A model generated the notes under the pieces. The model made no database searches, had not been told where the DNA came from, and was given only the letters and a program-made list of their open reading frames with translations. The translations under genes and the position numbers were made by a program. Positions 1 to 64,000 of a stretch of 64,000 nucleotides of DNA are shown in pieces. Positions within the stretch are counted from its first letter, which is position 1, and the number at the start of each line of letters is the position of its first letter. Source of the stretch: Anaerococcus senegalensis JC48 (GTDB lineage Bacteria > Bacillota > Clostridia > Tissierellales > Peptoniphilaceae); NCBI RefSeq assembly GCF_000321005.1, contig NZ_HE578907.1, forward strand, positions 1,170,059 through 1,234,058, read 5' to 3'.

Positions 1-1181
1 TTAAAAGATTTTATATCTGTTAGGGATATAATTTTTGTTTTATCATCCATTATTGTTTTTCTTAAATCATCATCTTCTAGGATAGAAAATTTTCCAGGTG
101 ATTTTTCACTAACTACAAGACCCTTTCTTCTAAATTCTCCAAGATTTTTTATTTTTTCTTTGTCTATATTTTTTTCAAGTAAATTTTTTCCATATTTTTC
201 ACTTTCCTTATCATTTTCTTGGTATTGGATCAAAAAATCACTTGGGGCAATCCTATCTAACAAATCATTTTTCCCAACAAACATGGCGCTCATCACAACA
301 AAACTCAAAAGAAAAAGGGAAGAGATAATGGTAATTGATGAAAGAGCCATGGCAGATTCCTTGCTTCTTTTGATAAGCTCTCCTATAAAGGTCATATTTG
401 TACCCTTGTAATAAATTTTTTTATTTTTTCTAAAAAGTTTTAAAATCCAAATAACAAGAGACCTAAAGAAAAAATAAGTTCCAATTATTACTGCTATACT
501 TGCTGGTAAAAATTTTGGAAGAGCTTGAAAAATTCCCCCATTAATTGAAAGGGCTGTATAATAACCATAGCCAATTAAAATTATGGCTAAAATCATAGAA
601 ATCACATTCGCCTTTGGTTCACTTTCTCCTTTTTGGGAAAGTTTTGAAAGCTCTATTGGATTTGTTTTTCTAATCGAATTTAAACTTATCAAAGTTATTA
701 GAATAAAGATTATAGCAAAAATAATAAGTCCTAAAATTAACTTAGAAAAATTTACAGAAAGTTTTATCTCCGTTTGAATTTTCAAAATTTTTGCCACTAA
801 ATTTATAAAAAGAGGTCCCAAAAGAATAACAAGAAAACTTCCAATTATCAAAGTAGAAATTCCTAGAATTAAATTTTCTATTATCAGAATTTTTCTTAAA
901 GATTTTTTGTCCATACCAAGTCCATACAAAAGTCCCAATTCCTTGTAGCGATTTTTGACGATGGTCTTTGCCATGTAGACAAGAAAAATTAGGGAAAAAA
1001 TAGCTACAATCCATGAACCCACTCCCAAAAGACTTTCTATTATAGCGCTTCCTCTAGATTCTAGAATAAATTTTTCACTTTTTAAATCTATTAAAAGATT
1101 AAAAATGAAAAGCATAAAACTTGATGCCAAAATATAAGGAAAATACAAAAATTTATTATTTTTTATTCCCCTTGTCGCCAT
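1..1181 (-). CDS. FtsX-family ABC permease (BceB-like), C-terminus beyond the window
   Basis: Membrane subunit of a peptide-detoxifying ABC transporter. The ATG ends at 1181, 7 nt after the stop of the ATPase gene, and the frame stays open for 393 codons to the left edge, so the C-terminal part is outside the window. I see about seven hydrophobic segments (roughly residues 10-31, 54-71, 98-123, 145-168, 195-215, 225-245 and 285-305). The polar stretch after residue 305 matches the start of the large extracellular sensor loop of BceB-type permeases, which normally have ten membrane segments. The neighbours (ATPase, sensor kinase, OmpR regulator) support a bacitracin/lantibiotic resistance role. 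The substrate cannot be told from sequence. Confidence 0.85.
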   Translation of the reverse strand, partial: MATRGIKNNKFLYFPYILASSFMLFIFNLLIDLKSEKFILESRGSAIIESLLGVGSWIVAIFSLIFLVYMAKTIVKNRYKELGLLYGLGMDKKSLRKILIIENLILGISTLIIGSFLVILLGPLFINLVAKILKIQTEIKLSVNFSKLILGLIIFAIIFILITLISLNSIRKTNPIELSKLSQKGESEPKANVISMILAIILIGYGYYTALSINGGIFQALPKFLPASIAVIIGTYFFFRSLVIWILKLFRKNKKIYYKGTNMTFIGELIKRSKESAMALSSITIISSLFLLSFVVMSAMFVGKNDLLDRIAPSDFLIQYQENDKESEKYGKNLLEKNIDKEKIKNLGEFRRKGLVVSEKSPGKFSILEDDDLRKTIMDDKTKIISLTDIKSF

Positions 1182-1188
1182 TTTAAAA

Positions 1189-1962
1189 TTAAGCTTGTTC
1201 AAATCCCTCACCTCCAGATAAAATCATCATTTGAGATTTGACCAATTTTTCATACATTTGATCATTTGTCCTATCTCCCTTATAAAGGTCATAGAAAATT
1301 TTCCCATCCTTTATAAATAAAACCCTAGAGGCCCTTGCAGCAGCCATGGTAGAATGGGTAACCATAAGAATTGTTTGTCCATTTTTGTTTATTTTTTCAA
1401 AAATATTTAAAAGCTCCATGGAAGAATTTGAATCCAAGGCTCCTGTCGGTTCATCTGCAAGTAATATTTTTGGATTTGTAATGAGAGATCTTGCAACGGC
1501 AACCCTTTGTTTTTGTCCTCCAGAAATTTGGTAGGGAAATTTATCCAAGAGATCAGAAATTTTCAATGCCCTTGCAAGTGGATTCAATTTTTCCTCCATA
1601 ATTTTATATTTTTCATTTGCCAAAACCAAAGGCAAAAATATATTATCCCTGTTGTTTAAAGAAGATAAAAGCGAAAAATCTTGGTAGACAAAGCCCAATT
1701 TTTCCCTCCTAAATTTTGCCCTTTCCTTATCACTCTTATTTTTTGTATTTTCACCAGATAAAATTACATCTCCAGCCGTTTGAGTATCAAGACTTGCTAT
1801 CAAATTTAAAAGAGTAGATTTTCCAGACCCACTCTCACCCATTATGGCAACAAATTCTCCTTCTTCGACCTCAAAATTAATATCTTTTAAGGCAACAACC
1901 TGAGTATTTTTATCCTCACTATTATAAACTTTTCTTAAATTTTTAACTTCTAATATATTCAT
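1189..1962 (-). CDS. ABC transporter ATP-binding protein (BceA-like)
   Basis: ATPase subunit that powers the adjacent FtsX-type permease. 257 residues, the usual length for MacB/BceA-type ATPases. Walker A GESGSGKST lies at residues 42-50, signature ISGGQKQR at 146-153, and Walker B ILLADEP at 166-172, followed by the D-loop. A strong AGGAGG site precedes the ATG. The gene starts a two-gene operon with the permease and has its own upstream region with putative regulator sites (1980-2052). That arrangement, with separate kinase/regulator and transporter units side by side, is typical of Bce modules, where the transporter itself is part of the stimulus sensor. LolD/MacB-type export is the alternative, but the kinase type argues for Bce. 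Confidence 0.93.
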   Translation of the reverse strand: MNILEVKNLRKVYNSEDKNTQVVALKDINFEVEEGEFVAIMGESGSGKSTLLNLIASLDTQTAGDVILSGENTKNKSDKERAKFRREKLGFVYQDFSLLSSLNNRDNIFLPLVLANEKYKIMEEKLNPLARALKISDLLDKFPYQISGGQKQRVAVARSLITNPKILLADEPTGALDSNSSMELLNIFEKINKNGQTILMVTHSTMAAARASRVLFIKDGKIFYDLYKGDRTNDQMYEKLVKSQMMILSGGEGFEQA

Positions 1963-1979
1963 ATGATCCTCCTAAGCCT

Positions 1980-2052
1980 ATATTACAAAAAATAAAATAA
2001 AAAATCCCTAATCTAAACTTACAATTTTTCCCATAAACTTACATTTTGTAAG
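1980..2052 (-). promoter_or_regulatory. Putative promoter and response-regulator operator of the bceAB-like operon
   Basis: On the plus strand TAAACTTACA occurs at 2014-2023 and again at 2034-2043, a direct repeat with 20-bp offset (two helical turns), as OmpR-family regulators prefer. The second copy runs into a palindrome CTTACATTTTGTAAG (2038-2052). The TTACA/TGTAA arms resemble the TNACA-N4-TGTAA sites described for BceR-type regulators, but the spacer here is 3 bp. A minus-strand TAATAT (1980-1985) may be the -10. Likely bound by the regulator encoded at 3360-4028. Confidence 0.55.
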
Positions 2053-2060
2053 ATTAAAAA

Positions 2061-2080
2061 AAATCGGCAAATGCCGATTT
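2061..2080. terminator. Short perfect hairpin, possible terminator
   Basis: AAATCGGC-AAAT-GCCGATTT forms an 8-bp stem. It is preceded on the plus strand by a run of A, which reads as a T-run after the stem on the minus strand. It could terminate minus-strand transcripts coming from the kinase gene just before the transporter promoter. It partly abuts the regulator-binding palindrome. Confidence 0.4.
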
Positions 2081-2138
2081 ATACTGTTGATAAAGTATTA
2101 AAATCCTTATGCTAAGAATATCATACGGAAAAAATTGA

Positions 2139-2345
2139 TTTGATTTCAAATTTAAAAATTCGTCAAAAATCGCACTCTATAATTTAAAGCTATGATTATT
2201 TATTAAATGACTTAAATTCCATTGAATTTTAATTCTTCGTTTTATTCCGAGGGATAAATATTAAAATCGTGCCACTGGCACAATTTTAAGCTATTTATCT
2301 GTCCTCGCGAATGCGAGTTTGCGATTTTAGAATTTTAAAATTTAG
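2139..2345. repeat. Long imperfect inverted repeat, possible structured RNA or MITE
   Basis: Gene-free stretch between the ABC operon and the kinase gene. The outer arms pair over a long distance (GATTTCAAATTTAAAAATTC near 2139-2160 against AATTTTAAAATTTAGAAATC near 2330-2349). An inner pair follows (ATCGCACTC against GAGTTTGCGAT), and a central hairpin spans 2261-2312 with arms GATAAATA/TATTTATC and GTGCC/GGCAC. A small CTCGCGAATGCGAG hairpin sits near 2314-2328. On the minus strand the central hairpin is flanked by CAGATAAATA and TATTTATCCCT, exactly as in stem 1 of the insertion module at 13701, 27293 and 27700, so the element may be a distant relative. No ORF explains it. 6S-like RNA was considered but not supported. 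Confidence 0.4.
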
Positions 2346-2418
2346 AAATCAACAATTTTTGTAGTCAGATATTCGTGCTTGAGGATTTGTTTGCTTATCA
2401 TAAATAAAGAAATCCCTA

Positions 2419-3363
2419 TTAATTTTCAATAATATCAGATTTTTTAAGATTAATTGAAAATATAGTTCCGTTTTTTTCTTTAGATTCAATTTTATAAGCA
2501 TATCCAAGCTTTTTTAAAATATCATTTACTAAAAAAAGTCCTATGCCTGTTGAATTTGCATTTCTTTTATCGCTATCTCCACTAAAACCAAATTTATTAA
2601 TATTTTTCAAATCTTCTTTTTTAATACCAATTCCAGAATCTTCAATTTTTAAAATAGAATCATAGTAGGAAATTTTAATATATCCCTCGTCTGTGTATTT
2701 TATAGCATTAAACAAAACCTGTTCAAGGACAAGTCCAAGCCATTTTGGATCTGAAACTATATTTTCATCTTCTATATCAAGAATTAATTTTAAATTTTTA
2801 TGGATAAAAAAACTCCTATATCTTTTTACAATATCTTTAACAAGCCTTTCAATTGAAAAAGATTTGAAAGAATAGTCCAAAGAATCTTGACCAAGTTTTA
2901 TAAAAGATAAAATTGATGCAATATAATCATCAATCCTAATAAGTTCTCTTTTTATATCGTAATTTTCTTCCCTCTCACTAATTAGAGAAATACTTGAAAG
3001 TGGCGTTTTTATTTGATGTGTCCAAATAGTCATGAGATTTTCCAAATCATTTTGCCTTAATTTACTAGAAATTCTAAGATTTTCTATCTCTTTTTCCTTT
3101 CTTTCAAAAATTTCTTTCAAATGCCATTCATAAAGATTTTTCTCAAAAAAAGAAAAAGAATCTTGGTCCATAGATTTTTTCGCTTTGAAAAATCTAAAAA
3201 TTCCTATAAATATAAATATAAAAAATAAAATTAATAAGCTATAGGAAAAAATCCTAAAATCTATAGGAAAGGCCAAAGAAAATATTAAAGATGAGATAAG
3301 AAAAATAAAAAAGGAGAAAATATAAGCCCTATTAATACTAAAAAATAATTTTAAATTTTTCAT
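2419..3363 (-). CDS. Intramembrane-sensing histidine kinase (BceS-like)
   Basis: Two closely spaced N-terminal membrane segments (about residues 13-33 and 38-58) with almost no extracellular loop, the hallmark of kinases that sense through a partner transporter rather than directly. H-box WTHQIKTPL places the phospho-histidine at residue 116. The ATPase domain has the N-box around NAIKYTD and the G-box DSGIGI, then NSTGIGLFL. 314 residues, slightly short as usual for this subfamily. The ATG overlaps the regulator's TGA stop (ATGA at 3360-3363), so the two are translationally coupled. Function as peptide-antibiotic sensor kinase rests on kinase type plus neighbours. Confidence 0.92.
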   Translation of the reverse strand: MKNLKLFFSINRAYIFSFFIFLISSLIFSLAFPIDFRIFSYSLLILFFIFIFIGIFRFFKAKKSMDQDSFSFFEKNLYEWHLKEIFERKEKEIENLRISSKLRQNDLENLMTIWTHQIKTPLSSISLISEREENYDIKRELIRIDDYIASILSFIKLGQDSLDYSFKSFSIERLVKDIVKRYRSFFIHKNLKLILDIEDENIVSDPKWLGLVLEQVLFNAIKYTDEGYIKISYYDSILKIEDSGIGIKKEDLKNINKFGFSGDSDKRNANSTGIGLFLVNDILKKLGYAYKIESKEKNGTIFSINLKKSDIIEN

Positions 3364-4028
3364 TTTATAAAATATCCAACTCCCTTTTTTGTTTGAATAA
3401 AATCATCTAAAGAAAGATTTTTTAATTTTTTCCTAAGTCTATTGATATTTACAGTCAAAGTATTATCATCAATAAAAGAATCAGTAGCCCAAAGCTTATC
3501 CATGATAGATTCTCTTGAAACAATTTTTTGTGGATTTTCCATAAGAATTTCCAAAATCAAAAATTCATTTTTAGAAAGATTTAATTCTTTATCATTAATT
3601 TTTAAAATCATCTTATCCTTAATCAAAGAAATATTTTTATAAGAAAGGTCTAAATTTTTCCCAGAAAAATCATAAGACCTTCTAAGAAGAGCCTTGATTT
3701 TCATATTTAAAACCTGCATTGAAAAAGGCTTTGAAATAAAATCATCTGCCCCATAATTTATGGCATTAATCAAATTTATATCATCAGCCGCACTGGTTAG
3801 AAAAATTATAGGAAGGTTAGAAATTTCCCTAATTTTCTCACACCAATAAAAACCATTTTCAAAAGGAAGTTTCAAATCCATCAAAACAATCTTATAATCT
3901 CTTTTTTGAAATTCCTCCAAAATATTAGAAAAATCATCTGGCATAAAACAAGAATACCCTAAAAGTTCAAGCTGAAAAGAAAGCTCCTCACAAATTTTTT
4001 TATCATCTTCAACAATAAATATATCCAT
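3360..4028 (-). CDS. OmpR-family response regulator (BceR-like)
   Basis: Receives phosphate from the neighbouring kinase and activates the transporter operon. Receiver domain at residues 1-115 with acidic pair E7/D8/D9, phospho-acceptor D51 (VLMDLKLP) and the conserved lysine in SKPFS. C-terminal winged-helix trans_reg_C domain at about 125-222. 222 residues is normal. A TAAGGAG ribosome site precedes the ATG, and a TATAAT-type -10 lies on the minus strand at 4046-4051 with only a weak -35, so the regulator-kinase operon starts here. The probable target is the repeat/palindrome at 2014-2052. Confidence 0.92.
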   Translation of the reverse strand: MDIFIVEDDKKICEELSFQLELLGYSCFMPDDFSNILEEFQKRDYKIVLMDLKLPFENGFYWCEKIREISNLPIIFLTSAADDINLINAINYGADDFISKPFSMQVLNMKIKALLRRSYDFSGKNLDLSYKNISLIKDKMILKINDKELNLSKNEFLILEILMENPQKIVSRESIMDKLWATDSFIDDNTLTVNINRLRKKLKNLSLDDFIQTKKGVGYFIK

Positions 4029-4086
4029 AATAACTCCTTAAAATTATTATAATAGATTTTTTAGTTTTTGAAAATTTTCACAAAAA

Positions 4087-4268
4087 AGAAGCCCTTAAGT
4101 TTCTCAGTTTGTAGACAATATCAGTTTAGTAATTCAAAAAATAAAATTACGCTATAACCCATCTCGAGCGTAGTCGAGAGATCTCACGAGATTTCTCGAC
4201 TCACTACGTTCGCTCGAAATGGGCGGAATCTATATTTTGTCTATGTTCTGAGAAGCCTTTGGGCTTCT
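4087..4268. repeat. Composite inverted-repeat element, compact copy of the CCCATCTCGA family
   Basis: The core palindrome (4158-4223) pairs CCCATCTCGAGCG with CGCTCGAAATGGG and contains TCGAGAGATCTC in its centre. Outside it, a second set of arms pairs: AGAAGCCC (4087-4094), TTTCTCAG and AGACAAT on the left against ATTTTGTCT, CTGAGAA and GGGCTTCT on the right. The whole is an imperfect inverted repeat of about 180 bp. The right arm overlaps the stop codon of the CobW gene (4267-4269), so the element may also act as its transcription terminator. It is a relative of the large arrays further right. Confidence 0.7.
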
Positions 4269-5154
4269 AATTTTTCTTTTTAAAAAGTATATCAAAGGAT
4301 TTTTCTTCTAGATTTTCTCCGATAAATATCAAAGAATTTGTAAAAGATTCTCCTTCGTATTTTTCTACTGAAAATTTATTATCTACCACATCAACTTTAA
4401 CTTTTTTATCTTCTACATTTACAAGACCCTTTGCTCTTATTAGTTTTCCAAATCTATTTTGGCAAACTGCATTTAAATTTGTTCCAAGTTCATTGAAATC
4501 TTTGAAAACTACATTTTCATACGCCAAATTATCAAGGTGTAAATGTTTATAGTCCCCTCTTATTAATCCTTCTTTATCATATTCCCCAATAAGTGAGTCC
4601 CATTCTTTTTTGTCAAAATCATTGTAATGAGTGGTAAAAACTTTTGCTTTTGTTAAGTCTTCAAGTTTTTTTACTTCTTTTTCGATTTTTTCAGTGCTTA
4701 TATTTTCAGTTTTTGATAATAGTATATAGGATGAATTTTGGATTTGATCTAGGAAAATCTCTTTATATTCTCCCATAATCTTATCGATACTATAATAGTC
4801 AACGATTGCTATTGGCTTTAAAATTTTTATTTTTTCATATTCAATTGGATTAATATTTTCAATTATTTTAGAAAGATAGCCCAAGCCTGTTGGTTCTATT
4901 ATCAAATATTCTGGATTTATTGTATTTTCAATACTCATTACTGTTGTTGCAAAATCTTTTTGTTTTGAACAACAAATGCATCCTTCTTCTAAAGACAAAA
5001 TCTCTTTTCCAGTATTTTTCAACAAATCTTTATCTACATTTGCCTTGGCATAATCATTTTCTAAAATTACTGAATCATCCAATTTTTTTGACAATTTTTC
5101 TATAAAGGTTGTTTTTCCACTTCCCAAAAATCCCGATACTATTATTATTTTCAT
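4267..5154 (-). CDS. CobW/COG0523-family metal GTPase
   Basis: G3E GTPase that binds metal and nucleotide. Walker A GFLGSGKTT at residues 8-16, the metal-binding CxCC motif (GCICC, C59/C61/C62) of the zinc-chaperone type, and a C-terminal CobW_C domain to residue 295. The ATG follows the alcohol dehydrogenase stop TAG without a gap, so the two are one operon. COG0523 proteins deliver metal, commonly zinc, to client enzymes. The preceding gene encodes a zinc-dependent dehydrogenase, so a dedicated chaperone role for that enzyme is a reasonable inference. Zinc-starvation survival or cobalamin-related insertion are the alternatives, but no Zur box or cobalt chelatase is next to it. Confidence 0.85.
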   Translation of the reverse strand: MKIIIVSGFLGSGKTTFIEKLSKKLDDSVILENDYAKANVDKDLLKNTGKEILSLEEGCICCSKQKDFATTVMSIENTINPEYLIIEPTGLGYLSKIIENINPIEYEKIKILKPIAIVDYYSIDKIMGEYKEIFLDQIQNSSYILLSKTENISTEKIEKEVKKLEDLTKAKVFTTHYNDFDKKEWDSLIGEYDKEGLIRGDYKHLHLDNLAYENVVFKDFNELGTNLNAVCQNRFGKLIRAKGLVNVEDKKVKVDVVDNKFSVEKYEGESFTNSLIFIGENLEEKSFDILFKKKN

Positions 5155-6231
5155 CTAATCTTCCATTAAATCTTCTGCTACAATTACAACTGGTTTAATT
5201 AAATCTTTTGGTTTATCTTTCATCAAGTATAAAGCTTCTTCAACTTTTTCAAATCCATTAAATTTATGGGTAACAAGTTTTGAAAGATCTAATTTTCCAC
5301 AAGAAACAAGTTTAGCAAGTTTTTCCATTCTTAATCTTCCACCTGGTGTTAGACCACCACTAATTGTCTTATGGCCCATTCCAACTCCCCATTCAACTCT
5401 AGGAATTTTAATGTAATCTCCACCATCAAGATAGTTTACATTACCAATTTTTGCACCTGGTTTCATAGCTTTTATTGCTTCTTCAAAAGTATCAACTGTT
5501 CCACCAGCAATTATAACTCTATCAACTCCCTTACCATTTGTAAGTTCTAGAACTTGTTCAGAAATTGATCCTTCTTTGTAAGAAATTATATCTGTTGCTC
5601 CATAAAATTTAGCAGCTTCTACACAATTTGGACGTGTTCCTACTGCATAAATTCTACTTGCTCCTCTTAAGTTTGCTCCTGCAACTGACATTAATCCAAC
5701 TGGTCCAATTCCTACTACCAAAACTTCATCACCAAATTGAACATCAGCTTGTTCAACACCATGGAATCCTGTTGTTACCATATCTGATAACATTGGAGCT
5801 AAAACTGGATCTACTCCTTCAGGAATTAATGCAAGGTTAGCATCTGCATCATTTACATGGAAAACTTCTCCAAATACACCATCTTTAAAATTTGAGAATT
5901 TCCATCCAGCAAGCATTCCACCTGAATGCATTGGAAATCCTGCTTGACTTTCAAGAGATGACCAATCTGGAGTAATAGCTGGAACCAAAACCCTATCACC
6001 AGGTTTAAAATCCTTAACCAATTCACCAACTTTTACAATTTCTCCTGCAGCCTCATGGCCTAAAATCATATCGTGTCTATCTCCTATAGCTCCTTCCCAA
6101 ACTGTGTGGATATCAGAACTACATGGAGCCAAAGCTATTGGTTTAACAAGGGCATCTAATGGTCCCATTTCTGGTTCCGGTTTTTCGATCCAACCTGTCT
6201 TACCAATTCCCAACATTGCAAACCCTTTCAT
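5155..6231 (-). CDS. NADP-dependent secondary (isopropanol) alcohol dehydrogenase, zinc type
   Basis: Interconverts 2-propanol/2-butanol and ketones with NADP(H), a cytosolic fermentative enzyme. 358 residues, close to the Thermoanaerobacter brockii and Clostridium beijerinckii enzymes in length and sequence from the first residues onward. Catalytic zinc ligands C37, H59 and D150 with E60 are present, and the structural-zinc cysteines are absent as in that family. Rossmann motif GIGPVG is at 174-179. The NADP-specifying residues G198, R200 and Y218 match the tetrameric bacterial enzymes. A good promoter lies upstream (6283-6311). Cotranscribed with the CobW GTPase. Confidence in the subfamily is high; the physiological substrate is inferred. 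Confidence 0.93.
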   Translation of the reverse strand: MKGFAMLGIGKTGWIEKPEPEMGPLDALVKPIALAPCSSDIHTVWEGAIGDRHDMILGHEAAGEIVKVGELVKDFKPGDRVLVPAITPDWSSLESQAGFPMHSGGMLAGWKFSNFKDGVFGEVFHVNDADANLALIPEGVDPVLAPMLSDMVTTGFHGVEQADVQFGDEVLVVGIGPVGLMSVAGANLRGASRIYAVGTRPNCVEAAKFYGATDIISYKEGSISEQVLELTNGKGVDRVIIAGGTVDTFEEAIKAMKPGAKIGNVNYLDGGDYIKIPRVEWGVGMGHKTISGGLTPGGRLRMEKLAKLVSCGKLDLSKLVTHKFNGFEKVEEALYLMKDKPKDLIKPVVIVAEDLMED

Positions 6232-6282
6232 AGAGTCCTCCTTTTTTCCTTTATTCTTTAAAATTTACTTAATTATAATTTG

Positions 6283-6311
6283 ATTTTATTTTATATTTCA
6301 ATAATTGTCAA
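6283..6311 (-). promoter_or_regulatory. Sigma-A-type promoter of the alcohol dehydrogenase operon
   Basis: On the minus strand TTGACA (6306-6311) and TAAAAT (6283-6288) are separated by 17 nt, giving a leader of about 45 nt before the ATG at 6231 with its AGGAGG-like site. Confidence 0.7.
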
Positions 6312-6469
6312 TACTTTATCATTTTATTTTTCTATTTTAAAATATGATGAAAACCATAACTTATAACTAATGTTGATTAGTAAAATAAGAAAATTTAAAT
6401 TTTTCAAAATGAATTTTTATTTTGAAATTTCTAATTATTTTTGAAATTTTTTTAAATTTACAAATAAAA

Positions 6470-6500
6470 AGACAAAAAAATAAGACTGCTTTTGCAGCCT
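6470..6500 (-). terminator. Intrinsic terminator after the SAF-domain oxidoreductase
   Basis: Minus strand: GGCTGC-AAAA-GCAGTC stem (6484-6499) followed by TTATTTTTTT. It lies just past the stop at 6504 and ends the transcript that comes from the threonine dehydratase gene. Confidence 0.8.
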
Positions 6501-6503
6501 TTT

Positions 6504-7796
6504 TTATAATTTCATTGAATTTTGTCTTCTTCTTAGTTTTGTTATTGTTTCTTCTTCGTCAAGTTCTATCATTGAAAGATCTATTACTGTATCTTTTTTG
6601 ATATCTACAATAGCCTTTGTTTTTTTGGTGATTAGAGCTATTGGTAGTAAATCTTCTTTTATTGATCTTGTGTGGTCTGTTAATTTTCCAAATACTTTAT
6701 CTGATCCTATTCCATCAAGATATTCGCCTTTTTTGATATCTCTTTTTGCAACAGAAACTGTATCTGCAACTTGGCCATGAAGAGGTGCTATTGTTGGTTC
6801 ATTTTCCATTACTGCATTATAAATTGTAATTGGTGTTTCTAAACTTGTTAAATGATATGGTCTATTTAGTAAATAATTTGGACCATCTCCAAAGCCTAAA
6901 AACTTCATCAAATCTCTTACTTCTTTTTTATCACTTGTTACAATTAAAAATACACCTGGAGCCATTCCTGGAGAAAATTCTACTGTTTTGTATGATGATA
7001 AAACTCCACCATCTTCTTTTAGTTTAAAATCTTCTACAGCTGTTTCTGGGCTTGTAGTAATTCCATGACATCCAAAAGTATCTGGCAAAAATCCTAGACA
7101 GTTACAAACTGAATTTAATTCTATCATTGTGTTTGTTCCATCAACAAAGCTTGTAAGCATTCTTGGTGAAAGTCCTTTTTCTTTTGCACTTTCTTTTAAA
7201 ATCTCTGCATTTGCATAATTGTCTAATGGATTATTTTTTCCTTTTGCTGCAACTAAAATTTCAAGTCCAATTCCATAGGCAAAATCACAAAGCTCAATTA
7301 TTGAACCTGGCTCATCTCCTGCAATTCCTGTATAAACTACTCCAGCTTTTTTTGCCATATCGTAAAGAATTGGTCCAACTGCTGCGTCACATTCTACATT
7401 AAGTGTTATAAAATGTTTATGATATTGGATTGATTTTGATGCGATTTCTGCACCAAATGGTGGATTTCCTGTTGCATCTATTACGGCTGTAATTTGTAAA
7501 AGTTTATATGCAAGTCTATAATTTGAGCTTATTACAACAAATCCCTTGTTCAAAGCTTCATAGGCCTCGTCATAGGAATCTGTATTAATAATTTTATCTT
7601 CGGAAATTCCTGATTCTATTAGAGCTGTTTTTGCTTTACTCATTGTATGCTCAACTACTAATCCAACTTCGATTGCATCTATATCTCCCAGTTGATTTAT
7701 AAGGCTTGCGCCCATTTTTCCACAACCAATTACTGCCAAAGAAATTCTTTCACCATTGTGTTTTAATTCTTTTAGCTTTCTATTTATCTTAAACAT
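6504..7796 (-). CDS. NAD(P)-binding oxidoreductase with C-terminal SAF domain (homoserine-dehydrogenase-like)
   Basis: 430 residues. An N-terminal Rossmann fold (VIGCGKMG near residue 23) is followed by a homoserine-dehydrogenase/Gfo-like catalytic region. A C-terminal SAF module (about residues 350-415, with VAKRDIKKGEYL) is of the type seen in sugar-acid and AFP-like enzymes. Proteins of this architecture are often labelled homoserine dehydrogenase or FlgA-like, and their substrate is not established here. The start overlaps the upstream flavoprotein stop by 8 nt, so the two are coupled. It is the last gene of the ilvA-murE run and is followed by a terminator. I would not assign a pathway. 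Confidence 0.75.
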   Translation of the reverse strand: MFKINRKLKELKHNGERISLAVIGCGKMGASLINQLGDIDAIEVGLVVEHTMSKAKTALIESGISEDKIINTDSYDEAYEALNKGFVVISSNYRLAYKLLQITAVIDATGNPPFGAEIASKSIQYHKHFITLNVECDAAVGPILYDMAKKAGVVYTGIAGDEPGSIIELCDFAYGIGLEILVAAKGKNNPLDNYANAEILKESAKEKGLSPRMLTSFVDGTNTMIELNSVCNCLGFLPDTFGCHGITTSPETAVEDFKLKEDGGVLSSYKTVEFSPGMAPGVFLIVTSDKKEVRDLMKFLGFGDGPNYLLNRPYHLTSLETPITIYNAVMENEPTIAPLHGQVADTVSVAKRDIKKGEYLDGIGSDKVFGKLTDHTRSIKEDLLPIALITKKTKAIVDIKKDTVIDLSMIELDEEETITKLRRRQNSMKL

Positions 7797-8991
7797 TTAA
7801 TCTCCTTATATCTTCTGAGGCACTTTTTGCCGATGAAAATGCCCACTGAATATTATATCCTCCACAATCTCCAGCAACATCCATTACCTCACCTATAAAA
7901 TAACAATCTTTAATTTTTAAAGATTTCATTGTTTTTTTGTCAATTTCCCTACAAGATACTCCCCCCAAGGTCACTTGGGCATTTTTCTTATCATTAATAT
8001 CTATAATGTCAAATGAAAGACTTTTCAAAACATTTACAAGTTTATTTAAATCATTTTTTGATATATTTTTTTCTCTAGGATTTATTTTAGCCCTTTTTAG
8101 TATATCAATTATGAGCTTTTTATCTAAGTTTCCTATCAATATTTCTTCGATATTTCTTTGAGGAAATCTTTTTATTTTTTCTTCTAATTTTATTAAAAGT
8201 CCCTCTTTTTTATACTCTGGATAAAAGTCTATGTCAAGCTTTACCTTCTTCTTATTTTTAAGAGCTAAAGATATTCCATTTGATAGGTTTAATATAGCAG
8301 TGCCAGTTAGACCATAATTTTGAAAAATTATATCGTCTTTTGAAGATTTTTTATATTTTCCATCAATTATTAAACTTGCTCTTGCATTTACTTTTACACC
8401 TTTTGCCTTTTTTGAAAGAGGTTTTTTAGCCTTAAAATTTGTTATTCCGTAGGTAGTTTCTTCAATCTTTGTGTGATTTTTTAAAATTTCTAAAATAGAT
8501 CCATCAGAGCCCGAATTTTTTAAAGTTTTCCCACCAGATGCAATAACTAGAAGATCGTATTTGTATTTGTTTTTCTCTGTAATGATTAATTTTTTATTGA
8601 AATCAATGTCTAAAACTTTTTGGTCAAAAATAAATTTTGCATTTTCATTCGCCTTCATCATCAAAGAATCTTTTACTGTCTGAGAGCTCATAGTTTTTGG
8701 ATAGCATCTTCCTGATTGCAAATTTGTCCATTCAATACCCAAATACTCAAAATATTCTATCAGATCTTTGTTAGAAAAATTATCCAAAGAATAATTTACA
8801 AAATCTTTTTCATTTGAATAAAAATTATCATAAGATAAGTTTAAATTTGTGAAATTACATCTTCCATTTCCTGTAGCTAGAAGTTTTCTTCCGCTGTCTT
8901 TGTTTGAATCTATAACTGTTATATTTTTATTATCTAAAAAAGAGCAGAAGGCAAGCGAACTTACCCCTGCTCCTATTACAAAAATTTTCAT
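7789..8991 (-). CDS. HI0933/YhiN-family FAD-dependent oxidoreductase
   Basis: 400-residue flavoprotein. The dinucleotide-binding motif GAGVSSL is at the N-terminus, family motif GNGRCNFTN near residues 41-50, the SGRCYPKT segment in the middle, and the conserved C-terminal GDCGGYNIQWAFSSA segment that closes the FAD site. The family (BaiN-like) includes reductases of steroid and other substrates, but most members have no proven function. The start overlaps the MurE stop by 4 nt and the end overlaps the next gene, so it is in the middle of an operon. Family membership is certain, substrate unknown. Confidence 0.9.
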   Translation of the reverse strand: MKIFVIGAGVSSLAFCSFLDNKNITVIDSNKDSGRKLLATGNGRCNFTNLNLSYDNFYSNEKDFVNYSLDNFSNKDLIEYFEYLGIEWTNLQSGRCYPKTMSSQTVKDSLMMKANENAKFIFDQKVLDIDFNKKLIITEKNKYKYDLLVIASGGKTLKNSGSDGSILEILKNHTKIEETTYGITNFKAKKPLSKKAKGVKVNARASLIIDGKYKKSSKDDIIFQNYGLTGTAILNLSNGISLALKNKKKVKLDIDFYPEYKKEGLLIKLEEKIKRFPQRNIEEILIGNLDKKLIIDILKRAKINPREKNISKNDLNKLVNVLKSLSFDIIDINDKKNAQVTLGGVSCREIDKKTMKSLKIKDCYFIGEVMDVAGDCGGYNIQWAFSSAKSASEDIRRLNV

Positions 8992-10418
8992 AATTCTTCT
9001 AATATTTCCCTTATGCTTTCTTTTTCATTGTAGTAGGTTTTAATATTTCCTTTTAGTTTTATGAAATCTTCTTCACCCTTACCAAGCAAGAAAACAAAGT
9101 CTCCCTTTTTTGCATGGCTTATGGCATATTTTATAGCTTCTTTTCTATCTTTAATTATAGTAAATTCGCCCTTATTTTCTTCGACACCTTCTTTTATTTG
9201 ATTTGAAATATTTTCAAAGGTGTCAAATTTAGGATCATCTGTAGTAATTACTGAAAAAACTCCATATTTTGCAGCAATTTTTCCTACAGATTTTCTAATA
9301 TCATAAGTCCTATCTCCAGTAATTCCATAAACTGCATATGTTTTTTTATCTTTTGGTAAGTCTTTAAAAATATTTTCAAAAGCTTCTGGTGTATGGGCAA
9401 AATCTACTACTATGTTTACGCCAAGATTATTTTCTATAAATTCAAATCTTGACTTAACGCCCTTAAAATCTTCCAAAACTTTTGAAATATCTTCTAATTT
9501 ATATCCTAAATCATTTGCTATAGCTATTGCACAAAGAGAATTATAAATATCATAAAGGCCAAATCTATTTAAGTGAAATTTAACTTTATTGACTGTAAAT
9601 TCCAATCCTAAATCTACTCTTTTTATATTTTCAGCCTTATAATCTGAATCTTCATTTATAGAAATTGTCAGAGCATCTTTAAACAATTCTTTTGCTCTTT
9701 TTCCATAATCATCATCAAGATTTACAACTTGTTTTTTGGAATTATTCAAAAGAATCATTTTTGCTTTAAAATAATTATCCATTGTTCTATGAAAATCCAT
9801 ATGCTCCATAGAAAGATTGGTAAATACACCATATTCATAATCTATACCATAATTTCTTTTTAGGCACAAACCATGGGATGAGGTTTCCATAACTACATTT
9901 TCAACGTTTTCTTTTATTGCTTCAGTTAGAATATCATTTAAATCTGTAATTTCTGGTGTTGTATGCTCTGTGGGCATAGTTTTATTTATTAAATCTGCTC
10001 CGTCTGTTCCTATGTTTGCACATGGTGATCCTAATTTATTCAAGACAAAGAAAATCAAATTTGCAGTTGTTGTTTTTCCATTTGTTCCGGTAACTCCAAT
10101 CATCCTCATTGATTTTGATGGGTAATTTGAAAGTAAATTAGAACACTGAGCAAGAGCAAGTCTTATATCTTCTACTTTTATATAGTTAATATCATCTACA
10201 AATTCTATGTCATCATTTGTATAGATTACTGTATTTGCTCCATTTTCTATGGCTTTATTTATATATTTATGACCATCAAATTCGTATCCTTTGATAGCTA
10301 AAAATATATAATCTTTTTTTATTTGTCTTGAATCTGAAGAAATACCTACAATTTCCTTATCATTTTGAATTTTTTTAGAGGTATAGGTAATTTCTTTTAG
10401 TATCTTCTCTAATTTCAT
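8988..10418 (-). CDS. murE: UDP-N-acetylmuramoyl-tripeptide synthetase MurE
   Basis: Adds the third amino acid to UDP-MurNAc-L-Ala-D-Glu in the cytosol. 476 residues with the three Mur-ligase domains. ATP loop GTNGKTT is at 111-117, with the carbamoylated-lysine region FKAK near 217-220 and the ligand-binding C-terminal domain after about 335. The position of the DNPR motif, which specifies meso-diaminopimelate, reads DDPK here (394-397). That argues for L-lysine or L-ornithine as the third residue, in line with Gram-positive anaerobic cocci. The start follows the IlvA stop directly. It sits outside any mur/dcw cluster, which is common for murE in Firmicutes with lysine-type walls. Confidence 0.95.
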   Translation of the reverse strand: MKLEKILKEITYTSKKIQNDKEIVGISSDSRQIKKDYIFLAIKGYEFDGHKYINKAIENGANTVIYTNDDIEFVDDINYIKVEDIRLALAQCSNLLSNYPSKSMRMIGVTGTNGKTTTANLIFFVLNKLGSPCANIGTDGADLINKTMPTEHTTPEITDLNDILTEAIKENVENVVMETSSHGLCLKRNYGIDYEYGVFTNLSMEHMDFHRTMDNYFKAKMILLNNSKKQVVNLDDDYGKRAKELFKDALTISINEDSDYKAENIKRVDLGLEFTVNKVKFHLNRFGLYDIYNSLCAIAIANDLGYKLEDISKVLEDFKGVKSRFEFIENNLGVNIVVDFAHTPEAFENIFKDLPKDKKTYAVYGITGDRTYDIRKSVGKIAAKYGVFSVITTDDPKFDTFENISNQIKEGVEENKGEFTIIKDRKEAIKYAISHAKKGDFVFLLGKGEEDFIKLKGNIKTYYNEKESIREILEEL

Positions 10419-11603
10419 TTAATGAACGTTATATCCTTTCTCAGTAAGTAATTCTTTGATCTTTCTGATATGGTCTTTTCCGTTTGTTTCTAGGGTCAAT
10501 TCAACTTGAATATTTTTATATCTGCTAGTTGTAGCAAGACTATCGTGAAGTACTTCAACAATATTTGCTTTTGTATAAGATATTATATCAAGAAGATCTC
10601 TAAGTTTTCCAGGTGCATTTTGAAGTTCAACAGTAAATCTTGCGATTCTTCCATCTTCATAAAGACCCTTGTGGATTAATTGAGAAATAAATGACATATC
10701 AATATTTCCACCACTAATAACACAAACTATATTTTTATTTTTACAGCCAAGTTTTTTGCTTGCAGCAAGACTTAATGCTCCTGAAGGTTCTGCTACTAGT
10801 TTATGTTTTTCCATCAAAGTAGTCAAGGCCACCATTATTTCCTCTTCAGTTACAGAAATATATTCATCAACATTTTCTTTGCAAATTTCATAAGTGATAT
10901 CTCCAACTCTAGCAACTGCAGTACCATCTGCTATTGTATCAGCAGAATCTAAAGTTATTGGTCCATTATTTTCCATAGCAGCTTGCATTGAAGCAGCATT
11001 TGCAGGTTCTACACCAACAATTTTAATATCTGGCTTAATTTCTTTTGCACATTTTGCAATACCAGAAATAAGTCCACCGCCTCCTATTGGAACTAATATA
11101 TAATCAGCGTCTTCTAATTTTTCTAAAATTTCTACGGCTATAGTTCCTTGTCCTTCTATTACATCTTCGTCATCGTAAGGTGGAATAAAAGTATAGCCTT
11201 TTTCTTTGGCAAGTTTTTGCGCATATGTATTTGTTTCGTCAAAAGATTGGCCGTGTAGATCAACCTCAGCTCCATATTTTAAAGTTCCATCAACTTTTAT
11301 CATCGGAGTTGTTTCAGGCATACAAACAATAGCCTTAATTCCTTGATGATTTGCAGAAAATGCTACACCTTGAGCGTGGTTTCCAGCTGATGCAGTTACA
11401 ATTCCTACAGACTTTGATTCATCATCCATTTTTGAAATTTTGTTATAAGCTCCCCTCAATTTAAAAGAACCAGTTTTTTGTAAATTTTCTGGTTTTATGT
11501 ATACATTATTTTTTGATAAATCTGAAAAAATTTCAGAATAAAAAATATGGGTTGGGTTTATAGCTTCGTCTACTCTTTTTTTTGCACTTTTAAAATCAAA
11601 CAT
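10419..11603 (-). CDS. ilvA: Threonine ammonia-lyase (threonine dehydratase) with ACT domain
   Basis: PLP enzyme that deaminates threonine to 2-oxobutyrate. The PLP lysine is K48 in TGSFKLRG, and the glycine-rich phosphate loop is PIGGGGLISG. Residues about 325-394 form an ACT domain (RFTVELQNAPGKL), so the enzyme is likely controlled by an amino acid. 394 residues matches the TdcB/IlvA single-ACT class found in amino-acid fermenters. In an isolated setting without ilvB/C/D neighbours a catabolic role (2-oxobutyrate to propionate) is more likely than isoleucine synthesis. A minus-strand extended -10 (TGT-TATAAT) at 11624-11632 gives a very short leader, and the gene heads the murE operon. Confidence 0.93.
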   Translation of the reverse strand: MFDFKSAKKRVDEAINPTHIFYSEIFSDLSKNNVYIKPENLQKTGSFKLRGAYNKISKMDDESKSVGIVTASAGNHAQGVAFSANHQGIKAIVCMPETTPMIKVDGTLKYGAEVDLHGQSFDETNTYAQKLAKEKGYTFIPPYDDEDVIEGQGTIAVEILEKLEDADYILVPIGGGGLISGIAKCAKEIKPDIKIVGVEPANAASMQAAMENNGPITLDSADTIADGTAVARVGDITYEICKENVDEYISVTEEEIMVALTTLMEKHKLVAEPSGALSLAASKKLGCKNKNIVCVISGGNIDMSFISQLIHKGLYEDGRIARFTVELQNAPGKLRDLLDIISYTKANIVEVLHDSLATTSRYKNIQVELTLETNGKDHIRKIKELLTEKGYNVH

Positions 11604-11887
11604 AAATGCCTCCTTTTTCTTAAATTATAACACAAGAATTTAGAAATAAGAATGTTTTTCTTAAGTTTCCAAATAAAAATTTGATAAATAAATATCTTAT
11701 TGAAATTTAAATATTTATGTATGATTTTACCAAATATTTTTGATATTTTTAATAAGTTCTTTTATAAAAAACGTTTTTTCATTTTATTATTTTTTATCTA
11801 AATAATTGTCGTTTTATTTCTTCATTTTAAACTTTTTAGTTTTTAAAATTTTATTTTCTGAAACTGTTTTCTATTTTATAGTTTAAA

Positions 11888-11916
11888 TTGCAAACATTTT
11901 TATATTCTTATATAAT
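11888..11916 (+). promoter_or_regulatory. Promoter of the PTS transporter gene
   Basis: TTGCAA (11888-11893) and TATAAT (11911-11916) with a 17-nt spacer. Transcription would start near 11922, and AAGGAGG follows at about 11932, so there is no room for a LicT/GlcT-type antiterminator. A weak catabolite-responsive-element-like dyad (CTGAAACTGTTTTCTA, 11858-11873, about four mismatches) lies just upstream. Confidence 0.75.
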
Positions 11917-11943
11917 TTAGGCAAACAATTTTAAGGAGGGAAT

Positions 11944-13449
11944 ATGTTTAAGTATTTACAAAAAGTCGGTAAGGCTTTTATGCTACCGATAGCTTTATTG
12001 CCTGCCGCGGGATTACTTTTGGGAATCGGTGGAGCATTTTCATCACAAGCTACAATTGATGCTTATCCTTTTTTAGAAAATGATATCTTGCAAACAATTT
12101 TTAAGGTTATGGCTGGAGCTGGAAATATTATTTTTGGAAATCTTGCTATGCTTTTATGTATTGGTATTATGGTAGGAGTTGCAAATAGAGAAAAGGGAGT
12201 TGCAGCTCTTGCTGGTGCTGTTGGATTTTTGGTAATGAATGCAACAATAGAAACTTTGCTTTCTATTTTTAATCCTGATGGAGATCCAATTGATACTGGT
12301 GTTGTTGGAGCTTTAGTTATTGGTTTAATCGCAGTTTATCTTCACAATAATTATTATAATATTCAATTGCCACAAGTTTTAGGATTTTTTGGTGGCTCTA
12401 GATTTGTTCCTATAGTTACATCTTTTGTTGCAATTATAGTTGGAGTATTTTTCTTTATAGTTTGGCCACCTTTCCAACATTTATTAATCGCTGCTGGAAA
12501 ATATATAGCAAAACTTGGAGTTTTTGGAACATTTTTATATGGCATGCTTATGAGATTGTCTGGAGCTGTTGGACTTCATCACATGATTTATCCAATGTTT
12601 TGGTATACAGAACTTGGTGGAGTAGAAATGGTTGCTGGAGAACAAATCGTTGGTGCGAAAAAAATATTTTTTGCTCAATTAGCTGATCCAAATCATGTAG
12701 GATTATTTACTGAAGGTACAAGATTTTTTGCAGGAAGATTTTCAACAATGATGTTTGGTTTGCCTGCAGCTGCTCTTGCAATGTATAAAAACGCTAAAGA
12801 AGAAAACAAGAAAAAATTAAAAGGATTATTTCTGGGAGTTGCTTTAACTTCATTTATCACAGGAATTACAGAACCTCTTGAATATATGTTCCTTTTTGTT
12901 CAACCACTTTTATATGTTTTCCATTCATTCTTAGATGGTTTATCATTTATGATTGCTGATTTATTAAATATAAATATAGGAAATACTTTTTCTGGTGGAA
13001 TAATTGACTTTATCCTATTCGGAGTACTTCAAGGAAATGAAAAAACTCATTGGTTATTAGAAATTCCATTTGGACTAATCTGGGCAGCCCTTTACTATTT
13101 CTCATTTTCTTTCTTTATAAAGAAATTCAATATAATGACACCTGGTAGAGGTGATAATGAAATTGAGGAAGAAAAGAAAGATAAAAAAGATGCTGATTCA
13201 AATCTTCATGAAGAAGCTCTTGTAATTTTGGATGCTCTTGGTGGAAGTGAAAATATAATTGATGTCGATGCTTGTATTACAAGACTTAGAGTAAATTTAA
13301 AGGATTCAAAAATAGTTGATAAAAATATATTAAAACAAACTGGAGCAACTGGAGTTCTTGATGTTCCAGGAGGAGTTCAAGTAATCTACGGAGCCAAGGC
13401 AGTTTTATACAAAAACGAAATCAATGAAATACTTGGAGTAGTTGATTAA
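11944..13449 (+). CDS. PTS glucose-family transporter subunit EIICB
   Basis: Membrane permease that takes up and phosphorylates a hexose, either glucose or N-acetylglucosamine. The EIIC domain (about residues 1-395, roughly ten membrane segments) has family signatures LPAAGLLLGIGG near the start and GITEPLEY near residue 300. The EIIB domain (about 420-501) carries the phosphorylated cysteine C444 in DACITRLRV. No EIIA domain is fused, so a separate Crr-type EIIA must serve it. The gene stands alone with its own promoter. The GlcNAc/glucose choice cannot be made safely from these features. A weak AT-rich hairpin just after the stop may end the transcript before the repeat array. Confidence 0.9.
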   Translation: MFKYLQKVGKAFMLPIALLPAAGLLLGIGGAFSSQATIDAYPFLENDILQTIFKVMAGAGNIIFGNLAMLLCIGIMVGVANREKGVAALAGAVGFLVMNATIETLLSIFNPDGDPIDTGVVGALVIGLIAVYLHNNYYNIQLPQVLGFFGGSRFVPIVTSFVAIIVGVFFFIVWPPFQHLLIAAGKYIAKLGVFGTFLYGMLMRLSGAVGLHHMIYPMFWYTELGGVEMVAGEQIVGAKKIFFAQLADPNHVGLFTEGTRFFAGRFSTMMFGLPAAALAMYKNAKEENKKKLKGLFLGVALTSFITGITEPLEYMFLFVQPLLYVFHSFLDGLSFMIADLLNINIGNTFSGGIIDFILFGVLQGNEKTHWLLEIPFGLIWAALYYFSFSFFIKKFNIMTPGRGDNEIEEEKKDKKDADSNLHEEALVILDALGGSENIIDVDACITRLRVNLKDSKIVDKNILKQTGATGVLDVPGGVQVIYGAKAVLYKNEINEILGVVD

Positions 13450-13539
13450 ATTTTTGATAAATTTAAATAAATACCCTTCTCAAATAAAAAAGCTTAGAGA
13501 ATTCTATTGATTTATTTAATATTAGATAACTTTAATACA

Positions 13540-14060
13540 AGAGATCTCTTAACTAAGCTCGAGGTGGGTGTCTTCTTTCTCTATTTTAATGCTAAAGTTA
13601 TTTTTATCTTGCTAATACTTAATTTTAATAAATAAAATTTAAATAAGTAATAATTAAATTCGTAGTAATTAGGCAAATAAAAAAATAACCCATCTCGAGC
13701 AGATAATTATGCCTTGATTTGGCATAATTATCCCTAAAAATTAGTATGAGAGCACGGAAAAGTTTTGAAGAAAACTGGTTTTAGTAGTCGAGAGATCTCT
13801 TTGTTAAATATTTCTATTTAATAAGTTTTGAGATTTCTTTTTGCCCGAATGAGTTTTGTTTTCTTTATTTCAATACTAAAGTTATTTTTATCTTGCTAAT
13901 ACTTAATTTCAATAAATAAAATTTAAATAAGTAATAATTAAATTCGTAGTAATTAGGCAAATAAAAAAATAACCCATCTCGAGCTTGTCGAGAGATCTCT
14001 TTGTTAAATATTTCTATCTAACTAATTTTATAATCTCACTTAGCTCAGATGGGTTTTATT
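13540..14060. repeat. Tandem intergenic repeat array I (convergent gap)
   Basis: Gene-free region between the converging PTS and glutaredoxin genes. A segment starting at CTAAAGTTATTTTTATCTTG (13592) recurs at 13876, a direct repeat with 284-bp offset and near identity over about 115 bp, ending in AACCCATCTCGAGC. Each copy is followed by GTCGAGAGATCTCTTTGTTA. The first copy has an 86-nt module between these two parts (13701-13786), and the second has only TT (13985-13986). Partial inverse arms occur at 13540-13570 (GAGATCTC, CTCGAGGTGGG) and at 14030-14056 (AGCTCAGATGGGTT). No coding capacity is seen. Confidence 0.85.
13701..13786 (+). mobile_element. Insertion module M1 (86-nt structured element) in an array-I hairpin
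   Basis: Sits between CATCTCGAGC and GTCGAGAGATCTCT. Stem 1 is GATAATTATGCC/GGCATAATTATC around the loop TTGATTT. A hairpin with loop GAGA (GTAT-GAGA-GCAC) follows, then stem 3 AGTTTT-GAAG-AAAACT, and an outer pair CTAAAA/TTTTAG closes the last two. The otherwise identical site at 13981-13990 lacks it, which is direct evidence of insertion or clean loss. Confidence 0.75.
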
Positions 14061-14066
14061 TGTTAT

Positions 14067-14297
14067 TTATAAACCTAATTTTTCGTCTACTAATTCTTTG
14101 TTAAATCCTACTATATCTTCACCTTCAATATTTATTACAGGAACACCTCTGTGTCCTTTTTCTACTAGATAATCTATAGCTGATCTATCTTCGTCTACGT
14201 TTTTTTCTTCAAATTCAATATTATTTTCTCTCAAATAATTTTTTGCTGCCTTGCAATGTGGGCAAGTATTTGATGTATAAACTGTTACTTTTTTCAT
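14067..14297 (-). CDS. Glutaredoxin-family thiol protein (NrdH/YruB-like)
   Basis: 76-residue thioredoxin-fold protein with the redox-active pair in TCPHC (residues 11-15). The cis-proline segment is GVPVINI near residues 52-58, and GFN sits at the usual glutathione/substrate contact. Small glutaredoxins of this kind in Firmicutes reduce ribonucleotide reductase or other thiols and usually accept electrons from thioredoxin reductase rather than glutathione. No nrd gene is adjacent. It stands alone between the repeat array and rsmA with a GGAG site before the ATG. Confidence 0.9.
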   Translation of the reverse strand: MKKVTVYTSNTCPHCKAAKNYLRENNIEFEEKNVDEDRSAIDYLVEKGHRGVPVINIEGEDIVGFNKELVDEKLGL

Positions 14298-14371
14298 TTT
14301 TTCTCCAATCTTTTTTTATAAATCTATTTTTTCGATACCAATATTATACCCAATTGATAATCTCTTTCAAT

Positions 14372-15220
14372 CTAGCCTTTTATCTTTTCATATTCATTGG
14401 CTATATTTATAAAATCATCAAGGGAAAGATTTTCTGCTCTTAAATTTTCTTTTAAAGATAATTTTTCAAATATTTTTTTCAAATCTTCCTTTTCAATCAC
14501 ACTTGATAAGGAATTTAATATAGTTTTTCTTCTTTTATTAAAGCCTGATCTTACTATGTTAAATAGGATATTTGTATCAACTTTTTCATCATATAATCTT
14601 AAATTTAATTTTAAAACTTGAGAATCTATTTTGGGTTGAGGCATAAATACAGATTTTGGAACTTTGAATTGACCAGTAATTTCTGCATAATATTTTATAA
14701 AAACTGAAAGTGATGAATAATCCTTGCTTTTTTCATCTGCTTTCATCCTATCTGCCACTTCCTTTTGAACCATTATAGTCATGTCCTTACAAGGAAGGTC
14801 TTCTTCGAATAATTTTTCAATTATTGGGGTTGTTATATAATAAGGCAAATTTGAAACTACTTTAAAATCTTCTCCAGAAAAATTTTCTTCAATTATTTTT
14901 TTAAGGTCAGTTTTTAAAATATCAGCATTTATGATATCAACATTTGAAAACTCGCCTAAATTATCATTTAAAATTGGAATCAAAGTCTTATCTATTTCTA
15001 CTACAACAAGTTTTTTGCAATTTTTTGCCACCTCTTGGCTAATTGTTCCAATCCCTGGTCCAATTTCTAAAATATTTTCGCCAGAAACTTCCGATAAATC
15101 TATAATTTTATCAACAAAATTTTTGTCTACTAGAAAATTTTGTCCCAAAGATTTGGTAAATTTAAAACCATAGAGATCTTGGATTAATTTTATTGTTTTT
15201 GGTGAATATAATTTTTTCAT
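14372..15220 (-). CDS. rsmA: 16S rRNA adenine dimethyltransferase RsmA (KsgA)
   Basis: Dimethylates two adjacent adenines in the 3' hairpin of 16S rRNA using S-adenosylmethionine. 282 residues. GQNFL opens the family signature, the SAM loop is LEIGPGIGTIS near residues 51-61, and the catalytic motif IV is NLPYY near 124-128. The ATG overlaps the RNase M5 stop (ATGA at 15217-15220). The order metG-tatD-rnmV-rsmA is the same as in Bacillus and many Clostridia, which supports both identity and transcription as one unit. Confidence 0.96.
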   Translation of the reverse strand: MKKLYSPKTIKLIQDLYGFKFTKSLGQNFLVDKNFVDKIIDLSEVSGENILEIGPGIGTISQEVAKNCKKLVVVEIDKTLIPILNDNLGEFSNVDIINADILKTDLKKIIEENFSGEDFKVVSNLPYYITTPIIEKLFEEDLPCKDMTIMVQKEVADRMKADEKSKDYSSLSVFIKYYAEITGQFKVPKSVFMPQPKIDSQVLKLNLRLYDEKVDTNILFNIVRSGFNKRRKTILNSLSSVIEKEDLKKIFEKLSLKENLRAENLSLDDFINIANEYEKIKG

Positions 15221-15747
15221 ATTTTTTCAACCGCCTTTTCAAATTCTTCACGGCTTATACCAAAGGAATTTAATTTTGACAAAAGTTGTTTGGAATTAAA
15301 ATATCCTATGGATAGAATATCGCCAAGTTTTTCTCTTCTATTTCTGCTATCTTTTGTAAGGGTAAGATTATTATCCAAGAGATCTTTCATTGTAAATTCT
15401 TCTCTTTTTTCACTTTTTGTTGCATGGGCATTTTTTAATGCCTCAATTATATCTTCTTTTGAAGCGTTTTCTACTCCCAAATCTCCTTTTTTTATAGCTT
15501 TTTTCCTATCAAGGTAGGCGTGTTTGGCATTTGGAATTTCTTTTGAAATTTTTGCCCTTATTTTTTTTCCTGCAAAATCTGGGTCGGTAAAAATTATTAT
15601 CCCACATCTTTTATCAATTTCTTTTAATCTTTCTATCAAATCTTTTCCAAAGGCAAGGCCATTTGTTGCTATAAGTTCGCAATCTATGGCAGATTTTATA
15701 TTTGTTATATCATCTTTTCCTTCAACTACTATTGTTTCTTTTATCAT
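15217..15747 (-). CDS. rnmV: Ribonuclease M5
   Basis: Matures the ends of 5S rRNA. 176 residues. The N-terminal TOPRIM domain has VVEGKDD (residues 7-13) and FTDPDFAGKKIR (around 53-64) with the acidic catalytic residues. The C-terminal part has the typical RNase M5 segment SKEDIIEAL...TKSEKREEF. It lies between tatD and rsmA as in Bacillus and overlaps rsmA by 4 nt. Start ATG at 15747, 5 nt after the tatD stop. Confidence 0.95.
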   Translation of the reverse strand: MIKETIVVEGKDDITNIKSAIDCELIATNGLAFGKDLIERLKEIDKRCGIIIFTDPDFAGKKIRAKISKEIPNAKHAYLDRKKAIKKGDLGVENASKEDIIEALKNAHATKSEKREEFTMKDLLDNNLTLTKDSRNRREKLGDILSIGYFNSKQLLSKLNSFGISREEFEKAVEKI

Positions 15748-15752
15748 ATTAC

Positions 15753-16518
15753 CTACTTTATATTAAAAAATTCTTTGGCATTTTTGCTAGTTCTTTTTGC
15801 AAGTTTTGATAATTTCATTCCACGAAGATTTGCAATTTCTCTTGCAACTTCCACAATTTTTCTTGGATCATTTCTCCTTCCCCTATAAGGTTCTGGGGAA
15901 AGGTAGGGGGAATCTGTTTCAAGCATTAGCTTATCCAAATCTACATTTATGGCTGCATTTTTTTTCATTTTCTGCATTTTTAAAGGTTACAACTCCCCCA
16001 ATGGAAATATAATATCCTCTTTTCATACATTCCATTAAGTGCATATATGAATAGGCAAAACAGTGGATTTGAACTTTTAATTCCGGATAAGATTTCAAAA
16101 TTTCTAGGCAATCATCAATTGAATCTCTAGAATGAACAACTACAGGAAGATTTAATTTTTTTGCAAGGTCTAATTGCTTTATAAAAACATCCTTTTGCTC
16201 AGCCTTGTTATCATCTTTCCAATAATAATCAAGGCCAATTTCTCCAATTGCCACAACCTTAGGATTTTTTGCTAAATCTTCTAATTTTTCTATAGAATAA
16301 TCATCAAATGATTCTATATTTTCTGGATGAAATCCAACTTGGGCGTACATATCATCATATTTTTCAGCAAGTTTTACAGTTTCATAAGAATTTTCTAAGT
16401 CACAAGCTGGAAGAATTACTGAATTTACAGCAAAATTAGACAGATCCTTTATAAGAAAAGATCTGTCTTCATTAAAATCATCACTTGTTAAATGGGCATG
16501 TGAGTCTATTAATTTCAT
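15753..16518 (-). pseudogene. tatD: TatD-family metal-dependent deoxyribonuclease, split by a one-base indel
   Basis: Amidohydrolase-fold nuclease of about 255 residues. The N-terminal part (16518 down to 15931) has the metal motif DSHAHL, the GFHPE and GEIGLDYYW segments and VVHSRDS. The C-terminal part (from about 15977 down to 15753) supplies VDLDKLMLETDSPYLSPEPY with the final metal ligand. The frames differ by one base. The break is at an A8 run (minus strand; T8 at 15958-15965). With seven A the protein reads TFKNAENEKNAAINVDLDKL without interruption. Possible causes are a sequencing error, a true mutation, or transcriptional slippage that restores the frame. The start overlaps the metG stop by 1 nt. 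Confidence 0.85.
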
Positions 16519-18455
16519 TAAGAAATCACCGTACCTGGTTTACAATCTTTGATTGTTGTAAGTAAAGCCGCATCCTTACCTGCTGCAAGAAGCATTCCTT
16601 CTGATAAAATTCCTCTCATTTTTACAGGTTTTAGGTTTTTAATTACTACTATATTTTTTCCTACTAGGTCTTCTTTTTTGTAAAATTCTTTTATCCCAGA
16701 AACAATTGTCCTAGTCTCACTACCTATATCAACTTTAAAAACAAGAAGTCTATCAGCATCTGGGTGGTCCTTTACTTCCAAAATTTTACCTACAACTAGG
16801 TCAAGTTTATCAAAATCATCTATTTTAATTTGTGCCTTAGCTTGACCTTCTTCTTTCTTTTCTTCCTTTTTAACTCCAAGCCTTTCTTCTACAAGCTTGT
16901 TGTTTAATTCATGAAGTTTTTCAAGTTCTTTTTCTGTATCAAGTCTGTTAAACAAATTTTTACCCTTATTAACTTTTGTTCCTTCTTTTATTAGGCCAAA
17001 TTCTTTTGCTGATTCAAAACCTTGGTTTTCTACTCCCAACTGTTTTAAAATTTCATCAGTTGTATTTCTCATAACAGGTTCAAGCATTTGGGCAATAACT
17101 CTTAAAGATTCAGCAAGGTTATATAAAACTGTATTTAATCTTTCATATTTTTCTTCACGACCCAAAATCCATGGTTCAGTTTGGTCAACATACTTGTTTG
17201 ATCTTCTTACAAGATTCCACAAAGATTCCAAGGCCTCATTAAATTTAAAATCATCCATTAGGCTTGTAAAATCATCATAAGTTTTATGGCAAAGATTGAT
17301 TAAATCTTCATCATAGCTATCAGTTTCAGTACCTTTTTTGATCACCCCATCATTATATTTTGAAATCATAGAAACAGTTCTTGAAAGTAAATTTCCCAAA
17401 TCATTTACAAGGTCTGAATTATACCTATCCATAAATTTCTTTGAAAGGAAATTTCCATCAGAACCAAAATTAAATTCACGAAGTAGGAAATATTTCAAAG
17501 CATCAGTTCCATATAATTCTACAAGTGGTTCTGGATACATAATATTTCCTTTAGATTTACTCATTTTATCATTATCAAATAAAATCCAACCATGAGCAAA
17601 AACTTTTTTAGGAAGTGGAATATCAAGGGCCATTAAAAGTGCTGGCCAAATTATAGTGTGAAATCTTACAATATCTTTTCCAATTAAATGGACACCAGCT
17701 GGCCAATATTTATTAAATTTATCCATATCATGACCATAGCCAATTGCTGTTAAATAACAAGATAAGGCATCAATCCATACATAAACAACATGTTCATTAT
17801 CAAAAGGAACATCAACTCCCCAATCAAATGTATTTCTAGATACAGAAAGATCTTCTAATCCTTTATCTATAAAATTATTTAACATTTCATTTTGTCTAAA
17901 TTTAGGCTCAAGAAATTCAGGATGGTCTTTAAAAAGTTCCTTTAATTTGTCAGTATATTTAGAAAGTTTAAAAAAGTAAGATTCTTCCTTGTGATGGTCA
18001 ACTGCTCTTCCACAATCAGGACAATTTCCCTCATCAAGTTGACTTTCAGTAAAATATGATTCACAAGATTCGCAATAATACCCATCATACTCACCCTTAT
18101 AAATATCTCCCTTGTCATATAGGTATTGGAAAATATTTTTTACATTTTCTTCGTGTTCTGGATTTGTAGATCTTATAAAACAATCATAATCAATATCAAG
18201 TTTTTTTAATAAATCTTGAGTTTCACTGGCAATTTTATCAACAAATGGTTGTGGCTTAGATCCATGTGATAGGGCTGCATTCATGATTTTTTGACCATGT
18301 TCATCAGTTCCAGTAGTTAGATAAGCATCAAATCCTTGTAAATTTTTATATCTTTTCAAAACATCTGCAATGACAGATGTATAAACATTACCAATATGTA
18401 GGTTACTGTTTGGATAATATATTGGTGTAGTTATATAGTAAGTGTTTTTATCCAT
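16518..18455 (-). CDS. metG: Methionyl-tRNA synthetase
   Basis: Charges tRNA-Met. Class I core with the HIGH-type motif in SNLHIGN, a zinc knuckle with CESC and CPDC pairs, and KMSKSKGN. The anticodon domain follows, and the C-terminal 110 residues form a tRNA-binding OB fold (from IDDFDKLDLVVGKILEV). The family has 645 residues or so. I place the start at the ATG ending at 18455 (MDKNTYYITTP), because AAAGGAG lies 8 nt before it. The upstream ATG at 18479 would put that ribosome site inside the gene. It heads the metG-tatD-rnmV-rsmA operon. Confidence 0.96.
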   Translation of the reverse strand: MDKNTYYITTPIYYPNSNLHIGNVYTSVIADVLKRYKNLQGFDAYLTTGTDEHGQKIMNAALSHGSKPQPFVDKIASETQDLLKKLDIDYDCFIRSTNPEHEENVKNIFQYLYDKGDIYKGEYDGYYCESCESYFTESQLDEGNCPDCGRAVDHHKEESYFFKLSKYTDKLKELFKDHPEFLEPKFRQNEMLNNFIDKGLEDLSVSRNTFDWGVDVPFDNEHVVYVWIDALSCYLTAIGYGHDMDKFNKYWPAGVHLIGKDIVRFHTIIWPALLMALDIPLPKKVFAHGWILFDNDKMSKSKGNIMYPEPLVELYGTDALKYFLLREFNFGSDGNFLSKKFMDRYNSDLVNDLGNLLSRTVSMISKYNDGVIKKGTETDSYDEDLINLCHKTYDDFTSLMDDFKFNEALESLWNLVRRSNKYVDQTEPWILGREEKYERLNTVLYNLAESLRVIAQMLEPVMRNTTDEILKQLGVENQGFESAKEFGLIKEGTKVNKGKNLFNRLDTEKELEKLHELNNKLVEERLGVKKEEKKEEGQAKAQIKIDDFDKLDLVVGKILEVKDHPDADRLLVFKVDIGSETRTIVSGIKEFYKKEDLVGKNIVVIKNLKPVKMRGILSEGMLLAAGKDAALLTTIKDCKPGTVIS

Positions 18456-18479
18456 AAATTCTCCTTTGTAATAATTCAA

Positions 18480-18973
18480 TTAAAATAAAGCTATTTTTCT
18501 TTTTATATATTTATATTATAGCGTTTTTACCTATTTTTTCCAATTTTAAATATATAAGAAATAACAAAAAAATTATCTAAGCCGACTTTAAAAACAAAAA
18601 AATTTCATAATAATATAATCTTTAATCTAAGTTTAGTTTCTTATTTTATTTATCTTTTTTTAATAGTAAACTTTTTATTTAATTTCCTTTTTTAAATAAA
18701 AAATATGAATATAAAAACAAAAAACATAAATCATATTAGATATTAACTAAATGTATATTTTATTTATTTTTAGTTAAATTTAGAAAATTAACGATATTCT
18801 AATATTGTATCAAAATATTTAGAAATACTACTTTTGTAATATTTCTAAGTTATTTATTAGTCTATTATTTTGTACTAACATATAAAATAAATATAAAATG
18901 ATAATACAAAAATTTAAAAAATCTCAATTGAAAAAGTAATTATTGTATCATATTTTAATTTTATAAAGCCTTC
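18480..18973. other. AT-rich gene-free stretch upstream of metG
   Basis: Almost only A and T. No ORF with a ribosome site and no member of the repeat family seen. It must contain the metG promoter, for which several weak AT boxes are possible, so I do not choose one. Confidence 0.6.
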
Positions 18974-19010
18974 AAAAAAACGAAACCCATCCATTATTTT
19001 GGATGGGTTT
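18974..19010 (-). terminator. Terminator of tyrS
   Basis: Minus strand: AAACCCATCC (19010-19001) pairs with GGATGGGTTT (18992-18983), then CG and seven T. The CCCATC/GATGGG arm resembles the ends of the intergenic repeat family. Confidence 0.9.
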
Positions 19011-19033
19011 ATATTTTTTCAATTTAAATATCT

Positions 19034-20299
19034 TTATTTTAAAGTAACCTTGTGAAAATTCTTTTTACCTTTTTTAACAATTATTTTTCCATCTTCAAAC
19101 AAGTCTTCATTTATTTCAAATCTTGGATCTGTTATTTTTTGATCATTTACACTAACTCCGCCACCTTTAACTGAATCTCTTGCTTGAGAATTTGATTTTG
19201 TAAGACCAAGTTTTGTAAGAAGAGTTAATATTCCCATTGGAAATTCTTCTTTATCAATTTCAGTTGTTGGCATTGCTGATTCATCACCTTTTCCAGAAAA
19301 TAGTGCTTTTGATGCTTCTAAAGCCTCTTTTGCCTTTTCTTCTCCATGAATTAATTTTGTAATCTCAAATGCCAAAATTTCTTTTGCATGATTTATTTCT
19401 TTTGCATCCTTTCCATTACCAAGTCTTCTACATTCTTTTGTTGGAAGGAAAGTTAACATCAAGAGGAATTTTTCAACATCTCTATCATCAACATTTCTCA
19501 TATATTGGAAAAGTTCATAAGCTGATGTTTTTTCTTCATCAAGCCATACAGCTCCTTTTTGACTCTTTCCCATTTTAACTCCATCCGCTGTTGTTAAAAG
19601 TTTGAAAGTCATTCCATATACTTTTTGATCTTCTTTTTTCCTAATCAAATCATATCCACCGATTATATTTGACCATTGGTCTGATCCACCAATTTCTAGA
19701 GTACAATTATGTCTTCTAAATAATTCTAGAAAATCGTAAGATTGTAAAAGCATGTAGGAAAATTCAAAAAATGTAAGACCCTTTTCCATCCTATTTTTGT
19801 AAGCATCTTTTTTTAGCATTTCATTTACTAAAAAATTTGATCCAACATCTCTTAGAAAGTCTATAAAAGGAAGATTTAAAAGCCAATTTGCATTATTTTC
19901 AATGATTGCTTTTTCTCCTGTATCTTCTCCTTCATTTTCAAATTCCAAAAATCTTTGAAATTGCTTATAAAAGCAATTTGCATTGTGATTGATTTTTTCC
20001 TTTGTCATAACCATTCTCATATCACTTCTTCCTGAAGGATCTCCAATCATTGTTGTTCCTCCACCAAGAAGGGCAATTGGTCTGTGGCCGTAATTTTGCA
20101 TTCTCATCATAACCATAATTTGAATAAGATGACCTACTGTCAATGAATCTGCAGTTGCATCAAATCCACAATAAAAAGTTAATTTTTCATTTTTTAATTT
20201 TTCTGCCAACTCTTCTTCGTCAGTTGCAGCCTCAAAATATCCACGATCTTTTAATTCATCAAATACATTATCGTATTCTTTTTCATATTGAAATTTCAT
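19034..20299 (-). CDS. tyrS: Tyrosyl-tRNA synthetase
   Basis: Charges tRNA-Tyr. 421 residues. The Rossmann core has CGFDATADSLTVGHL (HIGH-type site near residues 43-57), the tyrosine-binding YMLLQSYDF segment, and the KMSKS-type loop KMGKS. A C-terminal S4 RNA-binding domain (about 355-421) carries NSQARDSVKGGGVSVN. AGGAG precedes the ATG. Expression is controlled by the T-box leader at 20328-20515 with a tyrosine specifier. Monocistronic, closed by the terminator at 18974-19010. Confidence 0.97.
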   Translation of the reverse strand: MKFQYEKEYDNVFDELKDRGYFEAATDEEELAEKLKNEKLTFYCGFDATADSLTVGHLIQIMVMMRMQNYGHRPIALLGGGTTMIGDPSGRSDMRMVMTKEKINHNANCFYKQFQRFLEFENEGEDTGEKAIIENNANWLLNLPFIDFLRDVGSNFLVNEMLKKDAYKNRMEKGLTFFEFSYMLLQSYDFLELFRRHNCTLEIGGSDQWSNIIGGYDLIRKKEDQKVYGMTFKLLTTADGVKMGKSQKGAVWLDEEKTSAYELFQYMRNVDDRDVEKFLLMLTFLPTKECRRLGNGKDAKEINHAKEILAFEITKLIHGEEKAKEALEASKALFSGKGDESAMPTTEIDKEEFPMGILTLLTKLGLTKSNSQARDSVKGGGVSVNDQKITDPRFEINEDLFEDGKIIVKKGKKNFHKVTLK

Positions 20300-20327
20300 T
20301 TATATCTCCTTAAATAATTCTAAACAC

Positions 20328-20515
20328 AAAAAAAGAGTATAAGAAGGCATCTTAATGCGGTACCACTTCTTTTTATACTCCACGCTTTCACTAAGTAGAA
20401 AGCCAACTTTGGACAAAGAATCCTGTAATTTCAAAAAAACTATCTCAAATTTTCCCTACTGTAAATCCTATAAGTCCTATTTACTTAACATAGATTATAC
20501 AAGTTTTAAGGTTTT
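20328..20515 (-). promoter_or_regulatory. T-box riboswitch, tyrosine-specific
   Basis: Minus-strand leader of tyrS. The T-box core GTGGTACCGC lies at 20357-20366. An S-turn AGTA at about 20482-20485 lies opposite a specifier TAC followed by A (20425-20427), which reads tyrosine. The terminator pairs GAGTATAAAAAGAAG with CTTCTTATACTC (20334-20381) and ends in a T-run near 20328. Uncharged tRNA-Tyr would favour the antiterminator. Confidence 0.92.
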
Positions 20516-20544
20516 TTTCAAATATATAGACTATAAATAAAAAT

Positions 20545-20961
20545 TTATAGCCTATGCCAATTATTTTCCTTCAAATTTTTAAAATTATCCAAATTATCCT
20601 CGCACATCTTCCCATTGAAAGAAATTTCATAGGATATATTTTTACCCAAATGAGAAAACTTTATAAAAGCCTTATTAGATCTCTCATCAATTTCAAAAGA
20701 ATTAATTTCATCCCAAGGCATAAGAAGAAAATCACCCTTAGTAGAATTTGAAATTTCTTTTTCGTAAATTCCTTTTTCATTGAAATTCAAAAGAAAAGTT
20801 CTAGAAGAATCTAAGGTATTATACAAATTACTAACAAGTAATTTCAACAATCCCTTAGCCTTTGAATTATGCTTAATTGCAAACAAATATGAATCTGTTT
20901 TAGAAAAATTCTCTCTTATTTTCTCCCTACATTCACCCAAATCATTAAATAAAAATCCCAT
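20545..20961 (-). CDS. Uncharacterised 138-residue protein paired with an XRE regulator
   Basis: I do not recognise the family. The N-terminal half is helical and mixed-charge. The C-terminal half (about residues 55-125) has alternating strands such as TFLLNFNEKGIYEKEI and KAFIKFSHLGKNISYEI around a PWDEINSFEI segment, which resembles bacterial pleckstrin-homology-like domains. No signal peptide or membrane segment, so it is cytosolic. It starts 9 nt after the XRE gene and must be cotranscribed, which suggests a partner or target of that regulator. It could be a small stress or immunity-type protein, but no function can be given. Confidence 0.65.
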   Translation of the reverse strand: MGFLFNDLGECREKIRENFSKTDSYLFAIKHNSKAKGLLKLLVSNLYNTLDSSRTFLLNFNEKGIYEKEISNSTKGDFLLMPWDEINSFEIDERSNKAFIKFSHLGKNISYEISFNGKMCEDNLDNFKNLKENNWHRL

Positions 20962-20970
20962 TTTTCCTCC

Positions 20971-21174
20971 TTATTTAAAAATAAATACCTCTTTAATATC
21001 TTTATCTAAAACCTTGCAAATTTTGTAAGCTGTTTCTAAGGTCGGACTAATAGTGTTATTTTCATAAGCCATAATCGACCTTCTCTTAAGCCCAACCATT
21101 TTAGCAAGTTTATGCTGAGAAAGTCCTTTTTCTTTTCTAAATTCCCTAATTTTATTTTCAATTTCAACTTCCAT
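20971..21174 (-). CDS. Small XRE-family transcriptional regulator
   Basis: 67 residues, nearly all helix-turn-helix. The KGLSQHKLAKMVGLKRRSI segment (about residues 16-34) is the HTH, followed by YENNTISPTLETAYKICKVL. The C-terminal KDIKEVFIFK matches YvaO/Cro-like regulators. No sensor domain. It is the first gene of a two-gene operon and its promoter carries two near-identical 16-bp repeats, so it probably represses its own operon. Confidence 0.88.
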   Translation of the reverse strand: MEVEIENKIREFRKEKGLSQHKLAKMVGLKRRSIMAYENNTISPTLETAYKICKVLDKDIKEVFIFK

Positions 21175-21187
21175 ACAAAAACCTTTG

Positions 21188-21249
21188 GTTACATTTCTAG
21201 TACATTTTTTTGTTACATTTATAGTACCATAAGTATAAATTTTTGTAAA
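21188..21249 (-). promoter_or_regulatory. Promoter with tandem operator repeats of the XRE operon
   Basis: GTTACATTTCTAGTAC (21188-21203) and GTTACATTTATAGTAC (21212-21227) differ at one base and are 24 bp apart. On the minus strand TTTACA (21244-21249) and TACTAT (21221-21226) with a 17-nt spacer form a promoter, so the second repeat covers the -10 and the first lies over the early transcribed region. This layout suits a repressor. Confidence 0.7.
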
Positions 21250-21324
21250 AATTTAAAAAAATATTATTTTAATAGATAAAAACTTTAATTTCATTGATAA
21301 AGAAAATAAAATCCAAAAAACAAA

Positions 21325-21855
21325 AGAGATCTCTCGACACACTCAACTTCCTTTCGTTTGGTCGAGATGGATTTATACTCTATACTTTTATACTAAGAAT
21401 AAGTTTAGGTCATATTTTAATAAACTATTGAATTTTACAAATTAAAATATCAAATTTAATTTTAATTTAAATAATCTTTTATAGGGATTTCCAACTTCCT
21501 TTAGTAATAAAAATAAGGACCAAGACAAAAAACCATCTCGAGTCCAGTCGAGAGATCTCTAATTTTATTTGTCTTGTCATTAAATAAATAATTGAAATTA
21601 ATTCAATATAATAAAATTCAAGGAATAAGATATATTTCAATACAAAACTAATTAAAGAGATCTCTCCATGCACTCCACTTCGTTTCGCTTAGTCGAGATG
21701 GGGATTTGTCATGCTTATTTAATTGCTAAAGTTTATAATATTAAATATTAAAAAATTATATTATTTAAAAATATAATAAAATTTTCAGTAATTTCTTTAG
21801 TAATAAGAATAGCATAAGGCTAAACCCATCTCGACCCTGTGGAGAGATCTTCTTT
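21325..21855. repeat. Intergenic repeat array II
   Basis: Right-type arms occur at 21325-21371 and 21655-21706 (AGAGATCTCTC...TCGAGATGG). Left-type arms occur at 21531-21560 (CCATCTCGAG, then GTCGAGAGATCTCT) and 21823-21852 (CCCATCTCGACC...GGAGAGATC). The left arm at 21531 has only TCCA in its loop, so it is an empty site for the insertion module. The linker between the arms (CAAGGAATAAG, TTTCAATACAAAACTAATTAA) recurs in array III. The rest of 21250-21900 is AT-rich. A 64-codon frame inside (21479-21673) has no ribosome site and consists of repeat, so I do not call it a gene. Confidence 0.85.
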
Positions 21856-21913
21856 ATTATTTTCATCCTATTATTCACTCAATTCTTTAGAAAAAATTTA
21901 AAAAAATTAAATA

Positions 21914-21940
21914 AAAAACAGGAACTTTCGCTCCTGTTTT
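21914..21940 (-). terminator. Terminator of the iron alcohol dehydrogenase gene
   Basis: Minus strand: AAACAGGA pairs with TCCTGTTT over a short loop, followed by a T-run; about 40 nt after the stop at 21980. Confidence 0.85.
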
Positions 21941-21979
21941 TGCTAATCGAATTATTTTTAGTTATATGGTTTTTTTATC

Positions 21980-23134
21980 TTAAAATTCTACTTTTTTGCC
22001 GTAATATGTAGCCTCGTAGATTTTCTTAATATCTTCTGGTGAAGTTTCTCTTGGATTTGTAAGTGTACAAGCATCTTTGAATGCATTTTCACTCATTTTA
22101 TCCAAAACTTCTAAGAATTTATCTTCTTCTATTACAGTATTTTTACCATCTTTTATATTTGCTGTAAGTCCTACTGCATCATTTAATTTTCTAATTTCTT
22201 CAGCTATATCGTCAATTCCTAGAATTTTTTCTAGTTTTTCATATTTATCTGTTGCTTTTCTGTTGTAATCTATAATGTATGGAAGCATAATTGCATTTGC
22301 TTCTCCGTGAGTTAGGTGGAATATTCCTCCAATTTTGTGAGCCATTGAGTGAACTATTCCAAGTGAAGCATTTGAAAATGCCATTCCTGCAAGGGTTGAT
22401 GCATCGTGCATTTTTTCTCTTGCATCCATATCATCTCCATTATCATATGCTTTTTTAAGATTTTCAAATACTAGTTCAATTGCTCTAATTGCAAGTGGTG
22501 ATGTATAATCATCTGCTGCTGTTGAAACGAAAGCTTCAACTGCGTGTGTCATTACATCCATTCCTGTTTGAGCAGTAATTTTTGCTGGCATTTTGCTTGC
22601 GATAACTGGATCACAGATTGCTACATCTGGTACGAAATCAGGATGAACCAATGGATATTTTATTTCTTTTTCTGTATCAGTTATTACTGAAAAAGCTGTG
22701 ATTTCTGATGCTGTTCCAGATGTTGAAGGAATACAAGCCATTTTTGCTTTTGTTCTAAGTGGTGGATTGTCAAAAGCTGCTAATTTTTCAAAACTATATC
22801 CTGGATGTTCATAGAAAATCCACATAGCCTTTGCCGCATCCATAGCACTTCCTCCACCAATTGGAATTATCCAATCAGGTTCAAATTCTTCCATTTTCTT
22901 TCCACCTTCAAGGCAAGTTTTTACTGATGGATCTGGTTCTACCCCATCAAGAATCATAACTTCCATTCCAGCTTCTTCTAGATATTTTTTAGCTTGATCC
23001 AAAAATCCAAATTTTTTCATAGAATGGCCGCCAGTTACAAGAACTGCTTTTTTGCCTTCTAAATTCTTAAGATACTCTAAACTGTCAACTCCATGAACAA
23101 TAGTTCTTGGAATTGCAAAAGTATTAATTGTCAT
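21980..23134 (-). CDS. Iron-containing alcohol dehydrogenase (group III)
   Basis: NAD(P)-dependent reduction of an aldehyde in fermentation. 384 residues, normal length. The nucleotide loop IPIGGGSAMDAAK is near residues 91-103. The metal region holds TGMDVMTHAVEA and HSMAHKIGGIFHLTHGEANA, with the aspartate and the three histidines expected for the iron site. Closest in style to butanol or 1,3-propanediol dehydrogenases of Clostridia, but substrate is not decided. It is monocistronic with a strong promoter at 23178-23205 that carries an inverted repeat over its -35, and a terminator. Start at the ATG with CGGAGG before it. Confidence 0.92.
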   Translation of the reverse strand: MTINTFAIPRTIVHGVDSLEYLKNLEGKKAVLVTGGHSMKKFGFLDQAKKYLEEAGMEVMILDGVEPDPSVKTCLEGGKKMEEFEPDWIIPIGGGSAMDAAKAMWIFYEHPGYSFEKLAAFDNPPLRTKAKMACIPSTSGTASEITAFSVITDTEKEIKYPLVHPDFVPDVAICDPVIASKMPAKITAQTGMDVMTHAVEAFVSTAADDYTSPLAIRAIELVFENLKKAYDNGDDMDAREKMHDASTLAGMAFSNASLGIVHSMAHKIGGIFHLTHGEANAIMLPYIIDYNRKATDKYEKLEKILGIDDIAEEIRKLNDAVGLTANIKDGKNTVIEEDKFLEVLDKMSENAFKDACTLTNPRETSPEDIKKIYEATYYGKKVEF

Positions 23135-23177
23135 TTTCCCCTCCGTAAATTTCCCTTGTTAATCTTTTGTCATTTAT

Positions 23178-23220
23178 ATTATATGATATTGTAGATTAAA
23201 GTCAACATTATTTTTAATCT
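23178..23220 (-). promoter_or_regulatory. Promoter and inverted repeat upstream of the iron alcohol dehydrogenase
   Basis: Minus strand TTGACT (23200-23205), 16-nt spacer, TATAAT (23178-23183). The -35 is enclosed by the inverted repeat AGATTAAA (23193-23200) and TTTAATCT (23213-23220) with a 12-bp centre, a probable operator. It is not a Rex-type TTGTGA site. The remainder of the gap (to 23535) has no convincing gene. Confidence 0.65.
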
Positions 23221-23535
23221 GCACTTATTTTTTGTTATTTAAATAACATTATTAGTTTTTATTATATTACTTTTTCTCGAAAAAACCTTAAATTTCTGCT
23301 TTTATAAAATTTCTTACATCTTAGTAAATTTGTAAGAAGAATATTTACTCGAAATTTTTGCATAAATCTTATTTTGATTTTTTAAAATGGATAAATTGAA
23401 AATAGAAAAATTATGGAAATATGTTAGAGAAAATTCTATGGAAAGTCATTACCCAATAAAAGGTAAGATTAATAATCAAAAAAAATTTTGATAGAAAAAA
23501 TATAGAAATTTATGAAATTTAAAATTAAGAAAATA

Positions 23536-23565
23536 AAAAACCTCTCAAAATTTTGAAAGGTTTTT
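23536..23565 (-). terminator. Terminator of the DUF3100 gene
   Basis: Minus strand: AACCTTTCAAAA pairs with TTTTGAGAGGTT (one G-T pair) and is followed by six T, 8 nt after the stop at 23573. Confidence 0.85.
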
Positions 23566-23572
23566 AAACTTA

Positions 23573-24916
23573 TTAAACTGCACCCATTATTTTTAAAACA
23601 ATATTTGAAATTATTGCAGATCCAATATAAGTTCCTAGTAGGGCACATATTGTTATTACTACAATTTTTAGACCTTGTTCTTTAAATGAGTCTAATTCTT
23701 TTGCTGAAGAAATTCCTGCGTATGCCAAAATTGGTGTACAAAGTGGCAATAAATCAAGATGAGTCATAGCTTCATTAAATGGTCCAGCAACTGGTGAGAT
23801 TCCAGGAATTGATGCAAATGATGCTAAAAATGCTATATATAATATTGTTGGTAAATTTATATGAACTTTTTGAAGTAATAAATCTAAAATCAATCCAATT
23901 ACTGTAATTCCAAATAACCAAAGCATTCCAACTAAAACATCTGCCATAGTAGAATCTGATCCCATTCTAATACTTGAAACGTAAAGGCCTGCTATAGAAA
24001 TTACTGCTGTTATACACAAAACTCCTAAATATTTTGAAAGAGTTTTTCCAAAAGCTTCATTTGCTTCTTTTTCGTCTTTTTTCTCAATATGACGAGTTGG
24101 AGCAAGAGCTGCTTTTTCAGCTTCATATTTTTCTTTTCCTTTACAAACTTTATATAACCATTCTGCTATAGGAATTCCTAAGAAAAATGCAACATAAACT
24201 GTATCAACTGCTGATAAAACTTGACTTGTAGCACCATATCCCATTAAAGCTTGTTCTTTTTCAGGAAAAGCTTCAATAATTGGAGCTATAGCACCACTCA
24301 TCATAGATGCAGATCCAGTTCCTGCAGCCATTGATAAAGATTCAGGACTAAACCAAGGAATATTTACAAAAATTGATGAAATTATAGAAAATACTATAGT
24401 TCCAAGAAGTGTTCCTGTAATGTATGAACCCATTACCCCACGACCTTCAGGAGAATCTAATCCATATAAATTTGCAACAATTCCAAGTCCTTCTTCTCTT
24501 GAGATTGAAAAACCAGAACCAATAGCTGTTCTATCCATTTTAAATACAAAAACTGCAACTGGAATAGAAATAAAAATTGTTCCAAGGTTACCAAATTCTT
24601 GTAAAATTAAAGCAGGACCTGCCTTAATAACTGTAGAAATGTTTGGTCCAATAGCTGTTGCCATGTAGGCAATCAAAAACAAACAAGAAATGCTGACATA
24701 TTCACCAGCCCTTGCCATATCACGTTCTGAAATAGAACTAGAACTTAAAGTACGAGCTACAATAATTCCAATAATAAGTGCGTAGATCATTGGTAGAAGC
24801 TTAAATTTAACGATGCCAAAATCAAATGGAATAATTCCAATAGCCTCTGCCGCAATAACTACAAGTAAAATAATAAAATGTAGTCTCATATCCGTAAGAA
24901 TACTTTTCTTTTTCAT
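23573..24916 (-). CDS. DUF3100 family integral membrane protein
   Basis: 447 residues with about ten to twelve membrane segments and a charged cytoplasmic loop near residues 245-285 (CKGKEKYEAEKAALAPTRHIEKKDEKE). The long hydrophobic halves and the SMAAGTGSASMMSGAIAPI segment are typical of the family, which resembles transporters of the 2-keto-3-deoxygluconate permease/bile-acid-symporter fold. Substrate is unknown. Strong GGAGGG ribosome site, own promoter (25027-25055), and a structured leader of about 100 nt, so expression may be controlled at RNA level. No enzyme gene is adjacent to hint at the substrate. Confidence 0.8.
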   Translation of the reverse strand: MKKKSILTDMRLHFIILLVVIAAEAIGIIPFDFGIVKFKLLPMIYALIIGIIVARTLSSSSISERDMARAGEYVSISCLFLIAYMATAIGPNISTVIKAGPALILQEFGNLGTIFISIPVAVFVFKMDRTAIGSGFSISREEGLGIVANLYGLDSPEGRGVMGSYITGTLLGTIVFSIISSIFVNIPWFSPESLSMAAGTGSASMMSGAIAPIIEAFPEKEQALMGYGATSQVLSAVDTVYVAFFLGIPIAEWLYKVCKGKEKYEAEKAALAPTRHIEKKDEKEANEAFGKTLSKYLGVLCITAVISIAGLYVSSIRMGSDSTMADVLVGMLWLFGITVIGLILDLLLQKVHINLPTILYIAFLASFASIPGISPVAGPFNEAMTHLDLLPLCTPILAYAGISSAKELDSFKEQGLKIVVITICALLGTYIGSAIISNIVLKIMGAV

Positions 24917-24919
24917 TTT

Positions 24920-25020
24920 TCCCTCCTTATGTAATATATCGAAAAGGCAAATGAAACAAACCTTTTCTTAAATTTGATTTGTTGCTTTCATATGTAAAAA
25001 TCAAGCTTACAAATCATCCA
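24920..25020 (-). promoter_or_regulatory. Structured mRNA leader of the DUF3100 gene
   Basis: On the minus strand two hairpins are seen. GATTTGT pairs with ACAAATC across about 26 nt, and GAAAAGG pairs with CCTTTTC just before the ribosome site. Leader length about 100 nt. It matches no riboswitch that I know, and no T-run follows, so translational control would be more likely than termination. Confidence 0.4.
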
Positions 25021-25026
25021 TGGAAT

Positions 25027-25055
25027 AGACTATCATCAATTATGTTTTTTGTCAA
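25027..25055 (-). promoter_or_regulatory. Promoter of the DUF3100 gene
   Basis: Minus strand TTGACA (25050-25055), 17-nt spacer, TAGTCT (25027-25032). The sequence from 25060 to 25380 between this and the divergent dehydrogenase promoter is plain AT-rich DNA in which I see nothing. Confidence 0.65.
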
Positions 25056-25380
25056 TAAAGTATAATGAGATATTTTTATCATTTTTTTATAAAAATACAA
25101 TACTTTTGATTAATATTCTTTATGAATTTTAACTATTTTAAATAAATTAAGAAAATTTGATATATCTTCTATAAAAAATGTAAAATATTAGCGCTATTTA
25201 TATATTTTTATTTAATTATGAAACTAGACTTATCTACTTATTTGAAACTAATTTCTATAAATCTTTAGATTAGTAATTAGATTAATATTTTTTAGCGAGC
25301 ACTTTTTAAAAACTTTTTTGTATTTTAAAATAACATTTATTATATAATTTCTAAATAATTTTATATTTTGTTATTTAAAA

Positions 25381-25409
25381 TTGACAAAAATCTTTAATCT
25401 TGGTATTAT
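25381..25409 (+). promoter_or_regulatory. Promoter of the HTH-UDP-glucose dehydrogenase gene
   Basis: TTGACA (25381-25386), 17-nt spacer, TATTAT (25404-25409). The leader is about 24 nt with GGAG at 25431. Both boxes are nearly consensus. Confidence 0.75.
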
Positions 25410-25439
25410 TAGCATATATTATATTATTATGGAGTTTGA

Positions 25440-26918
25440 ATGAAAAAATTATCTATTGAAAAATTAGCTGATACTGTTACTAATAATAGAAAATTTAAAA
25501 AATATACTCAAAGAAATCTTTCTGATTTAACTGGCATCAATAGAACTATGATTAGTCGCATCGAATCTTGTGATTATGTGCCATCTATTGACCAACTTCA
25601 AGCTTTGGCTGAGGTTTTAGATTTTGAAATTGTAGATTTGTTTGAGGAGGAAGGTAAGAATAATTTTATGAAAAAATTTGATAAGAAATACAAAATTGCT
25701 GTTGCTGGAACTGGATATGTCGGTCTTTCTATTGCAACTTTACTATCTCAACACAATCATGTTACAGCTGTCGATATTATTAAGGAGAAGGTTGATTTAA
25801 TTAATAATAGAAAATCCCCTATCCAAGATGAATATATTGAAAAATATCTTAGGGAAAAAGATCTTGATTTAACTGCAACTCTTGATGGAGAAAAAGCCTA
25901 CAAAGATGCTGATTTTGTCGTTATTGCAGCTCCTACAAATTATGATTCTAAGAAAAACTTTTTTGATTGTTCTGCTGTTGAATCTGTTATAGAATTAGTT
26001 TTAAAAGTTAATCCATCAGCTACTATGATTATAAAATCTACTATTCCTGTAGGATACACTAAGTCTGTTAGGGAAAAATATGATACTAAAAACATTATTT
26101 TTTCTCCAGAATTTTTAAGGGAGTCTAAGGCCTTGTATGATAATCTTTATCCTTCTAGGATTATTGTTTCTTGTGATGATGAGAGTCGTGAAAGGGCTGA
26201 AATTTTTGCTTCTCTATTACAAGAAGGTGCTATTAAGGAAGATATTGATACTTTGTTTATGGGCTTTACTGAGGCTGAGGCTGTAAAGTTATTTGCTAAT
26301 ACTTATCTTGCCCTTAGGGTTTCTTATTTTAATGAGCTTGATACTTATGCTGAAAGCAAGGGCTTAAATACTGAAGAGATTATTAATGGTGTTTGCCTTG
26401 ATCCAAGAATTGGTTCTCATTACAACAATCCTTCTTTTGGTTATGGTGGATATTGTCTTCCAAAAGATACCAAACAACTTCTTGCAAATTTTGATAAGGT
26501 TCCTCAAAATATGATTTCTGCTATTGTTGATGCTAATAGGACCAGGAAGGATTTTATTGCAGACCAAGTTTTAAATATTGCAGGATATTATTCTTACAAT
26601 GAAGACGTCCAATATAAGCCTGAAAAAGAAAAAGAATGTGTGATTGGAGTTTACAGGTTAACAATGAAATCAAATTCTGACAACTTCCGTCAATCATCTA
26701 TCCAAGGGGTTATGAAAAGAATAAAGGCAAAAGGTGCTACAGTTATAATTTACGAGCCAACCCTAAAAGACGGTCAAACTTTCTTTGGGTCAGAAGTTGT
26801 AAATAACTTAAATAAATTCAAAAAAATAAGCCAAGCAATCATTGCTAATAGGTATGATTCCTGCCTTGATGATGTAATTGATAAGGTTTATACTAGAGAT
26901 ATTTTTAAAAGAGATTAA
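25440..26918 (+). CDS. UDP-glucose 6-dehydrogenase with N-terminal XRE-type HTH domain
   Basis: Residues 1-68 form a helix-turn-helix ([21 protein letters not shown]) like stand-alone XRE repressors. From residue 77 the protein is a full nucleotide-sugar dehydrogenase: NAD loop AGTGYVGLS (89-97), the SPEFLRE segment near 222-228, and catalytic C339 in [11 protein letters not shown]. It oxidises UDP-glucose to UDP-glucuronate, a capsule precursor. An in-frame ATG at 25668 (residue 77) has GAGGAGG about 17 nt and AAGG 13 nt upstream, so a shorter enzyme lacking the HTH may also be made. 492 residues against about 390-415 for normal family members. It stands alone, converging on the capsule operon. 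Confidence 0.88.
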
Positions 26919-26919
26919 A

Positions 26920-26957
26920 AAAAATCCCATCTCATATATTTTGAGATGGGATTTTTA
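26920..26957 (+). terminator. Terminator of the UDP-glucose dehydrogenase gene
   Basis: AAATCCCATCTCA (26922-26934) pairs with TGAGATGGGATTT (26942-26954), followed by TTT. The A-run before it makes it bidirectional. Its arm is the CCCATCTC/GAGATGGG arm of the repeat family. Confidence 0.9.
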
Positions 26958-27292
26958 TTTAACCAGTAATAAACTTTTCAGAATACTTCTTGCACTATTT
27001 TTAGCTTTCTTTAGAAATGACATAAATTGCATAGATATATAAAGTCCAAGAAATAAGGAATATTTCAATATAAAATAAATGAAAGAGATCTCTCCATGCA
27101 CTCCACTTCGTTACGATTAGTCGAGATGGGTAATACCTTTATTTAGTTTTTTACTGAAGAATTGATTTGATATATTATTGGTAGTTTAATCTAAAATATC
27201 AAATAATATTTAATAATAAGTCAAGAAATTTACTGAAATTACTAACTTTCTTTAGTAATAAAATAAAGACCAACACAAAACCCATCTCGAGC

Positions 27293-27377
27293 AGATAAAT
27301 ATGCCTTGATTTGGCATATTTATCCCTAAAACTAGTGTGAAAGCACGGAGGAATTTGCGAAGCAAATGGGTTTTAGT
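27293..27377 (+). mobile_element. Insertion module M2
   Basis: 85 nt between CATCTCGAGC and GTCGAGAGATCTCT. Stem 1 GATAAATATGCC/GGCATATTTATC with loop TTGATTT, hairpin GTGT-GAAA-GCAC with a GNRA tetraloop, hairpin ATTTGC-GAA-GCAAAT, and closing pair CTAAAAC/GTTTTAG. Confidence 0.78.
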
Positions 27378-27699
27378 GTCGAGAGATCTCTGATTTACTT
27401 TATCTTATCATTAAATAAATGTTTGAAAATAAATCAATATAATAAAGCTCAAGGAATAAGGTAGATTTCAATACAAAACTAATTAAAGAGATCTCTCATG
27501 CACTCCACTTCGTTACGCTTAGTCGAGATGGGTCATATCTTTATTTAGTTTTTTACTGAAGAATTTATTTAAATATGTAATTTAATAATTTAATCTAAAA
27601 ATATGAAATTTTATTTAATATTAATTTAAATAATTTTTTATTGGATTTCCAATTTCCTTTAGTAATAAGAAAAGTACAAACCTAAAACCCATCTCGTGC

Positions 27700-27784
27700 C
27701 GATAAATATGCCTTGATTTGGCATATTTATCCCTAAAACTAGTGTGAAAGCACGGAGGAATTTGCGAAGCATATGGGTTTTAGT
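27700..27784 (+). mobile_element. Insertion module M3
   Basis: Nearly identical to the copy at 27293-27377 (one change disrupts the third hairpin: GCATAT instead of GCAAAT). The left host arm is altered to CATCTCGTGCC, while the right arm GTCGAGAGATCTCT is intact. Confidence 0.78.
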
Positions 27785-27872
27785 GTCGAGAGATCTCTGA
27801 TTTTATTTGTCTTGTCATTAAATAAATCCTTAGCAAAAACCACCACCCAAAATCACCTCAAAAATTTCTCAT

Positions 27873-27906
27873 AAAAAAAGCTATCAGCAAATTTCTTGCC
27901 AATAGC
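27873..27906 (-). terminator. Terminator at the end of the capsule operon
   Basis: Minus strand: GCTATTGGCA pairs with TGCTGATAGC (ten pairs including G-T), followed by seven T. It lies 22 nt after the SH3 lipoprotein stop. Confidence 0.85.
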
Positions 27907-27927
27907 CTATAATTTTATGAAATTGAT

Positions 27928-28323
27928 TTATTTTTCCAAAAGGTCACTTTTTACATAACCTTCTTGCCCTTCATAGAAAATTCTTGACCACATTTCTCCA
28001 TTTTCGTCTTCTTCTTCTGATAATAATTTTACTTGAGAATTTCCTGGGATTGAGGCTATTATGTTATCTTCGTTTGTACTTGGGCCTCTTCTTAGATTGA
28101 TTGTGCTTTTTGTTCTCAAATATTTACTTTCTGTATTACTTTGTGTATTTTCTTCTACATTTGAATCCTCTTTTTCTTCAACTTCATTTGAAATATTATT
28201 TGAAGAGCTATCAAAAACTGTATCAATTTGTACATCTCTTTGTTCGTATTTCTCTTGCTTTTTTTCACATGAGCTTAAGGCAATAAGTAGAGCAAGAGAG
28301 CATAATATATATTTTACCTTCAT
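27928..28323 (-). CDS. SH3-domain lipoprotein at the end of the capsule operon
   Basis: 131 residues. The N-terminal signal sequence has lipobox ALSSC (cysteine near residue 19), so it is predicted to be lipid-anchored outside the membrane. An acidic, low-complexity linker follows, then a bacterial SH3 (SH3_3) domain from about residue 69 with STINLRRGPSTNEDNIIASI and EGYVKSDLL. SH3_3 domains bind cell-wall peptides or glycans. The ATG at 28323 overlaps the stop of the phosphatase gene (ATGA) and has GGAG 7 nt upstream, which is better than a TTG 12 nt further up. Position suggests a role in attaching or localising the glycan. Function is inference. Confidence 0.85.
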   Translation of the reverse strand: MKVKYILCSLALLIALSSCEKKQEKYEQRDVQIDTVFDSSSNNISNEVEEKEDSNVEENTQSNTESKYLRTKSTINLRRGPSTNEDNIIASIPGNSQVKLLSEEEDENGEMWSRIFYEGQEGYVKSDLLEK

Positions 28324-29111
28324 TTTTTTCTCCAAAAATTAAATAAACTTTTTTTCTTACTTTTCTTTTTCACCTGTTCTTCTTCTCTTACAATCTCATC
28401 ATATCCACTTGGTATAAATTCATCATTTATAATTTTTTGAGGATTAGTTTGGGTCAATTTTTCAAATTTTTCTCTACCAATTATCTCAATAATCTCATTT
28501 TTTTCATCTTCAATATTTGGACTTCTCCATTCAGATTGATGAGAATCCGTCCCAATAAAATGAACCATATTTTTTTCTAAAAGTTTTTTTGTAGTATGCT
28601 TGTGAGAATCTATAGATGAATAATTTATTTGGACAAGAGCTCCCATCTTTATAAATTCATACAAATATGAAATATCTTTTTCAACATATGGGTATCTTTC
28701 TGCATGAGCTATAATTGGAACATAACCTTCAAGAGAAAGATTATATATTAAATCTGTCAAAAAAAGTGGTTTATTAACAAATGAGAGCTCCAACAAAACA
28801 TATCTTGAATTATTTAAAGTCAATAATTCTTTCTTATGAATTTTATCCAAAGTGTTTGGTTCAACGTGAATTTCATGTCCCGGGTGAATTTTAAAATCTA
28901 GATTTCTTTTTTTAATCTCATCATTTAAAATAGAAGATTTTTCCAAAATATCTTCTTTTTTTACCATATATCTTGACGGATCATAATGGCTTGTTGCAAT
29001 AATTTCCTTAAAACCATTTGCCATAAAAAGCTCAACCATCTTCATTGATTCATCAATGGATCTAGATCCATCATCTACACCATAAATTATGTGGTTATGA
29101 ATGTCAATCAT
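28320..29111 (-). CDS. cpsB: CpsB/CapC-type tyrosine-protein phosphatase (PHP family)
   Basis: Manganese-dependent phosphatase that dephosphorylates the capsule tyrosine kinase. 263 residues. The metal motif DIHNHI is at residues 3-8, followed by DDGSRSIDESM, then HPGHEIHVE, the AHAERYP segment and GTDSHQSEWR with the last histidine ligands. The C-terminus is basic (KKKSKKKSLFNFWRKK). Adjacent genes encode the kinase and its membrane activator, which makes the assignment firm. Confidence 0.94.
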   Translation of the reverse strand: MIDIHNHIIYGVDDGSRSIDESMKMVELFMANGFKEIIATSHYDPSRYMVKKEDILEKSSILNDEIKKRNLDFKIHPGHEIHVEPNTLDKIHKKELLTLNNSRYVLLELSFVNKPLFLTDLIYNLSLEGYVPIIAHAERYPYVEKDISYLYEFIKMGALVQINYSSIDSHKHTTKKLLEKNMVHFIGTDSHQSEWRSPNIEDEKNEIIEIIGREKFEKLTQTNPQKIINDEFIPSGYDEIVREEEQVKKKSKKKSLFNFWRKK

Positions 29112-29767
29112 TAATAATAACCCTTGTAAGTAGAATCTTTTAAATCTGCAAAAGTAAGAACAGCCCCCAAAACTTTTCCCTTCACTTTATTTAGATTTTC
29201 AAGAGCATGGGAAACTTCTTCTTTTTTGGTATCATTAGACTTGATTGCAAAAATCACCCCATCACAATAAGTAGAAACAATTGATGCATCAGTAAATAAT
29301 CCCACTGGAGGAGTATCCAAAAATACATAATCAAATCTTTTTGAAAGTTCCTCAATTAATTCTTTAACATGATTAGATGCCAAAATTTCTGCAGGATTTG
29401 GAGGAACCGGACCTGAGAGCATAACAAAAAGATTTTCTTCGTATTGGTCTTTTATCAAAGCTCTATCAAGTTCGACTTTCCCAGTAATAACATTAGTAAG
29501 ACCCATGTTAGTTTCAATTCCTGCAACTTTTCCAACCTTTGGCATTCTTAAATCAAAATCCAAAAGAGCAACAGAATTTCCATTTTCTGCAAAAGATTTG
29601 GCAATAGAATACAAAACAGTAGTCTTGCCCTCGCTTGGCTTAGAAGAAGTTATAGCAATAACTCTTTTTTTATTATCAATATCAGAAAATTGAATATTAG
29701 TCCTAACAGAACGAATAGCCTCATCAAAAATTGATGTAGAATTATAATAACTGTGTTTTTTTGCCAT
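29111..29767 (-). CDS. cpsD: CpsD/CapB-type autophosphorylating tyrosine kinase
   Basis: BY-kinase that regulates polymer length and export. P-loop SSKPSEGKTT (residues 41-50), Walker A' ALLDFDLRMP and Walker B VFLDTPP. A short C-terminal tyrosine cluster (STYKGYY) would be the autophosphorylation site, with only three tyrosines, fewer than in many homologues. I start at the ATG ending at 29767 (MAKKHSYYN), which has AAAGGAG 6 nt upstream and lies 1 nt after the CpsC stop. A longer frame to 29860 overlaps cpsC. 218 residues. Confidence 0.94.
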   Translation of the reverse strand: MAKKHSYYNSTSIFDEAIRSVRTNIQFSDIDNKKRVIAITSSKPSEGKTTVLYSIAKSFAENGNSVALLDFDLRMPKVGKVAGIETNMGLTNVITGKVELDRALIKDQYEENLFVMLSGPVPPNPAEILASNHVKELIEELSKRFDYVFLDTPPVGLFTDASIVSTYCDGVIFAIKSNDTKKEEVSHALENLNKVKGKVLGAVLTFADLKDSTYKGYY

Positions 29768-29768
29768 C

Positions 29769-30461
29769 TTACTCTCCTTTACTCTTATCAGGAACCATTC
29801 CAAGAACAGGAATATCAAAAGCCTCTTGGATATCATCAGTTGTCTTGAAAGTTGTGTCACTTAGTTCTTTAAATAAAGAAATAGCAACACCAATAATAAA
29901 ACCTAAAATCAAACCAGCAGCAGTATTCTTTTTAATATTAGGTGAAGAAGCTTTCTCAGGCAAATTGGCCTTATCAAGAATTTGAACATTATCAACTTTC
30001 ATAATCTTAGTTATAGAATCCTTAAAAACCATAGAAGTGGCATTAGCAATATCCCTACTTCTTTCAGGAACAGTATCAACAACTTTAACAGATATAATTT
30101 GAGTATCCTTTACAGGTTCAATAGAAACCTTTTGAGAAAACTCTCCATAATCCATATCAAGTTTTAAATTATTAATAACCTTATCAGCAACACCCTTACT
30201 CTTAACAATTTCAGAATAAGTAGAAACCAAAGCCCTATTAGCATTGATTTGATTAATATCCACATCCCCATCTTTTTGATTTTGTTCATTTTTAGAATTG
30301 CTAACAATCATAGTAGTAGTAGCTTCATACTTTGGTGTAATAACAAAAACAGAAGCTGCATAAGAAAGAGCTGCAAAAATAACAGCCAAACAAAGAATTG
30401 AAAAAAGATGCTGTCTTAACTTCTTAGCCAATTCCAATAAATCAATTTCTCTTTCATCCAT
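29769..30461 (-). CDS. cpsC: CpsC/Wzz-type chain-length determinant and kinase activator
   Basis: Membrane protein of 230 residues with Wzz domain. The first membrane segment is about residues 18-38 (FSILCLAVIFAALSYAASVFV). An extracytoplasmic helical region follows, and the second segment is near 178-198 (NTAAGLILGFIIGVAISLF). The proline-rich stretch before the second segment is typical. The cytoplasmic tail (AFDIPVLGMVPDKSKGE) activates the CpsD kinase in related systems. It directs the length of the exported polysaccharide. AAGGAG precedes the ATG. A 110-bp gap separates it from the flippase gene, so an internal promoter is possible. Confidence 0.93.
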   Translation of the reverse strand: MDEREIDLLELAKKLRQHLFSILCLAVIFAALSYAASVFVITPKYEATTTMIVSNSKNEQNQKDGDVDINQINANRALVSTYSEIVKSKGVADKVINNLKLDMDYGEFSQKVSIEPVKDTQIISVKVVDTVPERSRDIANATSMVFKDSITKIMKVDNVQILDKANLPEKASSPNIKKNTAAGLILGFIIGVAISLFKELSDTTFKTTDDIQEAFDIPVLGMVPDKSKGE

Positions 30462-30571
30462 TTATTTTCTCCTTTATATAAAATTATTTTTAAATTATTC
30501 AGAAATAAAAATTCTCTAACTCTTAGTTTATAATAAAATTTTGTTAAATTCAATGGTTTGTGATTTTACAT

Positions 30572-32092
30572 TTACCTCTTTATTTTTCTTACTACTTCAA
30601 AAACCATATTTTTTTCTCCTTCATCCATAACAAAAAAGAACATGACGCTCACATAAACAAGTACATATAAAATGCCGTGTACCATAAATTTAAAATATAT
30701 ATTAGGAATATATATTTTTTTTATTATTATACCAGCTCCTACACTAATACATGAAAATACAATTATAGGTATAATCTTTTTCCAAAACAAGGCAATATCT
30801 AATTTAATTATTCTAGAATATACTAAATTCATCAAAATCCATGATGACGTAACTATAGAAATCGTGGTTGCAAATGCTGCCCCATACATACCAAATCGTT
30901 TCGCAAAAAGATAGGTTAAACCTACATTTATAATAGATGATGTAAATAGTATTACTGCTTTATACCAATTTTTGTTTTTTACTAGTAGTATAACATTCCC
31001 TGAACTTTGAATAAGATCTATAGAATAAGGAACCATTAGTAATAATGCAACTACATATGCACTTAAAAAATCCGGTCCTGCAATAATTATTATAAATTCT
31101 TTCCCAAATAGTATAACTCCTGTTAACATTAATAAAACTAAATACGCCTGATATCTTCCAATTTTAGAAAAGCTATTTGATAGTTCTACTGAACTATTTT
31201 CAGACTGATTTATCCTAGTTATCATTGGTACAATTACGCTTGTTATGACAACACCAGCACTAATAAATAATGAGTTAAACTGTGCTCCAATAGCATATTC
31301 TGCGACTATCCCTGTTCCATACATACTACCTAAAATTATTTGATCTGTTTTCCAAAATATCTGATCTGCTATTGATATAAGCAAGACGGAACTAGATAAA
31401 CTAAAAATTCCTTTTATTAAATTAATATCTTTATAATGATACTTAACCTTAACTTTCAATCTATTTTTTGAATAATACATACATATGAACAAAGAAATAA
31501 TATTTAAAAGTAATTGAATGATTACAATAGTTGATGCTCTAGGATACTCTTTTATAAGACATAAAACTGATATAGGCTGTAATATTGTAACTGCCAAATC
31601 CAATATTTTTCTAAATATAAACTTTTCGTGTGCCAAAATAGAAGCTGAATATATTGAGCTATTTAAATATACTAATATGTTTAAAATCATGATTTTAAAC
31701 ATAAACATAGACTCTTTAATTTCATTATCCGTTAGATTTGTTGAAAATGATGATTTAAAAGCATAAGATATTGGTATTGCTATTATTACTATAATTATAG
31801 AAATGAAAATAAAAATCCTCTTACTAATAGCAAGTGTATTTTCCATTTTTTTATAGTCTTCTTTTATTAAATATTCTGTATAATATTTCATCACTGATGC
31901 ATTTATTGAAGAATACATTGTGGAAAAGTAGGCAATTATTGATCCTATTAATTGATATAAACCATATTCATTTTTACCAATCGTACTTAGTAAGAGTGGT
32001 ATATATATTATTGATACAACTGCCGATACTATAGTATTTATTATACTAAGTATAACAGCTATTTTTTTTTCGTTATTATTTATTTTATTCAT
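30572..32092 (-). CDS. Oligosaccharide flippase (Wzx-like, MATE/MOP superfamily)
   Basis: 506 residues with 12-14 hydrophobic segments along the whole length. The N-terminus is SIINTIVSAVVSIIYIPLLL and the glycine-tyrosine segment GKNEYGLYQLIGSI follows, both characteristic of polysaccharide flippases. It moves lipid-linked repeat units across the membrane for polymerisation by the adjacent Wzy-like protein. Last of the assembly genes before the 110-bp gap and the cpsC-D-B block. Confidence 0.9.
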   Translation of the reverse strand: MNKINNNEKKIAVILSIINTIVSAVVSIIYIPLLLSTIGKNEYGLYQLIGSIIAYFSTMYSSINASVMKYYTEYLIKEDYKKMENTLAISKRIFIFISIIIVIIAIPISYAFKSSFSTNLTDNEIKESMFMFKIMILNILVYLNSSIYSASILAHEKFIFRKILDLAVTILQPISVLCLIKEYPRASTIVIIQLLLNIISLFICMYYSKNRLKVKVKYHYKDINLIKGIFSLSSSVLLISIADQIFWKTDQIILGSMYGTGIVAEYAIGAQFNSLFISAGVVITSVIVPMITRINQSENSSVELSNSFSKIGRYQAYLVLLMLTGVILFGKEFIIIIAGPDFLSAYVVALLLMVPYSIDLIQSSGNVILLVKNKNWYKAVILFTSSIINVGLTYLFAKRFGMYGAAFATTISIVTSSWILMNLVYSRIIKLDIALFWKKIIPIIVFSCISVGAGIIIKKIYIPNIYFKFMVHGILYVLVYVSVMFFFVMDEGEKNMVFEVVRKIKR

Positions 32093-32122
32093 AAATTCTC
32101 CGTATCAAAATATAATAAATAA

Positions 32123-33565
32123 CTAATCAACATTGATTTTTGAATTTTTAACAAATACATTTGTTAATATTTTTATCAATATTATCCCAAAAATAAATTC
32201 ATTCTTTAAAAAAACACTTATGAACGAATCAGCGTTAGCACGTGGGATCATTAGTAAACTGCATAAGACAACCATAATCATTACTCTTTTAATGAAATTT
32301 TTAGAATTAAAATCAGAACATTTCTTTAATATGATACCGTATACTAAACTAAATATAAATATACCAATATATCCAAAGTCATGATATGCTTCTGCTATAT
32401 AGCAAGTACCTAGTCCTCTTCCGTGTAAATATCCAAAAGGTAATACAATGTATGAAATAGCATGAGAAAATGAATTTCCTAATACCGCTCTTTCTACACT
32501 ATTTCCTCTTAAAGATTCTATACCAAATATAAGGCTACTTAATGAGTTATATTTTAATTTTTCAATTAAAGTTCCAAAAGAATACATTTTATTTGGAATT
32601 CTATAATCATACATCTTTTCAAATCCTATAACACTAGAGCTCACTCCTTGTTTAACAAAGATATCTAAAAAGGATGAGGATTTATTTTGATCAAAAATAG
32701 TATTTTGAAACCTAACACTTCCAAGATAATCTAAAGCAAAAAGTATTATAGGTATCAACAGTAATATGAAAAATAGTAATCGTTTATTAATCCAGTTATC
32801 TTCACTCCTTTCATTATTACTTCTAAATATTGAGTAAATAAATATAACAGATAAGTTCACTACTAATATAGCTCTATTTCCAGTAAATAATGTTAATACA
32901 CAGTATAAAACAAATAAAATCATCGGAGCTTTTACATCTTTTTTACTAGGTAGAGTTGATAAGTAAATAAAAAAGTAAATTCTACATCCATATATGAATA
33001 ATCCTAACATATATGGAATTTTAATGACTTCATCAATATAAAGTTCTGTATAGCCAAGCTCCTTAACTTTGATTATTTTTAATATTTCTAATAAAATATA
33101 TGGTATATATGATAAATAAAATAATAACAAGCTAATTTTCCCGACTAAATCTTCATTGATATTTTTCTCAAATTTAAAGTTTGTTTTAAATTTAATATTC
33201 AATGTAAAGTAACCTATCATTATTGCTATAAGTGATATAAATAATGAAAAATATATGTGATTAAGTATTTCACTATCAAATAAAACTACACCTTTTGTAT
33301 AGTTAAAATATTCATAGACGAAATAAGAACCTAATAAAAACATAAAATAACAAAGTAAGAACATTATTAAAGGAATATTTTTTTTATAATTTCTTAGGCA
33401 TAAAATCAACAATATATTAAAAACTAACATATTCATAAAAAATATACCATTAATATTTTTAAACATCGATAATAAGACAAATAAAATCAAAAAAATTGTA
33501 GATATAAGTATATATTTCAAACTATAATTTTTAATATTATCCTTTTGGCTGTTTATTGATTTCAT
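32123..33565 (-). CDS. Wzy-like polysaccharide polymerase
   Basis: 480 residues with about twelve membrane segments and a larger external loop around residues 260-350 (LDYLGSVRFQNTIFDQNKSSSF through LIFGIESLRG). O-antigen polymerase family by topology and by position between glycosyltransferase and flippase. Sequence in this family is poorly conserved, so the call rests on topology plus context. TAATG overlap with the glycosyltransferase stop. Codon usage is even more AT-rich than in the neighbours, as common in serotype-specific genes. Confidence 0.82.
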   Translation of the reverse strand: MKSINSQKDNIKNYSLKYILISTIFLILFVLLSMFKNINGIFFMNMLVFNILLILCLRNYKKNIPLIMFLLCYFMFLLGSYFVYEYFNYTKGVVLFDSEILNHIYFSLFISLIAIMIGYFTLNIKFKTNFKFEKNINEDLVGKISLLLFYLSYIPYILLEILKIIKVKELGYTELYIDEVIKIPYMLGLFIYGCRIYFFIYLSTLPSKKDVKAPMILFVLYCVLTLFTGNRAILVVNLSVIFIYSIFRSNNERSEDNWINKRLLFFILLLIPIILFALDYLGSVRFQNTIFDQNKSSSFLDIFVKQGVSSSVIGFEKMYDYRIPNKMYSFGTLIEKLKYNSLSSLIFGIESLRGNSVERAVLGNSFSHAISYIVLPFGYLHGRGLGTCYIAEAYHDFGYIGIFIFSLVYGIILKKCSDFNSKNFIKRVMIMVVLCSLLMIPRANADSFISVFLKNEFIFGIILIKILTNVFVKNSKINVD

Positions 33566-34794
33566 TATAACTCCTTAATATGATCGATAAATTTACTATA
33601 ATTTTCCGATAGTTTAAATTTTGATTCCCAGATTTTTCTTGAATTCATTTTATATACATTAAATTCTTCTTTATCCATTGATTTAAATTTTAATATAGAA
33701 TTTTTTAAGTCGCTAATTGAAAAATCTTTATCTATTAATATTCCATTATAACCATCAACAACTGCCTCAGAAGTTCCTCCAACATTTGTTGCAATTATTG
33801 GTATACCAACAGACTCTGCCTCCATAATAGAAACAGGTAATCCTTCTGATTCACTTATATTAATAAATATAGAATATGGTTCTATACTTATTTCTCCTAA
33901 ATATTCATCATTATCATAAAAACCTTTAAATTCAATGTTTATGTTAGAGCCACAATTTTTGATATATTTATTAATTTTTTCTAAATAATTAGAATCTCCA
34001 TCTCCATAATGTATCCAGCTTATATCTGTATCTTTAATATTTTCAAGAGTTTTCGCTAACAAATGTAATCTTTTTATTTTAGCAATTCTAGAACAAGTAA
34101 GAATTACAAACTTTTTATTATTTATATTCTTGTTTATATTAATATCTTTTGTTCCAAGCCTGTGAAGAAATAATTTATTTTTTAATTCCTTTTTTGTATT
34201 GTAAAGATAATTCATACCATCATTTGAAATACAATATACTTCATTTATATTATTATATAAATAATTTCTATATGGTAGATAACACTCTTTATTCCTAAAT
34301 TCAAAAATATCTTGAGCATGTGCTCTAGTAACCACTTTTGAATTTACATAAGTGTTCTTTAACTTACAACAAGCTAAACTAGAAAATCCAACCCTATATG
34401 TGTAAAATACTATTTTTTCTTTTTTATCTATTTTTAGTTCATCTAATTTTTTTGAAATTTTATTATTTACTAAAGATCCTTTTGCAACAAATAAGCTTAA
34501 TCTTTTTAAAGAATCTATTGATAATTTCTTTTTCTTAATTAAATATTTAAATTCTTTAAAGAATTCTTTATTAAACAACCCTTTTAACAAGTACTTTATT
34601 CTATCAAAATTTGACCTATAAAATATATCTAATTCTCCAACTTGAATGTAATCTGGTATTTGTAAATGAGAATTGCTATAAACATGTCCTCTAACTGTAA
34701 ATATTATTGTTTGATCTAAACTCTTGTAATATTTTATTTCTTCTTTTAAATATATCTCATCTTGCATAAAATCAGAAACTAAGACTAGTATCAT
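33565..34794 (-). CDS. Glycosyltransferase family 4 (GT-B fold)
   Basis: Transfers a sugar from a nucleotide donor to the growing lipid-linked unit. About 409 residues. C-terminal GT4 domain has FVILTCSRIAKIKRLHLL and the donor-binding E-x7-E motif in ESEGLPVSIMEAE, then GTSEAVVDGYNG. I choose the ATG ending at 34794 (MILVLVSD), which has AAGGGTG just upstream; the ATG 15 nt earlier has none. It is the only recognisable glycosyltransferase besides the phosphoglycosyl transferase, so the repeat unit would be small or completed by enzymes encoded elsewhere. Confidence 0.88.
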   Translation of the reverse strand: MILVLVSDFMQDEIYLKEEIKYYKSLDQTIIFTVRGHVYSNSHLQIPDYIQVGELDIFYRSNFDRIKYLLKGLFNKEFFKEFKYLIKKKKLSIDSLKRLSLFVAKGSLVNNKISKKLDELKIDKKEKIVFYTYRVGFSSLACCKLKNTYVNSKVVTRAHAQDIFEFRNKECYLPYRNYLYNNINEVYCISNDGMNYLYNTKKELKNKLFLHRLGTKDININKNINNKKFVILTCSRIAKIKRLHLLAKTLENIKDTDISWIHYGDGDSNYLEKINKYIKNCGSNINIEFKGFYDNDEYLGEISIEPYSIFINISESEGLPVSIMEAESVGIPIIATNVGGTSEAVVDGYNGILIDKDFSISDLKNSILKFKSMDKEEFNVYKMNSRKIWESKFKLSENYSKFIDHIKEL

Positions 34795-34864
34795 TTTTTC
34801 ACCCTTCATTGTATCTATACTCTAAATAATATTTCATAGTAAATAATATATCCAACTTTAATCA

Positions 34865-35896
34865 CTATAATTTTTCAATTACTTCTTTATAATCTTCCCA
34901 TCTACCAACTTGTTTTGGCATTTGAGTTATATCTGGATCTGATGAGCAATTTCCTTCTATTATTGAAACTTCTCCACTTTCCAAAATTGCAATATCCCAA
35001 CCAACATACCTTACATCTTTAGATACTTTACTTGCTTTTATTACTGTATCTTTAACTTTATCCCAATAAGGAACTTCATATCCTAGTAATTTTTTGTTAG
35101 TTACAGGGTGGTACTCATATTTATTATTGCTTTTATCAATAGCAAGGCTTACAACTTCTCCACTATCAACATCCATTTTCATAGCTAAACCATGTTGATG
35201 GAAATTATCTGTAGATTTTTCTCCATTTCCCATTCTTAGTATAGCATCCATTATATGAACTACATCTTTATCTCTTATAGTTACAACCCTTATTGTATTA
35301 ACTGATGATGGATTAAATTCTGCTAGACTTTTATCTTGAACTATAGCTTCTTCTAAGATAAATGATTTTCCTTTTATATTATTATAAAATTCTTTGAGAT
35401 CTTTTATTTCTTTTGATTTATGTTTACTAATTCCATTTCCACCACTTCCAATATTTTGTTTTAGGAAGAAAGTTTCATGGTTTGCAATAAAAGAAACAAA
35501 ATCTTCATACCTACTATTATCAATATCAAGCCAATCTCTTTTTAAAAATTCATTGAATTTATTATTAAATTTCAACTTGTCATCAAATATATCTATTTTT
35601 GTTGATTTATTACATTTTAATAATATTTTTTTCCATTTCCTCCCAACTATAAATTTATTTCTTTCTGAATAATTCTTTTTATAGAAGTTATATTGAAAAT
35701 AATCATTTATTCCTGCACCTAGAACTATCACGCTTATCCAAAAATCAAAAAATATTTTTACGCTTTCTAACTTACTTGTTTTTCCTATAAACATATCTTT
35801 TAAAAGTTTATACTTATTTATATGATTTACAATATAAGCTTTTATGCCTTTTTCATTATTATATCCTGTTAATCTTATTTTTTCTTTGCTATCCAA
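34865..35896 (-). CDS. Sugar-transfer-associated ATP-grasp protein
   Basis: 343 residues. ATP-grasp fold of the type found in polysaccharide loci. FLKQNIGSGGNGISK forms the ATP-binding loop (about residues 141-155), EFNPSSVNTIRVVT and GWDIAI follow, and the terminal EGNCSSDPDITQMP holds the metal ligands. It would ligate a carboxylate, probably an amino acid or sugar acid, to an amine or hydroxyl. A TTG at 35896 with GGAG 8 nt upstream is the most plausible start. It lies next to the ornithine-cyclodeaminase-like gene, whose product could be its substrate. Confidence 0.82.
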   Translation of the reverse strand: MDSKEKIRLTGYNNEKGIKAYIVNHINKYKLLKDMFIGKTSKLESVKIFFDFWISVIVLGAGINDYFQYNFYKKNYSERNKFIVGRKWKKILLKCNKSTKIDIFDDKLKFNNKFNEFLKRDWLDIDNSRYEDFVSFIANHETFFLKQNIGSGGNGISKHKSKEIKDLKEFYNNIKGKSFILEEAIVQDKSLAEFNPSSVNTIRVVTIRDKDVVHIMDAILRMGNGEKSTDNFHQHGLAMKMDVDSGEVVSLAIDKSNNKYEYHPVTNKKLLGYEVPYWDKVKDTVIKASKVSKDVRYVGWDIAILESGEVSIIEGNCSSDPDITQMPKQVGRWEDYKEVIEKL

Positions 35897-35911
35897 AATA
35901 TATCTCCAAAT

Positions 35912-36901
35912 TTAGATTTCTAAAATATTACCAACTTCTTCTGATTTATCATAAACAAATTTAGCTAATAAAACATCTTCATAAGCCATACCTACAGAAT
36001 TAAAATATATGAATCTATCTTTTTCATCCCTTCCGCCTTTTTTTTCTAAGATGATTTCTGATAATTCTGCATATATATTTTCATCATTTAATAATCCATC
36101 TTGATACATCTTACTAATAGTTTGGCTTCCCCTATGTTTTACAGCATCCCATTCATCGCATACAATTTTATCTGCTTTTAATGCAACATCATACTCATCT
36201 TCGAATCCACCCACATGAACATAAAAATTAGCTTTATCTAACCAGTCTGCTTTTAAAACAGCTTCTTGACCTGATATTGCAGTTACAACAATATCTGATC
36301 CTCTAATAGCTTTTTCAAAGTTATTATCACATATGGTAAAATTTATATCTTCATACTTTTTTGAAAGAGCTTCTACAAATTTCACGCATGATTTATGAGT
36401 CCTTGAAGAAACTCTACATTCTTTTATACTTGGATGCATATGTTTAAATACTTCTAAATGCATTTTAGCTTCTTCTCCAGCACCTATAAAACCAATAGCT
36501 TTACTATCTTTTTTTGCCAAATATTCTGATGCCAAAGCTGCTACTCCTGCTGTTCTGAATTTTGTAAGCCAAGTACTATTAACTATAGCAATTGGTTGTC
36601 CTGTTTTTATTTCAGATAAAAGTGTAATACCATTCACATTTTCAATATTTTTATTAGCATTTGTAGGAAATACAGAAACCCATTTGATACCACATACATT
36701 TTCATCCAATAGAGTAGAAGGCATACAATTAATCCTATTTTGTGATATAGGATCAAATATCTGAGAAGATTTTTCAGGTAAAATCACTCTATTTTTTCCT
36801 CTATGTATAAACGATTTTTTTATCTGATTAATTCCATCTGTCCAGTGATTTTGCATTATTTTTATAACTTGTTTCTCTGAAATAACTTTAACTTTTGTCA
36901 C
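35912..36901 (-). CDS. Ornithine cyclodeaminase / mu-crystallin family oxidoreductase
   Basis: 329 residues. The NAD(P) Rossmann motif GFIGAGEEAKMHLE is near residues 139-152, and family segments TWLTKFRTAGVAALAS and VHVGGFEDEYD are present. Members reduce imines, cyclise ornithine to proline, or handle opine-like compounds (SbnB type). Inside a glycan locus and between two ATP-grasp genes, making an unusual amino acid or N-alkyl amino acid for attachment to the glycan is more likely than proline synthesis. GTG start ending at 36901 with AGAGG 6 nt upstream. Confidence 0.83.
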   Translation of the reverse strand: MTKVKVISEKQVIKIMQNHWTDGINQIKKSFIHRGKNRVILPEKSSQIFDPISQNRINCMPSTLLDENVCGIKWVSVFPTNANKNIENVNGITLLSEIKTGQPIAIVNSTWLTKFRTAGVAALASEYLAKKDSKAIGFIGAGEEAKMHLEVFKHMHPSIKECRVSSRTHKSCVKFVEALSKKYEDINFTICDNNFEKAIRGSDIVVTAISGQEAVLKADWLDKANFYVHVGGFEDEYDVALKADKIVCDEWDAVKHRGSQTISKMYQDGLLNDENIYAELSEIILEKKGGRDEKDRFIYFNSVGMAYEDVLLAKFVYDKSEEVGNILEI

Positions 36902-36916
36902 ATTAAACCTCTACGT

Positions 36917-38194
36917 TTATTTTCTACAATATAAAATATCTACCATGTTTTCGCAATTTTCGTCTAATACTTTTAGTGAACCATTTACATATTTTATATA
37001 TTCTTCCAGTTGTTCTTGACCATCAGCAACCAAGTGAATATAACCAAAGACTTGATGTGTTGTTCCTGTTTTCTCAATTACATCATTTACTATATGAGAT
37101 TGGATAAATGCATAAACAAATTCCTTGTTTATCAAATCTTCTAATCCTTCTATAGATTTAATAGTTCCATGTTTTAGTTGTATTGGTAAAATACAATATT
37201 TATGATTTTTTCTCTCTTTTATTTCTTTTATATCTTTAAAATTTTTGTATAAAGGCTTAGATGTTGCCAAATAATTAATTAATAGGTGCATTTGGTTTAT
37301 GCCAAATAAATAATCTACTGGATAGTATGTTAAAGATCCGCCATACCTGTATCCTATTTCATTTAAATAAAAATTATTTTCATCATAAAATACTTCTATC
37401 CATATTGGACCATACTTAATACCAATTCCCTCAAGCATATTTATTATCTTATCATTTATATTAGCTTTGAAGTCCTCTGTTAATTTTGATGGCATAAATT
37501 GTATTGACATTACAGGTGCACTATCTTTATTTATTTTTTTTGATTCTTTATCTGTTAATCCACAAAAAATAACTTCTCCTTCTTGTGCTGTATAATGTGC
37601 TATTAAACTATGTTCAAAATTCATTTTCTTTTCAAATAAAACATTTCCTGTTTTCGAAGCACTTTTAGCTTTATTATAGGCATTTATAAAATCATCTGGT
37701 TTTTCACAAATTGTAATTCCAGTAGAACCATTATTATCGACTGGTTTTGTTACTAAAGGAAATGTTAATTTTGAAATTTGATTTTCATCTATTGGCTCAG
37801 CAATATCAAACACAGGGCTTACTGGCAAATCATATTTCCTACATACATCTTTAAAAATAGCTTTGTTAGTTGCCATTTTCCATTGATTCTTCTCACAGTA
37901 TTTTGGAATACCTGTATCTTCTGCTAATTTTATTGAAATGGGAATATTAACTTCACTCGCTCCTGGATAAATACCATCTATTTTTTCTTTTATAATCAAA
38001 TTTTTTATAGATTCTATATCGGTAGTATCCATCAGATATTCTTCATCTGCGATTTGTTTTACTATGCATTCTTCTTTTGACCTTCTATCTATAGCTATTA
38101 TATAAGCACCTTGATCTTTTGCATATTTTGCAGCTTCATAGAAATAAGTTGAAGCTCCTAAAAATAGAATTTTTTTTCCATCTAAACTTTTCAT
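36917..38194 (-). CDS. ATP-grasp carboxylate-amine ligase (capsule locus, first of two BC/PurK-like)
   Basis: 425 residues. Three-domain ATP-grasp layout as in carbamoyl-phosphate synthase and PurK: N-terminal Rossmann-like domain (KILFLGASTYFYEAAKYAKDQG), ATP-binding loop FPLVTKPVDNNGSTGI (about residues 137-152), and metal-binding WIEVFYDENNFYLNEIGYRYGG with the conserved glutamate/asparagine. It probably joins an amino acid or another carboxylate to an amino group on the glycan precursor. The gene follows the phosphoglycosyl transferase closely (about 20 nt). Confidence 0.85.
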   Translation of the reverse strand: MKSLDGKKILFLGASTYFYEAAKYAKDQGAYIIAIDRRSKEECIVKQIADEEYLMDTTDIESIKNLIIKEKIDGIYPGASEVNIPISIKLAEDTGIPKYCEKNQWKMATNKAIFKDVCRKYDLPVSPVFDIAEPIDENQISKLTFPLVTKPVDNNGSTGITICEKPDDFINAYNKAKSASKTGNVLFEKKMNFEHSLIAHYTAQEGEVIFCGLTDKESKKINKDSAPVMSIQFMPSKLTEDFKANINDKIINMLEGIGIKYGPIWIEVFYDENNFYLNEIGYRYGGSLTYYPVDYLFGINQMHLLINYLATSKPLYKNFKDIKEIKERKNHKYCILPIQLKHGTIKSIEGLEDLINKEFVYAFIQSHIVNDVIEKTGTTHQVFGYIHLVADGQEQLEEYIKYVNGSLKVLDENCENMVDILYCRK

Positions 38195-38213
38195 TGGTAT
38201 TACTTCCTTATAA

Positions 38214-38807
38214 TTAATTAGTATTTATATTTTTTTGGAGTAAAACAGACTTAGCAGTTTGTATTACTATTTTGAGATCAACAATGAAGCCTAAATTTTC
38301 AGCATAATAAACATCTTTTTCAAGTTTTTCTGCTTGATTTATAGAGTTTCTATAATAAGCTTGGCTATACCCTGTTACTCCTGGTCTTATACTCAATCTC
38401 TTCTTTTCAACATCTGACATATCTTCATATACTTTACTAGGATTATTTGGTCTAGGTCCAATCCAGCTCATATCACCTTTTAAAATATTAAATACTTGTG
38501 GCAATTCATCTATTGAAGTTTTTCTCAAAATTTTTCCGATTTTTGTAACTCTTGGATCATTTGCACTATTAAAAGTAGAATTGTCTTTGTTTCTAATGTC
38601 TGGTGCATTCATTTTCATTGAGCGAAGTTTATACATTCCAAAAATGGAGCCATTTAAGCCCCTTCTTTTTGCTATATAAAAAATATCACCTTTATCTTCA
38701 ATGTATATCAAAATTCCAAATATTAGACAAATTATTAGTACAAACGGCAAGGCAATTATTGCAAGTATTAAGTCTAGTATTCTTTTTATAATCTTTCTGT
38801 ATATCAT
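38214..38807 (-). CDS. Initiating phosphoglycosyl transferase (PglC/WcaJ-type, monotopic)
   Basis: Transfers the first sugar-phosphate to undecaprenyl phosphate. 197 residues, minimal catalytic form without the multi-pass N-terminal domain. One re-entrant hydrophobic helix (about residues 10-32), conserved YKLRSM, the catalytic aspartate-glutamate pair in TSIDELPQ and the WIGPRP signature. The bacterial enzymes of this size usually use UDP-diNAc-bacillosamine or a related amino sugar. That fits the upstream 4,6-dehydratase and aminotransferase. Confidence 0.93.
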   Translation of the reverse strand: MIYRKIIKRILDLILAIIALPFVLIICLIFGILIYIEDKGDIFYIAKRRGLNGSIFGMYKLRSMKMNAPDIRNKDNSTFNSANDPRVTKIGKILRKTSIDELPQVFNILKGDMSWIGPRPNNPSKVYEDMSDVEKKRLSIRPGVTGYSQAYYRNSINQAEKLEKDVYYAENLGFIVDLKIVIQTAKSVLLQKNINTN

Positions 38808-38815
38808 TATTTTCC

Positions 38816-40015
38816 TTACTTTTCTACTTCTATTTTTATTTTTTCCAAAGCTTTTTCACAAGATAGTGTAGCTTTTGAAGTATTCTCAGCTTGTGATATG
38901 ACATAGGCAACTCTATCGTTTGAGCTTTTTATTTGTCTTGACTCTTCTCCAACTCCATGGACTATTTTAACATCTTTTACTCCTTGGATTTTATTTGCTT
39001 GGTCAACACCTGTTATTTTTATTATTTTACCTACATCACATTTTTTATATCTTGTTGCTGAAGCTTTTTGAAATTTTTTTCTAATATCTACTTCTTGTCC
39101 AAGTGCAATATTTATACAGGCTTCTACCATGTTTACTCCTGTTGAGTATGGAACTAAGTGCGTTGTTATATTATCCCCACCTAGTCTTGCGCCTAATTCA
39201 ACAATTTTTGGCCCATCTTTTGTTACTTTTATTTCTGTATGAGATGGACCATTTTTAATTCCTATGGCTTTATTTGCATCTATTGCCACTTTTTTTATTT
39301 TTTCTAATACATCTTTATCTAATGATGATGGCTGATTGTGACCCATTTCTACAAAATATGGTTGTCCTGTTGTAATTTTATCGGTAATTTGTATTACATG
39401 GCAAGTTCCTTTATATGAAATTGTTTCTACACTAACTTCTGGACCTTGCATAAATTCTTCTACGACCAGAAGTCCTGAATTCGAATTTTCTTTGCAACAT
39501 TTATATATCTTTTCTAATTCTTTTTGATCATAATTTTCTATAAGCCTTATTCCCCTGCTTCCCGAATTATCTGCAGGTTTTACTATAGCCTTATAATTTT
39601 TATTTTTAATTTTTTCTATAGCCTCAAGATACTGATCATACTTGTCTACTGAAAAGTACATAGGAATTGGTACAGATGATTTTTTTAGAGCATCTCTCAT
39701 TTTTGATTTATTTGTAGCATTCATTGCAGTTATTTCATCAATTGCTATTAAATTTAATTCTTCTGCAACTTTTGCTACAGTTATCATTGGCCTATCACTT
39801 GCTATGGTTATTATTCCATCAATATTATTTTCTTTTGCAGCTTTTAAGACTTTTTTTGTATCTGTAGTACTTACTACTATTTTTTTATCTGCATATGAAA
39901 AACCTTCTGCATTAGGATTCATGTCAACTGCTATAACATATACTCCCATTTTCTTTGCTTGAACAATTGCAGGGATTTGTAGGACACTTGCTCCTAAAAT
40001 CATTAATTTTTTCAT
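38816..40015 (-). CDS. ATP-grasp carboxylate-amine ligase (capsule locus, second of two BC/PurK-like)
   Basis: 399 residues. Same family as the product of 36917-38194 but only moderately similar. N-terminus KLMILGASVLQIPAIVQAKKMG, ATP loop KAIVKPADNSGSRGI (about residues 140-155), EEFMQGPEVSVETIS, and GARLGGDNITTHLVPYSTG. The C-terminal PurK-like subdomain has GVDQANKIQGVKDVKIV. It resembles ligases that form amide or peptide bonds on sugars or small molecules. Directly after the aminotransferase, so the freshly made amino group is the obvious acceptor. Inference only. Confidence 0.85.
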   Translation of the reverse strand: MKKLMILGASVLQIPAIVQAKKMGVYVIAVDMNPNAEGFSYADKKIVVSTTDTKKVLKAAKENNIDGIITIASDRPMITVAKVAEELNLIAIDEITAMNATNKSKMRDALKKSSVPIPMYFSVDKYDQYLEAIEKIKNKNYKAIVKPADNSGSRGIRLIENYDQKELEKIYKCCKENSNSGLLVVEEFMQGPEVSVETISYKGTCHVIQITDKITTGQPYFVEMGHNQPSSLDKDVLEKIKKVAIDANKAIGIKNGPSHTEIKVTKDGPKIVELGARLGGDNITTHLVPYSTGVNMVEACINIALGQEVDIRKKFQKASATRYKKCDVGKIIKITGVDQANKIQGVKDVKIVHGVGEESRQIKSSNDRVAYVISQAENTSKATLSCEKALEKIKIEVEK

Positions 40016-40030
40016 AAAACCTTCTTTACT

Positions 40031-41245
40031 TTATTTATACTTTTTCACAATCTCACAAAAACTTTTAATAATATAATCAACTTCCTCATCAGTTAATTTT
40101 GTATGAAGAGGTAGGGTTATTTCGTTTTTGAAATGGTTGTAGGCGTTTGGATAATCTTTTATATCAAATTCAAGATTTTTATAGGCTGTTAATAAGGGAA
40201 GTGGTTTATAATGGACATTACATGCAACTCCCTCTCTAGCCATTTCTTCTATTATTTTATTTCTTTGTTCTGTATCTATTCCTGGAACTTGTGTTATATA
40301 CAAGTGGCCTGATGATTTATGATCTTGGTCGAAGTGGTTTAGTGATTTTATTCCTAGTGGTATAAATGCTTTATCGTATTTTTCTATTATTTCTTTTCTT
40401 CTTTTTAATAGTGACGGATATCTTTTTACTTGGGCAAGTCCGATTCCTGCTAGAACATCTGTCATATTACATTTAAACCAAGGTCCTATTACATCATATT
40501 CCCATGAACCTAGTTTTGTTTTGCTTAGGGCATCTTTTGATTGTCCATGAAGGGATAGGAGTTGATACTTTTTGTAAAGTTTTTCGTTATCAATTCCTTT
40601 TATATCTTTCCATGTTGCATATCCACCTTCTGCTGTGGTGAAATTTTTTACTGCATGGAAGGAAAAGTTTGAAAAATCTGCTATTGATCCTACTTTTTTC
40701 CCTTTGTATTCCGCTCCCAAAGCGTGAGCAGTATCTGCCATTACTATAATTCTATCGAAAGCTTTTTGTATCTCATTATTTGCTTTAAATAAACTTTTCT
40801 TTTCTTCTACAATCTCAAAAATTTTGTCGTAATCACAAGGTACTCCTCCCAAGTCTATTGGAATAATTACCTTTGTATTTTCAGTAATAGCTTCTTTTAG
40901 TTTTTCGTAATCCATTTCTAAATTTTCTTTTTGGGTATCTACTAAAACTAATTTTGCTCCAACATGGTCTACTACTGAGGCTGTTGCTGTATAAGTATAG
41001 GCACTTGTTATTATTTCATCGCCCTTTCCAATTCTCAAAACTCTAAGGGTCATTTCTGCCGCTGCTGTTTGTGAGTTTAAGCAAACTCCCTTGTTTGTTC
41101 CAGTAAATTGTAATAATTCTTCCTCTAATTTTTTTGTTTTTGGTCCTGTTGTTATCCAGCCTGATTTTAAGGCATCTACCACTTCATCTATTTCTTCATC
41201 GCTAATATCTGGTGGAGAAAATGGTATGTTCATTTTTTTTGTCAT
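40031..41245 (-). CDS. DegT/DnrJ/EryC1 sugar aminotransferase
   Basis: PLP enzyme that converts the 4-keto group of a UDP-4-keto-6-deoxy sugar to an amine. 404 residues. PLP-binding lysine in FSFHAVKNFTTAEGG (near residue 198), N-terminal SGWITTGPKTKKLEE, and DTAHALGAEYKG holding the pyridine-binding aspartate. The ATG overlaps the dehydratase stop by one base, so the two act in sequence. PglE and related enzymes are the closest functional match. Confidence 0.92.
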   Translation of the reverse strand: MTKKMNIPFSPPDISDEEIDEVVDALKSGWITTGPKTKKLEEELLQFTGTNKGVCLNSQTAAAEMTLRVLRIGKGDEIITSAYTYTATASVVDHVGAKLVLVDTQKENLEMDYEKLKEAITENTKVIIPIDLGGVPCDYDKIFEIVEEKKSLFKANNEIQKAFDRIIVMADTAHALGAEYKGKKVGSIADFSNFSFHAVKNFTTAEGGYATWKDIKGIDNEKLYKKYQLLSLHGQSKDALSKTKLGSWEYDVIGPWFKCNMTDVLAGIGLAQVKRYPSLLKRRKEIIEKYDKAFIPLGIKSLNHFDQDHKSSGHLYITQVPGIDTEQRNKIIEEMAREGVACNVHYKPLPLLTAYKNLEFDIKDYPNAYNHFKNEITLPLHTKLTDEEVDYIIKSFCEIVKKYK

Positions 41246-43206
41246 TATTTATTCCCCTTTCCTATAAATGTGCTTATCAAAATATTGATAGTCTCGATTA
41301 TATCTAATTCGTCTATGTTTTCTTGGTTTATTACCTTATCAAGTTTTTGGAAAAATTCTTTTCTTGAAAATTCTAATGGTCTTCCTACGGATATTCCTTC
41401 TACTTTTGTATCTGATAAAAGTTCTTCATCCATTAGTCTTTCTTCGTATAATTTTTCTCCAGGTCTTAGTCCTGTGTAAATTATTGGCATATCTATGTCT
41501 GGTTTGTAGCCTGATAGTTTTATTAATTGCCTTGCCAAATAATCTATTTTTACTGGTTCTCCCATGTCTAAAACAAAGATTTCTCCGCCTTTTGCCATTG
41601 ATCCTGCTTGTAAAACTAATTTTACAGCTTCTTTTATTGTCATAAAATAGCGAATCATTTCTGGATGGGTTACTGTTACTGGCCCTCCTGATGCTATTTG
41701 TTTTTTAAATAATGGAATTACTGATCCATTTGATCCAAGTACGTTTCCAAACCTTACTGCAACAAATTCTGTTTTAGGAGTTTTTTCTTGTAAATAATCT
41801 TTTGGATTTATTGTAACTATTCTATCTCCATCGTTGATTGCTACTTTTGCTAGTTTTTCGTATTCTTTATTTTCTCTTATATCATTTATTCCTTGAATTA
41901 TTTTCTCACAAACTCTTTTAGTAGCTCCCATTACTGATGTTGGATTTACTGCTTTATCGGTTGAGATTAAAACAAATCTTTTTGCATCATATATTAATGA
42001 AAGTAGGGCAACTATATATGTTCCTCTTACATTATTTTTTATTGCTTCAACCGGACTTACTTCCATTAATGGTACGTGTTTGTGAGCAGCTGCGTGGAAA
42101 ATTATTTCTGGTTTATATGTTTCAAATACATTTTTAACTCTTGCAAAATCTCTTACTGAACCAATTAAAGTAATAAATTTTAAATCTTTATTATTTCTTT
42201 TTAATTCTTGTTCTATTTCATAAGCATTATTTTCGTAGATATCAAAAATTATTAAAAGTTTTGGACCGTATTGAGCAATTTGCCTACATAGTTCTGAACC
42301 AATTGAACCACCGCCACCAGTTACAAGAACGACTTTATCATTTAAATAATCAAATGTTTCATTTGAAAATATTTTTACAGGATCACGTCCCAACAAATCT
42401 TCTATTTGAACTTCTTTCATTCCAGACATGGAAATATTTCCAGAAACTAATTGATAAATTCCAGGAAGGACTTTCACTTCACAATTTGTTTCGTTACATA
42501 TTTGAAGAATTTCCCTTCTTTGATTTTCCTCAGCTGACGGTATTGCAACTAATATTAAATCTATATCTCCTTTATCTACTAATTCTTTTATAGAATTACG
42601 ATCTCCATAAATTATTGTATCATCAATATATTGACCTTTTTTATGAGGATTATCATCTATAAAAGCAACAACTTTTATTCCAATATTTTCTTGCCTATTT
42701 GACTTGTTTATATCTTCTTTTATAGTTTGACCAGCAGAACCTGCCCCAACTATTATCGCCCTCTTAAATTCCGGATTTTTTTCTATTGCATTATATTTGT
42801 TTTGAATTAACATTTTTTTTGCAAATCTTAAAGCGACTGTGAACATATATTGAATTAAAAACCCAATTATAAAATATGAGATAGGCATCCTTATAAAAAA
42901 TAAAGAAATTCCTATAACATGAATAAATACTGATAGGATAACAGCTTGAGTTATTTTTATTAGCTCATTATAAGATGCATATTCTAAAATCATCCTGTAC
43001 AACTTAAAAAATACATAAATTGCAATTGTGATTATTGTGTTAAAAATCGCATAATTCCTAAATCCATTTAGATATTCTAATGGAATTTGATTAAATTGCA
43101 TATCAAACCTTAAAAATAATGCGAAAAAGTATGCCAAATTAATTATAATTATATCAAAAACTAAAAGTATTAAAGTTTTTTTGTTATATATTTTCTTTAA
43201 ATTCAT
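41245..43206 (-). CDS. Membrane-bound UDP-GlcNAc 4,6-dehydratase (PglF/CapD-type)
   Basis: 653 residues. Four N-terminal membrane segments (about residues 12-30, 50-70, 82-104, 107-125), then a CoA-binding-like domain, then the extended short-chain dehydrogenase domain with VTGGGGSIGSE near residue 294-304. The catalytic segment STDKAVNPTSVMGATKR replaces the tyrosine with methionine, as in PglF. It makes UDP-4-keto-6-deoxy-GlcNAc, the first step to bacillosamine-type sugars. It follows the LCP gene after a 91-bp gap that holds a hairpin with a short T-run, so read-through could set the ratio. Confidence 0.94.
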   Translation of the reverse strand: MNLKKIYNKKTLILLVFDIIIINLAYFFALFLRFDMQFNQIPLEYLNGFRNYAIFNTIITIAIYVFFKLYRMILEYASYNELIKITQAVILSVFIHVIGISLFFIRMPISYFIIGFLIQYMFTVALRFAKKMLIQNKYNAIEKNPEFKRAIIVGAGSAGQTIKEDINKSNRQENIGIKVVAFIDDNPHKKGQYIDDTIIYGDRNSIKELVDKGDIDLILVAIPSAEENQRREILQICNETNCEVKVLPGIYQLVSGNISMSGMKEVQIEDLLGRDPVKIFSNETFDYLNDKVVLVTGGGGSIGSELCRQIAQYGPKLLIIFDIYENNAYEIEQELKRNNKDLKFITLIGSVRDFARVKNVFETYKPEIIFHAAAHKHVPLMEVSPVEAIKNNVRGTYIVALLSLIYDAKRFVLISTDKAVNPTSVMGATKRVCEKIIQGINDIRENKEYEKLAKVAINDGDRIVTINPKDYLQEKTPKTEFVAVRFGNVLGSNGSVIPLFKKQIASGGPVTVTHPEMIRYFMTIKEAVKLVLQAGSMAKGGEIFVLDMGEPVKIDYLARQLIKLSGYKPDIDMPIIYTGLRPGEKLYEERLMDEELLSDTKVEGISVGRPLEFSRKEFFQKLDKVINQENIDELDIIETINILISTFIGKGNK

Positions 43207-43267
43207 ATTCCCTTCTTTATTTTTTATTTTTTTAATCTAGTAAAATCTAGTTTTTAAAAATAAACAC

Positions 43268-43294
43268 TAAATAAAAGGGAAATTTCTTTCCCTT
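43268..43294 (-). terminator. Weak terminator or attenuator between the LCP gene and the dehydratase
   Basis: Minus strand: AAGGGAAA pairs with TTTCCCTT around a 4-nt loop and is followed by TTATTT. It lies 3 nt past the LCP stop. The T-tract is short, so partial read-through is expected. Confidence 0.5.
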
Positions 43295-43297
43295 AAA

Positions 43298-44731
43298 TTA
43301 TTTATTTCTATTATTATTCAATATATTTTTGTGTACACTTTCTATAGACTCATCATCTGCTTGCATCATATAAAGTTCACTTGATGGCATCAAATATGAT
43401 GGAAGTCCTTGTGCTCCGTAGCCTTTAATAGCCTGACTTTCTATTTTCCAATTTTTGTTATCTTCTAATTGCCCATTAACCATTTCTATCATTTTATTGT
43501 ATGGCAAATTAGTATTTACAGATTCCAAGGCTACGTCTGCTATAGAACTAAAATTCATTAATGTTTCTGTTGATAATAATTTATTTATTATTCCAGTCAT
43601 TACTCTGACTTGATTTTTTCCTCTATCAAAATCGCCTTCTGCTAGATTATATCTTTCTCTAGAAAAAGCAAGTGCCATTTCTCCATTCATATGAACTCTT
43701 CCTTGTGGGAAATTATATCCACCTATTGATTCAAAAGCTACTGGGTTTTCTACTTCAACTCCTCCCAACAAATCAATTAGTTTTGTGAGCGTTGTAAAAT
43801 TAACCTTAGCATAATAATCTATATCTATATCTAATAATTTCTCTAAAGTTTTAATTGATGTATCAACTCCAAAAAGACCTGCATGGGTTAGTTTATCATT
43901 TGCACTTTCACCAAGACCTGCTATATTTACATAAGTATCCCTTGGAATTGTTGTAATTAAAATTTTTCCTTTTTTAGGATTTACACTTACTATCAAGTTT
44001 ACATCTGATCTTGAAACATTTGAAAGTGCTCCGTAAGTATCAATTCCTGAAATATATACATTAAAACTTTGATCTTTTCCTACTTTATTATTTTCTTTTA
44101 GATTTTCATCACCCTTAACAGAATAAGATTTCAAAACTCTAGTTTTATCTGAAAATCCTTCAATAGATTCATCAAGCATTTGTCTAAAACCTTCATTTAA
44201 AATCATTACTTGAGCGTTTCCATTTATAAGAGCTTCTGCTGATTTTATGTAATCTCCAAAATCTTCAGCGTTAATTTCTCCCTTATCTTTTTTATATTTT
44301 TCTATAGTTTGATCTATATTTTTTTCATCCATTTGTCTTGCAATAGCAACTTGAGTTTGTCCTATATCATCAATTGAATTAAAATTTGAATCCTTCAATA
44401 CAACAAAAGACATACGAGTTTTATTCAAGTCCTTTTTTTGATTGATTTTTTCTACAGTTTTAATTGATGTATTTGCGTAAGACATAAATATTCCTTCGCA
44501 TACGCTTATTAATATCAACCCAACTATAAATATTGCCTTCACAACTTTACTTGCATTCTTTTTCTTAAAAATAAAGATGGAAAATCCTACAATTACGATT
44601 AGGATTAATCCCAAAATAATAAATCTCAATTTTTTTGGTAAAATATTGTATTTATTTACAAAATAAAAGAAAAGGATGTATATTATAGAAGATAAAAATA
44701 TTGAAATTTTAGATATTAAGTTCTTTGTCAT
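43298..44731 (-). CDS. LytR-CpsA-Psr (LCP) family glycopolymer transferase
   Basis: Attaches lipid-linked glycopolymer to peptidoglycan outside the cell. About 477 residues. Three N-terminal membrane segments up to about residue 95, an accessory domain (DNA_PPF-like, about 105-225), then the LCP domain with SDVNLIVSVNPKKGKILITTIPRDTYV, SANDKLTHAG and AFSRERYNLAEGDFDRG, whose arginines bind the pyrophosphate. I start at the ATG ending at 44731. A GTG further up (44758) would include AAAGGAG. First gene of the capsule operon behind a strong promoter. Confidence 0.93.
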   Translation of the reverse strand: MTKNLISKISIFLSSIIYILFFYFVNKYNILPKKLRFIILGLILIVIVGFSIFIFKKKNASKVVKAIFIVGLILISVCEGIFMSYANTSIKTVEKINQKKDLNKTRMSFVVLKDSNFNSIDDIGQTQVAIARQMDEKNIDQTIEKYKKDKGEINAEDFGDYIKSAEALINGNAQVMILNEGFRQMLDESIEGFSDKTRVLKSYSVKGDENLKENNKVGKDQSFNVYISGIDTYGALSNVSRSDVNLIVSVNPKKGKILITTIPRDTYVNIAGLGESANDKLTHAGLFGVDTSIKTLEKLLDIDIDYYAKVNFTTLTKLIDLLGGVEVENPVAFESIGGYNFPQGRVHMNGEMALAFSRERYNLAEGDFDRGKNQVRVMTGIINKLLSTETLMNFSSIADVALESVNTNLPYNKMIEMVNGQLEDNKNWKIESQAIKGYGAQGLPSYLMPSSELYMMQADDESIESVHKNILNNNRNK

Positions 44732-44781
44732 GGCTTCAAAATTTCTCCTTTTATACACAATTTTTACTTAGTCCCTAAATA

Positions 44782-44810
44782 AGGATATACTAATCTGTAA
44801 CTTTTGTCAA
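44782..44810 (-). promoter_or_regulatory. Main promoter of the capsule operon
   Basis: Minus strand TTGACA (44805-44810), 17-nt spacer, TATCCT (44782-44787), about 50 nt before the LCP start. All genes down to 27928 run in the same direction with gaps of at most about 110 bp. Confidence 0.7.
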
Positions 44811-44966
44811 TAAATTATAGGCTATATTCATTGAAATTTAAAAGTTTTTTAATACTTTGGAAAATACTTATTTATTTTTACGACAAAAAAACTTTTTCCT
44901 AATATTTACTTTTATTTATGAAAAAAACTGATAAAGTATAGTTAATGATTTTTAAGAGGTGATTTT

Positions 44967-46286
44967 ATGAATTTAGATAAGAAAATTTTAAAACAATTAG
45001 AAACAATTTATGATAAAGATGAAAAAAATAAGGTAATTGAAAATGCTATTTCTAATATGGGAATAAAGGAGGCCTCCCTTGATAGAAATATTATTAATAG
45101 GCACGATTTTATTTTTTCTAATGAGGTCGAAACTAAGGATGTTACCAATCAAAAAAAGACTGGTAGATGTTGGATGTTTGCAGGGCTAAATATGGTTAGG
45201 ATGCATATTGCCAAAAAACTTAATATGGAAAAGTTTGAGCTTTCCGAGTCTTTTTTGTATTTTTATGACAATATGGAAAAGGCAAATTTGTTTTTACAAA
45301 GGGTGATTGATACAAAAAATTTGGATATTAAGGATAGAAAAGTTGAGGATGTTTTTTATTCTACTCCTGAAGACGGGGGTTATTTTGAATTTTTCTATTA
45401 TTTGATCAAAAAATATGGAATTGTTCCAAAAAATGCCATGGGCGAACTTTACCATACTGATCAATCTCAATTTATGTTTTATGTATTAGAAAATGCTCTC
45501 AAAAAAATTGCCATGAAAATTAGGGCAACAGATGATGAGAAAAAAATAGAAAATTTAAGGAAAGAAGGGCTTTCTTATGCCTATAATATTTTTGCAAAAT
45601 CAATAGGAAAACCTGTAGAATCTTTTGATTTTAAATATTATGATAAGGATGATAAATATCATATAGAAGAAAATATGACTCCAAAAGAATTTTTTGATAA
45701 GTATGTGGGTGATTTTTTTGATGGAAAAGTTAAGTTATTAAATGACCCAAGGCACCCTTACAATAGGATTTTGGTTGATAAGATGGCAAAAAATGCAGTT
45801 GACCTTGATGATCTTGTTGGAATTAATGTGGATATGGATACCATGAGCAAATTTGCCCAAAAATCCATAAAAAATAATGAGACAATGTGGTTTGCTTGCG
45901 ATGTTGATATAAATGAAGACAGAGAAAGTGGAGTTTTAGATGAAAATTTATTTAATTTTGACCAAACTTTTGTTAATTTCCCAAAAATGACCAAGGAAGA
46001 AAGAATAAATTCAAGATATTCTACAGCATGTCACGCCATGAATCTTACAGGATTTGATAAAAAAGGTAAAGAGGTTGAATTCTGGAAGATAGAAAATTCC
46101 TGGGGCGAAGATGACGGTAAAGATGGATATTTTTCTATGACTGATGAGTGGTTTAGGGAAAATACCTTTGAGTTGATAATAGATAAGAAATTTTTGACAA
46201 AAAAAGTAATGGAAGCCTTTGATAAGGAAAAAATTTATTATGATGAATTTGACCCTATGTATAAGATGCTAAGAAATGTTAGATAG
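44967..46286 (+). CDS. pepC: Aminopeptidase C (bleomycin-hydrolase family)
   Basis: Cytosolic cysteine aminopeptidase of papain fold (peptidase C1B), usually a hexamer. 439 residues, normal length. The catalytic cysteine is in KKTGRCWMFAGLN (near residue 67), histidine in STACHAMNLTGF, and asparagine in WKIENSWGE. The C-terminus blocks the active site in the family and confers exo-specificity. Trims peptides taken up as nutrient. AGAGGTG ribosome site. Monogenic, and its 3' end faces a large repeat array. Confidence 0.95.
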   Translation: MNLDKKILKQLETIYDKDEKNKVIENAISNMGIKEASLDRNIINRHDFIFSNEVETKDVTNQKKTGRCWMFAGLNMVRMHIAKKLNMEKFELSESFLYFYDNMEKANLFLQRVIDTKNLDIKDRKVEDVFYSTPEDGGYFEFFYYLIKKYGIVPKNAMGELYHTDQSQFMFYVLENALKKIAMKIRATDDEKKIENLRKEGLSYAYNIFAKSIGKPVESFDFKYYDKDDKYHIEENMTPKEFFDKYVGDFFDGKVKLLNDPRHPYNRILVDKMAKNAVDLDDLVGINVDMDTMSKFAQKSIKNNETMWFACDVDINEDRESGVLDENLFNFDQTFVNFPKMTKEERINSRYSTACHAMNLTGFDKKGKEVEFWKIENSWGEDDGKDGYFSMTDEWFRENTFELIIDKKFLTKKVMEAFDKEKIYYDEFDPMYKMLRNVR

Positions 46287-46433
46287 AAATTTTTTTGATT
46301 AATTAATAAAGATATATCTATAGCCCATCTCGACTAAAGGTAAGGTAGTGAAGTGCATTAGAGATCACTTTGTTTTCTTTGCTAAAAGCTTAGTTTTATT
46401 TTTTGATTAATTTAATTTATGAGATCTCTCCAC

Positions 46434-46600
46434 ACTAAAACTCATTTGCTTTGCAAATTCCTCCGTGCTCATGAAAACTCATTTACTACGTAAATTCTTC
46501 CGTGCTCTCGCACTAGTTTTCAGGATTTATAACCGAAATCAACGGTTATAAATCTGCACTAGTTTTAGGGATAAATATGCCAAATCAAGGCATATTTATC
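46434..46600 (-). mobile_element. Insertion module M4, interrupted by a second module
   Basis: On the minus strand it begins GATAAATATGCC-TTGATTT-GGCATATTTATC, then CCCTAAAACTAGTGC. It is cut at the tetraloop position by about 86 nt (46470-46555) and resumes with GAGCACGGAGGAATTTGC and ends GAGTTTTAGT. Without the inner piece it matches the copies at 27293 and 27700. Confidence 0.75.
46470..46555 (-). mobile_element. Insertion module M5, nested in the tetraloop of M4
   Basis: Minus strand: stem 1 GATTTATAACCG/CGGTTATAAATC with the constant loop TTGATTT, then GTGC-GAGA-GCAC (GNRA loop), ATTTAC-GTA-GTAAAT, and TGAAAAC/GTTTTCA as closing pair. Sequence differs from the other copies in the stems, but pairing is kept. 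Confidence 0.75.
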
Positions 46601-47181
46601 AGGTCGATATGGGTACTGGTTTTATTTGGTTTATTTCTGAAGGATAATTTTTTCTATATTTGAATTTAATAAGAGATCTCTCGACTTCGCTTGAGATGGG
46701 CTTAATTGGAAATTTTTTATTACTAAATAATCATCTTAATTTAGATTGTATTTAATAGATTTTTCCTAATCGTTTTAACAAGTATAAACTTTAGCTATTA
46801 AATAAATATCCCAAACACCCATCTCGACTAAACGTAACGTAGTGGAGTGCACGGAGAGATCTCTTTTTTTGTCTTTGCTAAAGGCTGAGTTTGATTTTGG
46901 GATTAATTTAATACAGAGATCTCTCCACTCACTTTGTTCGGTCGAGATGGGTTTTCTTGCGACTTTTTTTATTGCTAAAGGATTTAATAAACTAGATTTC
47001 GATTTTTATTGAGTAATATATTTTTTTAATTTTCCTAATATTTATTAATATAAACTTTAGCTATTACATACATAAGGCAATCACCCATCTCGACTAAGCG
47101 TAACGGAGTGAAGCGCATGGAGAGATCTCTTTTTTTATATTCGATAAATTTCTTTAAATATCAACTTTAGTCTTTAAGTAT

Positions 47182-47223
47182 ATAAAAAATAACCCATCTT
47201 GATTTTTATTTTCAAGATGGGTT
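47182..47223 (-). terminator. Terminator of the tetrapyrrole operon (bidirectional)
   Basis: AACCCATCTTGA (47191-47202) pairs with TCAAGATGGGTT (47212-47223). On the minus strand it is followed by ATTTTTTATA, on the plus strand by TTTTTT, so it may serve both sides. The arm again shares CCCATCT with the repeat family. Confidence 0.88.
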
Positions 47224-47231
47224 TTTTTATT

Positions 47232-48512
47232 TTATTTTGTTTTTTTAATATATTCCAGGGCTTTTTTGTTTTGTTCTATTGTGTAGTTTATTATATCATC
47301 ATCCAAGGCATCGGACATGAACATTGCTTCAAATTGGGCAGGTGGTAGGAGAATTTTTTTCTCTTTCATGTAATTGAAATATTTTGAATAGGTCTCAAGG
47401 TCTGCTTTTTGGACATCGTCGTATGATCTTATTTGGTCAAATTCTCCAAAAAATATTGACATCATTGATTTATACCTTGTTACAAATCCATCTACTCCTG
47501 TTTGTTTTAGGTTATCTTTAAATCCTTCTTCTAGCATTTTTGCATATTTTTCAAGCCTTTGATAGATGTCTGGATTTTCTTTTAATATTGTCAAAACATC
47601 AAGTCCCATTTTCATTATAAATGGGGATCCTGATAGAGTTCCTGCTTGGTAAACTGGGCCAATTGGTGATAAGACTTCCATTATTTCTCGTCTTCCTCCA
47701 AAGCCTCCTACTGGCATTCCCCCTCCTACAATTTTTCCAAAGCAAAACATATCTGGTTTTACTCCAAATTCTGTAGAAATTGATCCAAATTTTAGTCTGA
47801 AGGCTGTGATTACTTCGTCAAATATTAAGACTATATTTTTTTCTTGGGTGATTTTTCTTAGCTCTTTTACAAATTCCAAATCTATTGGAACAACTCCCAT
47901 GTTTCCTGCTATTGGTTCAAGAATTACTGCAGCTACTTGACCTTCATTTTCTACTAGGGTTTTTTTGACTGATTCTATGTCGTTATATTTGCAAACTAGG
48001 GTATCTTTTATTACTTCTTTTGGAACTCCTGCTGATGTGGCTACGTTAAAGGTCAAGGCTCCTGATCCTGATTTTACCAAAAGTCCATCAGAGTGGCCGT
48101 GATAGCATCCTTCAAATTTTATTATCTTATCTTTTTTTGTAAATCCTCTTGCACATCTTATGGCTGACATGGTGGCTTCTGTTCCAGAATTTACCATTCT
48201 TATCATGTCTGTATCGAAGGCCTCTGCCAAAAATTTTGCCATTTCGATTTCTACTTTTGTAGGAAGGCCAAAGGTAAGTCCTTCTTCCAAATATCCCTTT
48301 GCTTTTTCGATTAATTCTTTTTTACCATGGCCCAAAATCATTGGTCCCCATGAGGAAATAAAATCTATATAGGCTTCGTCATTTTCATCTACTATGGTTG
48401 ATCCCTTTCCATATTTTGCAAAAAGTGGATTGCCACCGACTGCCCCAAAGGCTCTTACTGGTGAGTTTACTCCACCTGGTATATATTTTTTCGCTTGATC
48501 AAAAAGACTCAT
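47232..48512 (-). CDS. hemL: Glutamate-1-semialdehyde 2,1-aminomutase
   Basis: PLP enzyme converting glutamate-1-semialdehyde to 5-aminolevulinate, the second step of the C5 pathway. 426 residues. Conserved VNSGTEATMSAIRCARG, the pyridine-binding aspartate in LIFDEVITAFR, and the PLP lysine in FCFGKIVGGGMPVGGFGG. The start overlaps the hemB stop (TAATG). Last gene of the hemA-to-hemL operon. Confidence 0.96.
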   Translation of the reverse strand: MSLFDQAKKYIPGGVNSPVRAFGAVGGNPLFAKYGKGSTIVDENDEAYIDFISSWGPMILGHGKKELIEKAKGYLEEGLTFGLPTKVEIEMAKFLAEAFDTDMIRMVNSGTEATMSAIRCARGFTKKDKIIKFEGCYHGHSDGLLVKSGSGALTFNVATSAGVPKEVIKDTLVCKYNDIESVKKTLVENEGQVAAVILEPIAGNMGVVPIDLEFVKELRKITQEKNIVLIFDEVITAFRLKFGSISTEFGVKPDMFCFGKIVGGGMPVGGFGGRREIMEVLSPIGPVYQAGTLSGSPFIMKMGLDVLTILKENPDIYQRLEKYAKMLEEGFKDNLKQTGVDGFVTRYKSMMSIFFGEFDQIRSYDDVQKADLETYSKYFNYMKEKKILLPPAQFEAMFMSDALDDDIINYTIEQNKKALEYIKKTK

Positions 48513-49477
48513 TATTTATCTCCTCTCAATTTTTTTGCCATTTCTTTTGCGTGATAGGTAATTATTAATTTTGCCCCGGCTCTTTTTATTGAAATTAATA
48601 TTTCATAAATTATTTCTTCATTTACAAGGCCCATTTTTATGGCATTTTTTACCATAGAATATTCCCCACTAACATTATAGGCAACAATATTTGTGTTGAA
48701 ATTATCCTTTGTTCTTTGAATTATATCCAAAAATGATAGGGCTGGCTTTACAATTATAAAATCTGCATCTTCTTCAAGGTCAAGGTCAATTTCTCTCATT
48801 GCCTCGTTTGAATTGTGATAATCCATTTGGTAAGATTTTCTATCGCCAAATGATGGGGCAGAATCTGCTGCATCCCTAAAAGGTCCGTAGAAATTTGATG
48901 CGTATTTTGCAGAATAGGACATTATTGGAATATTTTTAAAATTATTTTCATCAAGAATTTTTCTAATTGCCTTTATCCTAAAATCCATCATGTCTGATGG
49001 GGCAATTATATCTGCTCCGGCCTTAGCGTGGGATAGGGCAATTCTTGCAATATAGGAAACAGTTTCGTCATTTAAAACGTGTCCCTCGTGGTCTAAAATT
49101 CCACAATGACCGTGGTCTGTGTACTCGCACATACAAACATCTGTTATTACTATTAAGTCTTTATTTATTTCTTTTATTTTTCTTACAGCCTTTTGGATAA
49201 TTCCATCTTCTGCATAAGCTTCTGATCCGTGGTCGTCTTTTTTGTTTGGAATTCCAAATAAAATTACAGATTTTATTCCAAGATCTACAATTTCATTTAT
49301 CTCATCTTCCAATTTATCCAAGGAAAAATGATAGCAATCTGGCATTGAAGGAATTTCTTTTTTTATCCCTTCCCCTTCTACAACAAAAAGTGGGTAAATA
49401 AAATCTGAAATTTCAAGGCTAGTTTCTTTTGTCATTTGTCTTAAAACTTTGTTTTCTCTAATTCTTCTCATTCTCAT
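48512..49477 (-). CDS. hemB: Porphobilinogen synthase (5-aminolevulinate dehydratase)
   Basis: Condenses two 5-aminolevulinate molecules to porphobilinogen. 321 residues. The zinc-type metal site is complete (DVCMCEYTDHGHCG with three cysteines), the first Schiff-base lysine is in SAKYASNFYGPFRDAADSAP, and the second is in FIIVKPALSFLD. The start lies 20 bp inside the end of the upstream fusion gene, so the two are tightly coupled. Confidence 0.96.
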   Translation of the reverse strand: MRMRRIRENKVLRQMTKETSLEISDFIYPLFVVEGEGIKKEIPSMPDCYHFSLDKLEDEINEIVDLGIKSVILFGIPNKKDDHGSEAYAEDGIIQKAVRKIKEINKDLIVITDVCMCEYTDHGHCGILDHEGHVLNDETVSYIARIALSHAKAGADIIAPSDMMDFRIKAIRKILDENNFKNIPIMSYSAKYASNFYGPFRDAADSAPSFGDRKSYQMDYHNSNEAMREIDLDLEEDADFIIVKPALSFLDIIQRTKDNFNTNIVAYNVSGEYSMVKNAIKMGLVNEEIIYEILISIKRAGAKLIITYHAKEMAKKLRGDK

Positions 49478-51797
49478 AATCTTCTACTATCCTTTCTATC
49501 AAAGAATCTACACTTTGTTTTTTGGATTCTTTGTACACTTCTAGTCCATGATTTTTTATTGTTTGGCTGGTAATTTGACCTATTGAATATATTTTTGTAT
49601 TTTTTAATGACTCTTTGCCATAAATTTCTACAAAATTATTTACACAAGATGATGATGTAAAAATCACCCCATCAAAATCAAGGTCAATATCTTCTTTTTC
49701 TGCCTTTATATTGTCATAAATTTCAATTTCATCCAAGTCTCCTATCTTTCTAAGGCCTTCTATTATTATTTTCCTAGATAGGTTTGAGTGAGGGAAAAAT
49801 ATTTTATCATCTTTTTTGACATATTTTTCCATTTGGTCAAGGAGATTTTCCCCGACAAAATTTCTTGGGACTATGTCGACTTTCAAATTATATTTTTCTA
49901 TTTCTTTTTTAGTTTTTTCTCCTATAGCTGCAATTTTAACTTTTTCAATATCCCTTATATCGTGGTTTTCTATTAATTTATCGAAAAATATTTTTACAGC
50001 GTTTTTGGATGTAAATACCAAATAATCATATGAAAAATCTTTGAATTTTTCTTCTAATATGTCAGTATTTTTTTCTAAAATTTTTATTGTTGGAATAATT
50101 TTTACATCAAAGCCCAAGGCCTCTAATTTTTCCTTATCTTTTATTGTTGATTCATAATCACGGGTGAGGGCGATTTTTTTGCCAAAATTTTTGCTTTCAA
50201 AATAGTTTAAATACTCCCTAATGCCAACTGTATCAGAAACTACAACTATGGCAGGTCTTTTTATTTTTTCAAGGTCGATTTCATCCATTACTTTTTCTAC
50301 AGTCGATGTATAGACTTTTTGTTTTGGACTTGACCCATTTGAAATAATGGCAATTTTTTTATCCTTTTTTATGCCTCCATCTATCAAGTCTTTTATAATA
50401 TTTGGAAGATTTTTAAGTCCCATATAAAATACTAGGGTTCCTGGAAGTTTGGCATATTTTTTGAAATCTTCATTTTGATTTTTTGACCTATGGCCTGTAA
50501 TAAAGGAAATTGATGTTGCCATATTTCTGTGGCTTGCTGGAATTCCTGCTGTGTTTAGGCAAACTATTCCCGATGTAAGGCCTGGCATGGTTTCAAATTC
50601 TAGTCCATTTTCTTTTATAAAAAGAGCTTCTTCAGACCCTCTTCCAAAAACATAAGGATCTCCACCTTTTAATCTAACAACTTTTTTGCCAGTTTTTGCC
50701 TTATCAACCATCAATTTATTTATGTCATCTTGGCTTAAAACATGGTCGCCCATAGATTTTCCCACATAATACAAGTCCTTATTTCTATATGGGTCAAGAA
50801 TTTCTTGGTTTAAAAGCCTATCGTAAATTATTACATCAGCCTTATCTAGGGCTTTTTTTACTGCAAGAGTTATATTATTTTTTGAACCAATTCCTGCCCC
50901 TGCAAGGATTATTTTTTTGTAGGATTTTTTCTTTAAATTTCTTGCCAATTTTTGGGCAAGATAAATCCTATCAGAAATATTTCCTGAAACTTTTTGGTAA
51001 TTTATCTTATCATCCTTGTCAAAGGCCATAGACCCTGTGAGACTAATCTTATCATGGTCAATTTCTGTAAAAATTCCCATAGGAGTCGAACAATCTGCTC
51101 CCAATTCTTTTTGAAAGGCCCTTTCTGTTTCCATCCTAAAAAGAGTCTTGTCGTCAGAATTTTTCTTAAAAATTTCAAATAATTTTTTATCTTCTTTTCT
51201 AATTTCTATACCCAAAATCCCCTGGCAAGGTGATGGGGTAAAAATATGAGGATCAAGGTCAAAGTTAATTTTTCCATCAAGACCTGCCCTTTTTAAGCCA
51301 GATTTTGCAAGGATAACCCCGTCGAGATTTTCACTTTGAATCTTTTTTATCCTTGTTTCAACATTTCCCCTGATTGCCTTAAATTTTATATTTGAAAAAT
51401 AATTTTTCCCCTGACAAATTCTTCTATTTGATCCAGTTCCTACAAATGCATTATTTAAATCATCCATTTTTTTAAAAACTTCTTTTCCAACAAAAGAATC
51501 CCTAGGATCTTCTCCTTTTAAAGGTGGGGTAAAAAACAATCTCTCATTAATTTCTGACGGCATATCTTTTAGGGAATGAACTGCTACATCAATTGTTTTA
51601 TCCAAAAGTTTTTCTTCAATTTCCCTTACAAAAACTCCCTTTGAATTAAGTTGGTCAATTTTTTTATCTCTATTTCTATCTCCCTTGGTAGAAATTTCTA
51701 CAATTTGGGCATCAAGGCCTTCTTTTTCCAAAATATCCTTTACCATATTTGCCTGGATCAAGGCAAGCTTACTCGCTCTACTTCCTATTTTTATCAT
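49458..51797 (-). CDS. hemC: Trifunctional HemC-CobA-HemD fusion
   Basis: 779 residues carrying three consecutive enzymes. Residues 1-293 are porphobilinogen deaminase (hydroxymethylbilane synthase) with GSRASKLAL and C236, which binds the dipyrromethane cofactor, in ELGADCSTP. Residues about 294-535 are uroporphyrinogen-III C-methyltransferase, with GAGIGSKNNITL in place of the usual GAGPG-type loop, RLKGGDPYVFGRG and the ASHRNMATSISFITGH segment. Residues about 538-779 are uroporphyrinogen-III synthase (FTSKNAVKIFF, FTSSSCVNNF). The chain runs from porphobilinogen to precorrin-2 in one protein. HemD-CobA fusions are known in Clostridia; the added HemC is less common. TAATG overlap with the upstream gene. 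Confidence 0.94.
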   Translation of the reverse strand: MIKIGSRASKLALIQANMVKDILEKEGLDAQIVEISTKGDRNRDKKIDQLNSKGVFVREIEEKLLDKTIDVAVHSLKDMPSEINERLFFTPPLKGEDPRDSFVGKEVFKKMDDLNNAFVGTGSNRRICQGKNYFSNIKFKAIRGNVETRIKKIQSENLDGVILAKSGLKRAGLDGKINFDLDPHIFTPSPCQGILGIEIRKEDKKLFEIFKKNSDDKTLFRMETERAFQKELGADCSTPMGIFTEIDHDKISLTGSMAFDKDDKINYQKVSGNISDRIYLAQKLARNLKKKSYKKIILAGAGIGSKNNITLAVKKALDKADVIIYDRLLNQEILDPYRNKDLYYVGKSMGDHVLSQDDINKLMVDKAKTGKKVVRLKGGDPYVFGRGSEEALFIKENGLEFETMPGLTSGIVCLNTAGIPASHRNMATSISFITGHRSKNQNEDFKKYAKLPGTLVFYMGLKNLPNIIKDLIDGGIKKDKKIAIISNGSSPKQKVYTSTVEKVMDEIDLEKIKRPAIVVVSDTVGIREYLNYFESKNFGKKIALTRDYESTIKDKEKLEALGFDVKIIPTIKILEKNTDILEEKFKDFSYDYLVFTSKNAVKIFFDKLIENHDIRDIEKVKIAAIGEKTKKEIEKYNLKVDIVPRNFVGENLLDQMEKYVKKDDKIFFPHSNLSRKIIIEGLRKIGDLDEIEIYDNIKAEKEDIDLDFDGVIFTSSSCVNNFVEIYGKESLKNTKIYSIGQITSQTIKNHGLEVYKESKKQSVDSLIERIVEDYENEKN

Positions 51798-52390
51798 TAA
51801 ATCTTCTCCAAATATTTTTTCAAAAATTCCTTATCTTCCTTATAAAGGTCCAACAAAAGAGCCTTATTATAAATTCCGTTTTTTCTTAATTTATGACGAA
51901 TTTTTATCATTAATTCTATTTTTTCCTTATCAAGACTATCCAAATATTTTTCCAAATCATCTCCAATAAGTGAAGAAACAATTGGAATTTGACCCTTACT
52001 TGATATAGAAATATCTACAAATTCATTGGAAATATTTTTCCTTAAATAAAAATCACTTCCAAAAGAATCAGACAAGTCCAAACTACTAATTCCTAAATTT
52101 TTAGCTTTTTTTCTCAAAATCTTATTTAATTTATTATCACCTGTTGCCAAAAATAAAAAATCGCATGGAGGAAAAATAAAATTTTCATCAATATTTTTTT
52201 TAATAATTTTTATCCTATGTGAATTTTCTCTATAAAGTTTTAGAATTTCTCCATCAAATTCTTTTGCATATACAAGAAATAGAAACTCCCCTTTTAGAAG
52301 AGATTTTATTTTTCTTTTTGCAATTTCTCCTCCACCTAGAAATAAACAAATCTTATCTTTTGAATCTATAGAAATTGGAAAATATCTCAT
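51797..52390 (-). CDS. Precorrin-2 dehydrogenase / sirohydrochlorin ferrochelatase-like (SirC/Met8 N-terminal type)
   Basis: 197 residues. NAD-binding domain with LFLGGGEIAKRKIKSLL (about residues 14-30), the catalytic-type aspartate segment FLFLATGDNKLNK, and the SSKGQIPIVSSLIGDDLEKYL segment typical of CysG/Met8 N-terminal domains. It oxidises precorrin-2 to sirohydrochlorin, on the way to siroheme or anaerobic cobalamin. It overlaps both neighbours by 1-4 bases. Whether it also chelates metal cannot be told. Confidence 0.9.
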   Translation of the reverse strand: MRYFPISIDSKDKICLFLGGGEIAKRKIKSLLKGEFLFLVYAKEFDGEILKLYRENSHRIKIIKKNIDENFIFPPCDFLFLATGDNKLNKILRKKAKNLGISSLDLSDSFGSDFYLRKNISNEFVDISISSKGQIPIVSSLIGDDLEKYLDSLDKEKIELMIKIRHKLRKNGIYNKALLLDLYKEDKEFLKKYLEKI

Positions 52391-53613
52391 TTTTTATACA
52401 CCTTTGTCAATATTTTTAAAGTTTTATCAAAGTCTTCATCATGATTTTCTTTAATAGTCAAAACTGGATCGCGAGCAATTTTTTTTAAGGCATTTCTAAC
52501 CGCCTTATCAACTTTCTTTTTTTGAGAAGCTGTCATATCAGTCTTTCTAAAAATATAATCCATTGTCTTATCAGCCAAATCATCACATCTGTCATTTAAA
52601 TCTTTTAAAATATAGTCAATCTTAACTTCCTTCATCCATTTATAAAATTCCTCAGATTTTTCATCAATATTAGCCCTATAAGACTGTAAAATTGTTCTTC
52701 TTTTATCAAGATTTTTTCTAGAAATATCCTTAATTGAATCAACATCAAAAAGTTTTATATTAGAAAAATTTGCAATTTCAGGATCACAATCCCTAGGAAG
52801 AGCAAGGTCAAAAATATTTATTTCATTTTTTATATTTTTAAAATAATCTTTTTTTAGAACAAGGTGGGGAGAAGCTGTTGCAGAAAAAATAAAATCCATG
52901 TCTCCAAGATTTTCTTGGATTTTTTCATAAGAAATAATATTTATATTTCCGTATTCCTTTTGCATTTTTATAGACTTATCCATATTCCAATTTGAAATAT
53001 AAATATCAGCTCCTGTTTCCATTAAATTTTCTATACAAAGTCTTCCAATATTTCCAATTCCAATTACAAGGGCGTTTTTATTTGATAAATTTCCAATCTC
53101 TTGAGCTTTTTTTACGGAAATATATGGAAGAGAAAGTGGAATATGGGAAATATTTGAATCTGATTTGATTTTTTTGGAAAGATTTATAGATCTTTTTAGG
53201 GCCTCTGATAAGATTTTTTTGCAAAAACCAAGGCTAAGACTTGTCTCATAAGCATCACTAACTTGACCTAAAATTTGATCTTCTCCTACAATCAATGAAT
53301 CGAGACCACAAGTTAGAGAAAAGAGATGATTTATAGCATCTAAATCTTTTTTTACAAAAATAAAAGATGATAGGTCATCAAGAGTAAAAAATTCTTCAAA
53401 AAACTTCACAAAAAATTTATCAGAAAATTTATCATCACTTGACAAGGCAAAAATTTCAGACCTATTACAAGTTGAAAGAATAACAACTTCCTCAAAACCA
53501 TAACTTTCCAAAATTTCACTGGCTTCTATAATATCAGAATCTTTAAAATGAACTTTTTCTCGAACATCAATTCCTGCTCTATGATGATTTAGGCCAAATG
53601 AATAAAAAAACAA
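52387..53613 (-). CDS. hemA: Glutamyl-tRNA reductase
   Basis: First enzyme of the C5 tetrapyrrole route. 408 residues. Catalytic C49 in LSTCNRSE, SLTCGLDSLIVGEDQILGQV, and the NADPH domain GIGNIGRL. The C-terminal dimerisation domain holds a helical stretch. The start is TTG ending at 53613 with AAGGGGGG 7 nt upstream, and the protein then begins FFYSFGLNHHRAG as expected. A minus-strand TATAAT sits at about 53646-53651. First gene of the operon. Confidence 0.95.
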   Translation of the reverse strand: MFFYSFGLNHHRAGIDVREKVHFKDSDIIEASEILESYGFEEVVILSTCNRSEIFALSSDDKFSDKFFVKFFEEFFTLDDLSSFIFVKKDLDAINHLFSLTCGLDSLIVGEDQILGQVSDAYETSLSLGFCKKILSEALKRSINLSKKIKSDSNISHIPLSLPYISVKKAQEIGNLSNKNALVIGIGNIGRLCIENLMETGADIYISNWNMDKSIKMQKEYGNINIISYEKIQENLGDMDFIFSATASPHLVLKKDYFKNIKNEINIFDLALPRDCDPEIANFSNIKLFDVDSIKDISRKNLDKRRTILQSYRANIDEKSEEFYKWMKEVKIDYILKDLNDRCDDLADKTMDYIFRKTDMTASQKKKVDKAVRNALKKIARDPVLTIKENHDEDFDKTLKILTKVYKK

Positions 53614-53668
53614 AATCTTCCCCCCCTTATTAATTACTACTAATATTATACTATTTAAAAAAACAAAA

Positions 53669-53692
53669 TAAAAAAGCCCAGCTAAAGCTGGG
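53669..53692 (-). terminator. Terminator of the ROK kinase transcript
   Basis: Minus strand: CCCAGCT-TT-AGCTGGG (53692-53677), followed by CTTTTTTATTTT. It separates this unit from hemA. Confidence 0.9.
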
Positions 53693-53734
53693 ATTTCTAA
53701 AAAATTATTGTTTTATAAAATTAGTAAACATTTC

Positions 53735-54586
53735 TTACAATGATTTTGCTAATAAATATCCGCCTATTAAGGCTGAATCATTTTCTAATTTTGGTTTTAC
53801 TATATAATCTTTGCTATTTTTTATTGGAACATATTCGCCTTTTATTTTGTCAAATTCTTCTCTTATAATTTCTATAAAGCCATTTTTATTTATCAATCCT
53901 CCACCTATTATTACAATTTCTGGTCTTAATACCAAGGTGTATGTGTAGATTGCTTGAGCTATATAATTTGCTGCAATTTTAAAGGCTTTTTCATTTATAT
54001 CAGCTTCTTTTGGATTTTTTCCGAGTCTTTTTTGAACACTTGGACCACAAGCAAGTCCTTCTAGGCAATCTTCGTGATAGGTGCAAATTGATTTGAAGTC
54101 ATCATCTTTTATTCTTTTTATATTTATATGGCCCATTTCTGGATGGGAAAATCCATTTAATAATTTTCCGTTTTGGATATAAGCTCCACCAATTCCCGTT
54201 CCTATAGTTAAATATAAACTAGAATTTAATTTTTCTCCCGCTCCTTTGTTTGCTTCTCCAATTAATGACAAAGCAACATCTGTTACGATTTTTATTTTTT
54301 GGCAAACTTGTTTTTTTAAATTTCCTAACAAATCATAGTTTGCCCAAAGTTTTTTTGGTGTATTTTGAATATAGCCATATGTTTTTGAATTTTCATTTAA
54401 ATCTATTGGTCCAAATGCACCGACTCCTAGGGCTTCTACTGGATTTTTTTTATAAAATTTTCCAATTTCTTCTAAATTTTCGCAAGGATTTTTGGTATCA
54501 ATCCAACAATCATCTATTAGTTTCCCTTTTTCGTCAAAGCTTGCACATTTTATTTTTGTTCCACCAAACTCTATTGAGCCGTACAT
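53735..54586 (-). CDS. ROK-family sugar kinase (fructokinase type)
   Basis: Phosphorylates a hexose with ATP, most likely fructose. 283 residues, near the length of bacterial fructokinases. ATP loop GSIEFGGTKIKCA at the N-terminus, catalytic aspartate region IVTDVALSLIGEA, YLTIGTGIGGAYI, and the zinc site GHINIKR...CTYHEDCLEGLACGPS. The C-H-x2-C set with LEGLACGP is the fructokinase version. It follows the S41 lipoprotein gene by 1-2 bases. No sucrose or PTS gene is adjacent. Confidence 0.9.
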   Translation of the reverse strand: MYGSIEFGGTKIKCASFDEKGKLIDDCWIDTKNPCENLEEIGKFYKKNPVEALGVGAFGPIDLNENSKTYGYIQNTPKKLWANYDLLGNLKKQVCQKIKIVTDVALSLIGEANKGAGEKLNSSLYLTIGTGIGGAYIQNGKLLNGFSHPEMGHINIKRIKDDDFKSICTYHEDCLEGLACGPSVQKRLGKNPKEADINEKAFKIAANYIAQAIYTYTLVLRPEIVIIGGGLINKNGFIEIIREEFDKIKGEYVPIKNSKDYIVKPKLENDSALIGGYLLAKSL

Positions 54587-54587
54587 T

Positions 54588-56006
54588 CTATTCTCCTATT
54601 TTTTCAAGTTTTTTTATTGTATCTATCGATTCATTCAAACTTTCTGTGACTATATCAACATTTGTTTTTTCTTCTTCATTTATTGAGCCATCTGGAGCAT
54701 ATCCTAGGGTGTTTGTATAGGTAAATACTAAACCTGAATTTGGTAGTACATCATTTATTAATCCAAGAGTTATTCCATCTCCTCCTGTTTTGTGTCCTAC
54801 TAGTTTTGCAATTTTTGCATTTTTACAAAAACTTGCAAATCCTTCAGCTGCAGAATATACTCCTTCGTCTACCAATAAATATAAATTGCCTTCAAATTTA
54901 TTTTCTTTTTGTGGAGTAATTTCTATATCATCCTTGCTATAATATGAAAAATCTTTTAAATCTTCTATGTGATTTAAATCTAGTTTTGTTAAATCTACAT
55001 TTTCTATATTCTCGTAATAAATATTTTCACTTTCCAAAAGCATTTTTGAACGCATTCCATCTCTAAAAAACATATGATTTGCAATCGAAACTTTTTTTTC
55101 TATTAATCTTGGAAGAAGATAATCTTGCCAATATTCAACATTTCCACCAGAATTTTGTCTAATATCTATTATTATAGTTTTTAAATCAGGATTGTCTTTT
55201 AAAAATTTATCTAATTTTTTCATATCATCAGATAATTCATATTCTGCAAGCATTTCGTTAATTCTTATAAGACCAAGTTCTGGTTCTATTATTTTTGTTT
55301 GTAAATTTTCACCATTATCTTCTGTAAGTGTTTCTATAGAAGTTTTTTTGTGTCCTGCTCTTTTTTTTGATTTTTTCTTTTCAATTTCACTAGATTGAAC
55401 ACCCTTTATATCATATCTATCTCTTACACTTTCCTTATTCATAGTCAAAAATTCATAATACATGGAAGGATCTTTCCAAAAATGTGAATAATATTCTAAA
55501 GTTTCTTTTACATATTCTTTTCCTGCAATTGTTGCATGATCATTGTGAAGATCTGCCATTATATTTTGCATTATTCTTTGAAATTCTTGGTCACTTTTGC
55601 AAAATTTAACTTCATTTAAATATCTTGAATAATTCGCTAGAAAATCGATACCATATTGTCTTTTCAAAATCCCAAAAAATGGATAATTATCTTTTATTTG
55701 ATTAAAAAGGTAATTGAAATCCTCGATTCTTTCTTCTTGACTTAATTCTTTTTTATCTTTCTTATCTTTAAAAACTAAATCACAAGGCCCATCTAACTTT
55801 TTATACCAAGTTAGGTATTCATCTGTTGATTTAAATTCATCAATTTGGTCTGGATTAAATTTTATTATCTTTTTTTCTTTTGGTTTTTTCTCAGATAATA
55901 TTATATCTTTTCTTTGATTAAGATAATCTATTCTTCTTTGAGCACAAGATGAAAACAAAATGATAAAGACCAAAACTATCAGACTTAATTTACTTTTTTT
56001 CTTCAT
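54588..56006 (-). CDS. S41-family (C-terminal-processing-like) peptidase, lipoprotein
   Basis: About 472 residues. N-terminal lipoprotein signal with lipobox FSSC (cysteine near residue 21), so it is predicted on the outer face of the membrane. The catalytic part is the ClpP/crotonase-type tail-specific protease domain: KTIIIDIRQNSGGN, LVDEGVYSAAEGFA (nucleophile serine) and GHKTGGDGITLG with the lysine. No PDZ domain is apparent, and a charged insert (EIEKKKSKKRAGHKK) lies in the middle. The ATG at 56006 has GGAGG 5 nt upstream; an earlier GTG has no site. The substrate is unknown. Confidence 0.87.
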   Translation of the reverse strand: MKKKSKLSLIVLVFIILFSSCAQRRIDYLNQRKDIILSEKKPKEKKIIKFNPDQIDEFKSTDEYLTWYKKLDGPCDLVFKDKKDKKELSQEERIEDFNYLFNQIKDNYPFFGILKRQYGIDFLANYSRYLNEVKFCKSDQEFQRIMQNIMADLHNDHATIAGKEYVKETLEYYSHFWKDPSMYYEFLTMNKESVRDRYDIKGVQSSEIEKKKSKKRAGHKKTSIETLTEDNGENLQTKIIEPELGLIRINEMLAEYELSDDMKKLDKFLKDNPDLKTIIIDIRQNSGGNVEYWQDYLLPRLIEKKVSIANHMFFRDGMRSKMLLESENIYYENIENVDLTKLDLNHIEDLKDFSYYSKDDIEITPQKENKFEGNLYLLVDEGVYSAAEGFASFCKNAKIAKLVGHKTGGDGITLGLINDVLPNSGLVFTYTNTLGYAPDGSINEEEKTNVDIVTESLNESIDTIKKLEKIGE

Positions 56007-56337
56007 CAAGTCCTCCACTAATTACCCAATCTCTTTTTTTAATTTCATATAAAAATGGAAGAATTCCTATGGGATTTATTAGTGAAAAAACTGCAATCAT
56101 CAATAAATAAAATGATAATTTTCTTTTTTCATATCTCATTATAGATCCCATACTTTTGTTGTTTATTCTTATTAAGTAAATAGCTCTTAAAAATAAAAAG
56201 AATCCTCCAATAAGCTCCAAACTTTCTATATAATATATGCCAAAAGCAAAAACAAATATTGCAGACAAAAAGTAAAGAAAGTAGGCTATTTTGTTTTTTT
56301 TGTTGTAATTTTTAATTTTTATATTTTCTCTACTCAT
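55990..56337 (-). CDS. Small membrane protein of unknown function
   Basis: 115 residues with about four hydrophobic segments (roughly 17-35, 38-58, 73-93 and perhaps 85-97), lysine-rich at both ends. I recognise no family. It overlaps the start of the S41 lipoprotein gene by 17 bp, so the two are translationally linked. It may help membrane placement of that protein, but this is only a guess from position. It follows the tsa block after a 27-bp gap. Confidence 0.65.
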   Translation of the reverse strand: MSRENIKIKNYNKKNKIAYFLYFLSAIFVFAFGIYYIESLELIGGFFLFLRAIYLIRINNKSMGSIMRYEKRKLSFYLLMIAVFSLINPIGILPFLYEIKKRDWVISGGLDEEKK

Positions 56338-56364
56338 AAGTCTATTATATCAAATTATATTAAA

Positions 56365-57375
56365 TTAAAGTCCTAAATTAGGATAAACTTTTAAATAATT
56401 ATCAGATCTTTTTCCATCTTTGTAATTTAAATATCCTGCCATAGCAATCATTGCAGCATTATCTGTACACAAAATTATATCTGGATTATAAAATTTGACA
56501 TCTCTTTTGTCACATTCTTCTTTTAATCTTTCTTTTAGTCTAGAATTTGCTGCAACTCCTCCAGAAACTGCCAAAGTTTTTAGACCAGATTCATCTATTA
56601 GTCTCATAGATTTTTCTACCAAGACATCCACAACTGCTTCTTGGAAGCTTGCTGCCAAATCAGCCTTGTTTATTTCTATATTTTTTTGATTTTGTTGGTT
56701 AATGTAATTTAAAACTGCAGTTTTTAGACCTGAAAATGAAAAATCATAAGAATCTTTTTCAAGCATAATTCTTGGAAAATCTATTGCATCCTTATTTCCT
56801 TCTTTTGCAAGTTTATCAATTTTTGGTCCGCCAGGATATCCAAGTCCTATGCTTCTTGCAATTTTATCGTAAGATTCTCCAGCTGCATCATCTCTTGTTG
56901 TTCCGATTATCTCATAATCTGTGTAGCCATTTACTTTTACAAGATAAGTATGGCCCCCACTTACAACCAAAGAAATAAATGGTGGTTCAAGGTCCTTATT
57001 TGACAAATAATTTGCACAAATATGCCCTTGCATATGATTTGTACCAATCATTGGAATATTTGCTGCCAAAGAAAGAGCCTTAGCTGCAGAAATTCCTACC
57101 AAAAGTGAACCAATAAGTCCTGGTCCTTTGGTTACAGATATTAAATCTATATCATCATATTTTAAATTACAATCATCTAAAGCTTTTTCTATTAGAGGAT
57201 TTATAGCTTCAAGATGTTTTCTTGAAGCTATCTCTGGTACAACTCCTCCAAATATTTTATGTATATCAATTTGAGATGATATTAAATTTACTAAAACTTC
57301 TCTATCATTTTTTAAAATAGAAACTGAGCTATCATCGCAAGATGTTTCAATCCCCATAGTATAAAAATCTTTCAT
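56365..57375 (-). CDS. tsaD: tRNA threonylcarbamoyladenosine transferase TsaD
   Basis: Transfers the threonylcarbamoyl group to A37 of ANN-decoding tRNAs. 336 residues. GIETSCDDSSV at the N-terminus, iron-binding histidines in NHMQGHICANY (around residues 112-122), VSGGHTYL, AVSGGVAANSRL and TDNAAMIAMAG. ATGA overlap with rimI. With TsaB and TsaE encoded in the same run, three of the four enzymes of the pathway are here; TsaC is elsewhere. Confidence 0.97.
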   Translation of the reverse strand: MKDFYTMGIETSCDDSSVSILKNDREVLVNLISSQIDIHKIFGGVVPEIASRKHLEAINPLIEKALDDCNLKYDDIDLISVTKGPGLIGSLLVGISAAKALSLAANIPMIGTNHMQGHICANYLSNKDLEPPFISLVVSGGHTYLVKVNGYTDYEIIGTTRDDAAGESYDKIARSIGLGYPGGPKIDKLAKEGNKDAIDFPRIMLEKDSYDFSFSGLKTAVLNYINQQNQKNIEINKADLAASFQEAVVDVLVEKSMRLIDESGLKTLAVSGGVAANSRLKERLKEECDKRDVKFYNPDIILCTDNAAMIAMAGYLNYKDGKRSDNYLKVYPNLGL

Positions 57376-57809
57376 ATCAATTCCTTTAACATTATAAAAG
57401 CATCTTCGTGAGTTAAACTATAATAATTTTTCCTAAGTCTAATCTTTTCAAAACCAAATTTTTCATACAAATTAATTGCTGGGATATTTTTAGTAGAAAC
57501 TTCTAGCCAAATTTTTGAAATTTTTAAATTTCTAGAAGAATTTATCAAATGCTCAAGCATATAAGAGGCAATTTTTTGACCTCGATTTTTTTCATCTACT
57601 GCAATTGTATAAATTTCTACTTCATCCAAAATTTTAGAAATTATGTAAAAACCTACAGTTTCCCCACTTTTTTCATAAACAAAATGTCTTTTGTGTTTAT
57701 TTTTTTCAATATCATTTATTAGGTCTTTTTTTGGTAAGGGCCTATAAAATGAATTACTTTCAATTCTATAAACTTTGTCTGTATCAGCTACAGTCATTGT
57801 TCTAATCAT
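57372..57809 (-). CDS. rimI: Ribosomal-protein-alanine N-acetyltransferase RimI-like
   Basis: GNAT acetyltransferase of 145 residues. The acetyl-CoA loop is EKNRGQKIASYMLEHL (about residues 83-98) and the EVSTKNIPAINLYEKFGFE segment forms the C-terminal part. Its place between tsaB and tsaD is typical for rimI in Firmicutes. It acetylates the N-terminus of a ribosomal protein (S18) in Escherichia coli. The true target here is unproven. Confidence 0.9.
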   Translation of the reverse strand: MIRTMTVADTDKVYRIESNSFYRPLPKKDLINDIEKNKHKRHFVYEKSGETVGFYIISKILDEVEIYTIAVDEKNRGQKIASYMLEHLINSSRNLKISKIWLEVSTKNIPAINLYEKFGFEKIRLRKNYYSLTHEDAFIMLKELI

Positions 57810-58470
57810 TTTTCTTTTCTCTGTCCCTTTCCGCTTGTGATTTTCTCAAATAATTTGGAACAAGCTTATAAAGATCAAAATCCTCATCCTTTTTTTCAAG
57901 TGCAAGTTTGCATAAATTTTTACCAATACAAGATCTGTAAGAAAAATCTAAAATCCTTGCCCTATCAAATTTATCCTCATATTTTTCACTAACTTCTGAA
58001 ACTAAATCAAAATCTATATTTTTTTCGTTGCAAAGTTTTGAAAAATCATCGATATTATATAAGTCTTCTTTTACAATTTCATTCATATTCTCATCATACA
58101 TTACCCCATAGACTCTTTTTCCTCTAGCATCAAGCATGGCTACTTTCGCTGAATTTGAAGAAGAATTTAGGGCAAGGGCCTTTAAAGTTGAAATCGGAAT
58201 TAATTTTTTATTTCCAACTTGGGCAAAAGTCTTTGCAATGGTCATGCCAATTCTTAAACCCGTAAAAGATCCAGGGCCTTGGCTAATGGCAAAAATATCA
58301 ATATCAGAAAGCTTTAGTCCCAAAAGTTTTAACAAAGTTTCAATCATTGGAACAAGCGATTCAGAATGAGTTTTTTCTTGATTTACATTAAAATCTCCAA
58401 TGATTTTTTCATCTTCAACAACAGTTACAGTAGAAATCATTGTGGAAGTATCAATTCCTAAAACTCTCAT
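57802..58470 (-). CDS. tsaB: tRNA threonylcarbamoyladenosine biosynthesis protein TsaB
   Basis: Non-catalytic partner of TsaD with the ASKHA fold. 222 residues. VLGIDTSTMISTV at the N-terminus, SESLVPMIETLL, and the diagnostic ISQGPGSFTGLRIGM (about residues 61-75). Starts 14 nt after tsaE and overlaps rimI by 8 nt. Confidence 0.96.
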   Translation of the reverse strand: MRVLGIDTSTMISTVTVVEDEKIIGDFNVNQEKTHSESLVPMIETLLKLLGLKLSDIDIFAISQGPGSFTGLRIGMTIAKTFAQVGNKKLIPISTLKALALNSSSNSAKVAMLDARGKRVYGVMYDENMNEIVKEDLYNIDDFSKLCNEKNIDFDLVSEVSEKYEDKFDRARILDFSYRSCIGKNLCKLALEKKDEDFDLYKLVPNYLRKSQAERDREKKND

Positions 58471-58484
58471 TAAAATCTCCTAAC

Positions 58485-58904
58485 CTAAAATTTAACACTA
58501 ATATCTCTAGTGTTCTCGTCTATTTTTTCTATATTTACTTCAATCATATCATCTGGAAGATAATCTTTTGCCTTATCCGCCCATTCCAAAAATGTAATGG
58601 CGTCTTCAGGATAAAAATAATTTTCATAATCAATATCCAAAATTTCATCAGGATCTTCAAACCTATAAAGATCAAGATGATAAATTGAAAAATCCTCCTC
58701 ATCTTTTTTGCCATCATAAATATTTACAATGGCAAAAGTTGGTGATGAAGTATTACAAATTCCAAAATATTTACAAATATAAGAAACAAAAGTAGTCTTA
58801 CCGCTACCCATATCTCCAATAAGATTTATTACTTGTCCTTTTTTCAATTTTTTGGAAAAATCAAAAGCAAAATCTTCCATTTCTTTCAAAGAATTAATTC
58901 TCAT
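58485..58904 (-). CDS. tsaE: tRNA threonylcarbamoyladenosine biosynthesis ATPase TsaE
   Basis: P-loop ATPase that resets the TsaBD complex. 139 residues. Walker A GDMGSGKTTF (about residues 31-40), followed by SPTFAIVNIY, IYHLDLYRFEDPDE and the ITFLEWADKAKDYLP motif. First gene of the tsaE-tsaB-rimI-tsaD run. A minus-strand TATAAT at 58923-58928 without a clear -35 may be the promoter. Confidence 0.95.
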   Translation of the reverse strand: MRINSLKEMEDFAFDFSKKLKKGQVINLIGDMGSGKTTFVSYICKYFGICNTSSPTFAIVNIYDGKKDEEDFSIYHLDLYRFEDPDEILDIDYENYFYPEDAITFLEWADKAKDYLPDDMIEVNIEKIDENTRDISVKF

Positions 58905-59110
58905 AAAAACTCCTTGTCACTTATTATACTACAAAAGTTTAATTTTAAGGCATTTTGTAAAATATATTATAATCCAAAATAAAAATATTCCAATATATTT
59001 TCAAATAAAATTATCCAATCTAGATTAAAGTAAACAAAATAGAGAAAATGTAGTGATCTATTTATTTAAATTTATAAAATATTTTATTTTAATCTTTAGC
59101 TAAAATAAAA

Positions 59111-59133
59111 AAACAGACAATAAAGTCTGTTTT
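59111..59133 (-). terminator. Terminator of ribU
   Basis: AAACAGAC pairs with GTCTGTTT over a short AT loop. On the minus strand it is followed by a run of seven T. It is 13 nt beyond the stop at 59146. Confidence 0.88.
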
Positions 59134-59145
59134 AATTTAAAATTA

Positions 59146-59742
59146 TTATCTTCTATCGTGTAAAATTGAAGAAACGTGTTTATATAATAATTTTGTCACC
59201 AAAATTTCAATAAATCCTTTGATTAAATTAAATGGAACTATAGCAAAAATCATCATGGTAAAATATGATTTTACCAAGGCATTTGTTTTGTTTGCCATTG
59301 CTACAAAAGCGCCCATATCAACTCCCATTGCCTTTCCGTAAAGTGGGAAAATTACAAAGGCATTTGATAGGGTTGCTGCAAGCGTCATTATTAACATTCC
59401 ACAAATCATAGCTATTGTTGCATTCTTTTTGGTTTTATTTTTTTTATAAATACTTGATGAAACAAATACAAAAAGTCCACCAACAACAAAATTTGAAATT
59501 TCTCCTACTCCATATGTGCTTGTTTTACTTAAATTCAAAATATTTTTAATAAGTTGAATCAAAACTCCATATATTGGTCCCATTGAAAATCCACCTATAA
59601 GAGCTGGTACATCAGCAAGGTCAACTTTCATAAATGGCGGAGCAACTGGAATTGGAAATTGTACAAACATTAAAATAAAACTCATTGCGGCAAGTATTCC
59701 AACTTTTACCATATTTCTTAATTTTCTTTGATCATGACTCAT
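59146..59742 (-). CDS. ribU: Riboflavin ECF transporter substrate-binding subunit RibU
   Basis: Membrane S component that captures riboflavin for a shared ECF energising module. 198 residues with about six hydrophobic segments. KVDLADVPALIGGFSMGPIYG and KNILNLSKTSTYGVGEISNFVVGG are the family signatures. The FMN riboswitch in its leader makes riboflavin the ligand with high certainty. ECF A/A'/T genes are not in the window. The organism probably imports riboflavin at least in part. Confidence 0.95.
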   Translation of the reverse strand: MSHDQRKLRNMVKVGILAAMSFILMFVQFPIPVAPPFMKVDLADVPALIGGFSMGPIYGVLIQLIKNILNLSKTSTYGVGEISNFVVGGLFVFVSSSIYKKNKTKKNATIAMICGMLIMTLAATLSNAFVIFPLYGKAMGVDMGAFVAMANKTNALVKSYFTMMIFAIVPFNLIKGFIEILVTKLLYKHVSSILHDRR

Positions 59743-59762
59743 AAACTCCTCCTAAATTTTGG

Positions 59763-59795
59763 CATAAAAAAATGCCCATTCAGGGCTAAAAAATT
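59763..59795 (-). terminator. Expression platform of the FMN riboswitch
   Basis: Minus strand: GCCC-TGAAT-GGGC followed by seven T, between the aptamer and the ribU ribosome site. The CTGAATGGG segment repeats one inside the aptamer, so alternative pairing is possible. The stem is short, so control might also involve a GGCAT/ATGCC pair near the ribosome site. Confidence 0.5.
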
Positions 59796-59808
59796 TCTCA
59801 TAAAAAGA

Positions 59809-59919
59809 ATATCTTCTTTCATCCAGACTTTAACTGTCGGTATGGGAATTTCACCCATTCAGTAAAAACTCGCGGACTTTACCGCCGGTTAAGGAATCTA
59901 ACCTCACCCTGAAGATATT
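59809..59919 (-). promoter_or_regulatory. FMN riboswitch (RFN element)
   Basis: Minus-strand leader of ribU. P1 is AATATCTTC/GAAGATATT. The conserved parts AGGGTGAGGTTAG, CCGGCGGTAAAG, CCGCGAG, TGGGTGAAATTCCC, ACCGACAG and AGTCTGGATGAAAG all occur in the right order. FMN binding would shut off ribU. Confidence 0.97.
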
Positions 59920-59973
59920 AATATGATAGCACAAAATTATTTTTTTAACAAGAAAAATAAGCCTAAACTGACT

Positions 59974-60639
59974 TTATTTTTCAATATCACAAGATTCCAT
60001 AATCCATGAATAACCTTGTCCTCTAATTGTTTTTATTGGTTCCAATTTTGCTTTTTTAAATTCTTTACGGATTTTTCTAACATGTTCTCTAACAGATCTA
60101 TCAGTTGTTTCTATTCCTTGTTTTGACATTTCCTCTACTATAGTTTCTTTTGAAACTGCTTTATTCATATTTTTAATAAGGATTGTGCAAAGGCTAATTT
60201 CTGATTTTGTAAGATCTAATATATCGTTTCCTATCCTAAAAATCCCATTGTCAACTTCAATTGAACAAAAGCCAAATGAAATTATTTTGGAATTATTAAT
60301 TTCTTCAACTTTTTTTAGGGTAAATTTAACAAATTCATCCCTTGAATAAGAATGAATTACAAAATCTTTGTCATCAATTTTAGCTTCGTAGGGACTTTTT
60401 TTGTACCTATCTGTAAGATAAATCACTGGAATATCAGTGGTTTGTTTTATGTACTGAATAAGTTCAATGCATCTGGTATGAGTCATATCCACCAAAATCA
60501 AATCAAATTCTGATAGATCATCTTCCAAAATTATTTCTTCAAAATTTTCATATTTTTTTACAACAACTTCATTTTCATCAAATTTAGAGTTTAGCAAGTT
60601 AGAAATTCCATTTTTATATTCCATAGATGCTATTTTCAT
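59974..60639 (-). CDS. Orphan OmpR-type regulator with degenerate receiver domain
   Basis: 221 residues. The N-terminal half resembles a receiver domain with D51 in LILVDMTHTRC, but the acidic pair near residues 8-10 is missing (MEYKNG) and the KP lysine motif is replaced (FVIHSYSRDE). Normal phosphorylation is therefore unlikely. The C-terminal winged helix (about 128-215) is intact, with LDLTKSEISLCTILIKN and RSVREHVRKIRKEFKK...IKTIRGQGYSW. No kinase gene is adjacent. Such regulators can respond to redox, metabolites or protein partners. AGGAGA ribosome site precedes the ATG. Target unknown. Confidence 0.83.
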   Translation of the reverse strand: MKIASMEYKNGISNLLNSKFDENEVVVKKYENFEEIILEDDLSEFDLILVDMTHTRCIELIQYIKQTTDIPVIYLTDRYKKSPYEAKIDDKDFVIHSYSRDEFVKFTLKKVEEINNSKIISFGFCSIEVDNGIFRIGNDILDLTKSEISLCTILIKNMNKAVSKETIVEEMSKQGIETTDRSVREHVRKIRKEFKKAKLEPIKTIRGQGYSWIMESCDIEK

Positions 60640-60780
60640 AACTTCTCCTAACTTTTAAGTTTTATCACTTTAAATCTGTGATAAACTCATTCACTTTAAT
60701 TATATAGAAAAATTAGCTCATTAGCAAGATTAATATTTAATTTTTTTTGTATTTTTATCCTATAAAAAGCTCTACAAATA

Positions 60781-62921
60781 TTAGTTTTGATCAAATAATT
60801 TCTCATTAATTTTATTAAGATTATCTAATTTTCTATAATATTTTTTAAGATTATTTATATTATTCATGAAGCTTTCTTTTATAATTTCCATTTTATCACT
60901 ATCGTAGATATTTATTTCCATATTTTTTAATAAACTTATTGATAAATTTTTTTATTTTTATAATTTTTAAAAATAAGATTTTGTGCCTTTTTTGATTGAA
61001 GATATGCCCATATATAAAAAGGTTCTATTTTATTTTTATCTATTTTTACTATAAACAAATTATCATTTGCTAAATATTTTTCATCATCTTCAATTAAAAT
61101 TACTTTATATGGTGGTGATTTTGATATTATTAGGTCATTTTTTTGTGCAAAAATAAGCTTATTTTTAGAACAATCGAGTCTTATCATAGAATCATCTAAA
61201 AATCCTTTTGAAATATTTGAATTTGTAATATAAGGGATGCCATCATTTGAATATTTTAATCCCATATTTAAAAGCTCAGCCATAGAGTAGCCTCTTCTTA
61301 TAAAAGTAATAAATTCTTCAAGCTTGTAAATTTTTTCTGTCTTTAATGATTTTAATTTTAAAAAATTAAAATCACCTGCTAAGTCTATAGATAACTTTTT
61401 TTCTACAAATAATTTAAAATCTTTATCATAAAATTTATATGTTATTTCATTAGATTTTTTTCCTAACCTTAAAAAAACTTCTTTATTGTTACAATTTATA
61501 ATCTCATATATCTTATATTTTTTTGATAATTTTCTAAATGTTCCTTTATTTTTTTCATTTATAAATTCTTGATAAGAAACAAATAAAATTGATGTATTAA
61601 ACTTGTTGTTTGACAAGATTTTTTCTACTATACTTATATTTTCTTTGCAAATTCTAGAAATAAATTTATCAAATTTTAAATTTTCAATGGTATCTAAACC
61701 TATATTTAATATTTTTCCTACTGCCGAAGATTTTAGTGATTTTTTAAATAGTTTTAAAAAAATAAATGAATCTATTCTTTTTCTATCTCCAGCTAAAAAA
61801 GATGCTTTCCTAACATTTTCTAACTTTAATAAATCAATTAATGAATCTAAATCATTATCAACATTTATTAGCACACTGCCTTTTGACGAAAAGATTTGTT
61901 CGTAAAAATATAAGTTTTTCTCATTTATACTACATTTATCTTTTGTTAATAAATTGGGTAAATTTTTTATAATCTCTCTTATAATCTCTTTTGAAAAAGA
62001 TGATTTTATTTTATTTATTAAAGTTTTGTATTTTGTTTCTACATTTTTTATATAAGTAAAGCTTTCTTTAGAAAGGTTGTAGGATAAATCCAAACTTGAA
62101 TATAAAATAGTCATCGCAAATGCTTTATTATCTATTTTAATTAAATTTTCAATTATTTTATAATTTTTTTCTAAATAATTTATAATAAATTTGGGATAAG
62201 ATTTTTGGTCAATGTTTTTTAAAAATATACTGATCAAATTAAATTGAGCATTATTTAAAGGAGCACCATAGGATGTAGGTTTGTCTACAATTTCTCCCTT
62301 AAAAATATGAGGAAATTCTTTTTCATTTACAAGATTATTAAAGGCGTAAGAGAAAATATCGAAAACACTGGACATAAGTATAAATTTAGGTTTTTCAATT
62401 CCTAATAAATAAACTTCCCTATCCAATGCTTTTAATTGGATTTTTAAATACTTATCTAGGTCTTCTTTACTTAAAGATTTTAATATTTTTTTAGTTTCAT
62501 AAACTGATTTTGTTACAAGACCATTTAAATAATCACTTTTTGTAGATGTTTTTAGAAAATCTGTAATATATGTTCCTTCAAGTTTTGTAGATGTAAAAGA
62601 CCTATTTAATTTTGAAATTGCAGGATCAGAAAAGGCAAATATCCCTTTTTCTAAATTATGAAAAACCCACCAAGGCCTTAAATTTGTTTTATCAAAAATA
62701 TCCTTATAAACATCTCCAGAAAAATTTTTATAAATATTATAAAAATCTTCATTATCAGTAATAAGGTTTAAGGCTATATAAATAAAATCTGATTTTAAAT
62801 ATTTTTCTCTAAATTTCTCATCTTCTAATGAATCTGGCACTGCATTTTTTATTAAAGAATTATCCCAAACCATAAATGATGATAAATGAGAAAATTCTTT
62901 TTTTAATAATTCATACTTCAT
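60781..62921 (-). pseudogene. HsdS-like C-terminal specificity domain on a large protein, frameshifted
   Basis: The reading frame from the ATG at 62921 (AGGTGA just upstream) runs 661 codons to a stop at 60936. The C-terminal third (from about residue 545, KIYKLEEFITFIRRGYS) looks like a type I restriction specificity half: GIPYITNSNISKG, LIISKSPPYKVILI, ANDNLFIVKIDKNKIEPFYIWAYL. The next stretch in another frame, down to 60781, continues naturally as the helical HsdS end (NLSISLLKNMEI...FMNNINNLKKYYRKLDNL). One extra A in the A7 run (T7 at 60947-60953) would join them into about 713 residues. The N-terminal 200 residues resemble a uracil-DNA-glycosylase-like fold (FIYIALN, LEGTYITDFLK, KPKFILM), tentative. 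The middle is unassigned. No hsdM or hsdR is nearby. Confidence 0.7.
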
Positions 62922-62980
62922 AAAATCACCTATTAAACTATTTCTATAATATAATTATACATTATATTTTTTATTTTATT

Positions 62981-63077
62981 AGAGTAAATTGTTACTCTAT
63001 TGTTTTTATAAAATTTTTGAGGAGTCAAATTACTCAGAAATTTATATTTGTAAATGATATATTCTTTGTAAGAATAT
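62981..63077. promoter_or_regulatory. Divergent control region with three small dyads
   Basis: AGAGTAA-ATTG-TTACTCT (62981-62998), GAGT-CAAATT-ACTC (63022-63035) and ATATTCTT-TGT-AAGAATAT (63059-63077) lie between the divergent frameshifted gene and the surface-protein gene. The first is followed by TTGTTTTTA on the plus strand and might be a weak terminator. The third lies about 12 nt before the ribosome site of the surface protein and could be an operator or leader hairpin. Confidence 0.45.
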
Positions 63078-63098
63078 GAACAATTTATGGAGGAAAAA

Positions 63099-64000
63099 AT
63101 GAAAAATTCTAAAAAAATAATTTTTGCTAGTGCTTTGACACTTGCTCTATCAGTTGGAACAATTTTACCAGAAAATGTAAAAGCAGATGATACTAATCCT
63201 ACTAGTAGTGAACAAAAGGTTGATGATACTGTAACATTGGACTTATATTTCAAATTAGGTAATAAAGATACTGAGTTAAAAATGGGAAACAATGTTGCTG
63301 ATATTAATGGAATACCTTATTCAATTGATTATGATTCGATAGGGAATTATCCTGCTAAAAGAGGAACGACTCTAAATATAAAAGTTAAAAATTCTTCTGA
63401 AGCTGGTGCAAAATATTATGCTGAAGGAACTTTTGACGTTCCAAAAGAAGGTTACAAATATAAAGATGATATAACTATAATTTTAAAAGAAATTAATAGT
63501 GAAGTAAATCCAACAAAACCTGATGATAAAAAAGATGAATCTACTGATAAAAAAGAAAATGATGACAAAGATAATAATGTAAAGCCTGAAGATAATAAAG
63601 ATAATAAGGATAAAAACACAGAAGTAGAAAATAAAGATAATAAAGAAAATATTTCTGATAACAAAGAAGAAAAAGATAAAAAAGAAAATATTTCTGATAA
63701 TAAAGAAGAAGACAAGAAAAACGACGATAATAAAACAGAAAATAAAAATGATGACAGCAATATAGATACTGAACAAAAAGAAGATGACAAAAATAAAGAT
63801 TCTTCCTCTCAAAAAGGTAGTGGAATGGGAGAAGGCTCTTTAAAAGAAGACTTAGAATTCAAAACTTATGATACAAAAGAAGAAGCTATTGAAAAAGCAA
63901 AAGAAGCTCTTAAAAATAATGACAAATATAATCATTACGAAATAAAAACTACTGAAGATGGAAAATATTATTATGAATTGAGCAAAAAAGATAAGGAAGA
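63099..64000 (+). CDS. Secreted charged surface protein, C-terminus beyond the window
   Basis: 300 codons are visible, open to the right edge. Start ATG at 63099 with GGAGG 5 nt upstream. Signal peptide MKNSKKIIFASALTLALSVG with probable cleavage after VKA (residue 29). Residues about 45-135 form a small beta-rich domain (DLYFKLGNKDTELKMG, EGTFDVPKEGYKYKDDITI). Residues about 140-245 are low-complexity lysine/aspartate/glutamate/asparagine with KENISDNKEE repeated, probably a wall-spanning stalk. A folded module starts near 255 (FKTYDTKEEAIEKAKEALKN...YYYELSK). An LPxTG or other wall anchor, if any, would be outside the window. Likely an adhesin or matrix-binding surface protein; no function assigned. 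Confidence 0.85.
   Translation, partial: MKNSKKIIFASALTLALSVGTILPENVKADDTNPTSSEQKVDDTVTLDLYFKLGNKDTELKMGNNVADINGIPYSIDYDSIGNYPAKRGTTLNIKVKNSSEAGAKYYAEGTFDVPKEGYKYKDDITIILKEINSEVNPTKPDDKKDESTDKKENDDKDNNVKPEDNKDNKDKNTEVENKDNKENISDNKEEKDKKENISDNKEEDKKNDDNKTENKNDDSNIDTEQKEDDKNKDSSSQKGSGMGEGSLKEDLEFKTYDTKEEAIEKAKEALKNNDKYNHYEIKTTEDGKYYYELSKKDKE

Follow-up and report, generated by a model that had tools for sequence, protein, structure and literature searches.

A fold-conserved 83-nucleotide module of Anaerococcus, probably a tiny mobile element of an undescribed kind and not a working RNA

Results

The window, a stretch of 64,000 nucleotides from Anaerococcus senegalensis JC48, contains four intact 83-nt modules and a fifth that is interrupted in its tetraloop hairpin by a nested copy. 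Three of the intact modules lie on the plus strand, at 13702..13784 (copy 1, stem 1 GATAATTATGCC, model match of 89.4 bits), 27294..27376 (copy 2, stem 1 GATAAATATGCC, 100.4 bits) and 27701..27783 (copy 3, 95.1 bits, which lies 407 nt downstream of copy 2 and has a host repeat of its own), while copy 4 (stem 1 GATTTATAACCG, 95.2 bits) occupies 46472..46554 on the minus strand, inside copy 5. Also on the minus strand, copy 5 is divided into a 5' half at 46556..46600, which holds stem 1, the first part of the closing helix and GTGC from the tetraloop hairpin (partial match at 46559-46600), and a 3' half at 46435..46469, which holds GCAC, the third hairpin and the end of the closing helix, such that copy 4 takes the expected position of the GNRA loop between the two halves. 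An earlier note on this DNA had described five copies with a shared hairpin plan; all five were confirmed, the fifth (given at 46434) being a real module in two halves, and the stems and loops quoted there are correct as given.

Each copy is enclosed in a larger repeat. Copy 1 lies in the host repeat CCCATCTCGAG...GTCGAGAGATCTCT at 13689..13800 (plus strand), which can be compared through a 125-nt direct repeat, 97% identical, with a host that has no module, CCCATCTCGAGC-TT-GTCGAGAGATCTCT, at 13973..14000 on the same strand, within the adjoining tandem duplication. Copies 2 and 3 lie in plus-strand host repeats at 27281..27391 and 27688..27798, respectively, and the unit around them, of 183 nt, is 90% identical between the two. 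The nested copies 4 and 5 share a minus-strand host repeat at 46421..46613. Module-free host repeats are found on the plus strand at 47084..47129 and 46818..46863, and in reverse orientation, on the minus strand, at 27085..27130 and 27488..27532. At the probable orthologue of the repeat at 46818..46863, a short related module is present in the relative G013, and it is absent in both JC48 and G001.

The module consists of a 12-bp hairpin (stem 1, with a loop that is mostly TTGATTT) adjoining a three-way branch formed by a closing helix, a GNNA tetraloop hairpin and a third hairpin with a three-base loop. Folding z-scores for the copies at 27294, 13702 and 46472 were -5.6, -4.7 and -7.1 as DNA and -5.3, -4.7 and -5.0 as RNA, with 0 of 200 shuffles folding as well as these copies. 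The predicted fold follows the plan exactly for the copies at 27294 and 46472, and partly for that at 13702, which forms stem 1 and the third hairpin as DNA and stem 1 only as RNA. Across the genus alignment, 90 of 120 rows have TTGATTT as the stem-1 loop, while the stem itself occurs in more than 35 different sequences, and the tetraloop is GGTA or GATA in 31 of 120. Thus, the statements of the earlier note that the loops stay constant and that the tetraloop is GNRA describe the window copies well, whereas in the genus the former holds in part and the latter gives way to GNNA.

Among 24 copies of the JC48 genome, standard pairs make up 92.7% of the pair cells, compared with 80.3% after shuffling, and 14 of the 29 pairs show changes on both sides. 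With 96 distinct matches on a model-fitted alignment, all 29 pairs show both-sided change and 97.1% of cells are paired, against 78.7% when shuffled. A self-written, R-scape-like test, which combines a model-free alignment with a tree-aware null, was applied to 120 distinct copies and returned 9 significant column pairs out of 3240 (E<0.05), every one of them a predicted pair; eight belong to stem 1 and one to the third hairpin, while neither the closing helix nor the tetraloop hairpin reached significance in this test. The fold of the module is therefore supported beyond phylogeny, and the earlier proposal of a conserved structure with compensatory changes is right, having passed a covariation test of the sort suggested with it.

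A preference for G·U wobbles over A·C, as expected of structured functional RNA, was not seen overall. Among 2504 cells from 87 distinct modules, the ratio of G·U to A·C is 33:25, and on the model-free alignment it is 63:50, whereas fixed stem positions of 44 tRNAs give 55:2 (p = 3e-7 for the difference). Fixed positions were used for this control; ARAGORN brackets omit mismatches, and the bracket-based count of 70:0 is biased in that way, but the choice between the two controls does not alter the conclusion in favor of DNA over RNA. For the tetraloop hairpin taken by itself, the counts tend toward G·U (17:7, p = 0.06). In stem 1, 55 double changes lead from one Watson-Crick pair to another, each placed on a single branch, while one-sided changes lead to G·U 10 times, to A·C 9 times and to mismatches 16 times, 31 of these 35 falling at tree tips. 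One-sided changes in the closing helix (G·U:A·C of 17:11) and the tetraloop hairpin (12:6) lean to G·U.

In a scan of the window with Rfam, no family matched the module at the gathering score, the only match being an FMN riboswitch elsewhere, and below that score the module drew only two chance-level hits. Copies in tandem spacers have the same orientation as the neighboring genes in 14 cases and the opposite one in 22, and convergent spacers, that is, 3' regions, hold 36 of 85 copies where 21.7 are expected (p = 5e-4). Of the earlier reading as selected structure in RNA or single-stranded DNA, the structure stands and the RNA half is disfavored, because G·U barely exceeds A·C, GNRA is not maintained at the tetraloop, no Rfam family matches the module at its gathering score and the orientation of the copies is mixed.

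The term insertion module, used in the earlier note, proved apt, and the hosts extend to degenerate extra copies of 5S rRNA and tRNA genes, a 3' fragment of uvrB, other repeats and the module itself. The extra 5S copies with modules are 5'-truncated and partly tandem. All seven nested copies read in the JC48 genome follow the same GTGC, within three different outer stem types, and this nesting at one site could represent a single insertion spread by gene conversion. No target duplication was found at the junctions read by eye. On the module tree, host labels change 19 times, with a minimum possible of 11 and 48.2 after shuffling; given this strong clustering, most copies have spread with their host. 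The one orthologous locus examined gave no case in which a full module had entered a site proven to be orthologous and empty. A tRNA-Pro' sibling free of the module exists and could be a deletion.

Flanks of the module are complementary at 3.68 versus 3.39 for mismatched flanks, with 10 of 13 host classes above their own null, in a coarse clustering that places 72 of 106 copies in one class mixing hosts. By eye, insertion into a hairpin loop is seen in the CCCATCTCGAG host, the nested case and the loop C region of 5S; the proposal that insertion is always into such loops is unsupported by the flank test and is contradicted by eye in tRNA-Pro', tRNA-Gln' and uvrB. Six ORFs of at least 90 aa overlap copies, all with TTG starts and of spurious appearance, so that none is a convincing reading-frame insertion. 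When the two uvrB 3' ends were compared with relatives to tell which of them is native, neither was consistently closer. Copies were also located by tRNA genes, by 5S genes and by the 3' ends of guaA and uvrB. Integrating elements use sites such as tRNA genes, 5S genes and gene 3' ends. One CCCATCTCGA host that stands beside a module is itself interrupted by other sequence, near an IS110 match.

The JC48 genome has 32 model matches, and the module is present in 25 of 31 Anaerococcus genomes, six having no match, with a range of 0 to 59 matches per genome and a total of 361. None of 218 other genomes of the order carried it under stricter filters, and three pattern hits outside Anaerococcus, which had no model match, were taken as chance. 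Neither viral contigs searched with one exact pattern nor plasmids and phages searched with one JC48 copy as query gave a match. So far, the module is known only from Anaerococcus, a genus of human-associated bacteria.

The search for a mobilizing enzyme among the Y1, RVT_1 and IS110 families found none, as these families do not track the module. Y1_Tnp, considered as the enzyme of a REP/RAYT system or as TnpA of IS200/IS605, is missing from 8 of the 25 module-bearing genomes; RVT_1, considered as a group II intron or retroelement, is missing from 9, and its JC48 match carries two stops; the IS110/IS1111 DEDD transposase has no match at E<=0.001 in 12, JC48 among them. Three module-bearing genomes (G008, G014 and G030) lack all three. 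JC48 has an intact RAYT-like Y1 gene, which scores 62.2 bits against an NCBIfam RAYT cut-off of 80 bits and is flanked by other repeats, of type CCCCAATGGGGACG, and not by the module.

Discussion

Taken together, these results favor a tiny mobile element of an undescribed kind over a working RNA: the module, of about 83-84 bp, is probably a non-autonomous mobile DNA element, specific to this genus and conserved as DNA. One of its strands would fold, and this fold would be conserved as DNA while the stems are rewritten and stay complementary. The module would travel mostly as a passenger of larger intergenic repeats (the CCCATCTCGA...GAGATCTC repeat in this window) and would occasionally enter new hosts, namely extra 5S rRNA or tRNA copies, the uvrB 3' fragment, other repeats or its own tetraloop hairpin. 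We infer that a protein supplied in trans acts on the folded single-stranded DNA. Far more speculatively, it may belong to a new class of minimal DNA replicators, in which a folded single strand of ~84 nt moves and inserts into looped or single-stranded DNA, leaving no target duplication, through a machinery other than Y1, a reverse transcriptase or DEDD, with one stem arm copied from the other during movement. Such copying would renew perfect pairing at each round, which would account for paired stem changes that pass through hardly any wobble intermediates.

The paired changes in stem 1 also bear on an unlikely mutational origin, in which template switching corrects one palindrome arm from the other and the fold is under no selection. 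The 55 double changes on single branches and the lack of G·U excess among one-sided changes are consistent with it, but arm correction alone does not explain why the loop varies so much less than the stem it closes (90 of 120 rows against more than 35 stems), nor does it account for the kinds of host. A functional structured RNA, that is, a small RNA or 3'-UTR element with many expressed copies and a selected RNA fold, would share the covariation, the mostly constant stem-1 loop and the strong predicted RNA fold, and would suit the G·U lean of the tetraloop hairpin and the excess in convergent spacers. We consider it quite improbable in view of the overall wobble ratios set against those of tRNAs, the GNTA tetraloops (31 of 120), the 14:22 orientation in tandem spacers, the lack of an Rfam match, the six genomes of the genus with no match and the copies within degenerate RNA-gene copies.

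The same convergent-spacer excess would fit a chromosomal site for another element or protein, such as a terminator, a REP-like binding site or an attachment site, which is not itself moved. Positions by tRNA genes, 5S genes and the guaA and uvrB 3' ends, and the broken CCCATCTCGA host next to a module near an IS110 match, agree with such a site; self-nesting, the several kinds of host and the 0 to 59 matches per genome are more in keeping with a spreading element, making the site a rather doubtful alternative.

Read as a mobile DNA element, the module offers a countable case of covariation that passes as evidence for RNA and is better read as DNA. This calls for caution in covariation-based RNA discovery, where comparing G·U with A·C is a simple separating check. 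In Anaerococcus, spare 5S and tRNA copies accumulate layered hairpin insertions, and the several hundred matches across 25 genomes are material for finding the enzyme that moves the module.

Several known systems resemble the module in part. Like REP/REPIN sequences with their RAYT, it has many palindromic intergenic copies and a RAYT-like Y1 gene in the same genome, but that gene is flanked by CCCCAATGGGGACG-type repeats and Y1 genes do not track the module. Hairpins and the lack of target duplication are shared with IS200/IS605-type elements, whose Y1 (TnpA) is nevertheless missing from the eight genomes mentioned above. Bacterial MITEs, including Rickettsia palindromic elements, are small, non-autonomous and dispersed in spacers, as is the module. 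It differs in that the junctions read showed no target duplication, as a MITE of a DDE transposon would leave, in that the families searched gave no cognate transposase, and in that its ends do not form a simple terminal inverted repeat and no reading-frame insertion is convincing.

Double-hairpin elements are hairpin-forming mobile repeats of mitochondria. Yeast GC clusters and the sponge RHE are described as non-coding, hairpin-forming intergenic units of tens of bases, with RHE also found within rRNA genes; GC clusters can fuse with each other and have AG or ACT direct repeats on their flanks that resemble target duplications, and RHE carries substitutions in loops while its helices are conserved (PMC4478555, PMC2800124). 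Compared with those descriptions, the module is likewise a small hairpin unit in spacers and RNA genes that merges with itself, a likeness of behavior with no shared descent claimed. It is bacterial rather than mitochondrial, shows no target duplication at the junctions read, in contrast to the AG/ACT repeats of GC clusters, and keeps its stem-1 loop while the stem changes in pairs, the reverse of RHE.

Bacterial 5S rRNA expansion segments are self-paired modules in the loop C region, helix IV and 5S remnants (Stepanov and Fox 2021, PMC7812874), a paper in which the word Anaerococcus is absent. The extra Anaerococcus 5S copies carry insertions at places similar to those described there, although these hosts are additional gene copies that lack their 5' ends and stand partly in tandem, and the module resides in tRNA copies, the uvrB fragment and intergenic repeats as well.

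Module copies, fold and covariation

Complete modules lie at 13702, 27294, 27701 and 46472 of the window and match the plan that the earlier note had described from the sequence. The fifth copy reported there is a real module that encloses another: on the minus strand, its tetraloop hairpin reads GTGC, then a complete second module, then GCAC. Every window copy lies within a shorter repeat, the host, of the form CCCATCTCGA...GAGATCTC; the window has 16 occurrences of GAGATCTC vs 0.42 expected, and 22 of CCCATCTCGA, with at most one mismatch, vs 0.91. A host without a module (CTCGAGC-TT-GTCGAG) stands at 13973 in an adjoining tandem duplicate. At 47193-47221, CCCATCTTGA...TCAAGATGGG followed by a T run resembles a terminator made of host repeat sequence, and 59807-59920 (minus strand) holds an ordinary FMN riboswitch (Rfam, 102.7 bits).

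Twenty-four copies from the strain's own 1.80-Mb genome were used to build a structure model with 84 positions and 29 pairs. Among these, standard pairing fills 92.7% of cells vs 80.3% in shuffled controls and at most 44.6% with partners slid, both sides change at 14 of the 29 pairs, and the covariation score is 0.332 vs 0.126 shuffled. From the same alignment, RNAalifold alone recovers stem 1 and the third hairpin and misses the closing helix and the tetraloop hairpin, one reason being that MAFFT places the nested type a column off. A model search over 43 sources returned 103 matches, 96 of them distinct, with 97.1% of cells paired and both-sided change at all 29 pairs; since that alignment is fitted to the model, an R-scape-like test was run on 120 distinct copies aligned by MAFFT alone. 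These comprised 101 copies drawn from 147 matches (75-95 nt with 60-nt flanks, then made unique) and 19 more from the own genome, and for the null each column's substitutions were redistributed over the inferred tree in 100 replicates. Of 3240 column pairs, nine reached E<0.05 and all nine are predicted pairs, which bears out the covariation anticipated in the earlier note. Eight belong to stem 1 and one to the third hairpin, while the closing helix and tetraloop hairpin gave no significant covariation in these 120 copies; predicted pairs make up 19 of the 29 top-ranked column pairs. In the one copy examined, both strands fold, as DNA and as RNA.

Wobble pairs, helix decay and loops

RNA helices tolerate G·U pairs and do not tolerate A·C. 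The 2504 helix cells of 87 distinct modules contain 33 G·U and 25 A·C pairs; stem 1 contributes 5 and 7 of these, and the third hairpin 6 and 7. In the control, 748 cells at fixed stem positions in 44 different tRNAs of the fetched loci, the counts are 55 and 2 (p = 3e-7 vs 33:25). The model-free alignment of 120 copies gives a G·U:A·C total of 63:50, made up of 10:10 (stem 1), 10:15 (third hairpin), 26:18 (closing helix) and 17:7 (tetraloop hairpin), the last leaning the RNA way (p = 0.06). On the tree, stem 1 pairs changed on both sides 55 times with Watson-Crick pairing preserved, and lost it through a change on one side 35 times: to G·U in 10 cases, to A·C in 9 and to a mismatch in 16. Of these 35 losses, 31 lie at tips. 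We therefore read single copies as decaying without RNA-type selection, perfect arms being kept in the spreading lineage.

The stem-1 loop is TTGATTT in 90 of the 120 copies, the tetraloop is mostly GNNA (GGTA or GATA in 31), and the commonest three-base loops are GAA (47), AAA (21) and GTA (19). In DNA hairpins, loops of the GNA and GNNA types rank with the most stable.

Distribution, hosts and spread

Over the named genome collection, the module pattern occurs in 36 stretches, 33 of them in Anaerococcus records. Under stricter filters, the model finds at least 361 matches, nested halves counted, in at least 25 of the 31 genus genomes, ranging from at least 2 to at least 59 per module-bearing genome, and none among the matches listed for 218 other genomes of the order. 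The host in the species closest to the window is the CCCATCTCGA repeat. In other species, modules are carried by additional 5S rRNA copies close to rRNA operons (within the loop C region or towards the 3' end), extra tRNA copies (tRNA-Gln', tRNA-Met' and tRNA-Pro'), a duplicated uvrB 3' end, AGCC...GGCT hairpins (three adjoining tRNA-Arg), GGGGGA repeats, and, by nesting, the module itself. In the own genome, the seven nested copies that were read all come after the same GTGC, across three outer stem types.

Altered copies have a normal 5S gene beside them at five of the six 5S loci, and all four tRNA loci include a normal tRNA gene, so that the altered copies examined are mostly spare. At the sixth 5S locus, in relative G020, no normal 5S was found beside the altered copy, in a stretch with odd rRNA order that ends at the contig end. 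Survival bias is the simplest reading of why altered copies sit in spare RNA genes.

Host labels, assigned by our own motif rules, need 19 changes on the tree of 101 distinct copies (84 columns, many forks unresolved), where 11 is the minimum possible and shuffled labels average 48.2. Most copies have therefore spread along with their host, and a minority mark host switches.

Orthology was compared at a single locus, window 46287-47240, where repeats make exact orthology slightly uncertain. There, the nested pair persists in relative G007, a loss in G001 has removed 46 nt between the two CACTAGTTTT repeats, and G013 bears a related short module (a similar first hairpin plus CGATTTATCG) in a host copy that is insert-free in the own genome and in G001. 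Where filled and unfilled forms are comparable, the insert takes the place of 0 to about 5 target bases, and inspection by eye shows no target duplication; for tRNA-Pro', the sibling without a module might instead reflect a deletion. A stem test on the immediate flanks gave 3.68 vs 3.39 for mismatched flanks, with 10 of 13 host classes exceeding their own null, and does not establish hairpin-loop targeting as a rule.

Gene context was sampled in the 20-kb stretches and the window, counting 85 matches between two ORFs, with 6 more inside ORFs and those lacking a neighbour on one side excluded. Convergent spacers hold 36 of the 85 vs 21.7 expected (p = 5e-4), tandem spacers 36 (14 on the strand of the left gene, 22 opposite) and divergent spacers 13, figures that are indicative only, as length was the sole criterion for calling ORFs and spacers are made longer by the repeats they contain.

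Candidate movers and known systems

Three families were considered as movers. Among the 31 genomes, Y1_Tnp matches occur in 21, RVT_1 in 17 and IS110 in 18 (15 above its cut-off). Of the 25 module-bearing genomes, 8, 9 and 12, respectively, have no match; G008, G014 and G030 carry modules and match none of the three. Of the six genomes in which no module was matched, four have Y1. This distribution argues against each family as the sole mover today, not against a mover since lost.

The own genome has an intact, RAYT-like Y1 transposase gene (fetched stretch L033, 1592-2308, minus strand; 62.2 bits vs an NCBIfam cut-off of 80), flanked by CCCCAATGGGGACG-type repeats that differ from the module. 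In stretch L067 (1450-1480, minus strand), a CCCATCTCGA host is interrupted at GGAGA, with other sequence after it and an IS110 match about 900 bp away; similar module-to-IS110 spacing recurs in G001 and G007, and IS110 elements may target the CCCATCTCGA repeat.

In a literature search mostly outside subscription papers, covering titles and the starts of abstracts, we found no description of the module and no paper on Anaerococcus palindromic or repeat elements. The nearest in behaviour are mitochondrial GC clusters and sponge hairpin elements (PMC4478555, PMC2800124), together with 5S expansion segments and 5S remnants (PMC7812874). We rate the module as belonging with known small hairpin-forming mobile repeats, and as unusual in its covariation beyond phylogeny with little wobble and in nesting within itself and RNA-gene copies.

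RNA-gene and gene-end loci

Behind the true 5S gene, stretches L163 (295-1110), L162 (4840-6536, minus strand) and L088 (1306-1770) carry extra 5S copies that are 5'-truncated, partly tandem, and contain as many as three distinct hairpin insertions, placed at the loop C and helix IV regions and close to the 3' end. Another small hairpin unit, CCGTCCGG...GGAC, is present in the tRNA-Gln copy (L138, 9154-9181) and also in 5S copies; it was counted 22 times in 9 of 41 stretches by a pattern that counts both strands, hence about 11 sites. In L144 of G020 (14785-18991), a 16S match, the altered 5S copy, a stretch matching 23S and part of 16S, and the contig end follow one another, an order that we read as an assembly error or a scrambled operon.

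Two divergent modules of the own genome (L060, 1501-1586; L062, 1501-1577) start within a stop codon, that of a GAATGGGAGTAA end; one such end belongs to guaA. Downstream of both lie matches to the Streptococcus sRNA family SpR18 (128.7 and 91.7 bits), and the arrangement looks like a copied guaA-end segment. In L169 (9350-9660, minus strand), the uvrB 3' end is duplicated with the module in the second end, and 9 of 71 positions distinguish the first end from the second, 7 of the 9 being third codon positions by eye, as if one end had come from another strain.
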